Origin: Erysipelotrichaceae bacterium | GTDB lineage: Bacteria > Bacillota_I > Bacilli_A > Erysipelotrichales > Erysipelotrichaceae | Direction of reading: 5' to 3' | Length of the DNA stretch: 48,673 bases | Assembly (NCBI GenBank): GCA_017459795.1 | Contig: JAFUCG010000012.1 | Location: 1-48,673, forward strand | In this document: positions 1 to 48,673 of the stretch, piece after piece | Layout of the letters: each line of letters starts with the position of its first letter | Numbering within the stretch: the stretch's first letter is position 1 | Program-made: the position numbers and the translations under genes | Notes under the pieces: generated by a model | Seen by the model: the letters and a program-made list of their open reading frames with translations, nothing else | What the model was told of the DNA's origin: nothing | The model's database searches: none

Positions 1-976
1 AGTGGTAAAGATCCTGGAGACAATTATAAGCTTCAAGAAGATACTTATCAGTCTCAACACATTCAAACACCAGATCGTCATAGTGATATGAGAGACAGTT
101 TTTTCGTGAGGTGTAGAACTTATCAGGTATGTCTTCCTTCCTGCATAAGAACGCCTTCCAGTGCGTTTTCATGAAATTATACTTAACAGTATTCTTAGGA
201 TCATTATTGAGCGCTTTGACTCTTATCCTGTTTACAGCGTTGGTAAGCTGGGTGATAACATGGAAGAGATCTACGATATGTATTGCCTTAGTAAAATAAC
301 GGCTGCGTACAGTCCTGCATCCGTCGTACATATCAGAGATGAAATATCGTACGTTATTACGCTCTTTTTCGCTTATATCGGTAAAATATTCATCCAGATA
401 AGCCATTTGTCTGTTCTTGATGATATCCACGATATTTCTTTTCTCAAAATCGTATAGGACACAACAGTAGTTCTGATTTAACTCTCCCTTGAATCTTATC
501 TCATCTATGCACAATACCATTGGCATCGTTCTTCTGGGAACGTATTTGACATGTTCATCAAATATCTGGATGACTCTGCTTTTCGTAAGTCCATACTTCT
601 CAGCTATTTGAGCGAAGGTAAGAAGCTTGCCAAAGTCTTTTACTATCATGTTCACGGTCTGAACACTGGTCTTAGAATATCTCTCTATTCCTCTTATTTC
701 CGGAGAGAAAGTCTTACCGCAGTTCTTACATTTGAATCTGATTTTCTTTATTCGCAATATGTCTTTTATCTGGTCTGTTTCAGAACAGTTGATCTCCGTA
801 AAGTAGTAGCCATTTATCTCTGCCTTATCACACCGGCAAAAAGGGCAAGTTCTATCATCTTTTCGTTGTTCTACTTCATAGATGAAACCGTCGATAGTTT
901 TGATAGGATCGACAACTTTATTAGTGAAGTTTTCGGAGCCTATTCCTAATCTGATGAGTATTGTGTTAAAATCCAT
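1..976 (-). CDS. ISL3-family transposase, 3' end beyond window
   Basis: The minus strand is open from an ATG at 976 to the window edge (about 325 residues seen). An AAGGAG ribosome-binding site lies 8-9 bases upstream of that ATG. The N-terminus has a zinc-finger-like set of cysteines (CPFC near residue 45, CKNC near 84). An HTH-like stretch follows (LTFAQIAEKYGLTKSRVIQ), then the start of a DDE catalytic domain with LCIDEIRFKG and FISDMYDGCR holding the first two acidic residues. This order (zinc finger, HTH, DDE) is that of ISL3-family transposases, which move insertion sequences by cut-and-paste. The third acidic residue and the left IS end lie outside the window, so intactness cannot be judged. 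The plus-strand open frames here are shadows. Confidence 0.88.
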   Translation of the reverse strand, partial: MDFNTILIRLGIGSENFTNKVVDPIKTIDGFIYEVEQRKDDRTCPFCRCDKAEINGYYFTEINCSETDQIKDILRIKKIRFKCKNCGKTFSPEIRGIERYSKTSVQTVNMIVKDFGKLLTFAQIAEKYGLTKSRVIQIFDEHVKYVPRRTMPMVLCIDEIRFKGELNQNYCCVLYDFEKRNIVDIIKNRQMAYLDEYFTDISEKERNNVRYFISDMYDGCRTVRSRYFTKAIHIVDLFHVITQLTNAVNRIRVKALNNDPKNTVKYNFMKTHWKAFLCRKEDIPDKFYTSRKNCLSYHYDDLVFECVETDKYLLEAYNCLQDLYH

Positions 977-1051
977 TTGAGTCTTCTCCTTTAGTATCTC
1001 TTTTTCACCTAAAGTATGAAGGCTCTTTTTCATGTTTGCATCATAAAAAAA

Positions 1052-1103
1052 CTGTTAAATTAATTGTGGTTTTGATTTATACTGCCCACATTTAATTTAA
1101 CAG
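1052..1103 (-). terminator. Probable terminator after the acylphosphatase gene
   Basis: Arms 1052-1069 and 1086-1103 are inverted repeats matching at 17 of 18 positions, with a 16-base loop. Read on the minus strand the hairpin starts five bases after the acylphosphatase stop codon and is followed by seven T residues. This fits intrinsic termination of that gene and may also shield it from the convergent or neighbouring IS. The stem is AT-rich, so a terminal repeat of the adjacent IS is an alternative. Confidence 0.6.
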
Positions 1104-1108
1104 CTCCG

Positions 1109-1387
1109 TTAATAGTATCCTTTGACATCAAAGCCATATTCATGTTCTTCGACAGGCAACTCCTTGATGCTGTAGTCATCAATCACTGCCCATCTGGCAT
1201 GCTTGTTGATTTCCTGAATAAAGGAATGGATGTTCAGGTAATCTCCCTGTATTTCCATGTCAACATTTCCATTGTACATGTTCCTGATCCAGCCACTGTA
1301 ATTATATCTCTGGGCTAAGGATAATACAGTCCATCTGAACCCAACACCCTGAACTCTACCGGTAAAAATGACATAATATCTTTTCAT
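1109..1387 (-). CDS. acyP: Acylphosphatase
   Basis: This 92-residue protein matches the usual acylphosphatase length (about 90-100). It carries the family signature near its N-terminus, GRVQGVGFRW at residues 10-19. The arginine in that motif binds the acyl phosphate, and the conserved asparagine appears in the GWIRNMYNGNV stretch (about residues 32-42). The family hydrolyses the carboxyl-phosphate bond of acyl phosphates such as acetyl phosphate or 1,3-bisphosphoglycerate in the cytoplasm. The gene stands alone, transcribed away from the tRNA genes, with a hairpin terminator directly after its stop. It is ordinary housekeeping content outside the mobile element. Confidence 0.93.
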   Translation of the reverse strand: MKRYYVIFTGRVQGVGFRWTVLSLAQRYNYSGWIRNMYNGNVDMEIQGDYLNIHSFIQEINKHARWAVIDDYSIKELPVEEHEYGFDVKGYY

Positions 1388-1463
1388 AAAATTATTATAT
1401 TATGCTGTTTAAAATGTTGAAATAAAATAGTTATAAAAAAAGTATTTTTTAACAAAAATGTGT

Positions 1464-1492
1464 TTGACATACTGCTTATTAAATGATAAGAT
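1464..1492 (+). promoter_or_regulatory. Sigma-A-type promoter of the tRNA pair
   Basis: A consensus -35 box TTGACA (1464-1469) is followed after 17 bases by TAAGAT (1487-1492). Transcription should start about 10 bases before tRNA-Ile. No other reading frame begins here, so it most likely drives the two tRNA genes. Confidence 0.75.
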
Positions 1493-1510
1493 AATTAAGC
1501 ATTTGGTGTT

Positions 1511-1587
1511 GGGCCTGTAGCTCAGGTGGTTAGAGCGCGCCCCTGATAAGGGCGAGGTCGTTGGTTCAAGTCCATTCAGGCCCACCA
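1511..1587 (+). tRNA. tRNA-Ile (anticodon GAU)
   Basis: A full cloverleaf can be folded. The acceptor arm begins GGGCCTG and pairs with CAGGCCC at the 3' end, and the CCA tail is encoded. The anticodon loop CTGATAA presents GAT. The T-arm contains GGTTCAAGTCC. It lies 9 bases before tRNA-Ala and shares its promoter. Confidence 0.97.
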
Positions 1588-1596
1588 TGTACAAAT

Positions 1597-1672
1597 GGGG
1601 CATTAGCTTAGCTGGGAGAGCGCCTGCCTTGCACGCAGGAGGTCAGGGGTTCGAGCCCCCTATGCTCCACCA
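1597..1672 (+). tRNA. tRNA-Ala (anticodon UGC), host of the integrated element
   Basis: The acceptor arm GGGGCAT pairs with ATGCTCC and includes the G3:U70 pair that identifies alanine tRNAs. The anticodon loop holds TGC and the CCA end is encoded. The last 17 bases of the gene are repeated at 19665-19681 and continue identically one base beyond the gene, marking this 3' end as the integration site of the downstream element. The tRNA stays intact after integration because the crossover region restores its 3' end. Confidence 0.97.
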
Positions 1673-1673
1673 T
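1656..1673 (+). repeat. attL core of the integrated element
   Basis: The 18 bases CCCCCTATGCTCCACCAT at the end of tRNA-Ala recur exactly at 19665-19682. Sequence right of the 19665 copy (TGTACAAG) resembles the spacer after tRNA-Ile (TGTACAAA), so the right copy keeps the original downstream flank. The two copies enclose 18,009 bp per repeat unit. Confidence 0.88.
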
Positions 1674-1684
1674 AGTGAAATATG

Positions 1685-1709
1685 AGGTTTCCGAAAGGAA
1701 ACCTTTTTC
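1685..1709 (+). terminator. Element-borne terminator after tRNA-Ala
   Basis: AGGTTTCC (1685-1692) pairs with GGAAACCT (1697-1704) around a GAAA loop and is followed by TTTTC. It lies just inside the element and replaces the original tRNA terminator, which was pushed to 19694-19716. Confidence 0.8.
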
Positions 1710-1716
1710 GTGCTTA

Positions 1717-1745
1717 AAAGTGTCAAAAACCCTTATAAATAAAGG
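1717..1745 (+). repeat. Left copy of a 29-bp element-end direct repeat
   Basis: These 29 bases (AAAGTGTCAAAAACC onward) recur without mismatch at 19612-19640. They lie 43 bp inside attL and 24 bp inside attR respectively, in the same orientation. A role in integration or excision is likely but not shown. Confidence 0.75.
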
Positions 1746-1817
1746 CTATTTGGCACTTTTTGTTTTTTGAAAAAAACAATTTTCTGAAAATTCTTAACTC
1801 ATGAAAATATGAATATC

Positions 1818-1913
1818 GTGGGGTCAAATTGTGGGGTCAAATCTTGCGTTGCTCCTCCATATCGGTGTAAAATGGGGTCAAGGTGGGGTCAAACCCCGTT
1901 TTGTGGGGTCAAA
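1818..1913 (+). repeat. Left-end GTGGGGTCAAA repeat array
   Basis: Exact copies of GTGGGGTCAAA start at 1818, 1831, 1883 and 1903, and a variant (ATGGGGTCAAG) starts at 1872. All point the same way. The motif occurs again at the right end of the element. Arrays of short direct repeats close to att cores are typical arm-type binding sites for tyrosine integrases or their accessory proteins. The rest of the gene-free stretch 1746-2057 is AT-rich leader before abiEi. Confidence 0.7.
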
Positions 1914-2057
1914 AGTAGCTGATAATACGAAAACATATCCTATTTGTTTGATTTACTAAGTTTATTAACGTTATCTGGTATATTTTGTTATATAAAGATA
2001 AAGTTTACATTTACGCTCTAAAAATGTAAAATAAAAGCGAGAAAGTAAGGTGGTTGG

Positions 2058-2651
2058 ATGACACGATTTGAACTTCTGGATGAACTTGTGGAAAAAGGGA
2101 ACGGATATCTCCAAACTTCTCAGGTTCTGGAAAATGGCATTTCCAAGCCAACTCTTGCAGATTATGTTAATAAACGAAATATGGAAAGAGTTGCGCAGGG
2201 GGTTTATCTTGCAGAGGATGCCTGGAAGGATGAACTGTATATTCTTCATCTTTCCAACAGCCGTATTATTTTTTCGCATGAAACAGCGCTTTTTCTTCAT
2301 GGATTGATGGAACGAGAACCAAAAGATATCAGCGTTACTGTCAGAGCCGGTTACAATGCTTCACATCTAAGAAAGAAAGGTATTCGTGTTTATCAGGTAA
2401 AACCTGAGATTGAAGAACTTGGAGTTTTAGATATTCAAACAAACTTTGACAACACAGTGCGCGCTTATGATATGGAGCGTACGATCTGTGATGTCATTCG
2501 ATATAAGGAAGCAATGGATGTTCAGGTGTTTCAGTATGCAATGAAAGAATATATGGGAAGTACTCATAAGAATCTCAATCATCTGATGACTTATGCAAAG
2601 AAGTTGCATATTGAGTCTGCTGTAAGAACATATACGGAGGTAATGTTATGA
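2058..2651 (+). CDS. abiEi: AbiEi-type antitoxin
   Basis: The 197-residue protein has the layout of type IV antitoxins of the AbiEi family. A winged-helix N-terminus (about residues 1-60, with TLADYVNKRNMERVAQGVYL) is followed by the conserved ALFLHGL segment near residue 80 and a C-terminal antitoxin domain (AYDMERTICDVIRYKEAMD). AbiEi proteins repress their own promoter and counteract a nucleotidyltransferase toxin without binding it. The gene overlaps the toxin gene by 4 bases (ATGA), so the two are translationally coupled. It is the first gene inside the element and probably helps stabilise it and resist phage. Confidence 0.9.
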   Translation: MTRFELLDELVEKGNGYLQTSQVLENGISKPTLADYVNKRNMERVAQGVYLAEDAWKDELYILHLSNSRIIFSHETALFLHGLMEREPKDISVTVRAGYNASHLRKKGIRVYQVKPEIEELGVLDIQTNFDNTVRAYDMERTICDVIRYKEAMDVQVFQYAMKEYMGSTHKNLNHLMTYAKKLHIESAVRTYTEVML

Positions 2652-3481
2652 TCAGGACAGCTACACAACTGAAAGCGAAGATCAGGAATCTTTCTGCTGG
2701 CGACAGCAGGAAAGCACAGACATTGATCCGTAATTACATAATGGAAAGATTCCTGGAAAGAGTTGCTCTTTCACGGTATAGAAATAATTTTATTTTGAAG
2801 GGTGGCATGCTGGTGGCAGCGGTTGTCGGACTGGACACCAGAGCGACAATGGACATTGATACAACAGTAAAATCCCTCCATCTTGATATGGAAAACGCAA
2901 GAAGAGTCATTGAGGAAATCATATCTGTAGAAATTCCGGATGGCGTTGATTTCAGCATCACCAGGGCCACAGATATAATGGAAGAGCATGATTATTCTGG
3001 CATCAGATTCATGTTGGAAGCGACTATGGATAACCTGCGTCAGGCGATTAAAATTGATATATCCACAGGAGATGTTATTACTCCGCGTGCTGTAGAGTAT
3101 TCATACCATCTGATGTTTGAAAATAGATCTATCTCGCTGTTGACGTATAATCTGGAAACACTTCTCGCTGAGAAAATGGAAACGATTATGAGCCGTGGAA
3201 CAGCAAATACAAGAATGCGTGATTTTTATGACATCTATGTAATCAGCAGCCAGAAGTCCTTTGATCAAGATGTTCTGAAAAATGCCTTCTATGCCACAAG
3301 TGAAAAAAGAGAGACTATTGTACAGATACCGGATTTCATAGAAACCATTTCTTTAATAGAATCAGATGAAGTTATGAAATCTCAATGGCAAAACTTCAAG
3401 AATGACTCTTTCTTTGTAGGTGAGTTGTCCTGGGCAGAGGTTATGGCAAGTGTTAGAAATCTGGCTGAAATAATCATCTGA
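2648..3481 (+). CDS. abiEii: AbiEii-type nucleotidyltransferase toxin
   Basis: The 277 residues match the AbiEii/AbiGii toxin family. FILKGGMLVAAV (near residue 50) carries the glycine motif of DNA polymerase beta-like nucleotidyltransferases. TMDIDTTV (near 73) supplies the two metal-binding aspartates. A later LLAEKMETIMSRG ... RMRDFYDIY stretch is the conserved C-terminal core. Known members block growth by modifying RNA or another target with nucleotides. It is the toxin of the pair with the preceding gene. Length and motifs look intact. Confidence 0.92.
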   Translation: MIRTATQLKAKIRNLSAGDSRKAQTLIRNYIMERFLERVALSRYRNNFILKGGMLVAAVVGLDTRATMDIDTTVKSLHLDMENARRVIEEIISVEIPDGVDFSITRATDIMEEHDYSGIRFMLEATMDNLRQAIKIDISTGDVITPRAVEYSYHLMFENRSISLLTYNLETLLAEKMETIMSRGTANTRMRDFYDIYVISSQKSFDQDVLKNAFYATSEKRETIVQIPDFIETISLIESDEVMKSQWQNFKNDSFFVGELSWAEVMASVRNLAEIII

Positions 3482-3530
3482 TGTTTAAATTAAACAATGA
3501 TTTACTGATTGAATATGAGGACATGAAAAT

Positions 3531-5078
3531 ATGAAAAGATTACCTAGAAATATACCTCCAAGATATCAGAAGGAATGGAAAGAAGACGTAAAAGAGTGGA
3601 GATTCCGCAAAAAAGTACGTTATGTTAACGCTGAAGGCAAGAAAGTTGATACAACTACCAAGTGGCACTGGACTATCGATGAGTGTGAAAAGGAAGCTGA
3701 AGAAATAATCGCAGAAGGTCAGTATGTAGAAAAGCAGAATAGAAAGAAGACTGTTTATGACATCTATGAAGAATGGCTCCAGGAATTAAGCGACCTTTCT
3801 CATAGAGATGCCAACGTTAAGATCAGCGGTGACAGAAATAACTTTGATAATGCTTCCGGGTTAAGGAATTACTTTGATCCTAACATCAAAGATAAGGCCA
3901 TTAAAGAACTTAGGACAGAGGATTGGAGTAAGTGGATTGATTATATCAACTCACCGGTAAAAGACCATAAGAATCTCTCTGGTGCAACTGTAAAGAAGTA
4001 TAAGGGAGTTGTTAAGAAGTTCAACAGATATCTGCAGCTTAAAGGTTATATCAATGCTGAACAGGCAGTAATCAACGAGAATGCTATTCTGTTCGTCAAG
4101 ACCAAAAGACTGGAAGTCGGCAGAAGAAATGACCGTAACTATCCTGAATTTGAAGACCTCAGAAAACTGATGGATTACTACAGAGGCAAAGGTGTTGATA
4201 AAGACAAGATCGGCCAGTTCACTAACCTGTACTGGTATACTTTCTGGTCAGTACTGTACTTTACCGGCATGAGGGTAGGAGAGTTAATTGCCTTACAGTG
4301 GAAGAACATCGATTTTGATGGCGGTGATTACGGTACGGGTGTCATCTATGTTGTCAATGCCATTAACCATAAAGAGTCCAGGGAAAATGTCATGAGACGC
4401 ATCAAGGCCAATAATCTGGCTCTTAAGAACAGTAATTCTGAAAGAGAGATAACTATCTGGGCATACTACAAACAGATCCTAATCGACTATAAATATGCTT
4501 ACAGATATGAATTTCAGGTAACACAGAAGAAAATGGATGACATGTTTGTCTTCCCTAACATCAATGCCAGAGATCCAAAGGAAAAGACCGGTTATCAAAG
4601 GCAGTCCAACGCTTTAAGAGAACTGGACCGTGTTACTGAAAAACTGGAAATGAAGAAACTGGACTGTCAGATGTTCAGACACGGCTGTGCTCACTTCTTA
4701 TGTGATGTTAAGCACATTTCCGCTGAAGAAGCACATGATTACTTTGGCCATCAGGATTCCGAGATGATCAGGGAAGTATATGCCAAGGCCAATCAGAGGC
4801 AGAAGAGGGTCAGAGTAGACAGAGCCTTAAAGGATCTTATTACTGAAAAACCAGACTTTGAATTGCCTAAATCTCAGGAAATAGATATCTCTGACAGTGA
4901 AGAAAACCGTAAGAAGCAGAAGTTCGCCAGCTACATGAGAGAACTTGCGCAGATACGTACAGCTATCAAGAGAAAGCAGAAGATTTACTATTATGACCTG
5001 GCTCATGCAGAATTCATAATTCAGGCACTTCAGGAGCATCCTGAACTGAAGGATCAGATTGAATTTGTTTTGGAATAG
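3531..5078 (+). CDS. int: Tyrosine integrase of the element
   Basis: The 515-residue protein has an N-terminal arm-binding region, a SAM-like core-binding domain (about residues 70-180) and a C-terminal catalytic domain. TGMRVGELIALQWKNI holds the first catalytic arginine. QMFRHGCAHFL matches the HxxRH box, but the usual first histidine is Gln. YFGHQDSEMIREVYA contains the GH motif and the nucleophilic tyrosine. A basic tail of about 80 residues follows the tyrosine and is longer than usual. It is the only large integrase next to the tRNA-Ala att core, so it most likely drives integration and excision. An ATG preceded by a weak GAGGACATGAAA leader was chosen. Confidence 0.9.
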   Translation: MKRLPRNIPPRYQKEWKEDVKEWRFRKKVRYVNAEGKKVDTTTKWHWTIDECEKEAEEIIAEGQYVEKQNRKKTVYDIYEEWLQELSDLSHRDANVKISGDRNNFDNASGLRNYFDPNIKDKAIKELRTEDWSKWIDYINSPVKDHKNLSGATVKKYKGVVKKFNRYLQLKGYINAEQAVINENAILFVKTKRLEVGRRNDRNYPEFEDLRKLMDYYRGKGVDKDKIGQFTNLYWYTFWSVLYFTGMRVGELIALQWKNIDFDGGDYGTGVIYVVNAINHKESRENVMRRIKANNLALKNSNSEREITIWAYYKQILIDYKYAYRYEFQVTQKKMDDMFVFPNINARDPKEKTGYQRQSNALRELDRVTEKLEMKKLDCQMFRHGCAHFLCDVKHISAEEAHDYFGHQDSEMIREVYAKANQRQKRVRVDRALKDLITEKPDFELPKSQEIDISDSEENRKKQKFASYMRELAQIRTAIKRKQKIYYYDLAHAEFIIQALQEHPELKDQIEFVLE

Positions 5079-5093
5079 AAAAGAGAATTTACA

Positions 5094-5537
5094 GTGGAAA
5101 AAGATATAATTAGAAACTTCTATGATTCGGCTAAAAGACTATGTGAATACATCAGTAATACTGTTATCAAACAGGAAAATGTTGATGAATTACTGTTTTT
5201 GTTAACAGATACTTATGGCAAAGGATTGATATTACCTGATGTGGAACTTGATGATAATGCCCCTGTAAAAGTTCCAAAACCAGACCCTATCATAATAGAG
5301 ATTCCTTTGACATATTGGGAAATCTTTGATCCATTCACGGAAGAAGACCCTGTATGTGGAGACTTACTGGATGACCTGTCTGATATCAGAGAGGATCTAT
5401 TGGAAGGCATATGTGAATATGAAGCAGGGTTCATTAACAATGCTGTATTTGAATGGAAACTGCTGCATCGTGCTCATTTCGGTAATCACATGGTATCAGC
5501 AATCAAGGCGTTACAGCATCTTAGATCAGAGCATTAA
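5094..5537 (+). CDS. DUF5063-family protein
   Basis: The 147-residue protein starts at a GTG 15 bases after the integrase stop and is probably co-transcribed with it. Its C-terminal half (GDLLDDLSDIREDLLEG, then FEWKLLHRAHFGNH and AIKALQHL) matches the conserved core of DUF5063 as I recall it: acidic LaDDL.DIyrDL, then W..HWG.H..dAL. DUF5063 proteins are small, soluble and of unknown function, and are sometimes placed among immunity-like proteins. No signal peptide or membrane segment is seen. Confidence 0.7.
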   Translation: MEKDIIRNFYDSAKRLCEYISNTVIKQENVDELLFLLTDTYGKGLILPDVELDDNAPVKVPKPDPIIIEIPLTYWEIFDPFTEEDPVCGDLLDDLSDIREDLLEGICEYEAGFINNAVFEWKLLHRAHFGNHMVSAIKALQHLRSEH

Positions 5538-5540
5538 ATA

Positions 5541-5589
5541 AAAACCTGACGATGACGAAAACACTATTTCGTTGAGTCAGGTTTTATAG
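5541..5589 (+). terminator. Terminator closing the abiE-int operon
   Basis: AAAACCTGAC (5541-5550) pairs with GTCAGGTTTT (5576-5585), a 10-bp stem with a 25-base structured loop. T residues end the right arm. It follows the DUF5063 stop by a few bases. Confidence 0.75.
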
Positions 5590-5674
5590 TGTTTATAGAA
5601 AAAATGTTTTTAACCAGCAGTTAAACTGTTGTTAACCATCAGCAAATACTACCCTTAAAAATAGCAAATTCTCC

Positions 5675-5805
5675 TCTGTCAATTCCGGTAATAAACCAAG
5701 GTATTCTGTCATATAGGGTAGTTTTACTCTGTCATAAATGTAAATGATGGAAAATTATTCTGTCATTTCCGGTACAGATTTGCCGGTCGATTCTGTCATT
5801 GTTAC
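5675..5805 (+). repeat. Iteron-like repeats, putative replication origin
   Basis: TCTGTCA occurs five times in the same orientation, starting at 5675, 5705, 5728, 5759 and 5792, often extended to TCTGTCATTTCCGGT. Spacing is 23-33 bases. The array ends 33 bases before a Rep_3 initiator gene, the usual position of iterons bound by that family. The preceding 80 bases are AT-rich and contain GTTAA palindromes that could open easily. Together they make a good candidate for a plasmid-type origin. Confidence 0.65.
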
Positions 5806-5837
5806 TGTTGTGACATCTATAATCACCTGAGGTGATG

Positions 5838-6530
5838 ATGTTGGACGATAAGATTAAATATTATCTTGTTATGAGGAATGATGTCATAGAACTTGGCTTT
5901 AAGAATATGGATAAGTTTGGTGCTGATCTGTTCTGTCTCGTAATGAGGGAAATAAGAAGAAATGTCGAAAAGTTAAATAAGAATTTCTGTACCTTTGAAT
6001 ACAGGGATTTAAAGGAAATCCTTAACATTGATGATCATCTTTCCTATGAGATGTATAAGAAGGAAATAGATAGATTTAAGAAAACGATAATGTCATGCTG
6101 GTATGAATTTGAAAATGAAGAGATAGGTGTTGAGATGGCTGTCTTTACAGAAGTGATTAATGACAAAAGAAACAGAACAATCACTGTAAAGGCAAATCCT
6201 GACTTTCTGGACTTTTTCCTGCCTTCCAGCAGGTTTACTTACATCAGCTTAACAGAGTTCTGCAATCTGAAAACGATGTACTCAAAGCGTTTATATGCAT
6301 TCTTGAAACAGTTCAGGAATACCGGTTACAGAAGGGTAAGTGTTGAAAGATTCAGAGAATATATGGATGCTGAAGAAAAGACCTATGATGACTTTGCTCA
6401 GTTAAGAAGAAGGGTAATTACACCGGCTGTTAATGAGCTTAAAGATAAAGGCTATTTCCCTAATCTTAAGGTCAAGGAGGAGAAGGGGGATAGCGGAAAA
6501 AAAGTGATGGCATTGTTGTTTAAATTTTAG
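5838..6530 (+). CDS. rep: Rep_3-family replication initiator
   Basis: The protein (230 residues from the ATG at 5838; GTG at 5832 and ATG at 5835 are alternatives) shows the two winged-helix domains of plasmid initiators (Rep_3/RepB superfamily). The second domain is clearest: LTEFCNLKTMYSKRLYAFLKQF, then RVSVERFREYMDAEE and FAQLRRRVITPAVNELKDKGYF. Such proteins bind iterons and open the origin. GAGG 5 bases before the ATG acts as ribosome-binding site. Its presence beside iteron-like repeats suggests that the excised circle can replicate, at least briefly. Length is normal and no disruption is seen. Confidence 0.88.
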   Translation: MLDDKIKYYLVMRNDVIELGFKNMDKFGADLFCLVMREIRRNVEKLNKNFCTFEYRDLKEILNIDDHLSYEMYKKEIDRFKKTIMSCWYEFENEEIGVEMAVFTEVINDKRNRTITVKANPDFLDFFLPSSRFTYISLTEFCNLKTMYSKRLYAFLKQFRNTGYRRVSVERFREYMDAEEKTYDDFAQLRRRVITPAVNELKDKGYFPNLKVKEEKGDSGKKVMALLFKF

Positions 6531-6548
6531 TCATTTTATCCATATAAA

Positions 6549-6580
6549 AAGGGCATTTCGTGTTGTAGAATATGCCCTTA
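6549..6580 (+). terminator. Bidirectional terminator after rep
   Basis: AAGGGCAT (6549-6556) pairs with ATGCCCTT (6572-6579). The hairpin sits between the convergent rep gene and the minus-strand gene ending at 6584, so it can serve both. Confidence 0.6.
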
Positions 6581-6583
6581 GTA

Positions 6584-7063
6584 TTAAACAAGCGTCAATT
6601 CATCAAGTATGTGCTGCCTTTCATCAGCTGTTAAGTCGATAATTCTTATTAGTGATAACTCATTATCAGAGTTAAGGCCGAATAATACACTGCCTGTTTT
6701 AAGCCATGTGGAAGCAGGACTATCTGACAAAACTATTTCAACACCATTTGAATAAACAATAACATCTAATCTGCTTGTTTTGATAACCTCAGGAGTTTTA
6801 AAAACAGCAATCCCTTCTGTAAAATTGTTCACAGGAGTTAAGACTTCATCTAATACAGTGAAGGTGTTTCCAATTACCTATTGTAATCTGTAAAACACGT
6901 TAGTTGTCCTGTTCAGGGTAAACTCTAACATATTGTATTCATCTTTTTCATACTGAATGTACTTAATGTTGTCTATATAATTGTTGAGACATACCTTTAT
7001 TGGAAAGTATTCTTCTTTCATAAATACCGTTTCAACTGTATATTTTTCATTAATAGTGATCAT
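6584..7063 (-). pseudogene. Hypothetical gene interrupted by an in-frame TAG
   Basis: Two minus-strand open frames, 7063-6878 (61 residues, start ATG after a GGAGG site) and the stretch down to 6584, are in the same frame. Only one TAG codon at 6880-6878 separates them. The codons after the TAG (VIGNTFTVLDEVLTPV) read smoothly into the second part, whose only annotated-style start is a GTG at 6832 without a good ribosome-binding site. The undamaged product would be about 160 residues. I do not recognise it. Either the gene is inactivated or a short 61-residue product is made. It is the last gene of the operon that starts with the DUF4417 gene. Confidence 0.55.
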
Positions 7064-7073
7064 ATCGCACCTC

Positions 7074-7535
7074 CTATTTCAAACCTGTGAATTTTGCGTG
7101 TTTAACTACGGGAAACTTACCTTTAGATCGAGGCTTGCTGAATATAAATTCCCAACTGCCTTTTTGAATCTTTACTTCGTATTTTATACCATTGGTAACC
7201 GCTTTACCGAGGTTCTTATAATAATCATATAGTATGAACTGGGCATACAACCTCGGATTACTGTTTTTCATAAGCGGATAAAGGCTACTGGAAGACATTG
7301 CTTCATACATGTGTTCAGTTGCGTTACCATGGGTCCACATTTTCCCTGAAGGGGTATCAATTGTAAAGGATCTAGGTATTTCTGTTCCAGGATAGTTACT
7401 ATCTGTTGACTCTATATGCTTCCATACAACAGCTGTTGTTTCATCTTTAATATACTGTTTAAATTGATTCAGAAGATTTGACAGTTTATTACCTGTGGTC
7501 CCCAAAAAGAGACCACTGTTACTCTTCATTCCCAT
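7074..7535 (-). CDS. Hypothetical protein with SNSGLFLGT N-terminus
   Basis: The start was placed at the ATG at 7535 because GGAGGAG lies 7 bases upstream; a longer frame to 7604 would overlap the previous gene by 86 bases. The 153-residue product begins MGMKSNSGLFLGTTGNK. It then has a soluble, mixed alpha/beta body ending in a basic stretch (KPRSKGKFPVVKHAKF). I recall short N-terminal SGxF.GT motifs in uncharacterised Firmicute proteins, some toxin-like, but cannot name a family. It overlaps the DUF4417 gene by 17 bases, so the two are translationally coupled and probably act together. Confidence 0.6.
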   Translation of the reverse strand: MGMKSNSGLFLGTTGNKLSNLLNQFKQYIKDETTAVVWKHIESTDSNYPGTEIPRSFTIDTPSGKMWTHGNATEHMYEAMSSSSLYPLMKNSNPRLYAQFILYDYYKNLGKAVTNGIKYEVKIQKGSWEFIFSKPRSKGKFPVVKHAKFTGLK

Positions 7536-8244
7536 GTTTATACTCCTCCATTGCTGAAGTGGTATCAGGGATGAAAACCACATACTGCTGATTGTGTTTA
7601 TCAAGAACGGTTTTCATACTATCAGTAACAGTGCCATAAATGATAATACATTCAGGATGGACTCTTTTAATCAGTTCTTCTAAGCCTTTATCAAACAGAT
7701 ATCTGTCTGTAATGGCTTTTGAACAACCATAACTGCCTACAGATACAATTGATCCTTGCTCAATACCATCAAAACAGAATTCAAAGCTGGCTTCATCTGT
7801 CCAACGGGCATTGATTAGTATTGTATATCCTAACTGCTGTAGTGCATAGGCAATAACCCTTGCTCGATATACATTCCATATCTGCATTGATAATGGCATG
7901 TCTCCGTATAAGGATAAATCTGGAACAATAATACAATCATATCCTTCCAGTTTATCGAGGTTGAATCCTTTTTTGAATTCAACTCCTCTTATCAGAGAAT
8001 TCCATACTCCATGCTCTCCATCAAAAATATAGTCGAAGATGTAGAAGTGGAGTGCCGTCCCGGGAAGAATGACTTTATCTTTTCTTCCTGCTTTCTGATA
8101 GGATTCCAGATGTTCTGGTATCTTATCAATATTTGATTTAACCACAGGCATATCATATCTGCCTGCATAGCGGGCACCTTCCAAAAGGAAAGCGCCAAAG
8201 ACATCTTTTTTATCAGATGGTTTCTTAAGAACAGACTTTTTCAT
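7519..8244 (-). CDS. DUF4417 domain protein
   Basis: The 241-residue protein matches the DUF4417 core: ALHFYIFDYIFDGEHGVWN, then IVPDLSLYGDMPLSMQIWNVYRARVIAYALQ and WTDEASFEFCFDGIEQGSIVSVGSYG. This family occurs on plasmids, phages and integrative elements. Its function is unknown, though its distribution suggests a role in replication or maintenance. AAGGAGG precedes the ATG by 9 bases. It heads a minus-strand operon with the two genes that follow. Inverted AGTCTTA/TAAGACT motifs lie just upstream (8258-8297). Confidence 0.82.
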   Translation of the reverse strand: MKKSVLKKPSDKKDVFGAFLLEGARYAGRYDMPVVKSNIDKIPEHLESYQKAGRKDKVILPGTALHFYIFDYIFDGEHGVWNSLIRGVEFKKGFNLDKLEGYDCIIVPDLSLYGDMPLSMQIWNVYRARVIAYALQQLGYTILINARWTDEASFEFCFDGIEQGSIVSVGSYGCSKAITDRYLFDKGLEELIKRVHPECIIIYGTVTDSMKTVLDKHNQQYVVFIPDTTSAMEEYKHGNEE

Positions 8245-8257
8245 TTGTCTATTCCTC

Positions 8258-8297
8258 CTTAAGACTAACCTAATAGTCTTATTAAGCCAGTCTTAGA
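8258..8297. promoter_or_regulatory. AGTCTTA/TAAGACT repeats before the DUF4417 gene
   Basis: Three copies of the heptamer occur in 40 bases: TAAGACT at the left, then AGTCTTA twice, making alternative short hairpins or paired operator half-sites. The cluster ends a few bases from the DUF4417 ribosome-binding site on the minus strand. The element's XRE regulators could bind it, but this is only inferred from position. Confidence 0.35.
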
Positions 8298-8299
8298 AA

Positions 8300-8335
8300 T
8301 CATCTGATAAACATACTACAATGAACTGTGTCCAT
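8300..8335 (-). CDS. Possible 11-residue leader peptide
   Basis: A minus-strand ATG at 8335 has an exceptionally good ribosome-binding site (AAAGGAGGG, 5 bases upstream) and opens an 11-codon frame, MDTVHCSMFIR, then TGA. The ribosome-binding site lies inside a foldable region: CATGACAG (8333-8340) pairs with CTGTCATG (8384-8391), and CCGC pairs with GCGG inside. It is upstream of the DUF4417 operon, so it could be a regulatory leader peptide. The evidence is only the signal strength; no homologue is known to me. Confidence 0.3.
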   Translation of the reverse strand: MDTVHCSMFIR

Positions 8336-8369
8336 GACAGCCCTCCTTTCCCCGCTTTATAAATCGCGG

Positions 8370-8469
8370 TTGTAAAAATATTGCTGTCATGTTAAAATTT
8401 CCTTACCAAATGTTGTGGAACAAACACCATGACTAGTCAGTACTACCGCAAATAGTGCTGACGTTTTTT
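8370..8469 (+). ncRNA. Candidate small RNA with promoter and terminator
   Basis: On the plus strand TTGTAA (8370-8375) and TAAAAT (8393-8398) form a promoter with a 17-base spacer. Sixty bases on, a 10-bp hairpin (8436-8445 with 8453-8462) is followed by six T residues. The predicted RNA would run from about 8405 to 8469. No gene precedes this terminator on the plus strand, so it would otherwise have no purpose. The RNA would be antisense to any minus-strand transcript reading through from the immA-like gene or into the DUF4417 leader. Confidence 0.4.
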
Positions 8470-8480
8470 ATTACAAGGAG

Positions 8481-9059
8481 TTACTTTTTATGCCTCCTGT
8501 TGTAATCGAAAGCTTCTAATATTCTGTGTTCATTTTCGGAGAAGGAATCTCCGTGATACTTAAGCCTGTTTTTTAGTCGACTAAGAATGGTAGAGGCATA
8601 GGCTTCTGTAACGTTAAAAACAGACATTATCTCATGAACTGACATGATATCATAGGTCACAAGGATAATATGAGGAGCATAGAGCTGACGAGCAAATTCA
8701 TTTGCAATATCCTCCATTTCATTTGTTATTACTTCCTGAAAGATGTGTCCATATTCAACATGCCCTAATTCGTGTGGAACAGTAAACTTAACTCTAAGCC
8801 TTGGTTTAATATTGTCGTTATAGTATATCTCGCATTTTCCAGTTTTAGAATTGAACCATGAAAAGCCATCTTTGTCCTGCTTTCGTAATAAGATTGAATT
8901 GTAATCATCAAAATCATTATTAAACGAACTATACGGCAGAACGATATGTCCCATATCTTTGCACAATTGTATAGGATCAAATCCAAAATCGCTAATTCTG
9001 TGGTCCTCATATATGTCGGCAACTAATTCAACAATATAATCTTCTGGCTTATAACGCAT
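8481..9059 (-). CDS. ImmA/IrrE-family metallopeptidase
   Basis: The 192-residue protein contains the zinc-protease motif HELGH near residue 96 within FTVPHELGHVEYGHIF, and a downstream EDIANEFARQLYAP with the third ligand glutamate. This is the ImmA/IrrE (Peptidase_M78) family. In elements such as ICEBs1, ImmA cleaves the partner repressor ImmR and releases element genes upon DNA damage or quorum signals. Here it lies immediately downstream of an XRE repressor gene (one base between stop and ATG), so it probably does the same job for this element. The C-terminus holds an HTH-like VTEAYASTILSRLKNRL stretch. Confidence 0.88.
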   Translation of the reverse strand: MRYKPEDYIVELVADIYEDHRISDFGFDPIQLCKDMGHIVLPYSSFNNDFDDYNSILLRKQDKDGFSWFNSKTGKCEIYYNDNIKPRLRVKFTVPHELGHVEYGHIFQEVITNEMEDIANEFARQLYAPHIILVTYDIMSVHEIMSVFNVTEAYASTILSRLKNRLKYHGDSFSENEHRILEAFDYNRRHKK

Positions 9060-9060
9060 T

Positions 9061-9372
9061 TTAATCTCCGATAATTAATCTAATCAGCTCTTTCTTCTCC
9101 TCTTCAGTAAGCTGATTGCCGCTTCTTGCTAATAATGCAGATTTACAGATTTCGAATGTAGATGCATCAGAGTTGTCTTTTCCCAATAAGGTATAAAGGG
9201 AAACATTAAGAGCACCAGCAATTTTCATTAAAATTTCTGTGCGAGGCATTTTTTCTCCAGAGAGATATTTGGACATGGCAGCTGGTTTGATACCAGTTGA
9301 TTCACAGATATCCACTTGAGTTCTTCCTGTTTTTTTGAGTATTTCTTTAATCTTTTCTCCCACGGTGTTCAT
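9061..9372 (-). CDS. XRE-family repressor (ImmR-like)
   Basis: An HTH_3 domain spans about residues 5-60 (VGEKIKEILKKTGRTQVDICESTGIKPAAMSKYLSG-like order), followed by a short C-terminal region. The ATG at 9372 was chosen over the one at 9387 because GGAGG lies 8 bases before it. It is co-transcribed with the ImmA-like protease, which is expected to cut it. Divergent transcription from the Cro-like gene at 9528 makes a lysogeny-type switch region between them. It probably represses genes for excision, replication or the adjacent operons. Confidence 0.85.
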   Translation of the reverse strand: MNTVGEKIKEILKKTGRTQVDICESTGIKPAAMSKYLSGEKMPRTEILMKIAGALNVSLYTLLGKDNSDASTFEICKSALLARSGNQLTEEEKKELIRLIIGD

Positions 9373-9527
9373 TGATTTCTCCTCCATGATTAAAGTATAA
9401 AATTTCCAAAATGGAAAGTCAAGTCAACAAAACAGAAAATTTAAAACATTGATTTGCGAATTGCAATATCTAAATTATTCTTTTGTATGATAAAATGATT
9501 ATGATAAATCACAATGAAGGAGATAAT
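9373..9527. promoter_or_regulatory. Divergent switch region between two XRE genes
   Basis: These 155 AT-rich bases separate the ImmR-like gene (minus) from the Cro-like gene (plus) and must hold both promoters. CCAAAATGGAAAGTC and a nearby AACAGAAAATTTAAAAC stretch look like weak dyads that could be operators. I see no stronger, repeated operator. Confidence 0.4.
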
Positions 9528-9731
9528 ATGGCACGAGTTAGCTACGAAAAGTTGTGGAATAAGCTAAAAGAGAACAACATGCAGAGGACAGATCTTTATA
9601 AAAAAGTTAAGATTAGTACAAATGCAATAGCCAAGATGGGCAGAAATGAGGACATAAGAGTAAACATCCTTGTAAAAATCTGTGAATACTTTAATTGTAA
9701 ATTTGATGATATAGTTGAAATCGTTCAATAA
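9528..9731 (+). CDS. Cro-like XRE/HTH_26 regulator
   Basis: The ATG at 9528 follows GAAGGAG by 6 bases. The 67-residue product is a single HTH domain of the small Cro/C1 type (YEKLWNKLKENNMQRTDLYKKVKISTNAIAKMG, then ILVKICEYFNCKFDDIVE). Stand-alone domains of this type in mobile elements often oppose a divergently transcribed repressor. It probably governs its own promoter and the genes rightwards, including the membrane protein and possibly the restriction operon. Confidence 0.82.
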   Translation: MARVSYEKLWNKLKENNMQRTDLYKKVKISTNAIAKMGRNEDIRVNILVKICEYFNCKFDDIVEIVQ

Positions 9732-9820
9732 TAAGGGTGTACATTTTTTAGGACAATCCTTGTAATAGACTAATGGTATCATCTAATATGGATTATTGTT
9801 TTATTCGGAGGTGCGAAGTG

Positions 9821-10201
9821 ATGAGTGAAATATTTGATCTTATTGTTGATCCACTAGGGTTACCTTTATCTCCATTATGGGAATGGGTAATATTACTAAT
9901 AATTGGAGTGATTGCATATCGTACGGCTTATGGAATTATTGGTGACGCATATAGCGATGGGATGATATCATCGTCTGGAGCCGGCTTTATTCTACATTGG
10001 ATAATAAGGCTTGTCGTGTTTATAGTGATTTGGGCAATAACCTATGGTGTTATAACTATAGCAAAGGTAATAATTGCTAACAAAAGCATTGTATTAATTG
10101 GAATCATTGCAATTGTCGTTATATTCCTTGTATATTTGGTAATTAGACGCTTTGATAAGAAAAATATAGAAAACGAGGAAACGAGTGATAATCAGAAATA
10201 A
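9821..10201 (+). CDS. Small multi-pass membrane protein
   Basis: The start was placed at the ATG at 9821, with GGAGG 11 bases upstream; a longer frame back to 9773 lacks such a site. The 126-residue product has about three hydrophobic helices: around residues 16-35 (WEWVILLIIGVIAYRTAY), 56-80 (WIIRLVVFIVIWAITYGVI) and 86-108 (IVLIGIIAIVVIFLVYLVI). A charged cytoplasmic tail follows. I do not recognise the family. It lies between the regulator and the restriction operon and could be a small defence-associated or element-specific membrane protein. Confidence 0.6.
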   Translation: MSEIFDLIVDPLGLPLSPLWEWVILLIIGVIAYRTAYGIIGDAYSDGMISSSGAGFILHWIIRLVVFIVIWAITYGVITIAKVIIANKSIVLIGIIAIVVIFLVYLVIRRFDKKNIENEETSDNQK

Positions 10202-10255
10202 ATTTTTGAACATTAACTTCTGATAATTCAAAGTTATAAGAAGGAGGGCGGTTTT

Positions 10256-12625
10256 GTGACAGCAATCTTGAACAAAAGACAAATGTCTGAAGAAGACATT
10301 AAATTAAACTACATAACTCCAGCATTATTGAATAAAGGCTGGCAGAATAAGATAACTATGGAAACATCAGTTAACTTTACTGATGGCAAAATAATGATTC
10401 AAGGAAATATAGTTGTAAGAACCTCTCCTAAAAAAGCTGACTATGTTTTATATATCAACGCCAATAATCCAATTGCTGTCGTGGAAGCTAAAGATAACAA
10501 TCACACCGTTTCATTTGGTATGCAACAGGCAATAGAATATGCAAAGATGTTAGATGTTCCGTTTGCATATAGTTCAAATGGTGACGCATTCCAAGAACAT
10601 GATATGCTGACCGGAATTGAAAGACAGATCAGTCTTGATGAATTCCCATCTTATAGCGATCTTGTTGAAAGATATAAAGCAGAGATGAATAATGGCCTGG
10701 GATTAAGCGATAAAGAAATTGCTGTTATTAGTCAGCCATATTACACCAGCCAAACCACATATTCTCCAAGATATTACCAGAGAATAGCTATTAACAGGAC
10801 CTTGGATGCCATAGCTAAAGGGCAGGATAAAATACTGCTTGTAATGGCTACAGGAACCGGTAAGACCTACACTGCCTTCCAAATTGTATACAGATTACTG
10901 AAAGCCAATCTTAAAAGAAAGATATTATATTTGGCAGATAGAAATATTCTTGTTGATCAGTCAATACAACAAGACTTTTCACCGTTACAAAAGACAATTC
11001 ATAAAATCAATTTCGCTAAAGATGATCCAACCACAATCACCTCACATGAAGTATATTTCTCTCTTTATCAACAATTAGCAGGGAATGAAGAAAGTGAAGA
11101 TAACGAAGATGAAGTTGTGTCAAAGTTTGAAGCACTGTTCAGGCCGGATTTCTTTGACTTGGTAATTGTTGATGAGTGTCATAGGGGATCAGCCAAGAAA
11201 GACAGCAACTGGAGAAGAATCCTTGAGTACTTCTCTTCAGCTACACAGATTGGTATGACTGCCACTCCAAAAGAGACTACCTATGTATCAAATATCGACT
11301 ATTTTGGTAACCCTATTTATACATATAGCCTTCGTGAAGGTATTGATGATGGCTTCCTGGCTCCGTTCAGGGTAATCAATATTACCACAGATATTGGGGA
11401 CGGTTGGAGACCATACAGGGGGCAGAGAGATATCTATGGAAATGAAATAGAGGACAGAATATATAACAACAGTGATTATGATTACAACATTGTTATTGAA
11501 GATAGAATCAATCAGGTTGCTTTAGAGATAACAAACTATTTAAAGTCAACAGACCGCATGGCAAAAACAATAGTTTTCTGTGCAACTGAAGAACATGCTG
11601 AAAGGATGAGGATTGCTCTTAGTAATCTGAATTCTGATATGGTAGCACAGAATCCTGATTATGTTGTAAGAATTACGGGAAGTGATACATACGGGAAGAG
11701 TAAGTTAGATTATTTTATTTCTGTATCAGCTAAGTATCCGGTAATTGCTACGACTTCAAAACTGTTATCAACAGGTGCTGATTGCAAGATGACCAAGTTA
11801 ATTGTTCTTGATCAGATGATAAATTCTATGACTGAATTTAAGCAGATCATTGGCCGTGGAACCAGAATCAGAGAAAAAGAAGGGAAGATGTATTTCACCG
11901 TCATGGACTTCCGTGGCGTTTCACGATTGTTTGCTGATCCGGAATGGGATGGCCCGATTGAACAAGATCCAAATTATGATCCAAACTATAAACCAACTGA
12001 TGTTGTTCCAAGGCCAAAATATCCTCCTATTGATCCACCGATAGATGTACAACCAAAGCCTTATGTAGATGTTGATGGCTGTGAAGTTCAGATTATAAAT
12101 AAAACCGTTTCAGTATATGACGCAAGCGGTAAGCTGTTAAGACAGGAAAACATCATAGATTATACAAAAACAAACATAACCGGCGAGTTTGCATCACTAG
12201 AGAATTTCATCAATACCTGGACTGCAAAAGGCAAGAAGGAAGAAATACAGGAGTTGTTACATCAAAGAGGTATTGATTTAGATGCCTTGAAAGCTGATCA
12301 GCACATGGAAGACGTGGACGATTTTGACTTCATCTGTCATGTTGCTTATGATAAAAAGCCTCTTACCAGAAAAGAACGTGCTGAAGGAGTAAAGAAACAG
12401 GATTTCTTCAATCAGTACAGCGGAGTGGCAAAAGAAATACTCGAAATACTGTTGGATAAGTACATGAATCAGGGTATATACGAAATTGAAGACATTAAAG
12501 TTCTTACTCTTGATCCAATCAAGCAGTATGGTACACCAGCCAAGATAGTCAGTTATTTTGGCGGAAAAATAGAATATTTAAAAGCAATTCATTCATTAGG
12601 AAATGCAATATATGGAGTAGCGTAG
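10256..12625 (+). CDS. hsdR: Type I restriction endonuclease subunit R
   Basis: The 789-residue protein starts at GTG with AAGGAGGG upstream. The N-terminal nuclease domain has a PD-(D/E)xK pattern (ADYVLYI ... VVEAKDNN, about residues 62-82). The helicase motor follows, with Walker A ATGTGKT at 198-204, DECH in VIVDECHRGS near 305, motif III GMTATPK and motif VI QIIGRGTRIRE. A C-terminal EcoEI-type region contacts the methylase. The enzyme translocates DNA with ATP and cuts unmethylated DNA far from the site set by HsdS. hsdM starts one base after its stop. It looks complete. Confidence 0.96.
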   Translation: MTAILNKRQMSEEDIKLNYITPALLNKGWQNKITMETSVNFTDGKIMIQGNIVVRTSPKKADYVLYINANNPIAVVEAKDNNHTVSFGMQQAIEYAKMLDVPFAYSSNGDAFQEHDMLTGIERQISLDEFPSYSDLVERYKAEMNNGLGLSDKEIAVISQPYYTSQTTYSPRYYQRIAINRTLDAIAKGQDKILLVMATGTGKTYTAFQIVYRLLKANLKRKILYLADRNILVDQSIQQDFSPLQKTIHKINFAKDDPTTITSHEVYFSLYQQLAGNEESEDNEDEVVSKFEALFRPDFFDLVIVDECHRGSAKKDSNWRRILEYFSSATQIGMTATPKETTYVSNIDYFGNPIYTYSLREGIDDGFLAPFRVINITTDIGDGWRPYRGQRDIYGNEIEDRIYNNSDYDYNIVIEDRINQVALEITNYLKSTDRMAKTIVFCATEEHAERMRIALSNLNSDMVAQNPDYVVRITGSDTYGKSKLDYFISVSAKYPVIATTSKLLSTGADCKMTKLIVLDQMINSMTEFKQIIGRGTRIREKEGKMYFTVMDFRGVSRLFADPEWDGPIEQDPNYDPNYKPTDVVPRPKYPPIDPPIDVQPKPYVDVDGCEVQIINKTVSVYDASGKLLRQENIIDYTKTNITGEFASLENFINTWTAKGKKEEIQELLHQRGIDLDALKADQHMEDVDDFDFICHVAYDKKPLTRKERAEGVKKQDFFNQYSGVAKEILEILLDKYMNQGIYEIEDIKVLTLDPIKQYGTPAKIVSYFGGKIEYLKAIHSLGNAIYGVA

Positions 12626-12626
12626 T

Positions 12627-14114
12627 ATGAGTAATTTATCAAGCTTTGTTAAAAGAATCAGAGACATTATGAGAAATGATGCTGGCATCAATGGTGATGC
12701 ACAGCGTATTGAACAGATAGCCTGGATGCTTTTCTTGAAAGTATATGACGCAAAAGAACAGGACTGGGAAATCAGCGATGATAGTTATGTATCAATTATT
12801 CCGGATAACTGCAGATGGTATAATTGGGCACATGATGATCATTCCGGCAAAGCTATGACAGGGGATAAACTGTTAGATTTCGTTAATAATACATTGTTCC
12901 CAACTCTTAAAGGATTGAACGTTACACCAGAAACTCCTATTAAGAAATCAATAGTTCGTACGACTTTTGAAGACGCAAACCAGTATATGAAGGATGGTGT
13001 ATTACTTCGTCAGGTAATTAATATCATTGATGAATTAGACTTAAGTGATTATGAAGAAAGTCATGCTTTCGGTGAAATATACGAGTCCATTCTTCGTGAA
13101 TTACAGAGTGCCGGATCATCTGGCGAATTCTATACTCCTCGTGCCGTAACTGATTTTATGGCCAAGATGATTAATCCCCAGATTGGTGAAAAAGTGGCAG
13201 ATTTTGCTTGTGGAACTGGTGGGTTTTTAACAAGCTGGCTTAAAGAACTTGCTCCAAAAATTGAAACAACTCAGGATCAGGAACAGTACAATGACTCTAT
13301 TTATGGTATAGAGAAGAAGCAGTTCCCGTATATGTTGTGCATCACGAATATGTTGCTGCATGATATTGATATTCCAAAGGTATATCATGATAATTCACTG
13401 ACTAAAGATGTATTAGACTATACAGTTGATGATCAGTTCGATGTTATTCTTATGAATCCTCCATACGGTGGAAGTGAAAAAAATGACGTAAAGAACCATT
13501 TTCCTGATGATTTAGCAAGCAGTGAAACAGCAGATTTGTTTATGTCTGTTATCATGTACAGATTAAAAGAGAATGGACGTGCAGCAGTTATTCTTCCTGA
13601 CGGTTTCTTGTTCGGTACAGATAACGCCAAGGTAGCAATCAAGAAAAAACTTTTGTCTGAGTTCAATCTTCATACAATTGTACGTATGCCCCATAGTGTT
13701 TTTGCCCCATATACAAGCATTACCACTAATATTCTTTTCTTTGACAAAACACATCCTACACAGGAAACATGGTTCTATCGTTTAGACATGCCAGAAGGCT
13801 ATAAAAACTTCTCAAAGACTAAACCTATGAAGCTCGAACACTTCACTCCTGTTATGGAATGGTGGAATGACAGAAAAGAAATTACAATCGATGGTTTTGA
13901 TAAGTCAAAAAAGTATACAGTAGAGGAACTTGCCGCAAGAACATACAACATCGACCTTTGTGGTTATCCTCATGAAGAAGAGGAAATACTTCCTCCTAAA
14001 GAACTAATCCAACAATATCAGGAAAAGAGAGCTAGTTTAAATGCTGATATTGATAGAATACTTGCTCAGATAACTGAAATACTTGGAATAGATATTGCGG
14101 AGGATGATAAATAA
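12627..14114 (+). CDS. hsdM: Type I DNA methyltransferase subunit M
   Basis: The 495 residues contain an N-terminal HsdM helical domain, the SAM-binding FACGTGG (193-199) and the catalytic NPPYGG (from residue 277), the signature of N6-adenine methyltransferases. The GEFYTPRAVTDFM segment just before motif I is typical of Type I M subunits. With HsdS it methylates the recognition sequence; with HsdR it forms the restriction complex. The gene overlaps hsdS by one base (TAATG), so the three subunits are made together. It appears intact. Confidence 0.97.
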   Translation: MSNLSSFVKRIRDIMRNDAGINGDAQRIEQIAWMLFLKVYDAKEQDWEISDDSYVSIIPDNCRWYNWAHDDHSGKAMTGDKLLDFVNNTLFPTLKGLNVTPETPIKKSIVRTTFEDANQYMKDGVLLRQVINIIDELDLSDYEESHAFGEIYESILRELQSAGSSGEFYTPRAVTDFMAKMINPQIGEKVADFACGTGGFLTSWLKELAPKIETTQDQEQYNDSIYGIEKKQFPYMLCITNMLLHDIDIPKVYHDNSLTKDVLDYTVDDQFDVILMNPPYGGSEKNDVKNHFPDDLASSETADLFMSVIMYRLKENGRAAVILPDGFLFGTDNAKVAIKKKLLSEFNLHTIVRMPHSVFAPYTSITTNILFFDKTHPTQETWFYRLDMPEGYKNFSKTKPMKLEHFTPVMEWWNDRKEITIDGFDKSKKYTVEELAARTYNIDLCGYPHEEEEILPPKELIQQYQEKRASLNADIDRILAQITEILGIDIAEDDK

Positions 14115-15703
14115 TGAATGCTCAGCAATTAAAGAATTCTATTCTTCAGATGGCTGTCCAAGGAAAACTCGTTCCACAGGATCCTAATGATGAGCCAGCA
14201 AGCGTTCTATTGGAACGTATCAGAAAAGAAAAAGAACGTCTGATCAAGGAAGGAAAGATTAAAAAGGAAAAGAATCCATCTTATATCTTTCGTGGTGCCG
14301 ATAATACTCCTTATGAGAAAATCGGTAATGCAGAGCCGGTGAGCATTACAGATGAGATTCCATTCGAGATTCCAGATTCTTGGGAATGGACGCGTCTTTC
14401 CGATTTGACAACAGAAATTAGTTTAAATGATGGAAACTGGGTTTTATCATCTGATATGGATGATTCAGGACAAGTTAAGCTCGTTCAACTTGGAAATATA
14501 GGCAACGGAGAATATATCGAAAAAGGATATAAACACGTTTCTGAAAAACACTTTCATGAACTAAACGGGAAAAGAATATATAGTGGTTATCTGCTAATTA
14601 ATAGACTGATTGGAGATAGAATGTTGTGTTGCATTATACCTCCCAAAAACGATTTCTTAATGACAGCTGTTGATGTCTGTTGGATTGCGCCACAAGAAGA
14701 TAAATATAATCTTGAATATATTAAGTATGTATTATTATCTGGTTACTTTCAGGACGCAGTTAAGCATTTAGGCAGAGGGACAACAAGATTTAGAATAAGT
14801 AAAGGTAATTTAATTAATATTATTTTCCCATTTCCTCCTTTAGAAGAGCAGAAAAGAATTGTTGAAAAGTTAGATTCCGTTATGCCGCTAATTAAGAATT
14901 ATGACAAACGGCATGAAACATTGCAACAGTTTAATGATTCATTTCCTGACCAATTAAAGAAATCTATTCTACAACTTGCTGTTCAGGGCAAACTTGTTCC
15001 GCAGGATCCAAACGATGAACCGGCATCCGTTCTTCTGGAAAGGATCCGTGCCGAAAAAGAGTGTTTGATTAAGAGTGGCAAAATCAAGCGAGATAAGAAT
15101 GAATCCGTCATTTTCAGAAGGGATAATTCTCATTATGAAAAGCAAGGCAATACTGAACGCTGTATCGATGATGAAATACCATTTGACATTCCTGATTCTT
15201 GGGAATGGATAAGATGGGGATCTCTTTCGGAATCAATACAGTATGGCTTTAATGCACCAGCTCAGGATTCCGGGCGAATCAAGATGGTACGTATTAGTGA
15301 TATTCAGAATAATTCCGTTCAGTGGAACACGGTGCCCTACTGTGACATTGCGGAAGCCGATATTGAAACATATCTTTTGCAGAAAAACGATATTTTATTT
15401 GCCAGAACCGGAGGAACCGTTGGAAAGTCATTTTTGGTTGAGGAAGTATCGGAAGAATCAATTTATGCTGGTTACCTTATAAGGACAAGATACAGCTCGT
15501 TGTTGTCTCCTCAATATCTAAAACTTTTTATGGAATCACCATTATATTGGAACCAGTTAAAAGAAGGAACAACGGCAACTGCTCAGCCAAATTGTAACGG
15601 GAAAACTCTGGGAAAGATGTTCATACCAATCCCTCCCGCATCTGAACAACTGAGGATAGTTAAAGCCATTAATAGCACTTTTTCAGCTATCTCTGCTTTG
15701 TAA
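14114..15703 (+). CDS. hsdS: Type I specificity subunit S, active copy
   Basis: The 529-residue protein has two target recognition domains (about residues 85-275 and 360-525). Each is preceded by the same conserved segment, KNSILQMAVQGKLVPQDPND-like, near residues 7 and 284. The DNA encoding DNTPYEK (site A, 14300-14320) and DNSHYEK (site B, 15101-15138) falls exactly at the start of each target domain. Both sites recur as inverted copies in the silent gene at 17106-18557. HsdS sets which sequence is methylated and cut. This copy is the one translated with hsdM, so it is the expressed allele. After its stop, a third domain cassette continues in the same frame. Confidence 0.94.
   Translation: MNAQQLKNSILQMAVQGKLVPQDPNDEPASVLLERIRKEKERLIKEGKIKKEKNPSYIFRGADNTPYEKIGNAEPVSITDEIPFEIPDSWEWTRLSDLTTEISLNDGNWVLSSDMDDSGQVKLVQLGNIGNGEYIEKGYKHVSEKHFHELNGKRIYSGYLLINRLIGDRMLCCIIPPKNDFLMTAVDVCWIAPQEDKYNLEYIKYVLLSGYFQDAVKHLGRGTTRFRISKGNLINIIFPFPPLEEQKRIVEKLDSVMPLIKNYDKRHETLQQFNDSFPDQLKKSILQLAVQGKLVPQDPNDEPASVLLERIRAEKECLIKSGKIKRDKNESVIFRRDNSHYEKQGNTERCIDDEIPFDIPDSWEWIRWGSLSESIQYGFNAPAQDSGRIKMVRISDIQNNSVQWNTVPYCDIAEADIETYLLQKNDILFARTGGTVGKSFLVEEVSEESIYAGYLIRTRYSSLLSPQYLKLFMESPLYWNQLKEGTTATAQPNCNGKTLGKMFIPIPPASEQLRIVKAINSTFSAISAL
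14300..14320 (+). repeat. Inversion site A in hsdS, before TRD1
   Basis: These 21 bases, starting GATAATACTCC and encoding DNTPYEK, recur as a perfect inverted copy at 18489-18509 in the silent hsdS. Sequence similarity drops immediately on both sides. Recombination between the two copies would swap both recognition domains while keeping the reading frame. Confidence 0.75.
15101..15138 (+). repeat. Inversion site B in hsdS, before TRD2
   Basis: These 38 bases are identical to the reverse complement of 17662-17699 in the silent hsdS and end in the palindrome-like TTCTCATTATGA. A crossover here would exchange only the second recognition domain. Confidence 0.78.
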
Positions 15704-16219
15704 AGTTCTCATTATGAGAAGTTGAATGGAATTGAGCATTGTATAGATGATGAAATACCATTTGAGATACCTGATAGCTGGGCTTGGATAAGACTTGGAT
15801 CGCTTTTAAGAATAGAATCTGGAAAAGGTTTAACCGCCAAAGAAATGACAAACGGAACAATACCTGTTTATGGTGGTAACGGGATCACTGGTTATCATGA
15901 TAAAGCACTCGTTCATAAACCAACGGTCGTTATTGGAAGAGTGGGATTCTATTGTGGAAGTGTACATATAACAGAAAACGAAGCGTGGGTAACAGATAAT
16001 GCTTTTATTACAACCTATCCTGAAGAAAATGTTAATAGAGATTATTTGGTCTACACATTGAGGCGGATGGATTTAGGCAAAAACAATAATGCTACAGCAC
16101 AACCTGTTGTTTCTGGTAAAAAAATCTATCCACTATTATTCCCGCTTCCACCATTGGCAGAACAGGAACGAATAGTAACTCGAATCGAAGAACTGTTACC
16201 TATTATCAAAACCCTTTAA
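15704..16219 (+). pseudogene. Third hsdS recognition-domain cassette, promoterless
   Basis: The 172 codons after the hsdS stop read SSHYEKLNGIEHCIDDEIPFE onward and form a complete second-type recognition domain ending QERIVTRIEELLPIIKTL. The cassette is in the same frame as hsdS, separated by only one TAA. It begins with site C (15706-15724, TTCTCATTATGAGAAGTTG), a 19-base match to the inverted copy at 17655-17673. It has no ribosome-binding site of its own, and the first ATG (15725 region) is internal. It is best read as a storage cassette for TRD2, not an expressed gene. Confidence 0.8.
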
Positions 16220-16240
16220 CTTGCTTTTCTTATAATGTCC

Positions 16241-16261
16241 GGTGAAAGGAGGTCTTTCACC
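16241..16261 (+). promoter_or_regulatory. Hairpin burying the recombinase ribosome-binding site
   Basis: GGTGAAAG (16241-16248) pairs perfectly with CTTTCACC (16254-16261) around GAGGT. The Shine-Dalgarno AAAGGAGGT is partly in the stem and partly in the loop, and the stem ends at the base before the ATG. Such a structure should lower or condition translation of the recombinase. Confidence 0.6.
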
Positions 16262-17065
16262 ATGACAGAGAAATTTGAAAGACATTTGAGAGATCAGAAT
16301 CTCTCAGAAAACACAATCTCATCGTATCTGTTCGCTGTAAGGCAATACAACGATCAGTATGGTGATGTATCCCAGAAAAATCTGAGATCATACAAGGTAT
16401 GGTTGATCGAAAACTATAAGCCTAAAACAGTTAATCTCAGGCTTAGGGCGATCAACTGCTATCTTGAAAGCATCGGCAAAGAAAAATGGAAAATGCCGTT
16501 TGTCCGTGTCCAGCAGAAAGCTTTTCTGGAGAACGTAATCAGTGAGGCTGACTATGAATACTTCAAGAAATGCCTAAAGCGTGACGGGGAAATGTTTTGG
16601 TATTTTGTGATTCGCTTCCTTGCAGCAACCGGAGCCCGTGTAAGTGAGCTTATACAAATCAAAGTGGAGCATATCAAGTTGGGTCATCTGGACCTATACT
16701 CCAAAGGAGGTAAGCTCCGAAGGATCTACATTCCGAAATCATTACAGGAAGAAGCCCTGTCATGGCTGGCAGATAAACAGCAAGACAGCGGCTTCATTTT
16801 TTTAAACAAGTATGGTCAGAGAATCACTACCCGAGGTATATCCGGGCAACTGAAAAAGCTAGCCGCAAAATACGACATCAACTCCGCCGTTGTATATCCG
16901 CATTCTTTCAGGCACAGATTTGCCAAAAGCTTTTTGGATCGCTGCAATGATATTGCTTTCCTGGCGGATCTTATGGGGCACGAAAGTATAGAAACAACCA
17001 GAATCTATCTCAGAAAAACCTCAACTGAGCAGAGAGAAATCGTCGATAAAATCATCAACTGGTAA
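16262..17065 (+). CDS. Tyrosine recombinase of the hsdS shuffling locus
   Basis: The ATG at 16262 follows AAAGGAGGT, so the upstream frame to 16235 was not used. The 267-residue protein is a compact XerC/D-like recombinase. It has a SAM-like N-terminal domain (residues 1-90) and a catalytic domain with Arg126 (ATGARVSEL), a Lys in SKGGKLRR, His214-x-x-Arg217 (HSFRHRF), His240 (LMGHESI) and nucleophile Tyr249. All catalytic residues are present. It sits between two hsdS copies in opposite orientation, like the recombinases of invertible Type I loci in streptococci and Bacteroides. It differs strongly in size and sequence from the element integrase, so its substrate is most likely the hsdS repeats. 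Confidence 0.92.
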   Translation: MTEKFERHLRDQNLSENTISSYLFAVRQYNDQYGDVSQKNLRSYKVWLIENYKPKTVNLRLRAINCYLESIGKEKWKMPFVRVQQKAFLENVISEADYEYFKKCLKRDGEMFWYFVIRFLAATGARVSELIQIKVEHIKLGHLDLYSKGGKLRRIYIPKSLQEEALSWLADKQQDSGFIFLNKYGQRITTRGISGQLKKLAAKYDINSAVVYPHSFRHRFAKSFLDRCNDIAFLADLMGHESIETTRIYLRKTSTEQREIVDKIINW

Positions 17066-17072
17066 AATAATA

Positions 17073-17100
17073 GCGGTATGCATATCATCGTGCATACCGC
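17073..17100. terminator. Bidirectional terminator between recombinase and silent hsdS
   Basis: GCGGTATGCA (17073-17082) pairs perfectly with TGCATACCGC (17091-17100), with an 8-base loop. It separates the convergent recombinase gene and the silent hsdS cassette, whose stop codon is at 17106. T-tracts are short on both sides. Confidence 0.6.
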
Positions 17101-17661
17101 AAGCTTTATAGTCTGTCACAATATGGGAACAATCTCTCAACTGCTTCAACAATTCTATACTGTTCTTCAGCCGGAGGAACGGGAAATAGAATCTGATGTA
17201 AAGCATTAGACGATAATCCTTGTATACCAATACCTTTTCCGCCTATCATTCCTGTCTTTTTATAAAAGTAGAATAGGTAGTAGAAATACTTGATGCATAT
17301 TTCAACGTATGGTCTCAGTCTATGAATGTGATTCTGAATTCTCATATCATAGCCATAATTCCATATCGCAGCTCGGCCTATATCTCCTCCCTCACACACA
17401 AGAAGATCACCGGTTTCCACAGTACACTTATCTATTTCTGCATCAGTGAAATACATTGAACGAAGTTTTCCTAATTCGAACCTGTTCCAGTATAGATTAG
17501 AAGTTGTGATATATTCGAGCAATTCACCCGATTGGTTAGAACTATTAAGGGCCTTGCCTGTATTGTGTTGGAATATTTCTCCAAGCCTACACCAGCACCA
17601 CGAATCTGGTATCTCGAACGGTATTTCTTCTTCAATACATTGTTCAACATTACACAACTTC

Positions 17662-17699
17662 TCATAATGAGAATTATCCCTTCTGAAAATGACGGATTC
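17662..17699 (-). repeat. Inverted copy of site B (silent hsdS)
   Basis: The reverse complement is identical to 15101-15138. Its downstream part, 17655-17673, also matches site C (15706-15724) for 19 bases, so this copy can pair with either forward site. Confidence 0.75.
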
Positions 17700-18488
17700 G
17701 TTCTTATCACGCTTAATCTTACCTTCCTTAATCAAACGTTCTTTTTCGGTATGAATCTTCTCCAGAAGCACAGCAGCAGGCTCATCGCTTGGATCTTGCG
17801 GAACAAGTTTACCCTGAACAGCTAACTGAAGAATTGATTTCTTGAGTTGCTCAGGGAAGGTGTCGTTTAATTCTGATAGTTTTCCCTCGATTAGTCCATA
17901 GGATAAAATATGCGGTAGTAACGATTCTAACCTATCAACTATTCTCCTCATTTCATTCTTTGGAGGAATAGGAACTGGAAGATTCATTAGCAGTTCCCTA
18001 GATAAGTTGTAAAATGCCTGCCCAGATTTATGAGTAATATTTCTACAATTATCACGATGATGCTTTGCAGCAAAAGCGTATAGAAGGTACCTGGAAACGA
18101 CGTCATCATTGAACAAAGGTAGTAACATAAGGACAAATCCACCGACCACGGTGTTGTTATAGTTTTGATCGATCAGGGCAATTTTGCCAATATGTTCTAG
18201 ACTACTCACAGCAGGTGTGATCATATAGTTTTTACGAAGATATAGTTCCGGTTTTACAAATTCGGCAGATATAAATACGTCGTCATTTTTGAAGGAATAG
18301 TTTTCATCACCAATATTCCCGCCTCTTAGCACTCTTACCATTGAATCGGACTTTTTATTAAGAGATTCTTTCTTATACGCAAGACCTGACATATTTGTGA
18401 ACAGATCACCAACCCTGCACCATTCCCATGATTCGGGAATCTCATATGGGGCTTTGTCTGCAATACTAACAGGTTCTTTATTTCCTAC

Positions 18489-18509
18489 TTTCTCATAAGG
18501 AGTATTATC
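18489..18509 (-). repeat. Inverted copy of site A (silent hsdS)
   Basis: This is an exact reverse complement of 14300-14320. It lies at the upstream border of the silent first recognition domain, where homology to the active hsdS begins. Confidence 0.75.
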
Positions 18510-18658
18510 AGAACAATCATTATGTTGTGAAAGAAAAGGGCGACCAAATAAAAGATTTTATCATAATAATACGACCGTTTTTGCGCCCAAAAAGTGTATA
18601 ATGATAACTGCACTGTTCAGGACGTTTTTGCAATCAGCTTGCTGGTTGTCATGAGCGG

Positions 18659-18693
18659 TTGCGACCCTGAAAGGTCGTAAACCCTTATCCTGC
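18659..18693 (+). other. Candidate oriT with MOB-P-type nick motif
   Basis: TTGCGACC (18659-18666) pairs with GGTCGTAA (18673-18680), with one G-T pair. Five bases later comes TATCCTG|C (18686-18693). YATCCTG/Y is the nick-site consensus of IncP-like (MOB-P) transfer origins, where an inverted repeat lies just upstream. A second small hairpin lies at 18631-18648. The next gene encodes a possible oriT-binding protein. No relaxase gene exists in the element, so transfer would need one supplied by another element. The 18558-18778 gap is otherwise empty. Confidence 0.5.
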
Positions 18694-18778
18694 TCCATAC
18701 GAAAAATCTCACTCCCATTTGGAACCATCTATAATGAAATGCCTGATTGAAGGGGCGATATCAAAGGATGGTGATGAA

Positions 18779-19303
18779 ATGCCAAATGATGCTGTTGAAC
18801 GCAAGTTCTATCTGACACCGGCGAATGTGGAGTACATTGAACAGGAGAAGAAAGTACGTGGTCTTCCATATAGTTATACAGTCAATGCTGCACTCGATGC
18901 AGTAAGGATGAAGAAGATAACTGACAGAGCCAGTGAAATGCTTGGGCCAGCAAATGAAAGGCTGGATCTTCTGCAGAATAATCAAAGGTATATAATTAAA
19001 GCTCTTAATGCGATTTACAGGACATCAAACTATGCCAGCAGACTGATCAATAACGGATTGCCGGTAGTAAAGATTAACGATAATAACATTGTAAAGGCTG
19101 ATAAGTCATTAAAGGATGCTGCCAGGAAGAAAACCATGGATGATTATTCTAAGCTGAGAACACTTGAACTCATCAGTGAAGACTTCATGGAAGAGTATCC
19201 GGATGATACTAATAATGAAATGTATCAATATACTGCTTACATTGAACCCGGGGATTTGAGCGAGAATAAAAAAACAAACTATGATATCTATCCTTTCAAC
19301 TGA
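18779..19303 (+). CDS. Possible RHH-type DNA-binding / mobilisation accessory protein
   Basis: The ATG at 18779 follows AAAGGATGG; a longer frame to 18719 has no ribosome-binding site. The 174 residues begin NDAVERKFYLTPANVEYIEQ and continue KVRGLPYSYTVNAALDAVRM. This resembles the strand-helix-helix arrangement of ribbon-helix-helix proteins, including MobC/TraJ-like oriT-binding proteins. The rest is helical and acidic without a recognised domain. The gene lies 86 bases after the candidate oriT, as in many mobilisable plasmids. A plasmid copy-control or partition role is an alternative. Confidence 0.5.
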   Translation: MPNDAVERKFYLTPANVEYIEQEKKVRGLPYSYTVNAALDAVRMKKITDRASEMLGPANERLDLLQNNQRYIIKALNAIYRTSNYASRLINNGLPVVKINDNNIVKADKSLKDAARKKTMDDYSKLRTLELISEDFMEEYPDDTNNEMYQYTAYIEPGDLSENKKTNYDIYPFN

Positions 19304-19323
19304 GATAATGAAAAGGAGAGTAA

Positions 19324-19503
19324 ATGGACAGCGAGATTACAACACTATCTGAAGATGAAATTGAAAAGTTCAACAAGAAGATGAAGGAAATGAAGAATTA
19401 CCTGGATAAGTTAGCTGAGAAGAGTAATTATGATCTTCCGGTCATGATCATGATTCAAAATAGTCTATCAGACATCCTGGATGACTACATTCCTATCGGA
19501 TAA
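19324..19503 (+). CDS. Small acidic/coiled hypothetical protein (59 residues)
   Basis: This short frame has AAAAGGAGAG 4 bases before its ATG and follows the previous gene by 20 bases, so it is likely in the same operon. It reads MDSEITTLSEDEIEKFNKKM and continues with KEMKNYLDKLAEKSNYDLPV, then a hydrophobic-acidic end (MIMIQNSLSDILDDYIPIG). A single amphipathic helix or coiled coil is likely. I do not recognise a family. Confidence 0.6.
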   Translation: MDSEITTLSEDEIEKFNKKMKEMKNYLDKLAEKSNYDLPVMIMIQNSLSDILDDYIPIG

Positions 19504-19510
19504 TGATGAC

Positions 19511-19529
19511 GGAGCATAATTTATGCTCC
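19511..19529. terminator. Palindrome after the last element gene
   Basis: GGAGCATAA and TTATGCTCC form a near-perfect palindrome with one central base. It lies 8 bases after the final stop codon and just before the right-end repeats. It lacks a T-tract, so it may be a protein-binding palindrome rather than a terminator. Its right arm ATGCTCC copies the tRNA-Ala acceptor end. Confidence 0.4.
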
Positions 19530-19539
19530 GCTATCTAAG

Positions 19540-19603
19540 CGGGGGTCAAAACAGCTTATTTTGCAGAAAAAATGAAGGTGTGGGGTCAAATCGTGGGGTC
19601 AAA
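19540..19603 (+). repeat. Right-end GTGGGGTCAAA repeat array
   Basis: Exact copies start at 19580 and 19593, and a variant (CGGGGGTCAAA) starts at 19540. They have the same orientation as the left-end array, consistent with integrase or accessory-protein arm sites at both ends. Confidence 0.7.
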
Positions 19604-19611
19604 ATTTTCTG

Positions 19612-19640
19612 AAAGTGTCAAAAACCCTTATAAATAAAGG
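19612..19640 (+). repeat. Right copy of the 29-bp element-end repeat
   Basis: Identical to 1717-1745 over 29 bases and in the same orientation. It lies 24 bp before the attR core. Confidence 0.75.
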
Positions 19641-19664
19641 GAAAAATGAAATTATACTAGAGCA

Positions 19665-19682
19665 CCCCCTATGCTCCACCAT
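19665..19682 (+). repeat. attR core of the integrated element
   Basis: An exact copy of 1656-1673 (the tRNA-Ala 3' end). The following TGTACAAGATC and a strong terminator are probably the original chromosome sequence downstream of the tRNA pair. Confidence 0.88.
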
Positions 19683-19693
19683 GTACAAGATCA

Positions 19694-19716
19694 GAGGTCG
19701 AAAAGACCTCTTTTTT
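19694..19716 (+). terminator. Displaced original terminator of the tRNA pair
   Basis: GAGGTC (19694-19699) pairs with GACCTC (19705-19710) around GAAAA and is followed by TTTTTT. Before integration it would have stood about 20 bases after tRNA-Ala. Confidence 0.85.
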
Positions 19717-19774
19717 GCGCAAAAAAGCCTTATTATAAAGGTTTTTTGACATTTTGCCATATCTAATATCGCGA

Positions 19775-19810
19775 AAAATAGGCACGATACCTGGTTTGTT
19801 TATCGTGCCT
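19775..19810 (-). terminator. Minus-strand terminator
   Basis: AGGCACGATA (19780-19789) pairs perfectly with TATCGTGCCT (19801-19810). On the minus strand the hairpin is followed by ATTTTTC. It lies 10 bases after the stop of the small frame 19821-19952. Confidence 0.75.
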
Positions 19811-19820
19811 GATAGTTTAA

Positions 19821-19952
19821 TCATCCATGTCCATAAGTTAGCGTTTCCCATTGACCGGGCTCTATCTGAACCATGCTCCACTTCCATTGATATGTACCGC
19901 TTCTCCATCCTGATATGTTAAATGGTGGGGAGTATAGTATTAGTGAAATCAT
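19821..19952 (-). pseudogene. Possible 3' remnant of a lost gene
   Basis: A minus-strand frame of 43 codons ends at TGA 19821 and is followed at once by a strong terminator. It contains a dense, protein-like run of aromatic residues (YQWKWSMVQIEPGQWETLTY). No ribosome-binding site precedes its first ATG (19952), and the frame overlaps the esterase promoter region. The best reading is the last exon-like remnant of a deleted gene whose terminator survives. The longer overlapping frame 19669-19908 runs through the terminator and attR and is not real. Confidence 0.3.
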
Positions 19953-19953
19953 A

Positions 19954-20059
19954 TGATACAAATTCTCTTTCAATGTCTCATTTTGTTTATAATACTTTTT
20001 TTAAAAAGAGTCTACTGATACAATTGTCTCACAACAATAAAGTTGATGGAGGATTCCAA
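19954..20059 (+). promoter_or_regulatory. TetR-type operators, promoter and RBS stranded by IS21
   Basis: TGATACA at 19954 and TGTCTCA ending at 19980 repeat the pattern found upstream of the TetR gene (25398-25425). TGATACAATTGTCTCA at 20016-20031 is a near-perfect palindrome shared in type with 25431-25449. A TATAAT box lies at 19988-19993, between the operators. GGAGG at about 20048 precedes ATG 20060. This is a full control region for the esterase gene that now restarts at 22746 beyond the IS. Confidence 0.75.
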
Positions 20060-20091
20060 ATGAAGCAGAAAAAGAGGAACAACATGAAAAC
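20060..20091 (+). pseudogene. Original 5' codons of the esterase gene, cut off by IS21
   Basis: ATG at 20060 after GGAGG encodes MKQKKRNNMK before the IS begins at 20092. Joined to the sequence after the IS (with one target-site copy removed) the frame continues as ...NNMKTVFIVIG, the basic start and membrane anchor of the esterase. So the original protein most likely began here. Confidence 0.75.
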
Positions 20092-20343
20092 TGATTATTC
20101 CGGTGTAACTTTACCACCAAATAGCGCAGCCAGTTTACCATGATTCCGGAGGCACTTTACCAGCATTCCGGAGAAAACTTTACCACCTTGGTTAGTACAG
20201 TAGCGTAGCCTAAAAACAAAGGAAGAGTACGGGAAACCTTGGTGTCCCGCCACCCCTCAGTAGAGATAATAACAGTAACCTTCTTTATAATGTAAGAGAT
20301 AGTAACGACTATCATACTTGCATGATAAAGGAGGTATTTTTTA

Positions 20344-21876
20344 ATGAGCAAGTACAAAGAGATCCTGCGATACCACGTCACTGGTTTATCGCAGAGGGAG
20401 ATTCAGAAGGTAACTGGAATATCCAGGCCAACCATCTCCCGTGTAGTAACAGCTTTCAGTAAGAAGAGCTTGAAATGGAAGGAGGTGAGAGAGTTAAGTG
20501 AAGATGAAATCGGTTCAAAGCTGTTTGAGAAGACTCAGGAAACAGACAGTGTTATCTACGAGTATCCGGATTATGAACAGATGACTGTAGAACTTGCGAA
20601 ACCTGGTGTCACAAAGAAGCTTCTCTGGCAGGAGTATGTCGAGACATGTCAGTTAAGCGGCACAATACCACTTCAGTATTCGCAATTTTGCGATCGTTTC
20701 ATTAAGCACCTGAACACAGAAAAAGCCACGATGCATCTGAACCACAAACCTGGAGAAGCCATTGAAGTTGACTGGGCAGGAACGACGGTGCCTATCGTCA
20801 ATCCTGATACAGGTGAAGTCAGTAAAGCTTATTTGTTTGTCGCAACATTACCCTTCAGTCAGAAAAGTTATGTTGAGCTGACTTCAGACATGAAGGAAGA
20901 AAATTGGATCATGGCTCATGTAGGAATGTTTGAATACATAGGCGGGATACCAAAGATTATCATCTGTGATAATCTGAAGACCGGTGTTATCAAGCATCCT
21001 AAAAACGGTGAAATCATTCTTAATAACAGTTATCAGGAGCTGGCAGATTATTATGATGTAGCGATACTACCTGCCGGAGTAAGGAAACCGAAGGAAAAGC
21101 CAAGTGCAGAAGGAACTGTCGGTAAGGTAACTACATCAATACTGGCAAAACACCGCAATGAAGTCTTCTATAGTGTCTACGAGGCTAATCAGGCTTTTAA
21201 AAGGGATCTGGAACTGTTTAACAGCGCCCCGTTTCAGAAAAGACAGGGATCCAGGAATACTGTATTTGAAGAAATGGAAAAGCCACTGTTAAGGCCATTG
21301 CCTAAGGAAAGTTACGAGTATGGTGTATGGAAAGTGGCTACAGTGCAGTATAATTATCACATTTCAGTAGATAAAATGTATTATTCAGTGCCATATAAGT
21401 ACATCAAGGAAAAGGTTGATGTACGAATAACCAGAAGATTCATAGAGATCTACTATGATCATCAGAGAATAGCCAGTCACAGGAAGCTGTATGGACACGA
21501 AGGACAGTATTCCACCAACGAGGAACATATGCCAGAGAAACATCAGAAATACAGCGAGTGGGACAGAGATCGATTTGTCAAATGGGCAAATAAAATAGGT
21601 CCCAATACAGAAACTGTAATTGCGAACCTGTTAGACAGTTATTCACTTGAGCAGCAGGGATATAATGGCGCCAGAGCGATTTTAAAGATGGCAGATACTT
21701 ATTCACCGCAAGAATTAGAAATTGCCTGCATTAAAGCGCTTCAGCTTACCAGAACACCCCGCTATAAACATATTAAGTTAATGATCGAGCGCGTTCAAGA
21801 TGATAATAAAACAGAAACTGATGACAATGAAGGCGCAATTATAAGAGGCGCAGACTACTACAGAAAGGGAAATTAA
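20344..21876 (+). CDS. istA: IS21 transposase IstA
   Basis: The 510-residue protein has an N-terminal HTH (LSQREIQKVTGISRPTISRVV, residues 14-34). A DDE catalytic core follows: EVDWAGTTVP near 140, ICDNLKTG near 210 and the glutamate of KPKEKPSAEGTVGK near 257. The C-terminal beta domain (YNYHISVDKMYYSVPYKY) is typical of IstA. GGAGG precedes the ATG by 8 bases. It catalyses strand transfer of IS21 circles or ends together with the IstB ATPase, whose gene starts one base after its stop. Confidence 0.96.
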   Translation: MSKYKEILRYHVTGLSQREIQKVTGISRPTISRVVTAFSKKSLKWKEVRELSEDEIGSKLFEKTQETDSVIYEYPDYEQMTVELAKPGVTKKLLWQEYVETCQLSGTIPLQYSQFCDRFIKHLNTEKATMHLNHKPGEAIEVDWAGTTVPIVNPDTGEVSKAYLFVATLPFSQKSYVELTSDMKEENWIMAHVGMFEYIGGIPKIIICDNLKTGVIKHPKNGEIILNNSYQELADYYDVAILPAGVRKPKEKPSAEGTVGKVTTSILAKHRNEVFYSVYEANQAFKRDLELFNSAPFQKRQGSRNTVFEEMEKPLLRPLPKESYEYGVWKVATVQYNYHISVDKMYYSVPYKYIKEKVDVRITRRFIEIYYDHQRIASHRKLYGHEGQYSTNEEHMPEKHQKYSEWDRDRFVKWANKIGPNTETVIANLLDSYSLEQQGYNGARAILKMADTYSPQELEIACIKALQLTRTPRYKHIKLMIERVQDDNKTETDDNEGAIIRGADYYRKGN

Positions 21877-21877
21877 T

Positions 21878-22606
21878 ATGAAACAGGATACATATGAAAG
21901 AATGTTAAAACTCCGTTTACCGGCAATGGCACAGGCTTATAAGGAACAGGACGCTGATACAAACATTCAAGCGCTGTCATTTGACCAAAGGCTGGCATTA
22001 TTAGTGGATACAGAATATGATTCACAGGCAAACAATCACATCAGAAGACTGATGGAGAATGCCAGATTGGCTGATAAGAGAGCCAGCATTGAAGATATTA
22101 AATACTACGATGACAGGAAACTTGATAAAGGGCTTCTTCTAACTTTATCCACCAACAGATCCATAGACAAAAAGGAGAATGTTGTGTTGATAGGGGCTAC
22201 CGGATCTGGTAAGACCTACCTGGCTTGTGCATTAGGTAATAGTGCCTGTAAAGATAACAGAAGAACAAGGTACATAAGACTTCCTGATCTACTGGTGGAT
22301 TTCTCTTTAGCAAGAGACACCTTAAAGTATCAGAGCTTACTGAAGTCCTATGCCAGGTATGATATTCTCATTATTGATGAATGGCTTCTAACGCCTCCTA
22401 ATGACCAGGCACAGCAGGATATACTGGAACTTATGGAGAGGCGTTGCGGGCTTAAATCAACAATACTGTGCTCGCAATTTACTCCTGAATCCTGGCATAA
22501 GAGATTAGGCGGTGGAGCTGTAGCAGACGCAATCCTTGACAGAGTTCTGTCCATTTCAACAGTAATCCAAATCAGTGGTGACAAGTCAATGAGAACCCGT
22601 AATTAA
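21878..22606 (+). CDS. istB: IS21 helper ATPase IstB
   Basis: The 242 residues hold an IstB N-terminal helical domain, Walker A GATGSGKTYLA (near 107) and Walker B ILIIDEWLL (near 166), ending in the sensor region (AVADAILDRVLSISTVIQI). The AAA+ protein selects and bends target DNA and recruits IstA. Length is normal. No stop or frameshift is present, so the insertion may still be active. Confidence 0.96.
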   Translation: MKQDTYERMLKLRLPAMAQAYKEQDADTNIQALSFDQRLALLVDTEYDSQANNHIRRLMENARLADKRASIEDIKYYDDRKLDKGLLLTLSTNRSIDKKENVVLIGATGSGKTYLACALGNSACKDNRRTRYIRLPDLLVDFSLARDTLKYQSLLKSYARYDILIIDEWLLTPPNDQAQQDILELMERRCGLKSTILCSQFTPESWHKRLGGGAVADAILDRVLSISTVIQISGDKSMRTRN

Positions 22607-22745
22607 AACAATGAGCTGGTGTGAAAAACATCAGCTCTTTTTAAAAATTCCGGTAAAGTTTACCGGAATGTCAAAGTGGTAAAGTTTCTCCGGATTGGTG
22701 GTAAACCATGTCCGGAACAGTGGTAAAGTTCCGGCCGGAATAATC

Positions 22746-23852
22746 ATGAAAACAGTATTTATTGTAATCGGAATTATTATTTTGCTCGCTGGAGGTATTG
22801 TGTTAGGTATGCTTAAGAGGACTATCTTAGTTAAACAGCCTGAACTGAATGGAACTCCAGAAATTGGGAAATGGTATCGTATCACACCTGAAGGTACTCA
22901 GTCTTCTGATGGTACCGAATGGCATGGACTGATCAGAGTAGGCAAGGAAAACAAGTTGGCCGTTTACTTTTTCGGAGGAGGAGCCAGCATTACAGGCTAC
23001 ACATCAGAGAGAGGCAAGGAGTTCTTTGCGACTCAGGCAGGTATTCAGGATTTTGTTGCACTTGGAGGGATTTCATCTGATTCTGAAGATAATCCGTTCC
23101 ATGACTGGACATTCCTGGTGCTGCCATACGCTACAGGTGATTTTCATTCAGGAACCGGAGAATATCACTATACCAAAGATGGCTCTGAAAAGACCGTATA
23201 TCATACTGGGTATGATAACTATGCAGCTTTTATTGAGATAGCTAAAAAATATGTTGGCAATCCTGATACTTTGCTGGTGACAGGATTCTCCGCCGGTGGA
23301 TTTGGAACATCTTTACTGGCGGATGATGTTATTGAACGCTTCCCAAGTGCAACAAACATTACCGTATGTGTTGACAGTTCCTTATTACTATATGATGGCT
23401 GGCATGAAACAGCCACTAATCTATGGAAATCACCAAAGAAAATATCCGATCGTCTTACCGGCAATAACATTGTATTAGACAGCCTGACAGCTCTTCATCA
23501 GAAGAGAGGCGACAGTGTAAAAATACTGTTTGACTGTTCTTATCGTGATGATACCCTGCAGCAGTATCAGTCTTATATCAGAAATGAAAAGATGGAGAAA
23601 AACAGGGAAAACGGAGATATTTTCCAAAAAGACCTTAAGAAGATGGTCAGTGATCTTCAGAACAATATTCCAAACGTAAGTATTTATATCTGGAATTATA
23701 ATCAGGACAGCAATACCGGTAACACACAGCATACTATTATTTCCAGCAATCTGTTTGATAAGCTGGAAGATGGCATAAGTGTTGGAGAATGGATAATGAA
23801 TGCAATCAATGGTGAAGTTACCAGTCATGGCCTGCATCTGCTTGATGAATAG
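22746..23852 (+). CDS. Pectin-acetylesterase-like hydrolase, membrane-anchored
   Basis: From the ATG at 22746 the protein has 368 residues. An N-terminal membrane anchor (VFIVIGIIILLAGGIVLGML) is followed by a pectinacetylesterase/Notum-type alpha/beta hydrolase: LAVYFFGGGAS (oxyanion region), Ser182 in GFSAGGFG, an Asp in DCSYRDDT, and a His in NTQHTII. The family removes acetyl or longer acyl groups from carbohydrates or proteins. The IS21 lies directly upstream. Its last A plus the target duplicate form the present ATG, while the original start, RBS and promoter are at 19954-20091. A TTG at 22695 in the IS could also start translation. Expression is probably reduced or IS-driven. Confidence 0.8.
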   Translation: MKTVFIVIGIIILLAGGIVLGMLKRTILVKQPELNGTPEIGKWYRITPEGTQSSDGTEWHGLIRVGKENKLAVYFFGGGASITGYTSERGKEFFATQAGIQDFVALGGISSDSEDNPFHDWTFLVLPYATGDFHSGTGEYHYTKDGSEKTVYHTGYDNYAAFIEIAKKYVGNPDTLLVTGFSAGGFGTSLLADDVIERFPSATNITVCVDSSLLLYDGWHETATNLWKSPKKISDRLTGNNIVLDSLTALHQKRGDSVKILFDCSYRDDTLQQYQSYIRNEKMEKNRENGDIFQKDLKKMVSDLQNNIPNVSIYIWNYNQDSNTGNTQHTIISSNLFDKLEDGISVGEWIMNAINGEVTSHGLHLLDE

Positions 23853-23864
23853 AAAAGAGGAAAT

Positions 23865-24824
23865 ATGAAAAAAGTGGGAAAGGTATTACTGATATTAGGT
23901 ATCATTATTGCAGCTATTGGAACAGGAGCTTACTTCTACATCCGTTCCAAGTTTCCGACAACAGGCGATACGGAAATTACGGAAGGCTACTATAAGAAAT
24001 TCAAATCCGATGGAGAACTGGAAATGAAGTATTCCCAGCTGGGAGAATATGAAGTCTCTTATACCGAGATCAAATCTGACAATGAATCCATTCAGAAGAT
24101 CCGTTTCTGGTATCCGAGTGAACTGGAAACCAACAGCAGACTGTATCCGACGATCATGGTGGTAAATGCGTCCGGTACACCAGCTGCCTCATATGAGCCT
24201 TTCTTTGAAAGACTTGCATCCTGGGGATTTATTGTCATTGGAAACGAAGACGGACAGGACGGTACCGGTGAAACAGCTTCAATAACACTGGATGCGGTAT
24301 TGAACTTAAAGGAAACTGTAATTGCAGGGCGTATCGATAGAGACAACATGGGTATTGTAGGATACTCTCAAGGCGGAGCTGGGGCACTGGCAGCTTTGAG
24401 CGAATATGAAAACGGAAAGATCTATAAGACGGTATTTACCGGCAGTGCAGCATATAAGTTCATGGCTGGCAACTTTGGCTGGAATTACGATGTAACAAAA
24501 ATCACTATTCCATACTTTATGACTGCCGGAACCGGTAAATCTGATGACGCCGGGGTAAAGGATATCACCAAAGAGTTTGCCGGAGTATGTCCTTTAGAGT
24601 CTCTTATTGAAAACTACAACAGTATCTCTGCTGACGTGATGAAGATCAGAGCCCGTGCGACAGGTGCGGAACATGAACAAATGCTGATGAGAACAGATGG
24701 ATACATGACCGCCTGGATGCTATATCATCTTCAGGGAAATGAAGAAGCCGGAAAGGCATTCTTCAGTGACGATGCTGAAATTCTCCATAATACAAACTGG
24801 CAGGATATAGAAAAGAACAGATAA
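23865..24824 (+). CDS. Membrane-anchored alpha/beta hydrolase (dienelactone-hydrolase-like)
   Basis: The 319-residue protein starts with a hydrophobic segment (VLLILGIIIAAIGTGAYFYI, residues 7-26) and so is probably anchored outside the membrane. The core has a beta strand LYPTIMVVNASGTPAASYEPF and nucleophile elbow GYSQGG (near residue 167). A C-terminal AEHEQML holds the likely catalytic histidine. It resembles chlorophyllase/dienelactone-hydrolase or PAF-acetylhydrolase-type esterases. It follows the pectin-acetylesterase-like gene by 12 bases and shares its fate after the IS21 insertion. Confidence 0.75.
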   Translation: MKKVGKVLLILGIIIAAIGTGAYFYIRSKFPTTGDTEITEGYYKKFKSDGELEMKYSQLGEYEVSYTEIKSDNESIQKIRFWYPSELETNSRLYPTIMVVNASGTPAASYEPFFERLASWGFIVIGNEDGQDGTGETASITLDAVLNLKETVIAGRIDRDNMGIVGYSQGGAGALAALSEYENGKIYKTVFTGSAAYKFMAGNFGWNYDVTKITIPYFMTAGTGKSDDAGVKDITKEFAGVCPLESLIENYNSISADVMKIRARATGAEHEQMLMRTDGYMTAWMLYHLQGNEEAGKAFFSDDAEILHNTNWQDIEKNR

Positions 24825-24855
24825 GCCGGAATCGCAGCTGATTCCGGCTTTCTTT
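24823..24855. terminator. Bidirectional terminator between hydrolase and tetR
   Basis: AAGCCGGAAT (24823-24832) pairs with ATTCCGGCTT (24841-24850), a perfect 10-bp stem followed by TCTTT. It closes both convergent genes. Confidence 0.85.
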
Positions 24856-24856
24856 A

Positions 24857-25396
24857 CTATAAGATGTCAATGGATTTTGCCCCGATGATGTGGTTGTTGA
24901 TGTTATCTACTATGATCTTGTTCAGCTCTTCGGGTGTTTCCTTCATTCCGTTGCTGAACCATACATCGATCCATCCGAAGATTCCATAAGCTGCAAAGGC
25001 CTTGGAGTAGAGCGCGTTTGGACCAATATCCGTATTCATATTCAGTCGGTTGCGGATAGCTGACAGAATCATGGAAGACATGTTCTGCTTGTATAAGATT
25101 TTATAAAATGACTGGTTTTTCTGGAAATGCTGAAACAGACTCTGGAAAAAATTATAGATGCTGGCGGAAGGATCTTTTTCAATAGCTTCCGCCCAGTCAT
25201 TGATAAGTGAATTGGTATGATGTTGAATTACTTCTTCCTTTGAATCATAGTTCCTGTAAAAGGATGCTCTTCCTACCTGAGCCTTGTTGCATATTTCACT
25301 TATTGAAATGTCATTTATCTTCTTCTTGCTCATCAGGCTGATGAGCGCTTTTGTTATCTGCTGTTTAACGTATGTGTTCTTTTCCTGTGGATTCAT
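24857..25396 (-). CDS. TetR/AcrR-family regulator of the esterase locus
   Basis: The ATG at 25396 was chosen because AGAGGAG lies 10 bases upstream; a TTG at 25405 would overlap that site. The 179-residue protein has the TetR HTH near its N-terminus (INDISISEICNKAQVGRASFYRNYDSKEEVI) and a helical ligand-binding C-terminal domain. It is transcribed divergently from the metallo-beta-lactamase-fold gene. The intergenic palindromes TGATACA/TGTCTCA recur at the promoter 5 kb away (19954-20031), so it likely controls both transcription units in response to a substrate-derived ligand. Confidence 0.88.
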   Translation of the reverse strand: MNPQEKNTYVKQQITKALISLMSKKKINDISISEICNKAQVGRASFYRNYDSKEEVIQHHTNSLINDWAEAIEKDPSASIYNFFQSLFQHFQKNQSFYKILYKQNMSSMILSAIRNRLNMNTDIGPNALYSKAFAAYGIFGWIDVWFSNGMKETPEELNKIIVDNINNHIIGAKSIDIL

Positions 25397-25397
25397 C

Positions 25398-25476
25398 TGA
25401 TACAAACTCCTCTCGAATGTCTCATTTTCTGTGAAACAATTGTCTCACAGGTTATTTTTATGATACATTTGTCTCA
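25398..25476. promoter_or_regulatory. TetR operators and divergent promoters
   Basis: Three related sites occur: TGATACA/TGTCTCA spaced over 25398-25425, a 20-bp palindrome TGTGAAACAATTGTCTCACA (25430-25449; 9 of 10 pairs) and TGATACATTTGTCTCA (25461-25476). TTGTCT (25440-25445) and ATACAT (25463-25468), 17 bases apart, may be the promoter of the rightward operon, so bound repressor would cover it. Confidence 0.7.
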
Positions 25477-25509
25477 GATAAAAGTCAATATATCTCACAG
25501 GAGAATAAT

Positions 25510-26361
25510 ATGGAAAAAGAAATCAAAAAGACATACTTGGTAAAGAAACTCATTGATGGTGTTTACGGCATCACATCATCAGGAGTTGTCAGCTTTCTGG
25601 TAATTGGAAAAGAGAAAGCCTGTATTGTAGATACAGCTTATGGCTTTGCTGATCTTAAAGCCATGGTTAGAGAAATAACTGATCTTCCGTTAATTGTCTT
25701 TAATACACACGGGCATATTGATCATACCGGAGGCAACTTCTATTTTGATACACCGGTTTACATCCATGAAAAAGATGTTGAATTATATAAAAAGCATAAT
25801 GAACCTGCCTTCCACCGCTACATGGAAAACAGACTGAAAATAATAGACAGAATAATCTTCTGGAGGACTCTGGTACCAAAGCATCCGGAAGATACAGACG
25901 AGGGAAGGGTAAACTTTTCAAACTGGCATTTTGTGAAAGAAGGAGACAGGTTTGATCTTGGCGATCTAACAGCTGAAGTCATTGAGATCCCGGGACATAC
26001 TCAGGGAAGCATAGCCATATACTTCCCGGAAAAGAAACTTCTTATTACATCTGATGGTGCCAATGCAGCAACGTGGCTGTATCTGCCGGAGTCAACTGAT
26101 CTGTCAGAATATATCAACAGTCTGCACAAACTTGAAAAGTATGACTTCAACAGTATTCTTACCGGTCACAGTGTAAAACTGTTCAACCGCGGGGATCTGG
26201 AGAACTGGATAAAGGTTGCCGAGCATCCTGGCTTAAATCACGCAAAGGAAGTTAAAGGTGGAGACTTTGCTCCGGGAGTAAAACCTCTTCAGGTCTGGGC
26301 TGAAGATGATGTAAAACATAAAGGACCATCGATTGTTATTGATCCTGAAAAGATAAAGTAG
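25510..26361 (+). CDS. Metallo-beta-lactamase-fold hydrolase
   Basis: The 283 residues show the MBL fold. Strand-turn SFLVIGKEKACIVDTAYG is followed by the zinc motif THGHIDH (near residues 66-72), a histidine in EIPGHTQGS (near 160), an aspartate in LLITSDGAN and a C-terminal ILTGHS histidine. No signal peptide is present. The family hydrolyses esters, thioesters, lactones or phosphates. Being first in an esterase/glycosidase operon under TetR control suggests a role on an acyl or lactone substrate. The operon continues 9 bases later. Confidence 0.87.
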   Translation: MEKEIKKTYLVKKLIDGVYGITSSGVVSFLVIGKEKACIVDTAYGFADLKAMVREITDLPLIVFNTHGHIDHTGGNFYFDTPVYIHEKDVELYKKHNEPAFHRYMENRLKIIDRIIFWRTLVPKHPEDTDEGRVNFSNWHFVKEGDRFDLGDLTAEVIEIPGHTQGSIAIYFPEKKLLITSDGANAATWLYLPESTDLSEYINSLHKLEKYDFNSILTGHSVKLFNRGDLENWIKVAEHPGLNHAKEVKGGDFAPGVKPLQVWAEDDVKHKGPSIVIDPEKIK

Positions 26362-26370
26362 GCAGATGAT

Positions 26371-27507
26371 ATGAAACTTGAAAAATGGGAAAAAGAACCG
26401 TTATGGCTTAAATTGCTGACACCATATCTTAAGAAAAAGAGATTGCCGGAAATGAAGGGTACTCCTGAAGTAAATAAGTGGGTAAGAATACCATTGGATG
26501 GCTGCGTCGCAGCTAATGGAGAAAAAACATACGCTGACTTCAAACTGGGCAGTGAAAACAAGTTGTTGATCTTCTTCATGGGTGGAGGAGTCAGCTGGAA
26601 TGAGCATACAGCTGCTCATCCGGCATCACTTTATTCAAAAGAAAAGAATTATGGCTTCTATACCATTCACATGGATCTGTTCTCGGATCTGAAACTGAAT
26701 ACAGGCATATTTGCAGAAAGAGAAGATAATCCTTTCCGTAACTGGTCAAAATTGATCTTCATCTATGATACCGGTGATTTCCATGCCGGAACAAATGACT
26801 ATCCATATATAGCTCAGGATGGCAGTAAGAGGATCCTTCACCATCATGGATATACTAATTACCGTAAGGGAATGGAGATTGTCAGAAATATAATTACTGA
26901 ACCTGATTACATTGCTGTTACAGGATGTTCAGGAGGGGCATTCGGTGCAGCGTTGCTGACAGATGATGTAATGGACATTTATCCGGACTGTAAAAATGTT
27001 CTGAGCATAATTGACAGTGGTTTCTTTCCTTTAAAAGGTTGGCATGATATTGCCAAAAATGTCTGGAAGTCACCTGAAAAGATTACAGAAAGAATACACT
27101 CAGATAACATAACGCTTGATGTGTTGCAGACACTGAAAAAGGATAGAAAAGACAAAGTAAAGATTCTTGTCACCTGTTCCATAAAAGATGAAGGGTTATC
27201 AAGAATGATCAATTACATAGAAAATGGTTCTTTCACCTTTACCAGAGAGAGCAGTATCAGGTTTCAGGAATGGTTAGCAGAGTCAGTAAACAAGTTCAAA
27301 ACAACAGTGCCGGGTACAGATATTTATCTGTTTGACTTTGCAGAGAAAAGTCAGAAGAAAAACGGTCTTACCAAGCATTGCATCTTGCAGGATCAAATCT
27401 TCTATGATTACAGAATAGACGGTATCAGCTGTGCAGAATGGATCAGGGCTGAGATGAATGGGAAAAGTGAGAGTTATGGCATGAACCTTTTGGAGGATCA
27501 GAAATGA
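26371..27507 (+). CDS. Pectin-acetylesterase-like hydrolase, cytoplasmic
   Basis: The 378-residue protein is a paralogue of the product at 22746: the same LLIFFMGGGVSWNEH region, DTGDFHAGTNDYPY, nucleophile in TGCSGGAFGAALL, Asp in TCSIKDEG and His in LTKHCI. It lacks the N-terminal membrane segment, so it should work inside the cell while its relative works outside. Its stop overlaps the next ATG by 4 bases. Two location-specific copies in one locus fit sequential deacylation before and after uptake. Confidence 0.8.
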   Translation: MKLEKWEKEPLWLKLLTPYLKKKRLPEMKGTPEVNKWVRIPLDGCVAANGEKTYADFKLGSENKLLIFFMGGGVSWNEHTAAHPASLYSKEKNYGFYTIHMDLFSDLKLNTGIFAEREDNPFRNWSKLIFIYDTGDFHAGTNDYPYIAQDGSKRILHHHGYTNYRKGMEIVRNIITEPDYIAVTGCSGGAFGAALLTDDVMDIYPDCKNVLSIIDSGFFPLKGWHDIAKNVWKSPEKITERIHSDNITLDVLQTLKKDRKDKVKILVTCSIKDEGLSRMINYIENGSFTFTRESSIRFQEWLAESVNKFKTTVPGTDIYLFDFAEKSQKKNGLTKHCILQDQIFYDYRIDGISCAEWIRAEMNGKSESYGMNLLEDQK

Positions 27508-28466
27508 GTAGATTTGTAAATGACATGGTGAGTAAAGTATTGCAGAAAGTAATTTACTCAAAAGTATATAAAGGACATAAGCCAAATGAGTGGAAACCGT
27601 GGAACACTCCGGAAACCATTCGTCTGGACAACGGCAAGGTAATGTTCAGAGATGTCTGTTATGGAAACAGTTACCCAAACAGTTATGCAGATATCTGGCT
27701 GCCTGATGACACCAATAAAAAGTGGCCGGTTGTAGTTTACCTGCATGGTGGCGGATTTATCTTTGGTAATAAAAGCAGTGGGGATCCGCTGTCTGCCGGA
27801 GAAGAAAAACAAGGCAAGTTGCAAAAGATCATTGAAGAAGGATATGTACTGGTGAATGCCGATTATGCATTGGCACCTCAATACCGTTTCCCAAGTCAGA
27901 TCAGGCAATTGGATGAGTTGTTCAGGTTTTTGCTTGATAACGCTGATAAATACAATCTGGATATGAACAGAGTATGCCTGTCAGGCGGTAGTGCCGGCGC
28001 AAATATGACGGAAATCTATGCAGCGTGTGTATGCAATAAAGAATATGCCGATCTGCTGAAAGTAGATCCGGTCATGACGAAGGAAAAACTGAAAGTTCTG
28101 GCAATTGATGAGGCAGCGCTTGATGCGAGTGTTTATGACCGCAGAATGTATATAATGCTGGGATGTGCGACCGGTGCTAAAAGAAACACACCGCAAGACG
28201 TTAAACAGATCAATGCCAAGACATTCATCAAGGATTCTTTTATCCCCAGCTGGATCAATGCCTCAAACGAAGGTGGGGAAAATGGTTTCTTCATTACTGA
28301 AGCCAGAGGGCTTAAGAAGATTCTGGACGAGAAGAAGGTAGATAATGACATGGTTTACTTCCCGGGTGAGAATCTGCCGCATGGCTACATGGACAATGTT
28401 GGAAGAGAAAAACATGCTGATGAAGCATTTAACAGAATGATGTCATTTATAAAGAAACACATATAG
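27504..28466 (+). CDS. HSL-type alpha/beta hydrolase (esterase)
   Basis: The 320-residue protein carries HGGGFIFG (near residue 78), the oxyanion-hole motif of the hormone-sensitive-lipase family, and nucleophile elbow GGSAGANM (near 158). A C-terminal LPHGYMDN holds the catalytic histidine. A lid-like insertion lies between. No signal peptide. It starts inside the previous gene (ATGA) and is followed by the symporter gene, so it belongs to the operon. Likely substrate: acyl esters on imported glycosides. Confidence 0.85.
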   Translation: MSRFVNDMVSKVLQKVIYSKVYKGHKPNEWKPWNTPETIRLDNGKVMFRDVCYGNSYPNSYADIWLPDDTNKKWPVVVYLHGGGFIFGNKSSGDPLSAGEEKQGKLQKIIEEGYVLVNADYALAPQYRFPSQIRQLDELFRFLLDNADKYNLDMNRVCLSGGSAGANMTEIYAACVCNKEYADLLKVDPVMTKEKLKVLAIDEAALDASVYDRRMYIMLGCATGAKRNTPQDVKQINAKTFIKDSFIPSWINASNEGGENGFFITEARGLKKILDEKKVDNDMVYFPGENLPHGYMDNVGREKHADEAFNRMMSFIKKHI

Positions 28467-28477
28467 GAGGAAAGAAA

Positions 28478-29974
28478 ATGGCAAAGGAAAAAGTTAATAA
28501 GCATCCTGACTGGAGATTGAGCAGTAAGGAAAGAATGTATTACTACATGGCAGACATTGGCAGACTGTTTGGCTTTGGAACCTTCAGTCTCTACATGACA
28601 CCGTTCCTGGCATTAAGAGGAGTTAACCTTTCAGTATTAGCCGGTGTAATGCTTGTTTTGAAAATCATTGATGCAGTTGATGATGTAGTCTTTGGCTATA
28701 TTATTGACCGTCTCAAGATTACGGAAATCAAGGCCTTTAAGAAAATTACAGGTGATGGCAAATACCTTCCATGGTACAGACTGACTTTTACCCTGTTTGC
28801 GATATTTACTATGGCCTTCTATCTGATGCCTGCCAATATTTCACAGACACAGAAGATGATCTGGTTCATCGTGACATATCTGCTCTATGATTTCTCATGT
28901 ACTTTGGCAGAAACACCGATCAACTCACTGATCATGACCTTAACAGATAATACAGAAGAGAGAAACCATATCCTCATGGTTAAGGGAATCATTACGGTTG
29001 TGTCAGCTGTTCTGCTAGGCGTTGTGTTGAATCTGCTGGTTGACCCGGTCAATGGTCCCGGGCTGTCATTCACTCAGGTATCAATCGGCTTAATGATTGC
29101 CTGTATCATCATCATGGTGCCAATGGCTTTAAAAGGAAAAGAATATAACACTTCTCTGAAGAATACGGATGGAGAAGAAAATGAAACATATACACTCAAG
29201 GACATGTGGAACTGTGTTAAGGTCAACAAGTTCATGATGATATTCCTGATCTCATCACTGATCACAGGGGTTACCGCGACATCTTCAGCTGTCAGTTCAT
29301 TGATCTCATTCTATCTGTTTGATGGTAATACCATGATCCTCTCCTTACCGGTACTCATTGCCTTTGTTCCGGCTATGATCCTGAATTTAAAGGCTGATAA
29401 GATTGCTGAGAAATTCGGCAGAAGGAACTCTCTTGTTATCTTAGGCGTAGTTTTTGGTGCAATGAACATCATACAGTATCTGGTTGGATATAAGAATATC
29501 GTAGTGTTGATCATCTTAGGTGTCGTTGCTGGAATTGCCAATTCAGTAAGAGCCATTTTCATGAACTTCATTGCTCCTGATACCATCGAATACACCCGTT
29601 ATAAAACCGGCAAAGACTGTTCAGGTATCTTCTATGCTTTGAATTCATTTGTCACTAAAGCAGTTGGCAGCGTCGGCGCCAGCCTTGGTTTACTGATTAT
29701 GTCTCTGTATCATTGGAATCCTGTTCAGGCTGAAAGCTTTGAAGAATTACTGGCCATGGGTATCCAGGAAGGCCAGGCTGCATATCAGTCCCCATTAGCC
29801 ATCCATGGCATGTGGGTAGTATATGCCTTAATTCCAGGTATCGGTTATCTTTTATCAGCCCTTGTCATGTGGTTCTACAAACTGAGAGACAAGGACGCTG
29901 AGTTAATGGCCAAGTGTAATGCCGGTGAGATCACCAGAGAAGAATGTGAAACAATGTTAAGCAGGAAATACTAA
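28478..29974 (+). CDS. GPH-family sugar:cation symporter (MFS)
   Basis: The 498-residue membrane protein has about 12 hydrophobic helices, an N-terminal DIGRLFGFGTFSLYMTPFLALRG and the cytoplasmic VDDVVFGYIIDRLKITEIKAFKK segment that marks the glycoside-pentoside-hexuronide:cation family. Such carriers import oligosaccharides or glycosides with Na+ or H+. AGGAGG stands 7 bases before ATG. It is the only transporter in the operon, so it defines uptake of the operon's substrate. The stop overlaps the GH2 start (TAATG). Confidence 0.9.
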   Translation: MAKEKVNKHPDWRLSSKERMYYYMADIGRLFGFGTFSLYMTPFLALRGVNLSVLAGVMLVLKIIDAVDDVVFGYIIDRLKITEIKAFKKITGDGKYLPWYRLTFTLFAIFTMAFYLMPANISQTQKMIWFIVTYLLYDFSCTLAETPINSLIMTLTDNTEERNHILMVKGIITVVSAVLLGVVLNLLVDPVNGPGLSFTQVSIGLMIACIIIMVPMALKGKEYNTSLKNTDGEENETYTLKDMWNCVKVNKFMMIFLISSLITGVTATSSAVSSLISFYLFDGNTMILSLPVLIAFVPAMILNLKADKIAEKFGRRNSLVILGVVFGAMNIIQYLVGYKNIVVLIILGVVAGIANSVRAIFMNFIAPDTIEYTRYKTGKDCSGIFYALNSFVTKAVGSVGASLGLLIMSLYHWNPVQAESFEELLAMGIQEGQAAYQSPLAIHGMWVVYALIPGIGYLLSALVMWFYKLRDKDAELMAKCNAGEITREECETMLSRKY

Positions 29975-32292
29975 TGATTAAAGAAAGCTTTAATGATAAT
30001 TGGATTTATTATCCTGGCAGCGGTACAGCTCTGGAAAAAACAATACATGGCAATGTAAAAGGTGAAAAGATCGTATTGCCTCATGATGCCATGATTTATC
30101 AGCACCGCGATCCAGATGCTGCAGGGGGCAATGCTACAGGCTATTATCCATGTGTTTCTGCCTGTTATGAAAAGAAATTTACAGTGAGTGAATCATATGG
30201 ATCAGCTTATCTGGAATTTGAAGGAATATACAAGGATTCATCTGTTTATGTCAACGGTTCGCTGCTGGCCGATCATCATAGCGGCTATCTGCCGTTAACA
30301 GTAGATGTATCTTCACTGTTAAGAAAAGGTGATAACACCATCAAAGTTATTGCCAGAAACAGCAGTCCTTCCAGCCGCTGGTATTGCGGAACAGGAATTT
30401 ACCGTGATGTATGGCTGCATACAGGACCTAAGGTACATATCAGTCCTGAAGGGGTGAGAATTACCGTCAATGAAGCGGATGAAGTCATGGCTGTCATGAC
30501 CATTGATACTGAATTAAACAACCGACATGATCAGCAGATAACAGTTGAATTAAGTCATAAGATTGCGAATCAGACAATATGCATGCCGGTAACCCTGTTA
30601 CCAAATGAGAAAAAGACTGTAAATGTACGCTTCTATCTTGAAAAGCCAAGACTGTGGAGTACAGATGATCCATACATGTATGAGTGCTGCAGTGAAATTG
30701 TTGGATATGACAGTACAGTTACTCGCTTTGGCATAAGAATTCTGAAACTGGACAGTTTTAGAGGATTCAGGATCAATGGCTCTGAGGTATTATTGCGTGG
30801 TGGCTGCATTCACCAGGACCATGGGATTCTCGGCGGTATTGAACACAGAGAGATGACCTGCCGCAGAATCAGAAAACTTAAGGAAGCCGGTTACAATGCG
30901 ATACGCTGTGCACACTTTCCAACCAGTAAAACAGTTCTTGACGCATGTGATGAACTGGGAATGCTGGTAATGCTGGAACTGTGTGATGCCTGGACAACAC
31001 CTAAAGTTGAAGATGACTACGCAAGGCATTTCAAGGAAGATTTCCTGAAAGACACCGAAGCGATGGTCTTACTGGCATACAATCATCCAAGTGTAATCAT
31101 GTATTCCATCGGGAATGAGATATCGGAAGTCAGTAATCCAACAGAAGTACAGTATGGCAGAATGATCACTGATAAGATCCGCTCCATGGATCCGGGCAGA
31201 TATGTTACCAACTGTATTAACATCATTCTGGCCATGATGGATAAGATCCCGCTATTGGCTGTAAAAACCGGAGCGGACATTAATTCCATCATGAACGGAA
31301 ACATGAGTGAACTGTACAAGGTTCTTTCTTCCAGAGAAATGGGAGAACCATTAGAAGAAGCTTTCAGTTATCTGGATGTTGCCGGGTACAACTATGCATC
31401 ATTCAGATATGTCACGGATATGAACAACTATCCTCACAGGATCATTTTGGGAACGGAATGTTATCCGAACAGTCTGTATGACAACTGGCAGTTGTGCATG
31501 AAATACCCACAGCTGATCGGTGATTTCGGATGGTGCGCATGGGACTATCTTGGTGAAGCGGGTGTAGGTCAGCACCGTTATGGTGAAGCAGATGGAAGTG
31601 ACCTTTATGGTAAATACCCATGGCGAACAGCTAATTGCGGTGATTTCGATCTTATCGGTAACCGCCGTCCGGTATCCTACTGGCGCCAGATCGTCTGGGG
31701 CTTAAGAAAAGAACCGTACATCGCATCGCAGGACCCTGCTCATTATGGTGAAAAACAGTCCCCGACGAAATGGGGCTGGAGCGATGCCACCAGATGCTGG
31801 AATTACAGGGAATCTGAAGGAAGACCAACAGTAGTTGAAGTATATTCGGATGCTGATGAGGTTGAATTATATCTTAATGACAAACTAGTTGGCAGGGAAA
31901 CTCCTGACCAATGTAAGACATATTTCACAACACTATTCGAAACAGGTGAACTAAAAGCAGTGAATATCCGCAATGGGCAGAAGGCTGAAGAAGACGTAAT
32001 AGTTTCAGCTTCCTATGAAGTTCATCTTGAACATTTGGAAACAGCTGAAGGAATTCATGAGTTCAGAGTAGTGGATGAAAAAGGGATTCTTAATCCTGAT
32101 GTTGAACTTACAGTAACATTGAAACCAGGTGACGGATCAAATGTTCTGGGATTTGGTTCAGCTGATCCATTAAGTGAAGAAAACTATTTTGATAAGACCA
32201 TAAGAACCTGGCAAGGTCAGGCACTGGCTGTTACATCAGGTAACGGGCAGTTAGAAACAGAGGTAAGAAATGAAACTTTTGACAAGGATTAA
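29974..32292 (+). CDS. GH2 glycoside hydrolase (beta-galactosidase/glucuronidase type)
   Basis: The 772 residues show GH2 architecture. A sugar-binding jelly roll (FEGIYKDSSVYVNG and RWYCGTGIYRDVWLH) is followed by an immunoglobulin-like domain, then the TIM barrel with acid/base Glu382 (SIGNEISE) and nucleophile Glu495 (GTECYP). A C-terminal DUF4982-like beta domain contains VVEVYSDADEVELYLNDKLV. No signal peptide. Specificity (galactose, glucuronate, or another beta-sugar) cannot be read from sequence alone. The next esterase gene begins 23 bases inside it. Confidence 0.88.
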   Translation: MIKESFNDNWIYYPGSGTALEKTIHGNVKGEKIVLPHDAMIYQHRDPDAAGGNATGYYPCVSACYEKKFTVSESYGSAYLEFEGIYKDSSVYVNGSLLADHHSGYLPLTVDVSSLLRKGDNTIKVIARNSSPSSRWYCGTGIYRDVWLHTGPKVHISPEGVRITVNEADEVMAVMTIDTELNNRHDQQITVELSHKIANQTICMPVTLLPNEKKTVNVRFYLEKPRLWSTDDPYMYECCSEIVGYDSTVTRFGIRILKLDSFRGFRINGSEVLLRGGCIHQDHGILGGIEHREMTCRRIRKLKEAGYNAIRCAHFPTSKTVLDACDELGMLVMLELCDAWTTPKVEDDYARHFKEDFLKDTEAMVLLAYNHPSVIMYSIGNEISEVSNPTEVQYGRMITDKIRSMDPGRYVTNCINIILAMMDKIPLLAVKTGADINSIMNGNMSELYKVLSSREMGEPLEEAFSYLDVAGYNYASFRYVTDMNNYPHRIILGTECYPNSLYDNWQLCMKYPQLIGDFGWCAWDYLGEAGVGQHRYGEADGSDLYGKYPWRTANCGDFDLIGNRRPVSYWRQIVWGLRKEPYIASQDPAHYGEKQSPTKWGWSDATRCWNYRESEGRPTVVEVYSDADEVELYLNDKLVGRETPDQCKTYFTTLFETGELKAVNIRNGQKAEEDVIVSASYEVHLEHLETAEGIHEFRVVDEKGILNPDVELTVTLKPGDGSNVLGFGSADPLSEENYFDKTIRTWQGQALAVTSGNGQLETEVRNETFDKD

Positions 32293-33160
32293 AAAGGCTA
32301 TATTCAATGCCCGTTTTCACAGAGTAAACAGACATTATTCCACAGATCCAATTGTAGGTGAAAGATTTTATATAAAAAGGGAAGGTAAAGAAGCTGTTGA
32401 AGTCCTGCTTTACAGACCTGATGTAAAAGAAAATGCTCCTGTCTTTGTACAGATCCACGGCGGCGCCTGGGTTGGAATGGATGCCGTAGATGATGATGAA
32501 TACTGTCATAGATTGAGTAAAGATCTTGAAGCATTTGTGGTAAATGTCAATTACAAAAGACTTTATGATAAAAGCTTTCCATACCCTCAGCAGGAAGTTG
32601 TTGATACGGTGAAATGGTTGAAGAAAAATGCAGGAGAATTGGGTATAGATCCTGACAGAATCATTCTTTCCGGCGGCAGTGCCGGCGGTCATCTTACGGC
32701 TGGCAGTGCCATCATGCTGGCAAAGGAAGGTGTTGAGATTGCCGGGCAGATCATGGAAGTTCCGTTTTTGGACTTTACTGGCAGTATACCGATCGACTTT
32801 CCAGAAGGAAATAAACTCTATGATATGATGTTTGAATTATATCCGCCTGAGATGCCCTTGGACAGCGAAGAGCTTTCACCGGCCGCAAGCATCAGTGAAG
32901 AGACACTTAATAAACTTTCCAAGGCTGTAGTAATTGTATGCGGTAAGGATCCTCTGCATCCTCAGGGAATCCATTACGCAGAATTGTTGAAGAAGCACGG
33001 AAAGCTGCTTGACCTTAAGATGTATGAGAATGGTTACCATGGTTTTGGAACAGACAAACCGGAGGAAATGGAAGAACAGAATCAGTTAAGAGAAGACTGC
33101 TACAAATATAAGGTTGAAAAGGCTAAAGAACTGTTTCAATTGGAAGAAGGAAGTAAATAA
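32270..33160 (+). CDS. HSL-type alpha/beta hydrolase (esterase)
   Basis: The 296-residue protein has IHGGAWVGM (near residue 64) as oxyanion motif, GGSAGGH (near 140) as nucleophile elbow, an Asp in CGKDPLHPQG and His in YHGFG. Its start lies inside the GH2 gene with AGAGG upstream. No signal peptide. It belongs to the same broad family as the gene at 27504 but has shorter loops, so it may take a different acyl group. Confidence 0.85.
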   Translation: MKLLTRIKKAIFNARFHRVNRHYSTDPIVGERFYIKREGKEAVEVLLYRPDVKENAPVFVQIHGGAWVGMDAVDDDEYCHRLSKDLEAFVVNVNYKRLYDKSFPYPQQEVVDTVKWLKKNAGELGIDPDRIILSGGSAGGHLTAGSAIMLAKEGVEIAGQIMEVPFLDFTGSIPIDFPEGNKLYDMMFELYPPEMPLDSEELSPAASISEETLNKLSKAVVIVCGKDPLHPQGIHYAELLKKHGKLLDLKMYENGYHGFGTDKPEEMEEQNQLREDCYKYKVEKAKELFQLEEGSK

Positions 33161-33162
33161 CA

Positions 33163-34188
33163 ATGAAAAGTGAATTAATAGTTTTAAATGAAGAGAGAGA
33201 TGTTACATTAACAGCCTATATTCAGGATGTTAAAGGTGAATTCGGCTTTGATAAACGCCCAGCCATGCTTGTTCTTCCAGGTGGCGGTTATGCCATGTGC
33301 TCAGACAGAGAAGCTGACCCTGTAGCTTTGACTTATCTGCAGGCTGGCTATCAGGCCTTCATCTTAAGATATACGACTAACAGAAAAGGAAAATGGCCAA
33401 TGCCTTTGGAAGACTATGAACAGGCAATGGAAATAATAAAAGACAGAAGCGAAGAATGGGGCATCGATAAGGATAAAATCGTTGTTTCCGGCTTCTCAGC
33501 TGGCGGACATCTGGCCGCTGTAGCCGCTACCCAGGCGAAAAACAGACCGGCAGCTGCCGTACTGGTATACCCGGCTATTCTGAAAGACATCGTTGACATG
33601 TGTCAGCCGGACATGCCTTATCCATACCAGCATGTTACTCATGAAACATGCCCGTGTTTCCTGGTCGCATGCCGTGATGACAAGACAGTTGACATTACAA
33701 ATACATTGAAAATGGAATTAGCCCTGGCTGAAAACAACATTCCATTTGAAAGCCATATCTATTCCTTTGGCGGTCATGGCTTCTCCACAGGAGAAGACTG
33801 GATCGTTACCAATGGTGTATCTGACAGAGTACCTGACTGGACTAAAGACAGTGTAGGCTGGTTGAAGGAGATCCTTGGCAAACTAACTTATCATGGTTTT
33901 GAAGAACCTGAACAGAGAGTGTCATTAAACGCTGACTTTGCACCTGTATTAAGCGTTGCCTGTTCCTTAGGCCATATCCGCAAGCAGAATGAAGAAGTAC
34001 AGAATCTGTTGAAGCCAATGTACGACGGGATGGAAATGGTTGCCAAGGCCAGAGGCTATCAGTTGGAAGGGCTGTACGCTGTCTTAAGTAAGAATACAGT
34101 CAGTGAGATCCTTGAGATGTTACAGATGCCTGCTAAGAAAGTTAAGGAAATAGATACAGTACTTCATGGAATGATAAATGAGTTATAG
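33163..34188 (+). CDS. Acetylxylan-esterase-like hydrolase with extra C-terminal helical domain
   Basis: The 341-residue product has an alpha/beta hydrolase domain of about 245 residues (LVLPGGGYAMCSDREADPV, nucleophile in SGFSAGGHLAA near residue 112, Asp in ACRDDKTVD, His in GGHGFS). About 85 residues follow that form a helical domain (FAPVLSVACSLGHIRKQNEE, then VSEILEMLQMPAKKVKEI). This tail is not part of the hydrolase fold and I do not recognise it; it could be an oligomerisation or regulatory module. The gene follows the previous stop by two bases. Confidence 0.8.
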   Translation: MKSELIVLNEERDVTLTAYIQDVKGEFGFDKRPAMLVLPGGGYAMCSDREADPVALTYLQAGYQAFILRYTTNRKGKWPMPLEDYEQAMEIIKDRSEEWGIDKDKIVVSGFSAGGHLAAVAATQAKNRPAAAVLVYPAILKDIVDMCQPDMPYPYQHVTHETCPCFLVACRDDKTVDITNTLKMELALAENNIPFESHIYSFGGHGFSTGEDWIVTNGVSDRVPDWTKDSVGWLKEILGKLTYHGFEEPEQRVSLNADFAPVLSVACSLGHIRKQNEEVQNLLKPMYDGMEMVAKARGYQLEGLYAVLSKNTVSEILEMLQMPAKKVKEIDTVLHGMINEL

Positions 34189-34199
34189 AGGTGAATGTC

Positions 34200-36635
34200 A
34201 TGCAGCGATTTACAGACGAAAATATCAGAGAATTTGAAATAAGACATAATGAAATACTTAGGAGGATTGCTCCTGAATGCACGGTTCTTTTAAAGAAAAA
34301 TGGTGACTTTCCTTTAAACGGACCATGTAAAGTTGCCTTATATGGTAACGGGGCCAGAGAAACAATCAAGGGTGGTACAGGATCAGGTGATGTGAACGTT
34401 CGTCACTTTGTTACAGTTGAAGAAGGATTGGAGAATGCCGGTTTTGAAGTTACATCAAAATCCTGGATGGATCAGTATGCAGCCTGTAAAGCCGGGGAAA
34501 CTGTCAGGTTTTATCAGAAGATAAGGGAAGAGGCAGAAAGAGATAAAAAGTCTGTTCTTGCAGCTGCTTTGGGAAAAACACCTGACGAGCCGGAATATGA
34601 TCTGCCGGTTGATGCGGATGCTGATGTCTGTATTTATGTGTTAGCCCGTAACAGCGGTGAAGGTTCTGACAGACAGATGAAGAAAGGTGACTTTCTGTTA
34701 ACTGATATTGAAGTAAGAGATATTATTCAATGTGCTGACAAATATGATAAGTTCATGCTTGTGCTGAATGTCGGAGGACCGTTAGATATTTCACCTGTCA
34801 AGGATGAGGTTGATAATATTCTGTTACTGGGGCAGCTGGGAACAGTTACTGGCGAAGTTTTAGCGGACATTGTATTAGGAAAAGCTAATCCATCTGGAAA
34901 ACTGACAGCTACCTGGGCAAAGGCTGAAGACTACACTGTTATTATGGATTATGACCTGAATGATACCTGTTATAAGGAAGGCATTTATGTTGGATACCGC
35001 AATTTTGATGCAGGTGAAGCAAAGCCGGTATTTCCGTTTGGCTATGGCTTAAGCTACAGCGAATTCAATACTGAAATCATTAATTCTGATCTAACTGACA
35101 GTATTGTGACTGTCAGTGTCAGAATAACCAATACAGGTAAATACCCGGGCAAGAAAGCAGTTATTCTGTATTACAGCGCTCCACAGGGCAAACTGAGTAA
35201 ACCTGCCAGAGAGATAGGAACATATGCCAAAAGTGGCGAACTGAATCCTGGCGAGAGTGAAGAAATAGTTCTGAAACTGCCTTTAGAAAACATGGCTTCC
35301 TACGATGAAGGAAAACATGCATGGATATTGGAAAAGGGAGACTATCTGATCACAATTGATGAAACAAAAGCATGTGCAGTCAGATTAGATGATGAAACAC
35401 GTGTATCTTCAGCCAACTGTCTGAATATCAGTACGGGATTTGAAGACAGGAAGGAACATACTGATCCTGCCAGTGTAAATGGAATTCCTTTATTTACTGT
35501 TAATGCAGACAGCCTGACAGATATCGGTCATTTTGATAGAAGCAGGATTGCTTATCCTGAAAGAAAGGAAATTGATCTTTCCTCATTTACCGATGAGGAA
35601 TTAATAAGAACATGTATTGGCCGATACGATCCTAACAGCGGTACCTCCATTATCGGTAATGCCGGTAACGTTGTAGCCGGTGCGGCTGCCGAAAGTGCTG
35701 ATTTCCTAAGCGACAAAGGTTTTGGCAAGCTTGTACTTGCTGACGGACCAGCCGGACTAAGACTGGCAACCAGTTATATTCTGAATGAGAAAGGTGCCTT
35801 CGGTAATGAATTTGCGTCAGCTGAAAACATCGTTCAGTTCCTGGATGAACCGCTGAAATCTGCTTTACAGGCAAAAATAGACACGATGAAAAAAATAAGT
35901 GAATCTGCTCAGAAATACTATCAGTTTACAACAGCGATTCCAATCGGCACAGCCTTAGCACAGTCATTTAATCCAGAAGTTGCTGAAGTGTGCGGGGATA
36001 TTGTTGGTGAGGAAATGGGAATATACGGTGTCAATGTATGGCTTGCTCCGGCTCTTAACATTCAGAGATCACCGTTATGCGGCCGTAACTTTGAGTACTA
36101 TTCTGAAGATCCGGTCGTATCAGGATTAACAGCTGCTGCAATAGTCAGAGGTGTACAGAAACATGATAAGTGTGCCGTAACCATCAAGCACTTTGCCTGC
36201 AATAACCAGGAATATAACCGTTTCGGTTCCAACAGTATTATTTCTGAAAGAACATTAAGAGAAATATATCTTAAGGGCTTTGAAATCTGCATTAAGCAGT
36301 CTGCTCCTAAATGTATCATGTCTTCGTACAATCTGTTAAACGGTACCCATACCGCAAATCATTATGATCTGTTAACAACAGTTCTAAGAGATGAATGGGG
36401 TTTTGACGGTGTTGTCATGACTGACTGGGGCACAACTGATGACGGCTTTAACATGGGGATCCATGGACCAAGTGATTCCGCATTATGTATTATGGCAGGG
36501 AATGACTGGATCATGCCGGGCAATAATAAGAACTATGTAAGAATAACTGAAGCTCTTGAAAAGGGAGAATTAAACAGAGAAGATCTGGAAAAATGTGCCG
36601 GAAGGATCCTGGCACTTAGTAAGGAAATAGCATGA
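34200..36635 (+). CDS. GH3 beta-glucosidase with permuted domain order
   Basis: The ATG at 34200 was used (GAGGTG 6 bases upstream; the GTG at 34191 has no such site). The 811-residue enzyme is GH3 with its two halves swapped. The GH3 C-terminal alpha/beta sandwich comes first (VALYGNGARETIKGGTGSG, LVLNVGGPLDIS), then a fibronectin-III-like domain (residues about 300-400), and last the TIM barrel with nucleophile Asp742 (GVVMTDWG) and the RSPLCGRNFEYYSEDP signature. This order is known in Butyrivibrio and Ruminococcus beta-glucosidases. It hydrolyses beta-glucosides (or xylosides) in the cytoplasm. Confidence 0.9.
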   Translation: MQRFTDENIREFEIRHNEILRRIAPECTVLLKKNGDFPLNGPCKVALYGNGARETIKGGTGSGDVNVRHFVTVEEGLENAGFEVTSKSWMDQYAACKAGETVRFYQKIREEAERDKKSVLAAALGKTPDEPEYDLPVDADADVCIYVLARNSGEGSDRQMKKGDFLLTDIEVRDIIQCADKYDKFMLVLNVGGPLDISPVKDEVDNILLLGQLGTVTGEVLADIVLGKANPSGKLTATWAKAEDYTVIMDYDLNDTCYKEGIYVGYRNFDAGEAKPVFPFGYGLSYSEFNTEIINSDLTDSIVTVSVRITNTGKYPGKKAVILYYSAPQGKLSKPAREIGTYAKSGELNPGESEEIVLKLPLENMASYDEGKHAWILEKGDYLITIDETKACAVRLDDETRVSSANCLNISTGFEDRKEHTDPASVNGIPLFTVNADSLTDIGHFDRSRIAYPERKEIDLSSFTDEELIRTCIGRYDPNSGTSIIGNAGNVVAGAAAESADFLSDKGFGKLVLADGPAGLRLATSYILNEKGAFGNEFASAENIVQFLDEPLKSALQAKIDTMKKISESAQKYYQFTTAIPIGTALAQSFNPEVAEVCGDIVGEEMGIYGVNVWLAPALNIQRSPLCGRNFEYYSEDPVVSGLTAAAIVRGVQKHDKCAVTIKHFACNNQEYNRFGSNSIISERTLREIYLKGFEICIKQSAPKCIMSSYNLLNGTHTANHYDLLTTVLRDEWGFDGVVMTDWGTTDDGFNMGIHGPSDSALCIMAGNDWIMPGNNKNYVRITEALEKGELNREDLEKCAGRILALSKEIA

Positions 36636-38953
36636 TCAGTGCGGAAGCAAAATGGATATGTCATCCGAAAGATGGCAAAAATAATCCATTAATACCTGTA
36701 TTCAAGAAGTCCTTTGAAGTAGATAAAGGACTTCTTTCCGCCATATTAAGCATCAGTGCACATGGTATTTACCATACACAGATAAATGGGAAAGAAGTAA
36801 CTGACCATCTTTTTACCCCGGGTTTTACCAGTTATTATCACCGCATTCAGTATCAGGAATATGACATTACGGATATGTTGAATGAAGGTGAGAATCAGTG
36901 GCTTACTATGGTAGGGGACGGCTGGTGGAGATGGCATAATAATTTTGGATATACATTGGCTCTTACAGGCTCAATAACCCTGCAATATGAAGATGAAACA
37001 GTTGTAATATCAACAGATGAATCGTTTGATGTTACCACTGGAAAACTGCAGTCCTCGGATTACCTGAAAGGTGAAAGATATGATAACCGAATTGAATTAA
37101 CAGACTGGGTAAAGGCTGTTGAATGCCGTGAACACACAGAAGGAATGTTAATTCCTAATGAAGGAGTACCGGTTAAGGAACATGAAGTGTTTGAAGGAAA
37201 GCCATTTAGAGACGCTTCGGGCAATCTGGTAATTGATTTTGGTCAGAACATTGCCGGCTATGTTTCCATGAGGTTTTTTCATACTGCTCCTGGGCAGATC
37301 ATTCGCCTGAAACATGGGGAGGGATTGAATCTCGATGGTAATTTCTCCACCTCCAACTGCGATCTGGGAATGAATCCATTCCAGGAAATCACCTACATCT
37401 GTAAGGGAGCCGAAGTTGAAGAATATAAGCCATGGTTTACCTGGTTTGGTTTCCGCTACCTTCTGGTTGAAGGCATTGAAAACGCTGATTTCCAAGCCAT
37501 CGCTGTTTATTCAGACATGGAAGAAACCGGTGATTTCAGGTGTTCCAATGAACTGATCAACAAGCTTGTGGAAAATGCCAGATGGTCACAGAAAGGTAAC
37601 TTCCTGGATGTAGCAACTGACTGTCCAACCAGGGAAAAGAATGCCTGGACAGGTGATACAGCAATCTACTGCCGTACGTCTGCTTATTTCATGAATGTTA
37701 AGTCATTTTATGAAAAATGGCTGAAGGATCAGTCCATTGAACAGTATGCCAGCGGCAAACTGGGAATAACATTCCCATCAACTTCCAGCGTTCATAACAT
37801 TGAGGAATTAAGAGAAGTTCAGAAAACAAGACCGGACATGGCGTTGGCAGGACCGATTGGTGACGGAAACATCGGCGAAGATTCAGTCGGCTGGGGAGAC
37901 AGTTCAGTAGTTATCCCTTATCAGCTTTATCAGATGTATGGCGATAAGAAGATACTGGAAAACCAGTATGACACAGCTAAGAGATGGGTCGATTTCTCTC
38001 TTACCTGCATGAAGGAAGTAAATCCTTTATACAGGGACAGGGAATGGTATGTAAACGGCGAAGGTGATCTGATCTATGATACCAGGTTCCATTATGGTGA
38101 ATGGAATGAACCGTTACCTCCTTCAAAGGAAGTAATTGAACTGTTTGCCAGTGGCGGTAAGCCGGAAGACTTTGTCAGATACATGGCCAGATATGGCAAA
38201 CCGGAAACTGCTACAGCCTGCACTAAATACAGCTGTGATCTGTTAGGATACATGGCTGAGATACTGGGAAAGACAGAAGAGGCTGAATTCTATAGGAAAA
38301 AAGCTGATCAACTGAAATACTCTTATGACAGATATCTGATTTCCAAAGAAGGCATAATTCAGGAAGGTCATCAGGCTGCCTATGTACGCGCTTTGGCTTA
38401 TGACATGGTAAGTGCAGAAAAGAAACCTCTGGTAATAAATCAGCTGAAAAAGGAAATTGAAAAAGCTGATTATCATCTGAACACCGGGTTCCTTTCTACG
38501 GGAATACTGTTACCGGTATTGTGTGATAACGGATTAACGGAAGAGGCTTTTAAGATTCTTGAGCAGAAGACAGCCCCAGGCTGGCTGTATCCAATTACTC
38601 TGGGTGCTACTACGATGCTGGAAAACTGGAACGGACTGAATCAGTTCAGCGCCAGTTTCAATCATTATTCTCTTGGTGCCGTCTGTCAGTTCCTGTTTGA
38701 ATATGTGGCAGGAATCAGACCAGTACAACCGGGGTTCAGTGAATTTGAAATCAGACCTGTGATTGGAGGAAGCCTCCAATGGGCACAGGGAGAATATGAA
38801 ACAGAATATGGAAGGATAACTTCTTACTGGCAGAAAGAAGATGAGCATGTCAGATTCAGGTGCAATGTACCGGAAAAGACAATATGTCATCTCTGCTTAC
38901 CTGATGGTACGCAGAAAAATCTATCTGCAGGAAGTTATGAATTTGTTATATAG
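36632..38953 (+). CDS. GH78 alpha-L-rhamnosidase
   Basis: The 773-residue protein matches GH78. N-terminal beta domains (TPGFTSYYHRIQYQEYDIT, DYLKGERYDNRIE) lead to the (alpha/alpha)6 barrel with the signature DCPTREKNAWTGD, where Glu335 is the general acid. TTMLENWNG contains the general base Glu664. A C-terminal beta domain follows. No signal peptide. It removes terminal alpha-L-rhamnose from glycosides such as flavonoid rutinosides or saponins. It starts inside the GH3 stop (ATGA), so the two are coupled, which fits a rhamnosyl-glucoside substrate. Confidence 0.93.
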   Translation: MISAEAKWICHPKDGKNNPLIPVFKKSFEVDKGLLSAILSISAHGIYHTQINGKEVTDHLFTPGFTSYYHRIQYQEYDITDMLNEGENQWLTMVGDGWWRWHNNFGYTLALTGSITLQYEDETVVISTDESFDVTTGKLQSSDYLKGERYDNRIELTDWVKAVECREHTEGMLIPNEGVPVKEHEVFEGKPFRDASGNLVIDFGQNIAGYVSMRFFHTAPGQIIRLKHGEGLNLDGNFSTSNCDLGMNPFQEITYICKGAEVEEYKPWFTWFGFRYLLVEGIENADFQAIAVYSDMEETGDFRCSNELINKLVENARWSQKGNFLDVATDCPTREKNAWTGDTAIYCRTSAYFMNVKSFYEKWLKDQSIEQYASGKLGITFPSTSSVHNIEELREVQKTRPDMALAGPIGDGNIGEDSVGWGDSSVVIPYQLYQMYGDKKILENQYDTAKRWVDFSLTCMKEVNPLYRDREWYVNGEGDLIYDTRFHYGEWNEPLPPSKEVIELFASGGKPEDFVRYMARYGKPETATACTKYSCDLLGYMAEILGKTEEAEFYRKKADQLKYSYDRYLISKEGIIQEGHQAAYVRALAYDMVSAEKKPLVINQLKKEIEKADYHLNTGFLSTGILLPVLCDNGLTEEAFKILEQKTAPGWLYPITLGATTMLENWNGLNQFSASFNHYSLGAVCQFLFEYVAGIRPVQPGFSEFEIRPVIGGSLQWAQGEYETEYGRITSYWQKEDEHVRFRCNVPEKTICHLCLPDGTQKNLSAGSYEFVI

Positions 38954-38964
38954 GGAGAATCATC

Positions 38965-41394
38965 ATGGAAAAATTACCTTACAGTTTTAATGACAGTAAA
39001 AGAGAGATTAGCTTTAGCCGCTTTGATCTGCCTTCACCTTGGATAAACTATCTTTCCAATGGCAGAATGCATGCCTTTGTGTCACAGGCCGCAGGAGGAA
39101 TGGTTTGGTGGCTTTCACCGATGTTATTCAGAGTGACCAGATACCGTTTCTTTAACTTGCCGATAGATTCTCCAGGCTTTTATATTTACATCAGAATGGA
39201 AGACGGAACTGTCTGGTCACCCGCTTTCCGTCCATGTGATACGAAAGTATACAAAAGAAGTTCCTCACATCACCCAGGCTATTCAGTATTTGAGGCTGAA
39301 AAGGATGGAATAAAGGCAACTCTTAAACTTTACATGGCGCAGGATGTTGATTCTCTCATCTGGGAAGTAACTGTTTCCAACCTGAAAGGTGAAACCGTTA
39401 ACTGTGATGTATTTGCCTATGTGGAACTTTCACAGTTTCTTGCTCAGCAGGAAAACATACTGGGATATTATCTGAAATGGAATACCAGAGCTGTATTTGA
39501 GGAAAGTCTACAGGCAATCACTTATGCCTATACAGCCTGGATGCATCCTAGAAAGGATGATTCGCCGCTGGTTTATTTTGCTTCAGATGTAAAAACAGAT
39601 TCGTGGTGCTGTAACCGAGATGCTTTCTGTGGAAATTATCGAGATGAGAGAAATCCGGTTGAAGTAGAAAAGGGCATTCTTTCCAATACAGAGTTACATG
39701 GCGGTGAACCATGTGGGGCATTACATAATCATCTGAGTATTGAAAAAGGACAGAGTAAGACAGTCCATTACTTTCTTGGCGTAACAAAGGGAGCACTTGA
39801 AGATTATGATAAGGCCATTAATGAAACTGAAGAAACGCTGAAACTGTTACGTAAAGACGGCTTTGCTGAAGAACAGTTTGAAAAACTGCAGGATTGGTGG
39901 GGTAATCAGCTGGATGTTTTCCAGTGTGAGATACCAGATGAAGAGGCTCAGAGAGAAATCAATATCTGGAATCCGGTTCAGAGTGTTCATACAGCCCGCT
40001 TATCAAGATCAATCAGTTCTGATGCTTCCGGTGTCAGAGGAATCGGATTCCGTGATACGGCACAGGACATGCTGGCTCAGGCATACAGGAAACCTGAGTG
40101 GGCAAAGGAAATGTTAAAGTATCTGGCTTCCCAGCAACTGGAAGACGGACATTCCGTTCATACCTCCTGGCCTGAAGACAGACGTCCTGCACAGGATATT
40201 ACCAGATCAGATGACCATATTTGGATGGTATACCTGGCTTATGCGATTGCGGCAGAAACAGGTGATCTGAGTTTTCTCGATGAGGAGATTCCTTATCTGA
40301 ACAAAGACCTGGTCACAGCTGGAGCAAAAGCTACCTTATGGCAGCATCTTCTTAAGGGAATGGAGTTTACGGAAAATCATCTGGGTGAACACGATCTGCC
40401 GCTGATCCTTTTCTCGGACTGGAATGATCATCTTGGACCTTTCGGCAGAAAAGGCAAGGGAGAAAGCATCATGGTATCCCAGCAGTACATCTATGCCTTA
40501 AGGCAGTTAACTGAGATGGCTGAATTACGTAATGATGATGAACATGTCCGCTTATTCAATGAACTGATACATAAACAGGAACAAGCCCTGGAGAATTATG
40601 CCTGGGATGGCGAATGGTTCTTAAGAGGTCTGGATGATGAAGCAAAACCTATAGGAACACACAGTGATGAACATGCCAGGATCTGGCTCAACGCCCAAAG
40701 CTGGATGGTCATTTCCGGAGCCTGTAAGGACAGGCAGATTCAGGCCATGGATTCAGCAGCCAGAGAACTGGATACCGGAATGGGATTACTTTTAAATACA
40801 CCTGGTTATCCAGGCTGGCCAAGTAAGGAAGCTGCCATGGTAAACGGCTTACCAGCTGGTTATTCCGAAAACGGCGGTGTCTTCTGTCAGGCAAACTGCT
40901 GGGCAATCATGGCTGAAGCATTATTAGGCAGAGGTGATGTTGCCTGGAAGTATTATCAGCAGCTAATACCAAATAACGTGATAAAAAAGATTGGTGTTGA
41001 TAAATATCATGGTGAAGCATATGCATACTGTTCTACCTTGTTAGGCAAGGATAATCCGGAATTCGGCAGGGCCTGCGTATCTCAGGTAACCGGTACGGCT
41101 GCCTGGATGGATGTTGTATCCACACAGTATCTGCTTGGTATCCGTCCAACGTTAAAGGGACTGTTGATTGACCCAAGCATTCCATCTTCATGGGATGGGT
41201 TCAATGTTGTCAGAGAATATCGCGGTAGAACTCTTAAAATAAGAGTACATAATCCGGAACATGTTCAGCATGGTGTAAAGAAAATGACAGTCAATGGACT
41301 TAATGTGAATTACGATAATGCTTATGTGACTGAAGAAATGTTGTCGGGAAAAGAAAACATAATAGATGTATTCATGGGATTCACCAGAGGTTAA
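38965..41394 (+). CDS. GH94 glycoside phosphorylase
   Basis: The 809-residue protein shows the GH94 layout. An N-terminal beta sandwich (SPMLFRVTRYRFFNLPIDSP) is followed by a linker and an (alpha/alpha)6 barrel with RGIGFRDTAQDMLA, EDRRPAQDITRSDDHIWM and the DWND motif at 485-488 that carries the catalytic acid. A C-terminal beta domain closes it. GH94 enzymes split beta-linked disaccharides with phosphate to sugar 1-phosphate. Specificity (cellobiose, laminaribiose, cellobionate, or other) is not clear. As last gene of the operon it may recover energy from a glucose disaccharide core left by the other enzymes. Confidence 0.85.
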   Translation: MEKLPYSFNDSKREISFSRFDLPSPWINYLSNGRMHAFVSQAAGGMVWWLSPMLFRVTRYRFFNLPIDSPGFYIYIRMEDGTVWSPAFRPCDTKVYKRSSSHHPGYSVFEAEKDGIKATLKLYMAQDVDSLIWEVTVSNLKGETVNCDVFAYVELSQFLAQQENILGYYLKWNTRAVFEESLQAITYAYTAWMHPRKDDSPLVYFASDVKTDSWCCNRDAFCGNYRDERNPVEVEKGILSNTELHGGEPCGALHNHLSIEKGQSKTVHYFLGVTKGALEDYDKAINETEETLKLLRKDGFAEEQFEKLQDWWGNQLDVFQCEIPDEEAQREINIWNPVQSVHTARLSRSISSDASGVRGIGFRDTAQDMLAQAYRKPEWAKEMLKYLASQQLEDGHSVHTSWPEDRRPAQDITRSDDHIWMVYLAYAIAAETGDLSFLDEEIPYLNKDLVTAGAKATLWQHLLKGMEFTENHLGEHDLPLILFSDWNDHLGPFGRKGKGESIMVSQQYIYALRQLTEMAELRNDDEHVRLFNELIHKQEQALENYAWDGEWFLRGLDDEAKPIGTHSDEHARIWLNAQSWMVISGACKDRQIQAMDSAARELDTGMGLLLNTPGYPGWPSKEAAMVNGLPAGYSENGGVFCQANCWAIMAEALLGRGDVAWKYYQQLIPNNVIKKIGVDKYHGEAYAYCSTLLGKDNPEFGRACVSQVTGTAAWMDVVSTQYLLGIRPTLKGLLIDPSIPSSWDGFNVVREYRGRTLKIRVHNPEHVQHGVKKMTVNGLNVNYDNAYVTEEMLSGKENIIDVFMGFTRG

Positions 41395-41410
41395 AACTAC
41401 CACTGATTCA

Positions 41411-41441
41411 GGAGGCTATCAGACAAATAGCCTTCTTTTTA
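41411..41441 (+). terminator. Terminator of the glycosidase operon
   Basis: GGAGGCTAT (41411-41419) pairs with ATAGCCTTC (41427-41435) and is followed by TTTTTAT. It lies 17 bases after the GH94 stop. The next 100 bases up to the promoter at 41546 hold nothing recognisable. Confidence 0.85.
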
Positions 41442-41545
41442 TATCCCTTGGTTGAATTCTGTTGTTTGGCTGAATTCTAGTGTTTTATGCCAGGAAGGTT
41501 TGGACATACCTATGCAGTATTGCCACATACTTCCCGGAAAAGATA

Positions 41546-41575
41546 TTGACAAAATATTTTATTAAATAATAAAAT
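41546..41575 (+). promoter_or_regulatory. Promoter of the PTS operon
   Basis: TTGACA (41546-41551) and TAAAAT (41570-41575) are separated by 18 bases. Transcription should begin near 41582, just before the RNA switch. Confidence 0.65.
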
Positions 41576-41590
41576 GAATATAGAATATAA

Positions 41591-41622
41591 GGTTTGTAAC
41601 TCGATAACTCCGAGGCTTATCC
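41591..41622 (+). promoter_or_regulatory. RAT-like antiterminator RNA (BglG/LicT type)
   Basis: The segment folds as GG-UUU-G-UAA-CUCG, loop, CGAG-GC-UUAU-CC. Outer GG/CC pairs, an internal loop, a G-C pair, an asymmetric loop and a 4-bp upper stem match the layout of the ribonucleic antiterminator bound by BglG/LicT/SacY proteins (consensus GGATTGTTACTG ... CAGGCAAAACC). Its bases 41604-41614 are also the left arm of the following terminator, so the two structures exclude each other. No BglG-type gene is in this window. Confidence 0.65.
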
Positions 41623-41687
41623 TTAGAACATTACGAATATTGACATATTCGATATTGTTTTAAGGTGGACTTGGAGTTATTTTTTAC
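41604..41687 (+). terminator. Leader terminator of the PTS operon
   Basis: ATAACTCCGAG (41604-41614) pairs with CTTGGAGTTAT (41670-41680), with a second inner stem (CCTTA 41621-41625 with TAAGG 41661-41665, continued by AACA/TGTT and ATAT/ATAT pairs), followed by a run of T. It lies 43 bases before the first gene of the operon and would stop transcription unless the antiterminator forms. Confidence 0.75.
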
Positions 41688-41729
41688 AACAACAATAATT
41701 TAAATAATTTAATAGAGAGGAAAGATAAC

Positions 41730-42893
41730 ATGATACAGTTAGGTGTTTCTTTGTACCCCGAACAGGAAACTGCTCAGCAGATTGAAGACTATCTGACTTT
41801 GGCAGAAAAGTACGGATTTACCAGAGTATTTACCAGTCTGTTTTCAGTTGAAGGCTCTAAGGAAGAAATCATTTCCTATTTCAGAGGATTGTGTGACGCT
41901 GCTCACAGACATGGAATGCTGGTCTATGGTGACTGCAATGCGCGTTTCTTCATGCAGATGGGTTGCAGTGCTGATAACCTGTCAGTTTTCAAGGAAATAG
42001 GCTTGGATGTTCTTCGCCTTGATCTGATGTTCAATGATGAAAGAGATGTGGCAATCGTCAATAACAAGGAAGGATTGTCTGTTCAGCTCAATGCCAGTCT
42101 TATTCCGACGGTTAAGAAAATAATTGAACAGGGCGGTGATAAAAGCAGGATCATCGGTTCTTACAATTTCTATCCATTAAGAAATACTGGCGCAGACAGT
42201 GAAGATGTTCTTAAAGCGAACCGTTTCTTTAAGGAAGAGGGAATAAAGACACAGGTTTTCATTTCCTCCACTACCCCGGGTACTCATGGACCATGGCCGG
42301 TATCTGACGGCTTGCCTACAATTGAAGATGACAGAGATCTGCCGATAGGACTTCAAGTCAGACATAATCTGGCGTTAGGCAGCGATGAAATGATTATCGG
42401 TAATGCCTTCGCTTCAGAAGCAGAACTGAAGGAAGTCGCTGATACAGTGAAACAGTGCTTTGTTTACGCGGAGGATAGACCATTCTATTTCCCGGGCATA
42501 AGAACACAGATTCCAATTGGAGACATTGAAAGAATACCGCTGACAATTGAACTGGCAGATGATGTAACTGATACTGAAAAGGAACTTCTGCTGGTCTTCA
42601 ATAAACACAATGTAAGTGAATATACCCGCATAATCATCCGTTCAAGATGGGGCAGGATGGATTACCGTTTTACTCCGATTGAACCGAGAAAGAGTGACAG
42701 GGAGTTTTTCGAGCCAGGTGATGTCCTTGTTCTCAATGATCTGGCTACCCGTTATAAGGGGGAAGTCCACATCGTAATGAGAAGAATAAGAAATAACGGC
42801 ACATTGAATTATGTCGGCAGAATTGCTGAAGAAGAAATGTTCATGCTTGATTATCTGAAATATGGCATGAATTTCGGCTTCATTACCAGATAA
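41730..42893 (+). CDS. GH170 / MupG-family protein (DUF871)
   Basis: The 387-residue protein has an N-terminal TIM barrel (MIQLGVSLYPEQETAQQIEDY onward) and a C-terminal beta-barrel, cyclophilin-like domain (about residues 275-387), the hallmark of DUF871, now GH170. The characterised member, S. aureus MupG, is a cytoplasmic 6-phospho-N-acetylmuramidase that cleaves PTS-imported MurNAc-GlcNAc. Here a PTS permease follows directly, but MurQ (the etherase expected with MurNAc 6-P) is absent. A different phosphorylated disaccharide is possible. Start: ATG after GAGAGGAAAG. Confidence 0.82.
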   Translation: MIQLGVSLYPEQETAQQIEDYLTLAEKYGFTRVFTSLFSVEGSKEEIISYFRGLCDAAHRHGMLVYGDCNARFFMQMGCSADNLSVFKEIGLDVLRLDLMFNDERDVAIVNNKEGLSVQLNASLIPTVKKIIEQGGDKSRIIGSYNFYPLRNTGADSEDVLKANRFFKEEGIKTQVFISSTTPGTHGPWPVSDGLPTIEDDRDLPIGLQVRHNLALGSDEMIIGNAFASEAELKEVADTVKQCFVYAEDRPFYFPGIRTQIPIGDIERIPLTIELADDVTDTEKELLLVFNKHNVSEYTRIIIRSRWGRMDYRFTPIEPRKSDREFFEPGDVLVLNDLATRYKGEVHIVMRRIRNNGTLNYVGRIAEEEMFMLDYLKYGMNFGFITR

Positions 42894-42947
42894 GGCCATT
42901 ATATCCATTATGGATATGAAAAATATAATAATTAGAAAGGAGAAAAT

Positions 42948-44429
42948 ATGGCAAAAAATGAAAAAGACTATGCGGAACTTGCTTCCAAAATAGTCGAATT
43001 AATTGGTGGAAAAGATAATATTGTCCACGCTGCTCATTGTATGACAAGGCTGCGTATCACAACAAAAGATACCGGTCTGGTTAATCTCGATGATCTTAAG
43101 AAACTTGGTGTCATCGGCGCTCAGATGATCGGTGACCAGGTTCAGGTAATCATCGGCAATGATATTAACGAAGTCTATGATGCATTTGTTAATGCTTCAG
43201 GCGTCGCCAGAACTGCTGCAATTGATGAAAACCTGGACCCTGAACTGACAAAGAAGAAATCAATCAAGGATATTCTTGGTTCAATCTTCCCGGCAATCGT
43301 TGCCTGCGTATTCCCGATCCTGCCTGCTTTACTGGCCTGTGGTCTTTTACAGGCATTCGTCATCTTGCTGGTAAATCTGAAAGTAATCCCTGCTGATTCA
43401 CCAACCCTTGCAACATTTACCTGGGTTTATAACGTAGCATATTACTTCCTGCCTGTTCTGGTAGGTTATGCTGCTGCCAAGAGATTCCATGTCAAAACTG
43501 CCATGGGTATCTTAATGGGCTTGATACTGGTATATCCTGATTTCGTAGAACTCTGTAAGGCAGGTGCCGGTGCTACTATTCCTCAGCCAGGCGGACCTCC
43601 AATGATCATACCTGGTACAGGTAATGCCGGCTTCCTGTTTGGCATGCCAATCTATCCGGCAACTTATTCAAATACCATCATTCCTATCATTCTGTGTGTA
43701 TTTGTAATGGGGTATATTGAAAAGCTGTTAAACAAGATCATTCCAAAGGTAGTAAGATTTGTATTCGTACCTGTTCTTGAATTAGTTATCATGGTACCTC
43801 TGGCATTACTGGTACTGGCTCCATTAGGTGCAAGATTATCAGATGCCTTTGCAGGTCTGATGATAGGAGTAATGAATAGTCCGCTTGGAACGATTATCAT
43901 TCCTGTCTTCTGTGCTCTCTATCCATTTATTGTAATTACAGGCTTGCACTTCAACCTGATGGCTGTTGCTATGGCTATAGGTACAAAATATGGCAAGAAC
44001 CCGATTACACATCCTGCAGGATTCCTGTTCCAGTACACTCAGGCTGCTGCCTGTCTGGCTGTTGGTATTAAGGCAAAGAATGCTGACCGCAAGGCTCTGG
44101 CATACTCATGCGCATTCTCAGATGCAGTTCCTGGCATTTCTGAACCTGGTATGTACGGTATCACCTTCAAGTATAAGACGCCTTTATATGCCGCTATGAT
44201 TGGTTCAGCAGTAGGCGGAATCATCTGCGTGCTGATGAATGTTGGCTCATATGCCGGTGGACCGCCAAACATTTTCACATTCCCGGTATTCATTAACCCA
44301 CAGACTCATTCAATGGCTGACTTAACCGGCATGATCATAGCTGTAGTGGTTGGTGCCATAGTTACATTTGTTGCCACACTCTTCCTGTACAAGGATGAAA
44401 AGGCTGATGAAATCGACGCGAAAGGATAA
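42948..44429 (+). CDS. PTS permease EIIBC, glucose/beta-glucoside/MurNAc superfamily
   Basis: The 493-residue protein begins with an EIIB domain holding the phosphorylated Cys31 (HAAHCMTRLR) and continues with an EIIC domain of about ten membrane segments (from residue 110). No EIIA domain is attached, so it must take phosphate from an EIIA elsewhere, as MurP and some beta-glucoside and sucrose permeases do. It imports and phosphorylates the sugar at C6, giving substrate to the neighbouring GH170 and GH1 enzymes. AAAGGAG precedes the ATG. Confidence 0.9.
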   Translation: MAKNEKDYAELASKIVELIGGKDNIVHAAHCMTRLRITTKDTGLVNLDDLKKLGVIGAQMIGDQVQVIIGNDINEVYDAFVNASGVARTAAIDENLDPELTKKKSIKDILGSIFPAIVACVFPILPALLACGLLQAFVILLVNLKVIPADSPTLATFTWVYNVAYYFLPVLVGYAAAKRFHVKTAMGILMGLILVYPDFVELCKAGAGATIPQPGGPPMIIPGTGNAGFLFGMPIYPATYSNTIIPIILCVFVMGYIEKLLNKIIPKVVRFVFVPVLELVIMVPLALLVLAPLGARLSDAFAGLMIGVMNSPLGTIIIPVFCALYPFIVITGLHFNLMAVAMAIGTKYGKNPITHPAGFLFQYTQAAACLAVGIKAKNADRKALAYSCAFSDAVPGISEPGMYGITFKYKTPLYAAMIGSAVGGIICVLMNVGSYAGGPPNIFTFPVFINPQTHSMADLTGMIIAVVVGAIVTFVATLFLYKDEKADEIDAKG

Positions 44430-44431
44430 TA

Positions 44432-45928
44432 ATGCCTAGATTTCCTAAAAATTTCCTCTGGGGCGGCGCTACCTCCGCCGCCCAAATAGAGGGTGGCAGG
44501 TGTGAAGACGGCAAGGGTTTAGGTCACCTGGATTATGTTTATTACCGTGGGCCTAAGATTCCATGCAACTTCATGCTGAAAAGAGACTTTGAAAAGGCGA
44601 AGGCAGAAGAGGCAACTCTTAACTTTCCTAACAGAAGAGGAATAGATTTCTATCACCGCTATAAGGAAGACATTGCCTTATTAGCTGAAATGGGTTTTAA
44701 GAGTTTCCGTATGTCCATCTCCTGGACCAGACTCTTTCCAACCGGCTTAGAGGATAAGCCTGATCCAAAGGGTGTAGAGTTCTATCACAATGTATTCAGA
44801 GAATTACATAAATACGGTATTGAACCTCTGGTAACAATGATCCACTATGAATTACCTATCATCTTTGTTGAAAAGTATGACGGCTGGGCATCACCGAAAG
44901 TAATTCCATACTGTGTTAAATATCTTAAGTTCCTCATTGATGAGTATAAGGATGAAGTAAAATACTGGCTCACCTTCAATGAGATCAACATGGTCACTGC
45001 TGTGCCATGGTTGGGTGGCGGAATCATCTTAGACCGTTATGACGATTTTGAGATTCCTAAGGGTTTCCGTCCATTTGGCCAACTGCCTAAAGACATGGCT
45101 AAAAGATGGGATAATTCAGCTCATCAGGCCTTACATCATCAGTTCATTGCCAGTGCCATGGTCGTAAAGTATGCTCATGATACGGCACCAAACTGTCTGA
45201 TCGGCAACATGTTTAATTTACATCATCTGTATCCTGAAACACCATCTCCAGCGGATGGGTACAGGGCACATGAAGAAACAGAATATAACATGTTCTTCTG
45301 TGATGTCATGGCCAAGGGTTATTATCCAAAATGGATCCTGTCATACTACAGGAAGCATAATATTGAAATAAAGTGGTATGACGGTTACGAAGAGATCCTG
45401 GCAAACGGTAAGGTAGACTTCATTTCATTAAGTTACTATCTGTCAACTGTCGTAACAGCTGATCCAACCCGTCAGGAAAGAATAGGCAGCTTCATTAGAA
45501 TGCTGAAGAATCCATACATTGCCGATTCAGAATTTGGCTGGCAGATCGACCCAACAGCCTTGCGTATTTCATTGAATGAATTAAGAGACAGATTCAACCT
45601 GCCTATCTACATTGTTGAAAACGGACTGGGTGCCTTTGAAACCTTAGGTGAAGATAAGACGGTACATGATGATTACCGTATATCTTATTTACGTTCACAC
45701 ATTGAAGCCATAGCACAAGCCATTGAAGACGGTGTGGATGTCATTGGTTATACGCCTTGGGGCTGTATAGACTTAGTATCATGTTCATTAGTATCAATGA
45801 GTAAACGTTATGGGTTTGTTTATGTAGACGCTGATGATGAAGGTAACGGTACCTATGACAGGTACCGCAAGGATTCATTCTACTGGTATAAGAAAGTAAT
45901 TGCCTCCAATGGTGAAGACCTGGATTAG
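44432..45928 (+). CDS. GH1 6-phospho-beta-glucosidase
   Basis: The 498-residue enzyme opens with the GH1 signature PKNFLWGGATSAAQIEGG. Acid/base Glu184 lies in TFNEIN and nucleophile Glu396 in YIVENGLG. The C-terminal TPWGCIDLVSCSLVSMSKRYGFVYVD with Ser and Lys near 450-455 is the phosphate-binding loop of 6-phospho-beta-glucosidases. It hydrolyses PTS-imported beta-glucosides (phosphorylated) in the cytoplasm. It starts two bases after the PTS stop and is the last gene of the operon. Confidence 0.94.
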   Translation: MPRFPKNFLWGGATSAAQIEGGRCEDGKGLGHLDYVYYRGPKIPCNFMLKRDFEKAKAEEATLNFPNRRGIDFYHRYKEDIALLAEMGFKSFRMSISWTRLFPTGLEDKPDPKGVEFYHNVFRELHKYGIEPLVTMIHYELPIIFVEKYDGWASPKVIPYCVKYLKFLIDEYKDEVKYWLTFNEINMVTAVPWLGGGIILDRYDDFEIPKGFRPFGQLPKDMAKRWDNSAHQALHHQFIASAMVVKYAHDTAPNCLIGNMFNLHHLYPETPSPADGYRAHEETEYNMFFCDVMAKGYYPKWILSYYRKHNIEIKWYDGYEEILANGKVDFISLSYYLSTVVTADPTRQERIGSFIRMLKNPYIADSEFGWQIDPTALRISLNELRDRFNLPIYIVENGLGAFETLGEDKTVHDDYRISYLRSHIEAIAQAIEDGVDVIGYTPWGCIDLVSCSLVSMSKRYGFVYVDADDEGNGTYDRYRKDSFYWYKKVIASNGEDLD

Positions 45929-45954
45929 TTAAACAATATGATATAAAATTGGAA

Positions 45955-45980
45955 GTCTGCTGATTTTCAGCAGGCTTTTC
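45955..45980 (+). terminator. Terminator after the GH1 gene
   Basis: GTCTGCTGA (45955-45963) pairs with TCAGCAGGC (45967-45975) around TTT, followed by TTTTC. It closes the PTS operon. Confidence 0.88.
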
Positions 45981-46067
45981 ATTTTGGACTTTGCAAAAGT
46001 ATTGAAAATGATCTTATAAACCGAATAATAGTGCCTCTTTTTCAGCTGTTATAGTTGTATTTGTGTT

Positions 46068-46113
46068 TGTATTTATATAATATATATTTGTATTAGAGTA
46101 TGTATATAAATAC
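46068..46113. promoter_or_regulatory. Spaced inverted repeat upstream of the FrlB-like gene
   Basis: TGTATTTATATA (46068-46079) and TATATAAATAC (46103-46113) are inverted copies in a very AT-rich stretch about 45-85 bases before the next gene. They could be a regulator site. The wider gap 45981-46154 shows no clear -35/-10 pair beyond a weak TTGAAA with ATAATA 17 bases on. Confidence 0.35.
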
Positions 46114-46154
46114 TTATACTAAATAGCACATGTAAACAATGAAAGGAGCCCAAC

Positions 46155-47153
46155 ATGGTAACATTTGATGAACAGACTATTATTAAGAACTATGCATTCA
46201 TTTATGATCAGAGAGAAACGATAGAAGCAATTGCAGATGATATTTGCAAAAATGGTTTTGATCTGTTGTTTTTTACTTCTTCAGGTGGTTCAATGGCCAT
46301 GATGCAGCCGTTTGAGCACTATGTTAATGTTTATTCTAAAATTCCGGTAGACAGCATGGTATCAGCTGATTTCCTTTTAACCGGATGTAACAGACTGACA
46401 GATAAGAGCGTAGCCTTCATGACTTCCAAGTCAGGTGATACAAAGGAAACGATTGCCTGTGCTGAAAAACTGAAATCAATGGGTGTAAGAATCGTTTCAG
46501 TATGCGGTGTAGAAAACAGTAAGCTTGCTGGACTTTCTGACTACAGTTTTACATATCTGGATGGCCGTCCTCAGGAACTGGTCTTCTATTTCATAATTGG
46601 AAAGATATTACATAATTGCGGCTATTTTGCCCAGTATCCTGATTTCGCAGACAACCTGAAATATTTGGGTGAAGCTCTGGCAAAGGTAAGAATAGCATGT
46701 GATGACAAGTGCCTGAAGTATGCTCAGGATTACTGCCGTGAACCGTATAATATCTGGATCGGATCTGGTGATCTGTGGCCTAATGCCTATTCATATTCAA
46801 TGTGCGTTCTTGAAGAATCTTTATGGATAAGAACAAAATCAGTTACTTCTGCTGATTTCTTCCATGGAACATTAGAACTTGTTGAAAAAGATGTTCCGGT
46901 AACTTTGGTAATGGGTGAGGGTGTAACCAGAAGTCAGGATGAAAGAGTTAAGAACTTTGTTGAAAATCTGACAGATAAATTTACCTGTTTTGATACAAAA
47001 GACTATGAGTTGCCAGGCATAAAGGATGAATACAGAAAATATCTGTCACCGGTTGTAATGGCTGCCATTTTACAGAGAATAGGCAAGAACATGGAAGTAA
47101 TAACAAATCATTCACTGGAAATCAGAAGATACTACAGAAAGAGTGAATACTAA
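46155..47153 (+). CDS. SIS-domain sugar-phosphate deglycase/isomerase, FrlB-like
   Basis: The 332-residue protein has two SIS domains: LLFFTSSGGSMAMMQPFEHY and VAFMTSKSGDTKETIACAEKL form the first sugar-phosphate site (SxSGxTxET motif). SADFFHGTLELVE in the second half carries the catalytic His/Glu pattern of the GlmS/FrlB group. The C-terminus ends IRRYYRKSEY, like FrlB. FrlB cleaves fructoselysine 6-phosphate to glucose 6-phosphate and lysine. The gene next door is a FrlD-like kinase, so a role in Amadori compound or related sugar-amine use is likely. AAAGGAG precedes the ATG. Confidence 0.8.
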   Translation: MVTFDEQTIIKNYAFIYDQRETIEAIADDICKNGFDLLFFTSSGGSMAMMQPFEHYVNVYSKIPVDSMVSADFLLTGCNRLTDKSVAFMTSKSGDTKETIACAEKLKSMGVRIVSVCGVENSKLAGLSDYSFTYLDGRPQELVFYFIIGKILHNCGYFAQYPDFADNLKYLGEALAKVRIACDDKCLKYAQDYCREPYNIWIGSGDLWPNAYSYSMCVLEESLWIRTKSVTSADFFHGTLELVEKDVPVTLVMGEGVTRSQDERVKNFVENLTDKFTCFDTKDYELPGIKDEYRKYLSPVVMAAILQRIGKNMEVITNHSLEIRRYYRKSEY

Positions 47154-47154
47154 T

Positions 47155-48006
47155 ATGAGAAGTGTCTGTGTTGGTGATAATGTCATTGATTATTACGTTA
47201 ACAGCAAAAGAATGTATCCAGGCGGTAACAGTGTAAATGTGGCTGTTCACTTAGCCAGACTGAATAACGATTCAGCATATCTTGGTAACATTGGCAGCGA
47301 TAAAATGGCAGGGGTCATTGTAAGAGCATTACAGGCAAATGAGGTCATTTTTGACAAATGCGAATACATTGAAAACGGTACGACCAAGCACTGTAATTAT
47401 GAGGTAATTAATGGCGAAAGAACATTCATAGACGTGGATCTGGGTGAAAACTGGTCAGGACCGATGGTTCTTACAGAGGATAAGCTGAATTACATAAAGG
47501 GCTTTGACGTGGTGATTTCCAACTGTAATGCCAAAATGCAGGATGAAATGCATAAAATCAGCGACCTTGACAGGATATATGTTTATGACTTTGGAGAAAA
47601 GGACAAGTATCACGTCGATGATTATCTGGAAATAGTATGTCGGAATCTGGATCTGGCGATGTTTTCATTTCCAAAAACAGAACCGGAAATCTTAGTGAGA
47701 TTTGCTGAAAGAGTGATGTCATTTGGCTGTGTTAATGTTCTAATCACCATGGGAAGATCAGGGCAGTATCTGATAAATGAGAATGGATTAGTACATGGTG
47801 AGGCAAAGTATGTTGAAGCTGTTGATACAATGGGGGCTGGAGATTCATTTCTGGCAGCGTTTGTATCTGAATTGCATAAATCTGGCTGGCATAAATCTGA
47901 AGTGTTAGACAGGGAAAAGATACTTAAGGCATTTGATGTTGCTTCTTCATATTCCCGTGATAACTGCTTAAACGGTGGCGGTTTTGGCTTTGAAGTAGAT
48001 GTTTAG
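47155..48006 (+). CDS. PfkB-family kinase, FrlD-like
   Basis: The ATG at 47155 (one base after the previous stop) was chosen over a GTG at 47143 inside the upstream gene. The 283-residue kinase has the PfkB features PGGNSVNVAVHLARL (substrate site, near residue 21) and DTMGAGDSFLAAF (near 225, anion hole and catalytic Asp). It resembles fructoselysine 6-kinase FrlD in its short lid and GDNVIDYY start. It phosphorylates the sugar-amine at C6 for the FrlB-like enzyme. No dedicated transporter lies in this pair. Confidence 0.82.
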   Translation: MRSVCVGDNVIDYYVNSKRMYPGGNSVNVAVHLARLNNDSAYLGNIGSDKMAGVIVRALQANEVIFDKCEYIENGTTKHCNYEVINGERTFIDVDLGENWSGPMVLTEDKLNYIKGFDVVISNCNAKMQDEMHKISDLDRIYVYDFGEKDKYHVDDYLEIVCRNLDLAMFSFPKTEPEILVRFAERVMSFGCVNVLITMGRSGQYLINENGLVHGEAKYVEAVDTMGAGDSFLAAFVSELHKSGWHKSEVLDREKILKAFDVASSYSRDNCLNGGGFGFEVDV

Positions 48007-48011
48007 ACATG

Positions 48012-48037
48012 AGTGAGCTGCGGCTCACTTTTTTTTG
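48012..48037 (+). terminator. Terminator after the kinase gene
   Basis: AGTGAGC (48012-48018) pairs with GCTCACT (48023-48029) around TGCG and is followed by a T-tract. It ends the FrlB-FrlD-like operon. Confidence 0.9.
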
Positions 48038-48076
48038 TACCGGATGATATAGTATTCATACAGGGGGCTGATATCT

Positions 48077-48673
48077 GTGAAGGTTTCAGGAAAAATAATC
48101 AGTATTATATTAGTCGTTTTAATGCTTTCTTTATGTTTCCAGCAATGACTTGTTGGCATTCATCCCACCGACTGAAGATCAATGGGTTTTCTGCCAAAAT
48201 TTATATAAAACACTTAATTATGAAAATGATATTGTACCTTCAGCTTTCGCCGTCAGATTAATGTGTAATGACAAAGCCAGTAAGTTATTTAATGGTAAAA
48301 ACCTGAGTGAATTAACAGCTTCGTGGGGTGAACCAATCAGGACATCAGCTAATGAAGTTGCCTACATGGGTTGTTTCTGTGATGATGAGATCGTCATTAA
48401 AACAGAAAACAACAAGGTAACCGGTGTAGATTATGTAAATATCTGTAAGGGAAGAATTGTTTCAGTTAATAAGAACGAAATTACGGTAAGTATTGAAATG
48501 CCGGAAAAGAACGGCTACATTCACAGTTATGAGATTATTTACAGCATGTATAACAGAAATATTTCAAACCAGGAAAAGGAAAAGTTTAAAGAAGGTAAGA
48601 CAGTAATTGTTAAGTACAGGGGAATGGCATATGAAGCTTCTCCTTCAGAAATAGAAATCAGTGTAGTTGAATG
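48077..48673 (+). pseudogene. Putative lipoprotein gene with a one-base frameshift, 3' end beyond window
   Basis: GTG at 48077 (AGGGGG upstream) opens VKVSGKIISIILVVLMLSLC, a lipoprotein-type signal peptide ending in a lipobox cysteine. Three codons later the frame hits TGA. Removing one T from the TTT at 48138-48140 would give LSLC-SSNDLLAFIPPTEDQWVFCQNLY and then an open frame to the window end, including KASKLFNGKNLSELTASWGE and GKTVIVKYRGMAYEASPSE. So the gene appears frameshifted just after its lipobox. I do not recognise the mature protein, which looks extracytoplasmic with a beta-rich C-terminal part. Confidence 0.6.

Follow-up and report, generated by a model that had tools for sequence, protein, structure and literature searches.

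Work on acetylated beta-mannan in Roseburia and Faecalibacterium reportedly shows that some Gram-positive gut bacteria remove acetyl groups from oligosaccharides after import. In the Xua system of Ruminiclostridium cellulolyticum, acylated oligosaccharides are imported and then meet cytoplasmic GHs together with acetyl- and feruloyl/p-coumaroyl-esterases encoded in one operon, which provides a precedent for the cytoplasmic deacylation of imported oligosaccharides (PMC11127375). Acetylated beta-mannan loci of Roseburia and Faecalibacterium with RiCE2/RiCE17-type esterases are the subject of two further papers (PMC7666174, PMC8262883). Literature searches yielded nothing directly relevant on a locus such as the present one, on loci for the deacylation of phenylethanoids or acylated flavonoids, or on a rumen combination of GH78, GH94 and esterases. 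Many forage phenolics and saponins bear ester groups, the removal of which by ruminant-gut bacteria is poorly known. The window analysed here (positions 1–48,673 of contig JAFUCG010000012.1 of an Erysipelotrichaceae bacterium) contains what is probably a utilization locus under TetR control, with which ruminant-gut Bacillota use small rhamnose-containing glycosides decorated with esters. Import followed by deacylation is the best supported mode of handling.

Gene content and catalytic features

At 22746–41394, ORF and Pfam annotation recovered every gene named in the sequence-only reading, each on the + strand (Table 1). The genes of the main run overlap or are separated by short gaps, and one co-directional block comprises six serine esterases, an MBL-fold enzyme, a GPH symporter and GH2, GH3, GH78 and GH94 enzymes. 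Pfam matches and hydropathy bear out that reading's description of two N-terminally anchored and four unanchored, cytoplasmic esterases, a single GPH symporter and four glycosidases that each lack a signal peptide, and the observation is confirmed as real. Topology matches in the orthologues examined, in which the catalytic GHs and four esterases are likewise free of signal peptides. Signal-less GHs, signal-less esterases and a sugar importer occur together in one unit, its boundaries defined by operator sites, as in the import-then-deacylate class.

Table 1. Features of the esterase-rich locus and its left flank (positions in the window).
Feature	Position	Strand	Remarks
PAE1 native promoter/operator/RBS and first ~10 codons	19960..20091	+	Cut off by IS element
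IS21-type insertion element	20092..22746	+	istA 20344-21876, istB 21878-22606
PAE1, membrane-anchored pectinacetylesterase/Notum-like esterase	22746..23852	+	PF03283; N-terminal TM; read from internal ATG
AB1, membrane-anchored PETase-like alpha/beta hydrolase (GYSQG)	23865..24824	+	PF12740; TM; S168, H270 invariant
TetR-family regulator	24857..25405	-	PF00440 and PF14278; divergent from main operon
Two operator palindromes (predicted)	25432-25447 and 25461-25476		Between TetR and MBL; starts 29 bp apart
MBL-fold metallohydrolase	25510..26361	+	PF00753; HxHxDH motif complete
PAE2, cytoplasmic pectinacetylesterase/Notum-like esterase	26371..27507	+	PF03283; S187, D273, H336 invariant
AB2, cytoplasmic BD-FAE/HSL-like esterase (HGGG, GGSAG)	27504..28466	+	PF20434; S163, H293 invariant
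GPH-family sugar symporter (MFS_2)	28478..29974	+	PF13347; TIGR00792 subthreshold; sole transporter of block
GH2, beta-galactosidase-like	29974..32292	+	E382, E495 invariant; no signal peptide
AB3, cytoplasmic HSL-like esterase (GGSAG)	32270..33160	+	PF07859; S137, D227, H257 invariant
AB4, cytoplasmic BD-FAE-like acetyl-esterase-type hydrolase (GFSAG)	33163..34188	+	PF20434; S112, H205 invariant
GH3, beta-glucosidase-like	34191..36635	+	Domain-permuted, C-terminal domain first
GH78 alpha-L-rhamnosidase (predicted)	36632..38953	+	All four Pfam GH78 domains
GH94 glycoside phosphorylase	38965..41394	+	Full-length family match
Terminator-like hairpin	41410..41436	+	Closes block

PAE1 and PAE2 match PF03283 above its gathering score, and the Ser-Asp-His triad of this family is invariant across 34 homologues. 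A phmmer search of PDB sequences with PAE2 returned no true relative, and the likeness to Notum surfaced only in a fold search, in which Notum was the best solved match to the AlphaFold model (pLDDT 89.6). The MBL model (pLDDT 78.6) has an MBL fold at moderate confidence and matches many MBL-fold enzymes, pointing to no particular function. The nearest solved structure to AB4 is MGS-M1 (4q3k). The PAE family name, together with the likeness of GH2 to beta-galactosidases and the abundance of acetylated, rhamnosylated polymers in the rumen, could point to an acetylated oligosaccharide derived from RG-I, the side chains of arabinogalactan-proteins, a bacterial exopolysaccharide or, in general, a polymer that contains rhamnose. 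Such a substrate is unlikely, as the block contains no lyase, GH28, GH105 or secreted endo-enzyme and has one GPH symporter and no ABC importer, while its relatives encode a tannase/feruloyl-esterase-family member. No GH88/GH105 unsaturated uronyl hydrolase was found in the source genome or in nine others (10 of the 18 cluster genomes), which argues against lyase-derived uronides. With none in the source genome, a pectin/RG-I assignment from the PAE name was rejected.

The predicted rhamnosidase combines the four-domain GH78 architecture with a D..E..D acid cluster and a downstream catalytic Glu (D330, E335, D342 and E664, each unchanged across 12 sequences). It is the sole GH78 in the source genome, as are its counterparts in two other genomes (G277 and G278). 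The GH94 enzyme has the beta-supersandwich and catalytic domains of its family, including the catalytic Asp, and its DWND motif and -1 site are conserved. The long loop that follows the catalytic Asp in cellobiose phosphorylase (CBP) is present in clostridial CBP structures in the PDB and in a second, CBP-like GH94 of the source genome (contig C108; about 33% identity to the window enzyme), and is missing from the window GH94 and two cluster orthologues. Identification as a CBP was rejected on the strength of the absent loop and the CBP-like enzyme encoded elsewhere. The phosphorylase had been taken to suggest a beta-linked glucose disaccharide core; the GH94 assignment holds, but the core is not established, since GH94 enzymes use several acceptors.

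Solabiose phosphorylase is a member of GH94 (PMC8741936). If the GH94 were a phosphorylase of the solabiose type (Glc-beta-1,3-Gal), and Rha and Gal were taken off by GH78 and GH2, respectively, the three enzymes would be sufficient for a branched triose of Rha, Glc and Gal as in Solanum glycoalkaloids, and the acceptor side of the window GH94 is indeed unlike that of CBP. This substrate is nevertheless highly improbable: GH94 was not found in the related clusters designated g7, and Solanum glycoalkaloid glycans are not known to be heavily acylated.

Predicted regulon and IS21-type insertion

The TetR regulator with its dedicated operator and the IS21-type insertion at PAE1 are new relative to the sequence-only reading, which had overlooked the regulator gene, the operators and the IS element; the support for rhamnose given below is also new. 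The palindrome beside the TetR gene has the sequence TGANACANNTGTNTCA. Three such sites occur in the 2.0-Mb genome, all at the cluster (chance expectation in the window, 0.09 matches), and TetR orthologues occupy the equivalent position in the clusters of relatives. In the source genome and nine relatives (10 genomes), the palindrome is found only around genes of the cluster, a confinement which argues that the TetR regulator and its predicted operators are one dedicated regulon.

PAE1 has a native operator, TGATACAATTGTCTCA (20016–20031), upstream of its native ATG at 20060, and an identical operator lies upstream of PAE1 in orthologues. The IS element bears terminal repeats (TGATTATTCCGG/CCGGAATAATCA), a 7-bp target duplication (TGAAAAC) and a terminator-like hairpin 3′ of istB (22613–22637). 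When the flanks are rejoined without it, they read in-frame as MKQKKRNNMKTVFIVIG... and can be aligned with an orthologue (L061). Because the insertion parts PAE1 from its promoter, operator and RBS, PAE1 and AB1 are probably uncoupled from the regulon and weakly expressed in this strain.

Recurrence and the rhamnose link

The search of other gut genomes that had been proposed as a check found the gene set, and much of its order, in other members of the family as well as in more than 10 Clostridia MAGs from the ruminant gut. The IS element at the left edge and the state of the source MAG (212 contigs) might suggest that chance or a faulty assembly has placed unrelated genes side by side. This is refuted by the recurrence, as many independent assemblies share the same content in largely the same order and carry dedicated operators, and its probability is close to nil.

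The window and some Clostridia loci encode about six esterases per cluster, and the g7 clusters eight to nine. The latter include a tannase/feruloyl-esterase-family gene (P0001; PF07519 match, 218 bits), the product of which has fungal FaeB-type enzymes as its nearest solved structures; no PF07519 member is present in the window. The GPH symporters of the g7 clusters are 46–47% to that of the window, versus 70–73% between the window and most Clostridia. The MBL gene was not found in Clostridia clusters. Given the absence of GH94 from g7 clusters, the substrate may differ between lineages. A generalist system for variously acylated glycosides, or a de-esterifying detoxification or scavenging module, with one esterase per acyl group or position, is a serious if less probable alternative to a locus for one heavily acylated compound. 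The number and type of esterases vary by cluster, and in g7 a tannase-family gene accompanies a different GPH, as if acyl range and transporter co-vary. However, AB2, AB3, AB4, GH3 and GH78 are retained in nearly all clusters of sufficient length, which suggests a common core substrate.

The source genome encodes RhaA, RhaD and RhaB (rhaA-rhaD-rhaB) on another contig (C164), and rhaB, an isomerase gene and rhaD directly adjoin the cluster in one relative (L039) and lie a few kb away in another (G024). RhaD is present in 8/8 family genomes with a PAE2 orthologue and in 67/272 overall, counts uncorrected for relatedness; at genus level the figures are 3/3 and 14/59 (P about 0.01). No cluster operator was found on the rhamnose genes. 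The missing RhaA of g7 genomes was considered as evidence against rhamnose and rejected, as a non-RhaA isomerase is encoded there beside rhaB and rhaD. Rhamnose is thus supported by the sole GH78, the rhaA-rhaD-rhaB genes and the neighbouring rhamnose operon in two relatives. Of the acylated plant glycoside first proposed, a rhamnose-containing, ester-bearing compound handled within the cell is supported by the GH78 acids, the rhamnose genes and the tannase-family enzyme of relatives; neither a single compound nor its being a flavonoid, triterpenoid or resin glycoside is established.

Proposed pathway and comparison with known systems

Which genes are present, their catalytic residues and topology, the regulon sites, the recurrence of the block and the presence or linkage of rhamnose genes were read from sequence; that the glycosides are taken up with acyl groups attached, in what order the enzymes act, which acyl groups they remove and that the glycosides come from plants is inferred. 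PAE1 and AB1 would trim part of the acyl groups at the cell surface, and the GPH symporter would take up di- to oligoglycosides with acyl groups still attached; no evidence of acylated-sugar transport by GPH transporters was found. PAE2, AB2, AB3 and AB4, joined in relatives by the tannase/feruloyl-esterase-family enzyme, would strip off acetyl groups, and probably aromatic acyl groups as well, in the cytoplasm. After deacylation, GH78 could release L-rhamnose for the rhaA-rhaD-rhaB pathway, GH2 and GH3 beta-linked hexoses, and GH94 could phosphorolyse beta-glucosides to Glc-1-P.

More speculatively, the locus might be a transferable ruminant-gut regulon for aromatically and acetyl-acylated rhamnosyl-glycosides, with a GH94 of new acceptor specificity (e.g., a beta-glucosyl-rhamnose or beta-glucosyl-galactose unit) and bacterial Notum-like PAEs acting as cytoplasmic glycoside deacylases, a combination we consider doubtful. 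The block is a compact enzyme set with a dedicated regulator and is open to testing; the TetR operator could act as a biosensor for its substrate. As a recurrent unit of six to nine esterases, it also offers a natural context for bacterial PAE/Notum-like enzymes.

Although PAE1 and PAE2 exceed the Pfam cut-off for CE13/PAE-Notum, they differ from Notum in being bacterial, one anchored and one cytoplasmic, at about 15% identity. The GH94 enzyme shares a full-length match and the catalytic motif with the cellobiose, chitobiose, solabiose and other phosphorylases of its family, but departs from CBP on the acceptor side. The beta-mannan loci of Roseburia and Faecalibacterium are said to carry mannan GHs and esterase families unlike those described here, and no rhamnosidase. 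The Xua system has an ABC importer, a two-component regulator, arabinoxylan enzymes and two esterases, whereas the present locus has neither an ABC importer nor xylan-active GHs and instead combines a GPH symporter, a TetR regulator, rhamnosidase, beta-glycosidases (GH2 and GH3) and GH94 with esterases that number six to nine and belong to other families.

Gene content and predicted regulon of the block

The block lies on contig C166 of a 2.0-Mb MAG and is best read, from its predicted proteins, as a utilization locus that would import small acylated rhamnosyl-glycosides and then deacylate them. In the MBL–GH94 run, genes overlap or are separated by short gaps. A strong N-terminal hydrophobic segment is found in the pectinacetylesterase/Notum-like PAE1 and the alpha/beta hydrolase AB1, and in none of AB2, AB3, AB4, PAE2 or the glycoside-acting enzymes (GHs); the orthologues agree. 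The sequence-only reading was therefore right in counting six esterases, two anchored and four cytoplasmic, beside glycosidases without signal peptides.

Coordinates of features in the window and in related assemblies
Feature	Location	Strand	Content
Restriction-like gene	window 17106-18392	-	resembles type I restriction specificity subunit
Third palindrome copy	window 20016		TGANACANNTGTNTCA
IS21-type element	window 20092-22746		istA, istB intact; terminal repeats TGATTATTCCGG/CCGGAATAATCA; 7-bp target duplication TGAAAAC
Block	window 22746-41394	+ except TetR	PAE1, AB1, TetR (-), MBL, PAE2, AB2, GPH, GH2, AB3, AB4, GH3, GH78, GH94
GH3	window 34191-36635	+	C-terminal domain before N-terminal catalytic domain
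Separate locus after terminator-like hairpin	window 41730-48006		MupG-like 6-phospho-N-acetylmuramidase, PTS EIIBC, GH1, SIS protein, PfkB kinase
Extra motif match	G052:C147:26789		just upstream of PAE fragment
Isomerase-like protein P0003	L039:7392-8807		FucI/AraA-superfamily-like; with rhaB and rhaD
Remnant cluster L059	G213:C3:1-20000		PAE1-AB1-TetR with operators, then GH94 fragment (89% over 105 aa)

The Ser/Asp/His residues of the PAEs (S187, D273 and H336 in PAE2) are invariant across 34 homologues, and the AlphaFold model of PAE2 (pLDDT 89.6) has its best solved-structure match in the Wnt deacylase Notum (E ~1e-13, TM ~0.5–0.6). Among aligned orthologues, the nucleophile and His of AB1–AB4, E382/E495 of GH2, D330/E335/D342/E664 of GH78 and the DWND aspartates of GH94 are likewise invariant. 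The GH3 is domain-permuted and otherwise resembles solved beta-glucosidases. A search of the host genome found no GH78 other than that of the block; in the same search, the catalytic domain spanned 1,185 nt in cluster GH78s, more than in most other intact matches (~1,000–1,130 nt). The GH94 is about as near to cellobiose phosphorylases (432 bits) as to chitobiose phosphorylases (404 bits). Cellobiose phosphorylases in the PDB carry a long loop after the catalytic Asp, as does the second GH94 of the host, whereas the block enzyme and its cluster orthologues do not. The family also includes solabiose (Glc-beta-1,3-Gal), cellobionic acid, laminaribiose and 1,2-beta-oligoglucan enzymes (PMC8741936). 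The donor is probably beta-glucosyl, with several acceptors possible.

The TetR-family gene (TetR_N and TetR_C_8) is divergent from MBL, and their intergenic region holds two copies of the palindrome, with starts 29 bp apart. With at most one mismatch, the window contains six matches (three sites, both strands) against 0.09 expected by chance. Across the 2.0-Mb genome, the motif TGADACAWWTGTHTCA has these three sites and no others (reversed-pattern control, 1), and in nine related genomes its matches fall inside this cluster, with one extra. Such conservation suggests a putative operator, and since its sites are confined to cluster genes, PAE1–AB1, TetR and MBL–GH94 can be read as one dedicated predicted regulon. 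The Clostridia loci checked contain no palindrome sites, and the divergent regulators in the two examined are of the AraC type.

The IS21-type element has inserted at the 5′-end of PAE1, the frame of which now begins at an internal ATG that lacks an evident RBS; a terminator-like hairpin lies 3′ of istB. When the flanks are joined across the element, PAE1 gains an in-frame N-terminus (MKQKKRNNMKTVFIVIG...) that can be aligned with the orthologue in locus L061, and an RBS and operator sit just upstream. Cut off from both, PAE1–AB1 probably has low expression in this strain. The two anchored esterases are thus more a trait of the system than of this particular genome.

Recurrence and variation of the cluster

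Of the 272 family genomes searched, 7 besides the host have a PAE2 orthologue (73–77% identity), and the host is alone among nine genomes of its genus in having a match. Scanning genome contigs for the GPH symporter, with MAG assemblies as material and a reach of close relatives only, gave 20 loci, mostly in MAGs of Clostridia/Oscillospiraceae with ruminant labels (sheep, goat and RUG rumen bins). Identities were 60–88%, with one distant exception (L042, 48%); the nearest (88%, L025) is from a MAG named 'Solobacterium'. The sequence-only reading had proposed looking for the same gene set in other gut genomes, and synteny annotation recovered the core AB2-GPH-GH2-AB3-PAE-AB4-GH3-GH78 in most sufficiently long loci, with GH94, PAE1 and AB1 nearby in several. 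The block is more than a chance cluster, and its patchy presence and conserved content suggest horizontal spread. The remnant L059 looks as if the genes between TetR and the GH94 fragment were deleted.

In one group of relatives (g7), GPH is adjoined by a cytoplasmic protein of 474 aa from the tannase/feruloyl-esterase family (PF07519, 218 bits); among solved structures, FaeB-type feruloyl esterases and MHETase are closest to it. With a third PAE as well, and in most cases a second AB3, these clusters reach eight or nine esterases in total; they also have an additional palindrome pair upstream of GH2. Their GPH has diverged (46–47% to that of the window, versus 70–73% for most Clostridia GPHs), while for the other genes compared these clusters are at least as close to the window. 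Transporter and acyl range thus appear to change together, and the predicted esterases support aromatic acyl groups in at least the g7 variant. The g7 clusters with downstream flank read (G054, G024) have no GH94; a ROK-family kinase follows GH78 in its place.

Rhamnose link and comparison with known systems

RhaA, RhaD and RhaB of the host are encoded together on contig C164. RhaD is present in 8/8 cluster-bearing genomes of the family versus 67/272 overall (P ~1e-5, unadjusted for relatedness), or 3/3 versus 14/59 by genus (P ~0.01). In L039, GPH has rhaB-isomerase-rhaD immediately upstream, and G024 carries, a few kb past the GH78 of its cluster, an equivalent rhamnose operon and a second GH78. 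RhaA is missing from several of these cluster-linked genomes, which have a different isomerase instead; the g7 genomes, for which this was tested, gave no PF06134 match. A FucI/AraA-superfamily-like protein with weak Pfam matches accompanies rhaB and rhaD in L039, and also in G054, G024, G019, G080, G036, G052, G272–G275 and G279. It is a candidate third type of L-rhamnose isomerase; a 2013 survey listed RhaA and RhaI only (PMC3870299).

The host genome lacks GH88 and GH105, as do 9 others, which weakens a lyase/uronide reading of the block. The acylated plant glycoside classes named in the sequence-only reading are guesses. Among working systems, the nearest precedent for such an import-then-deacylate locus is Xua: it takes up acylated arabinoxylo-oligosaccharides, and their acetyl, feruloyl and p-coumaroyl groups are removed once they are in the cytoplasm (PMC11127375). 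The block is predicted to work alike, but is not a Xua member, as its importer, regulator, GHs and esterase families are all different.
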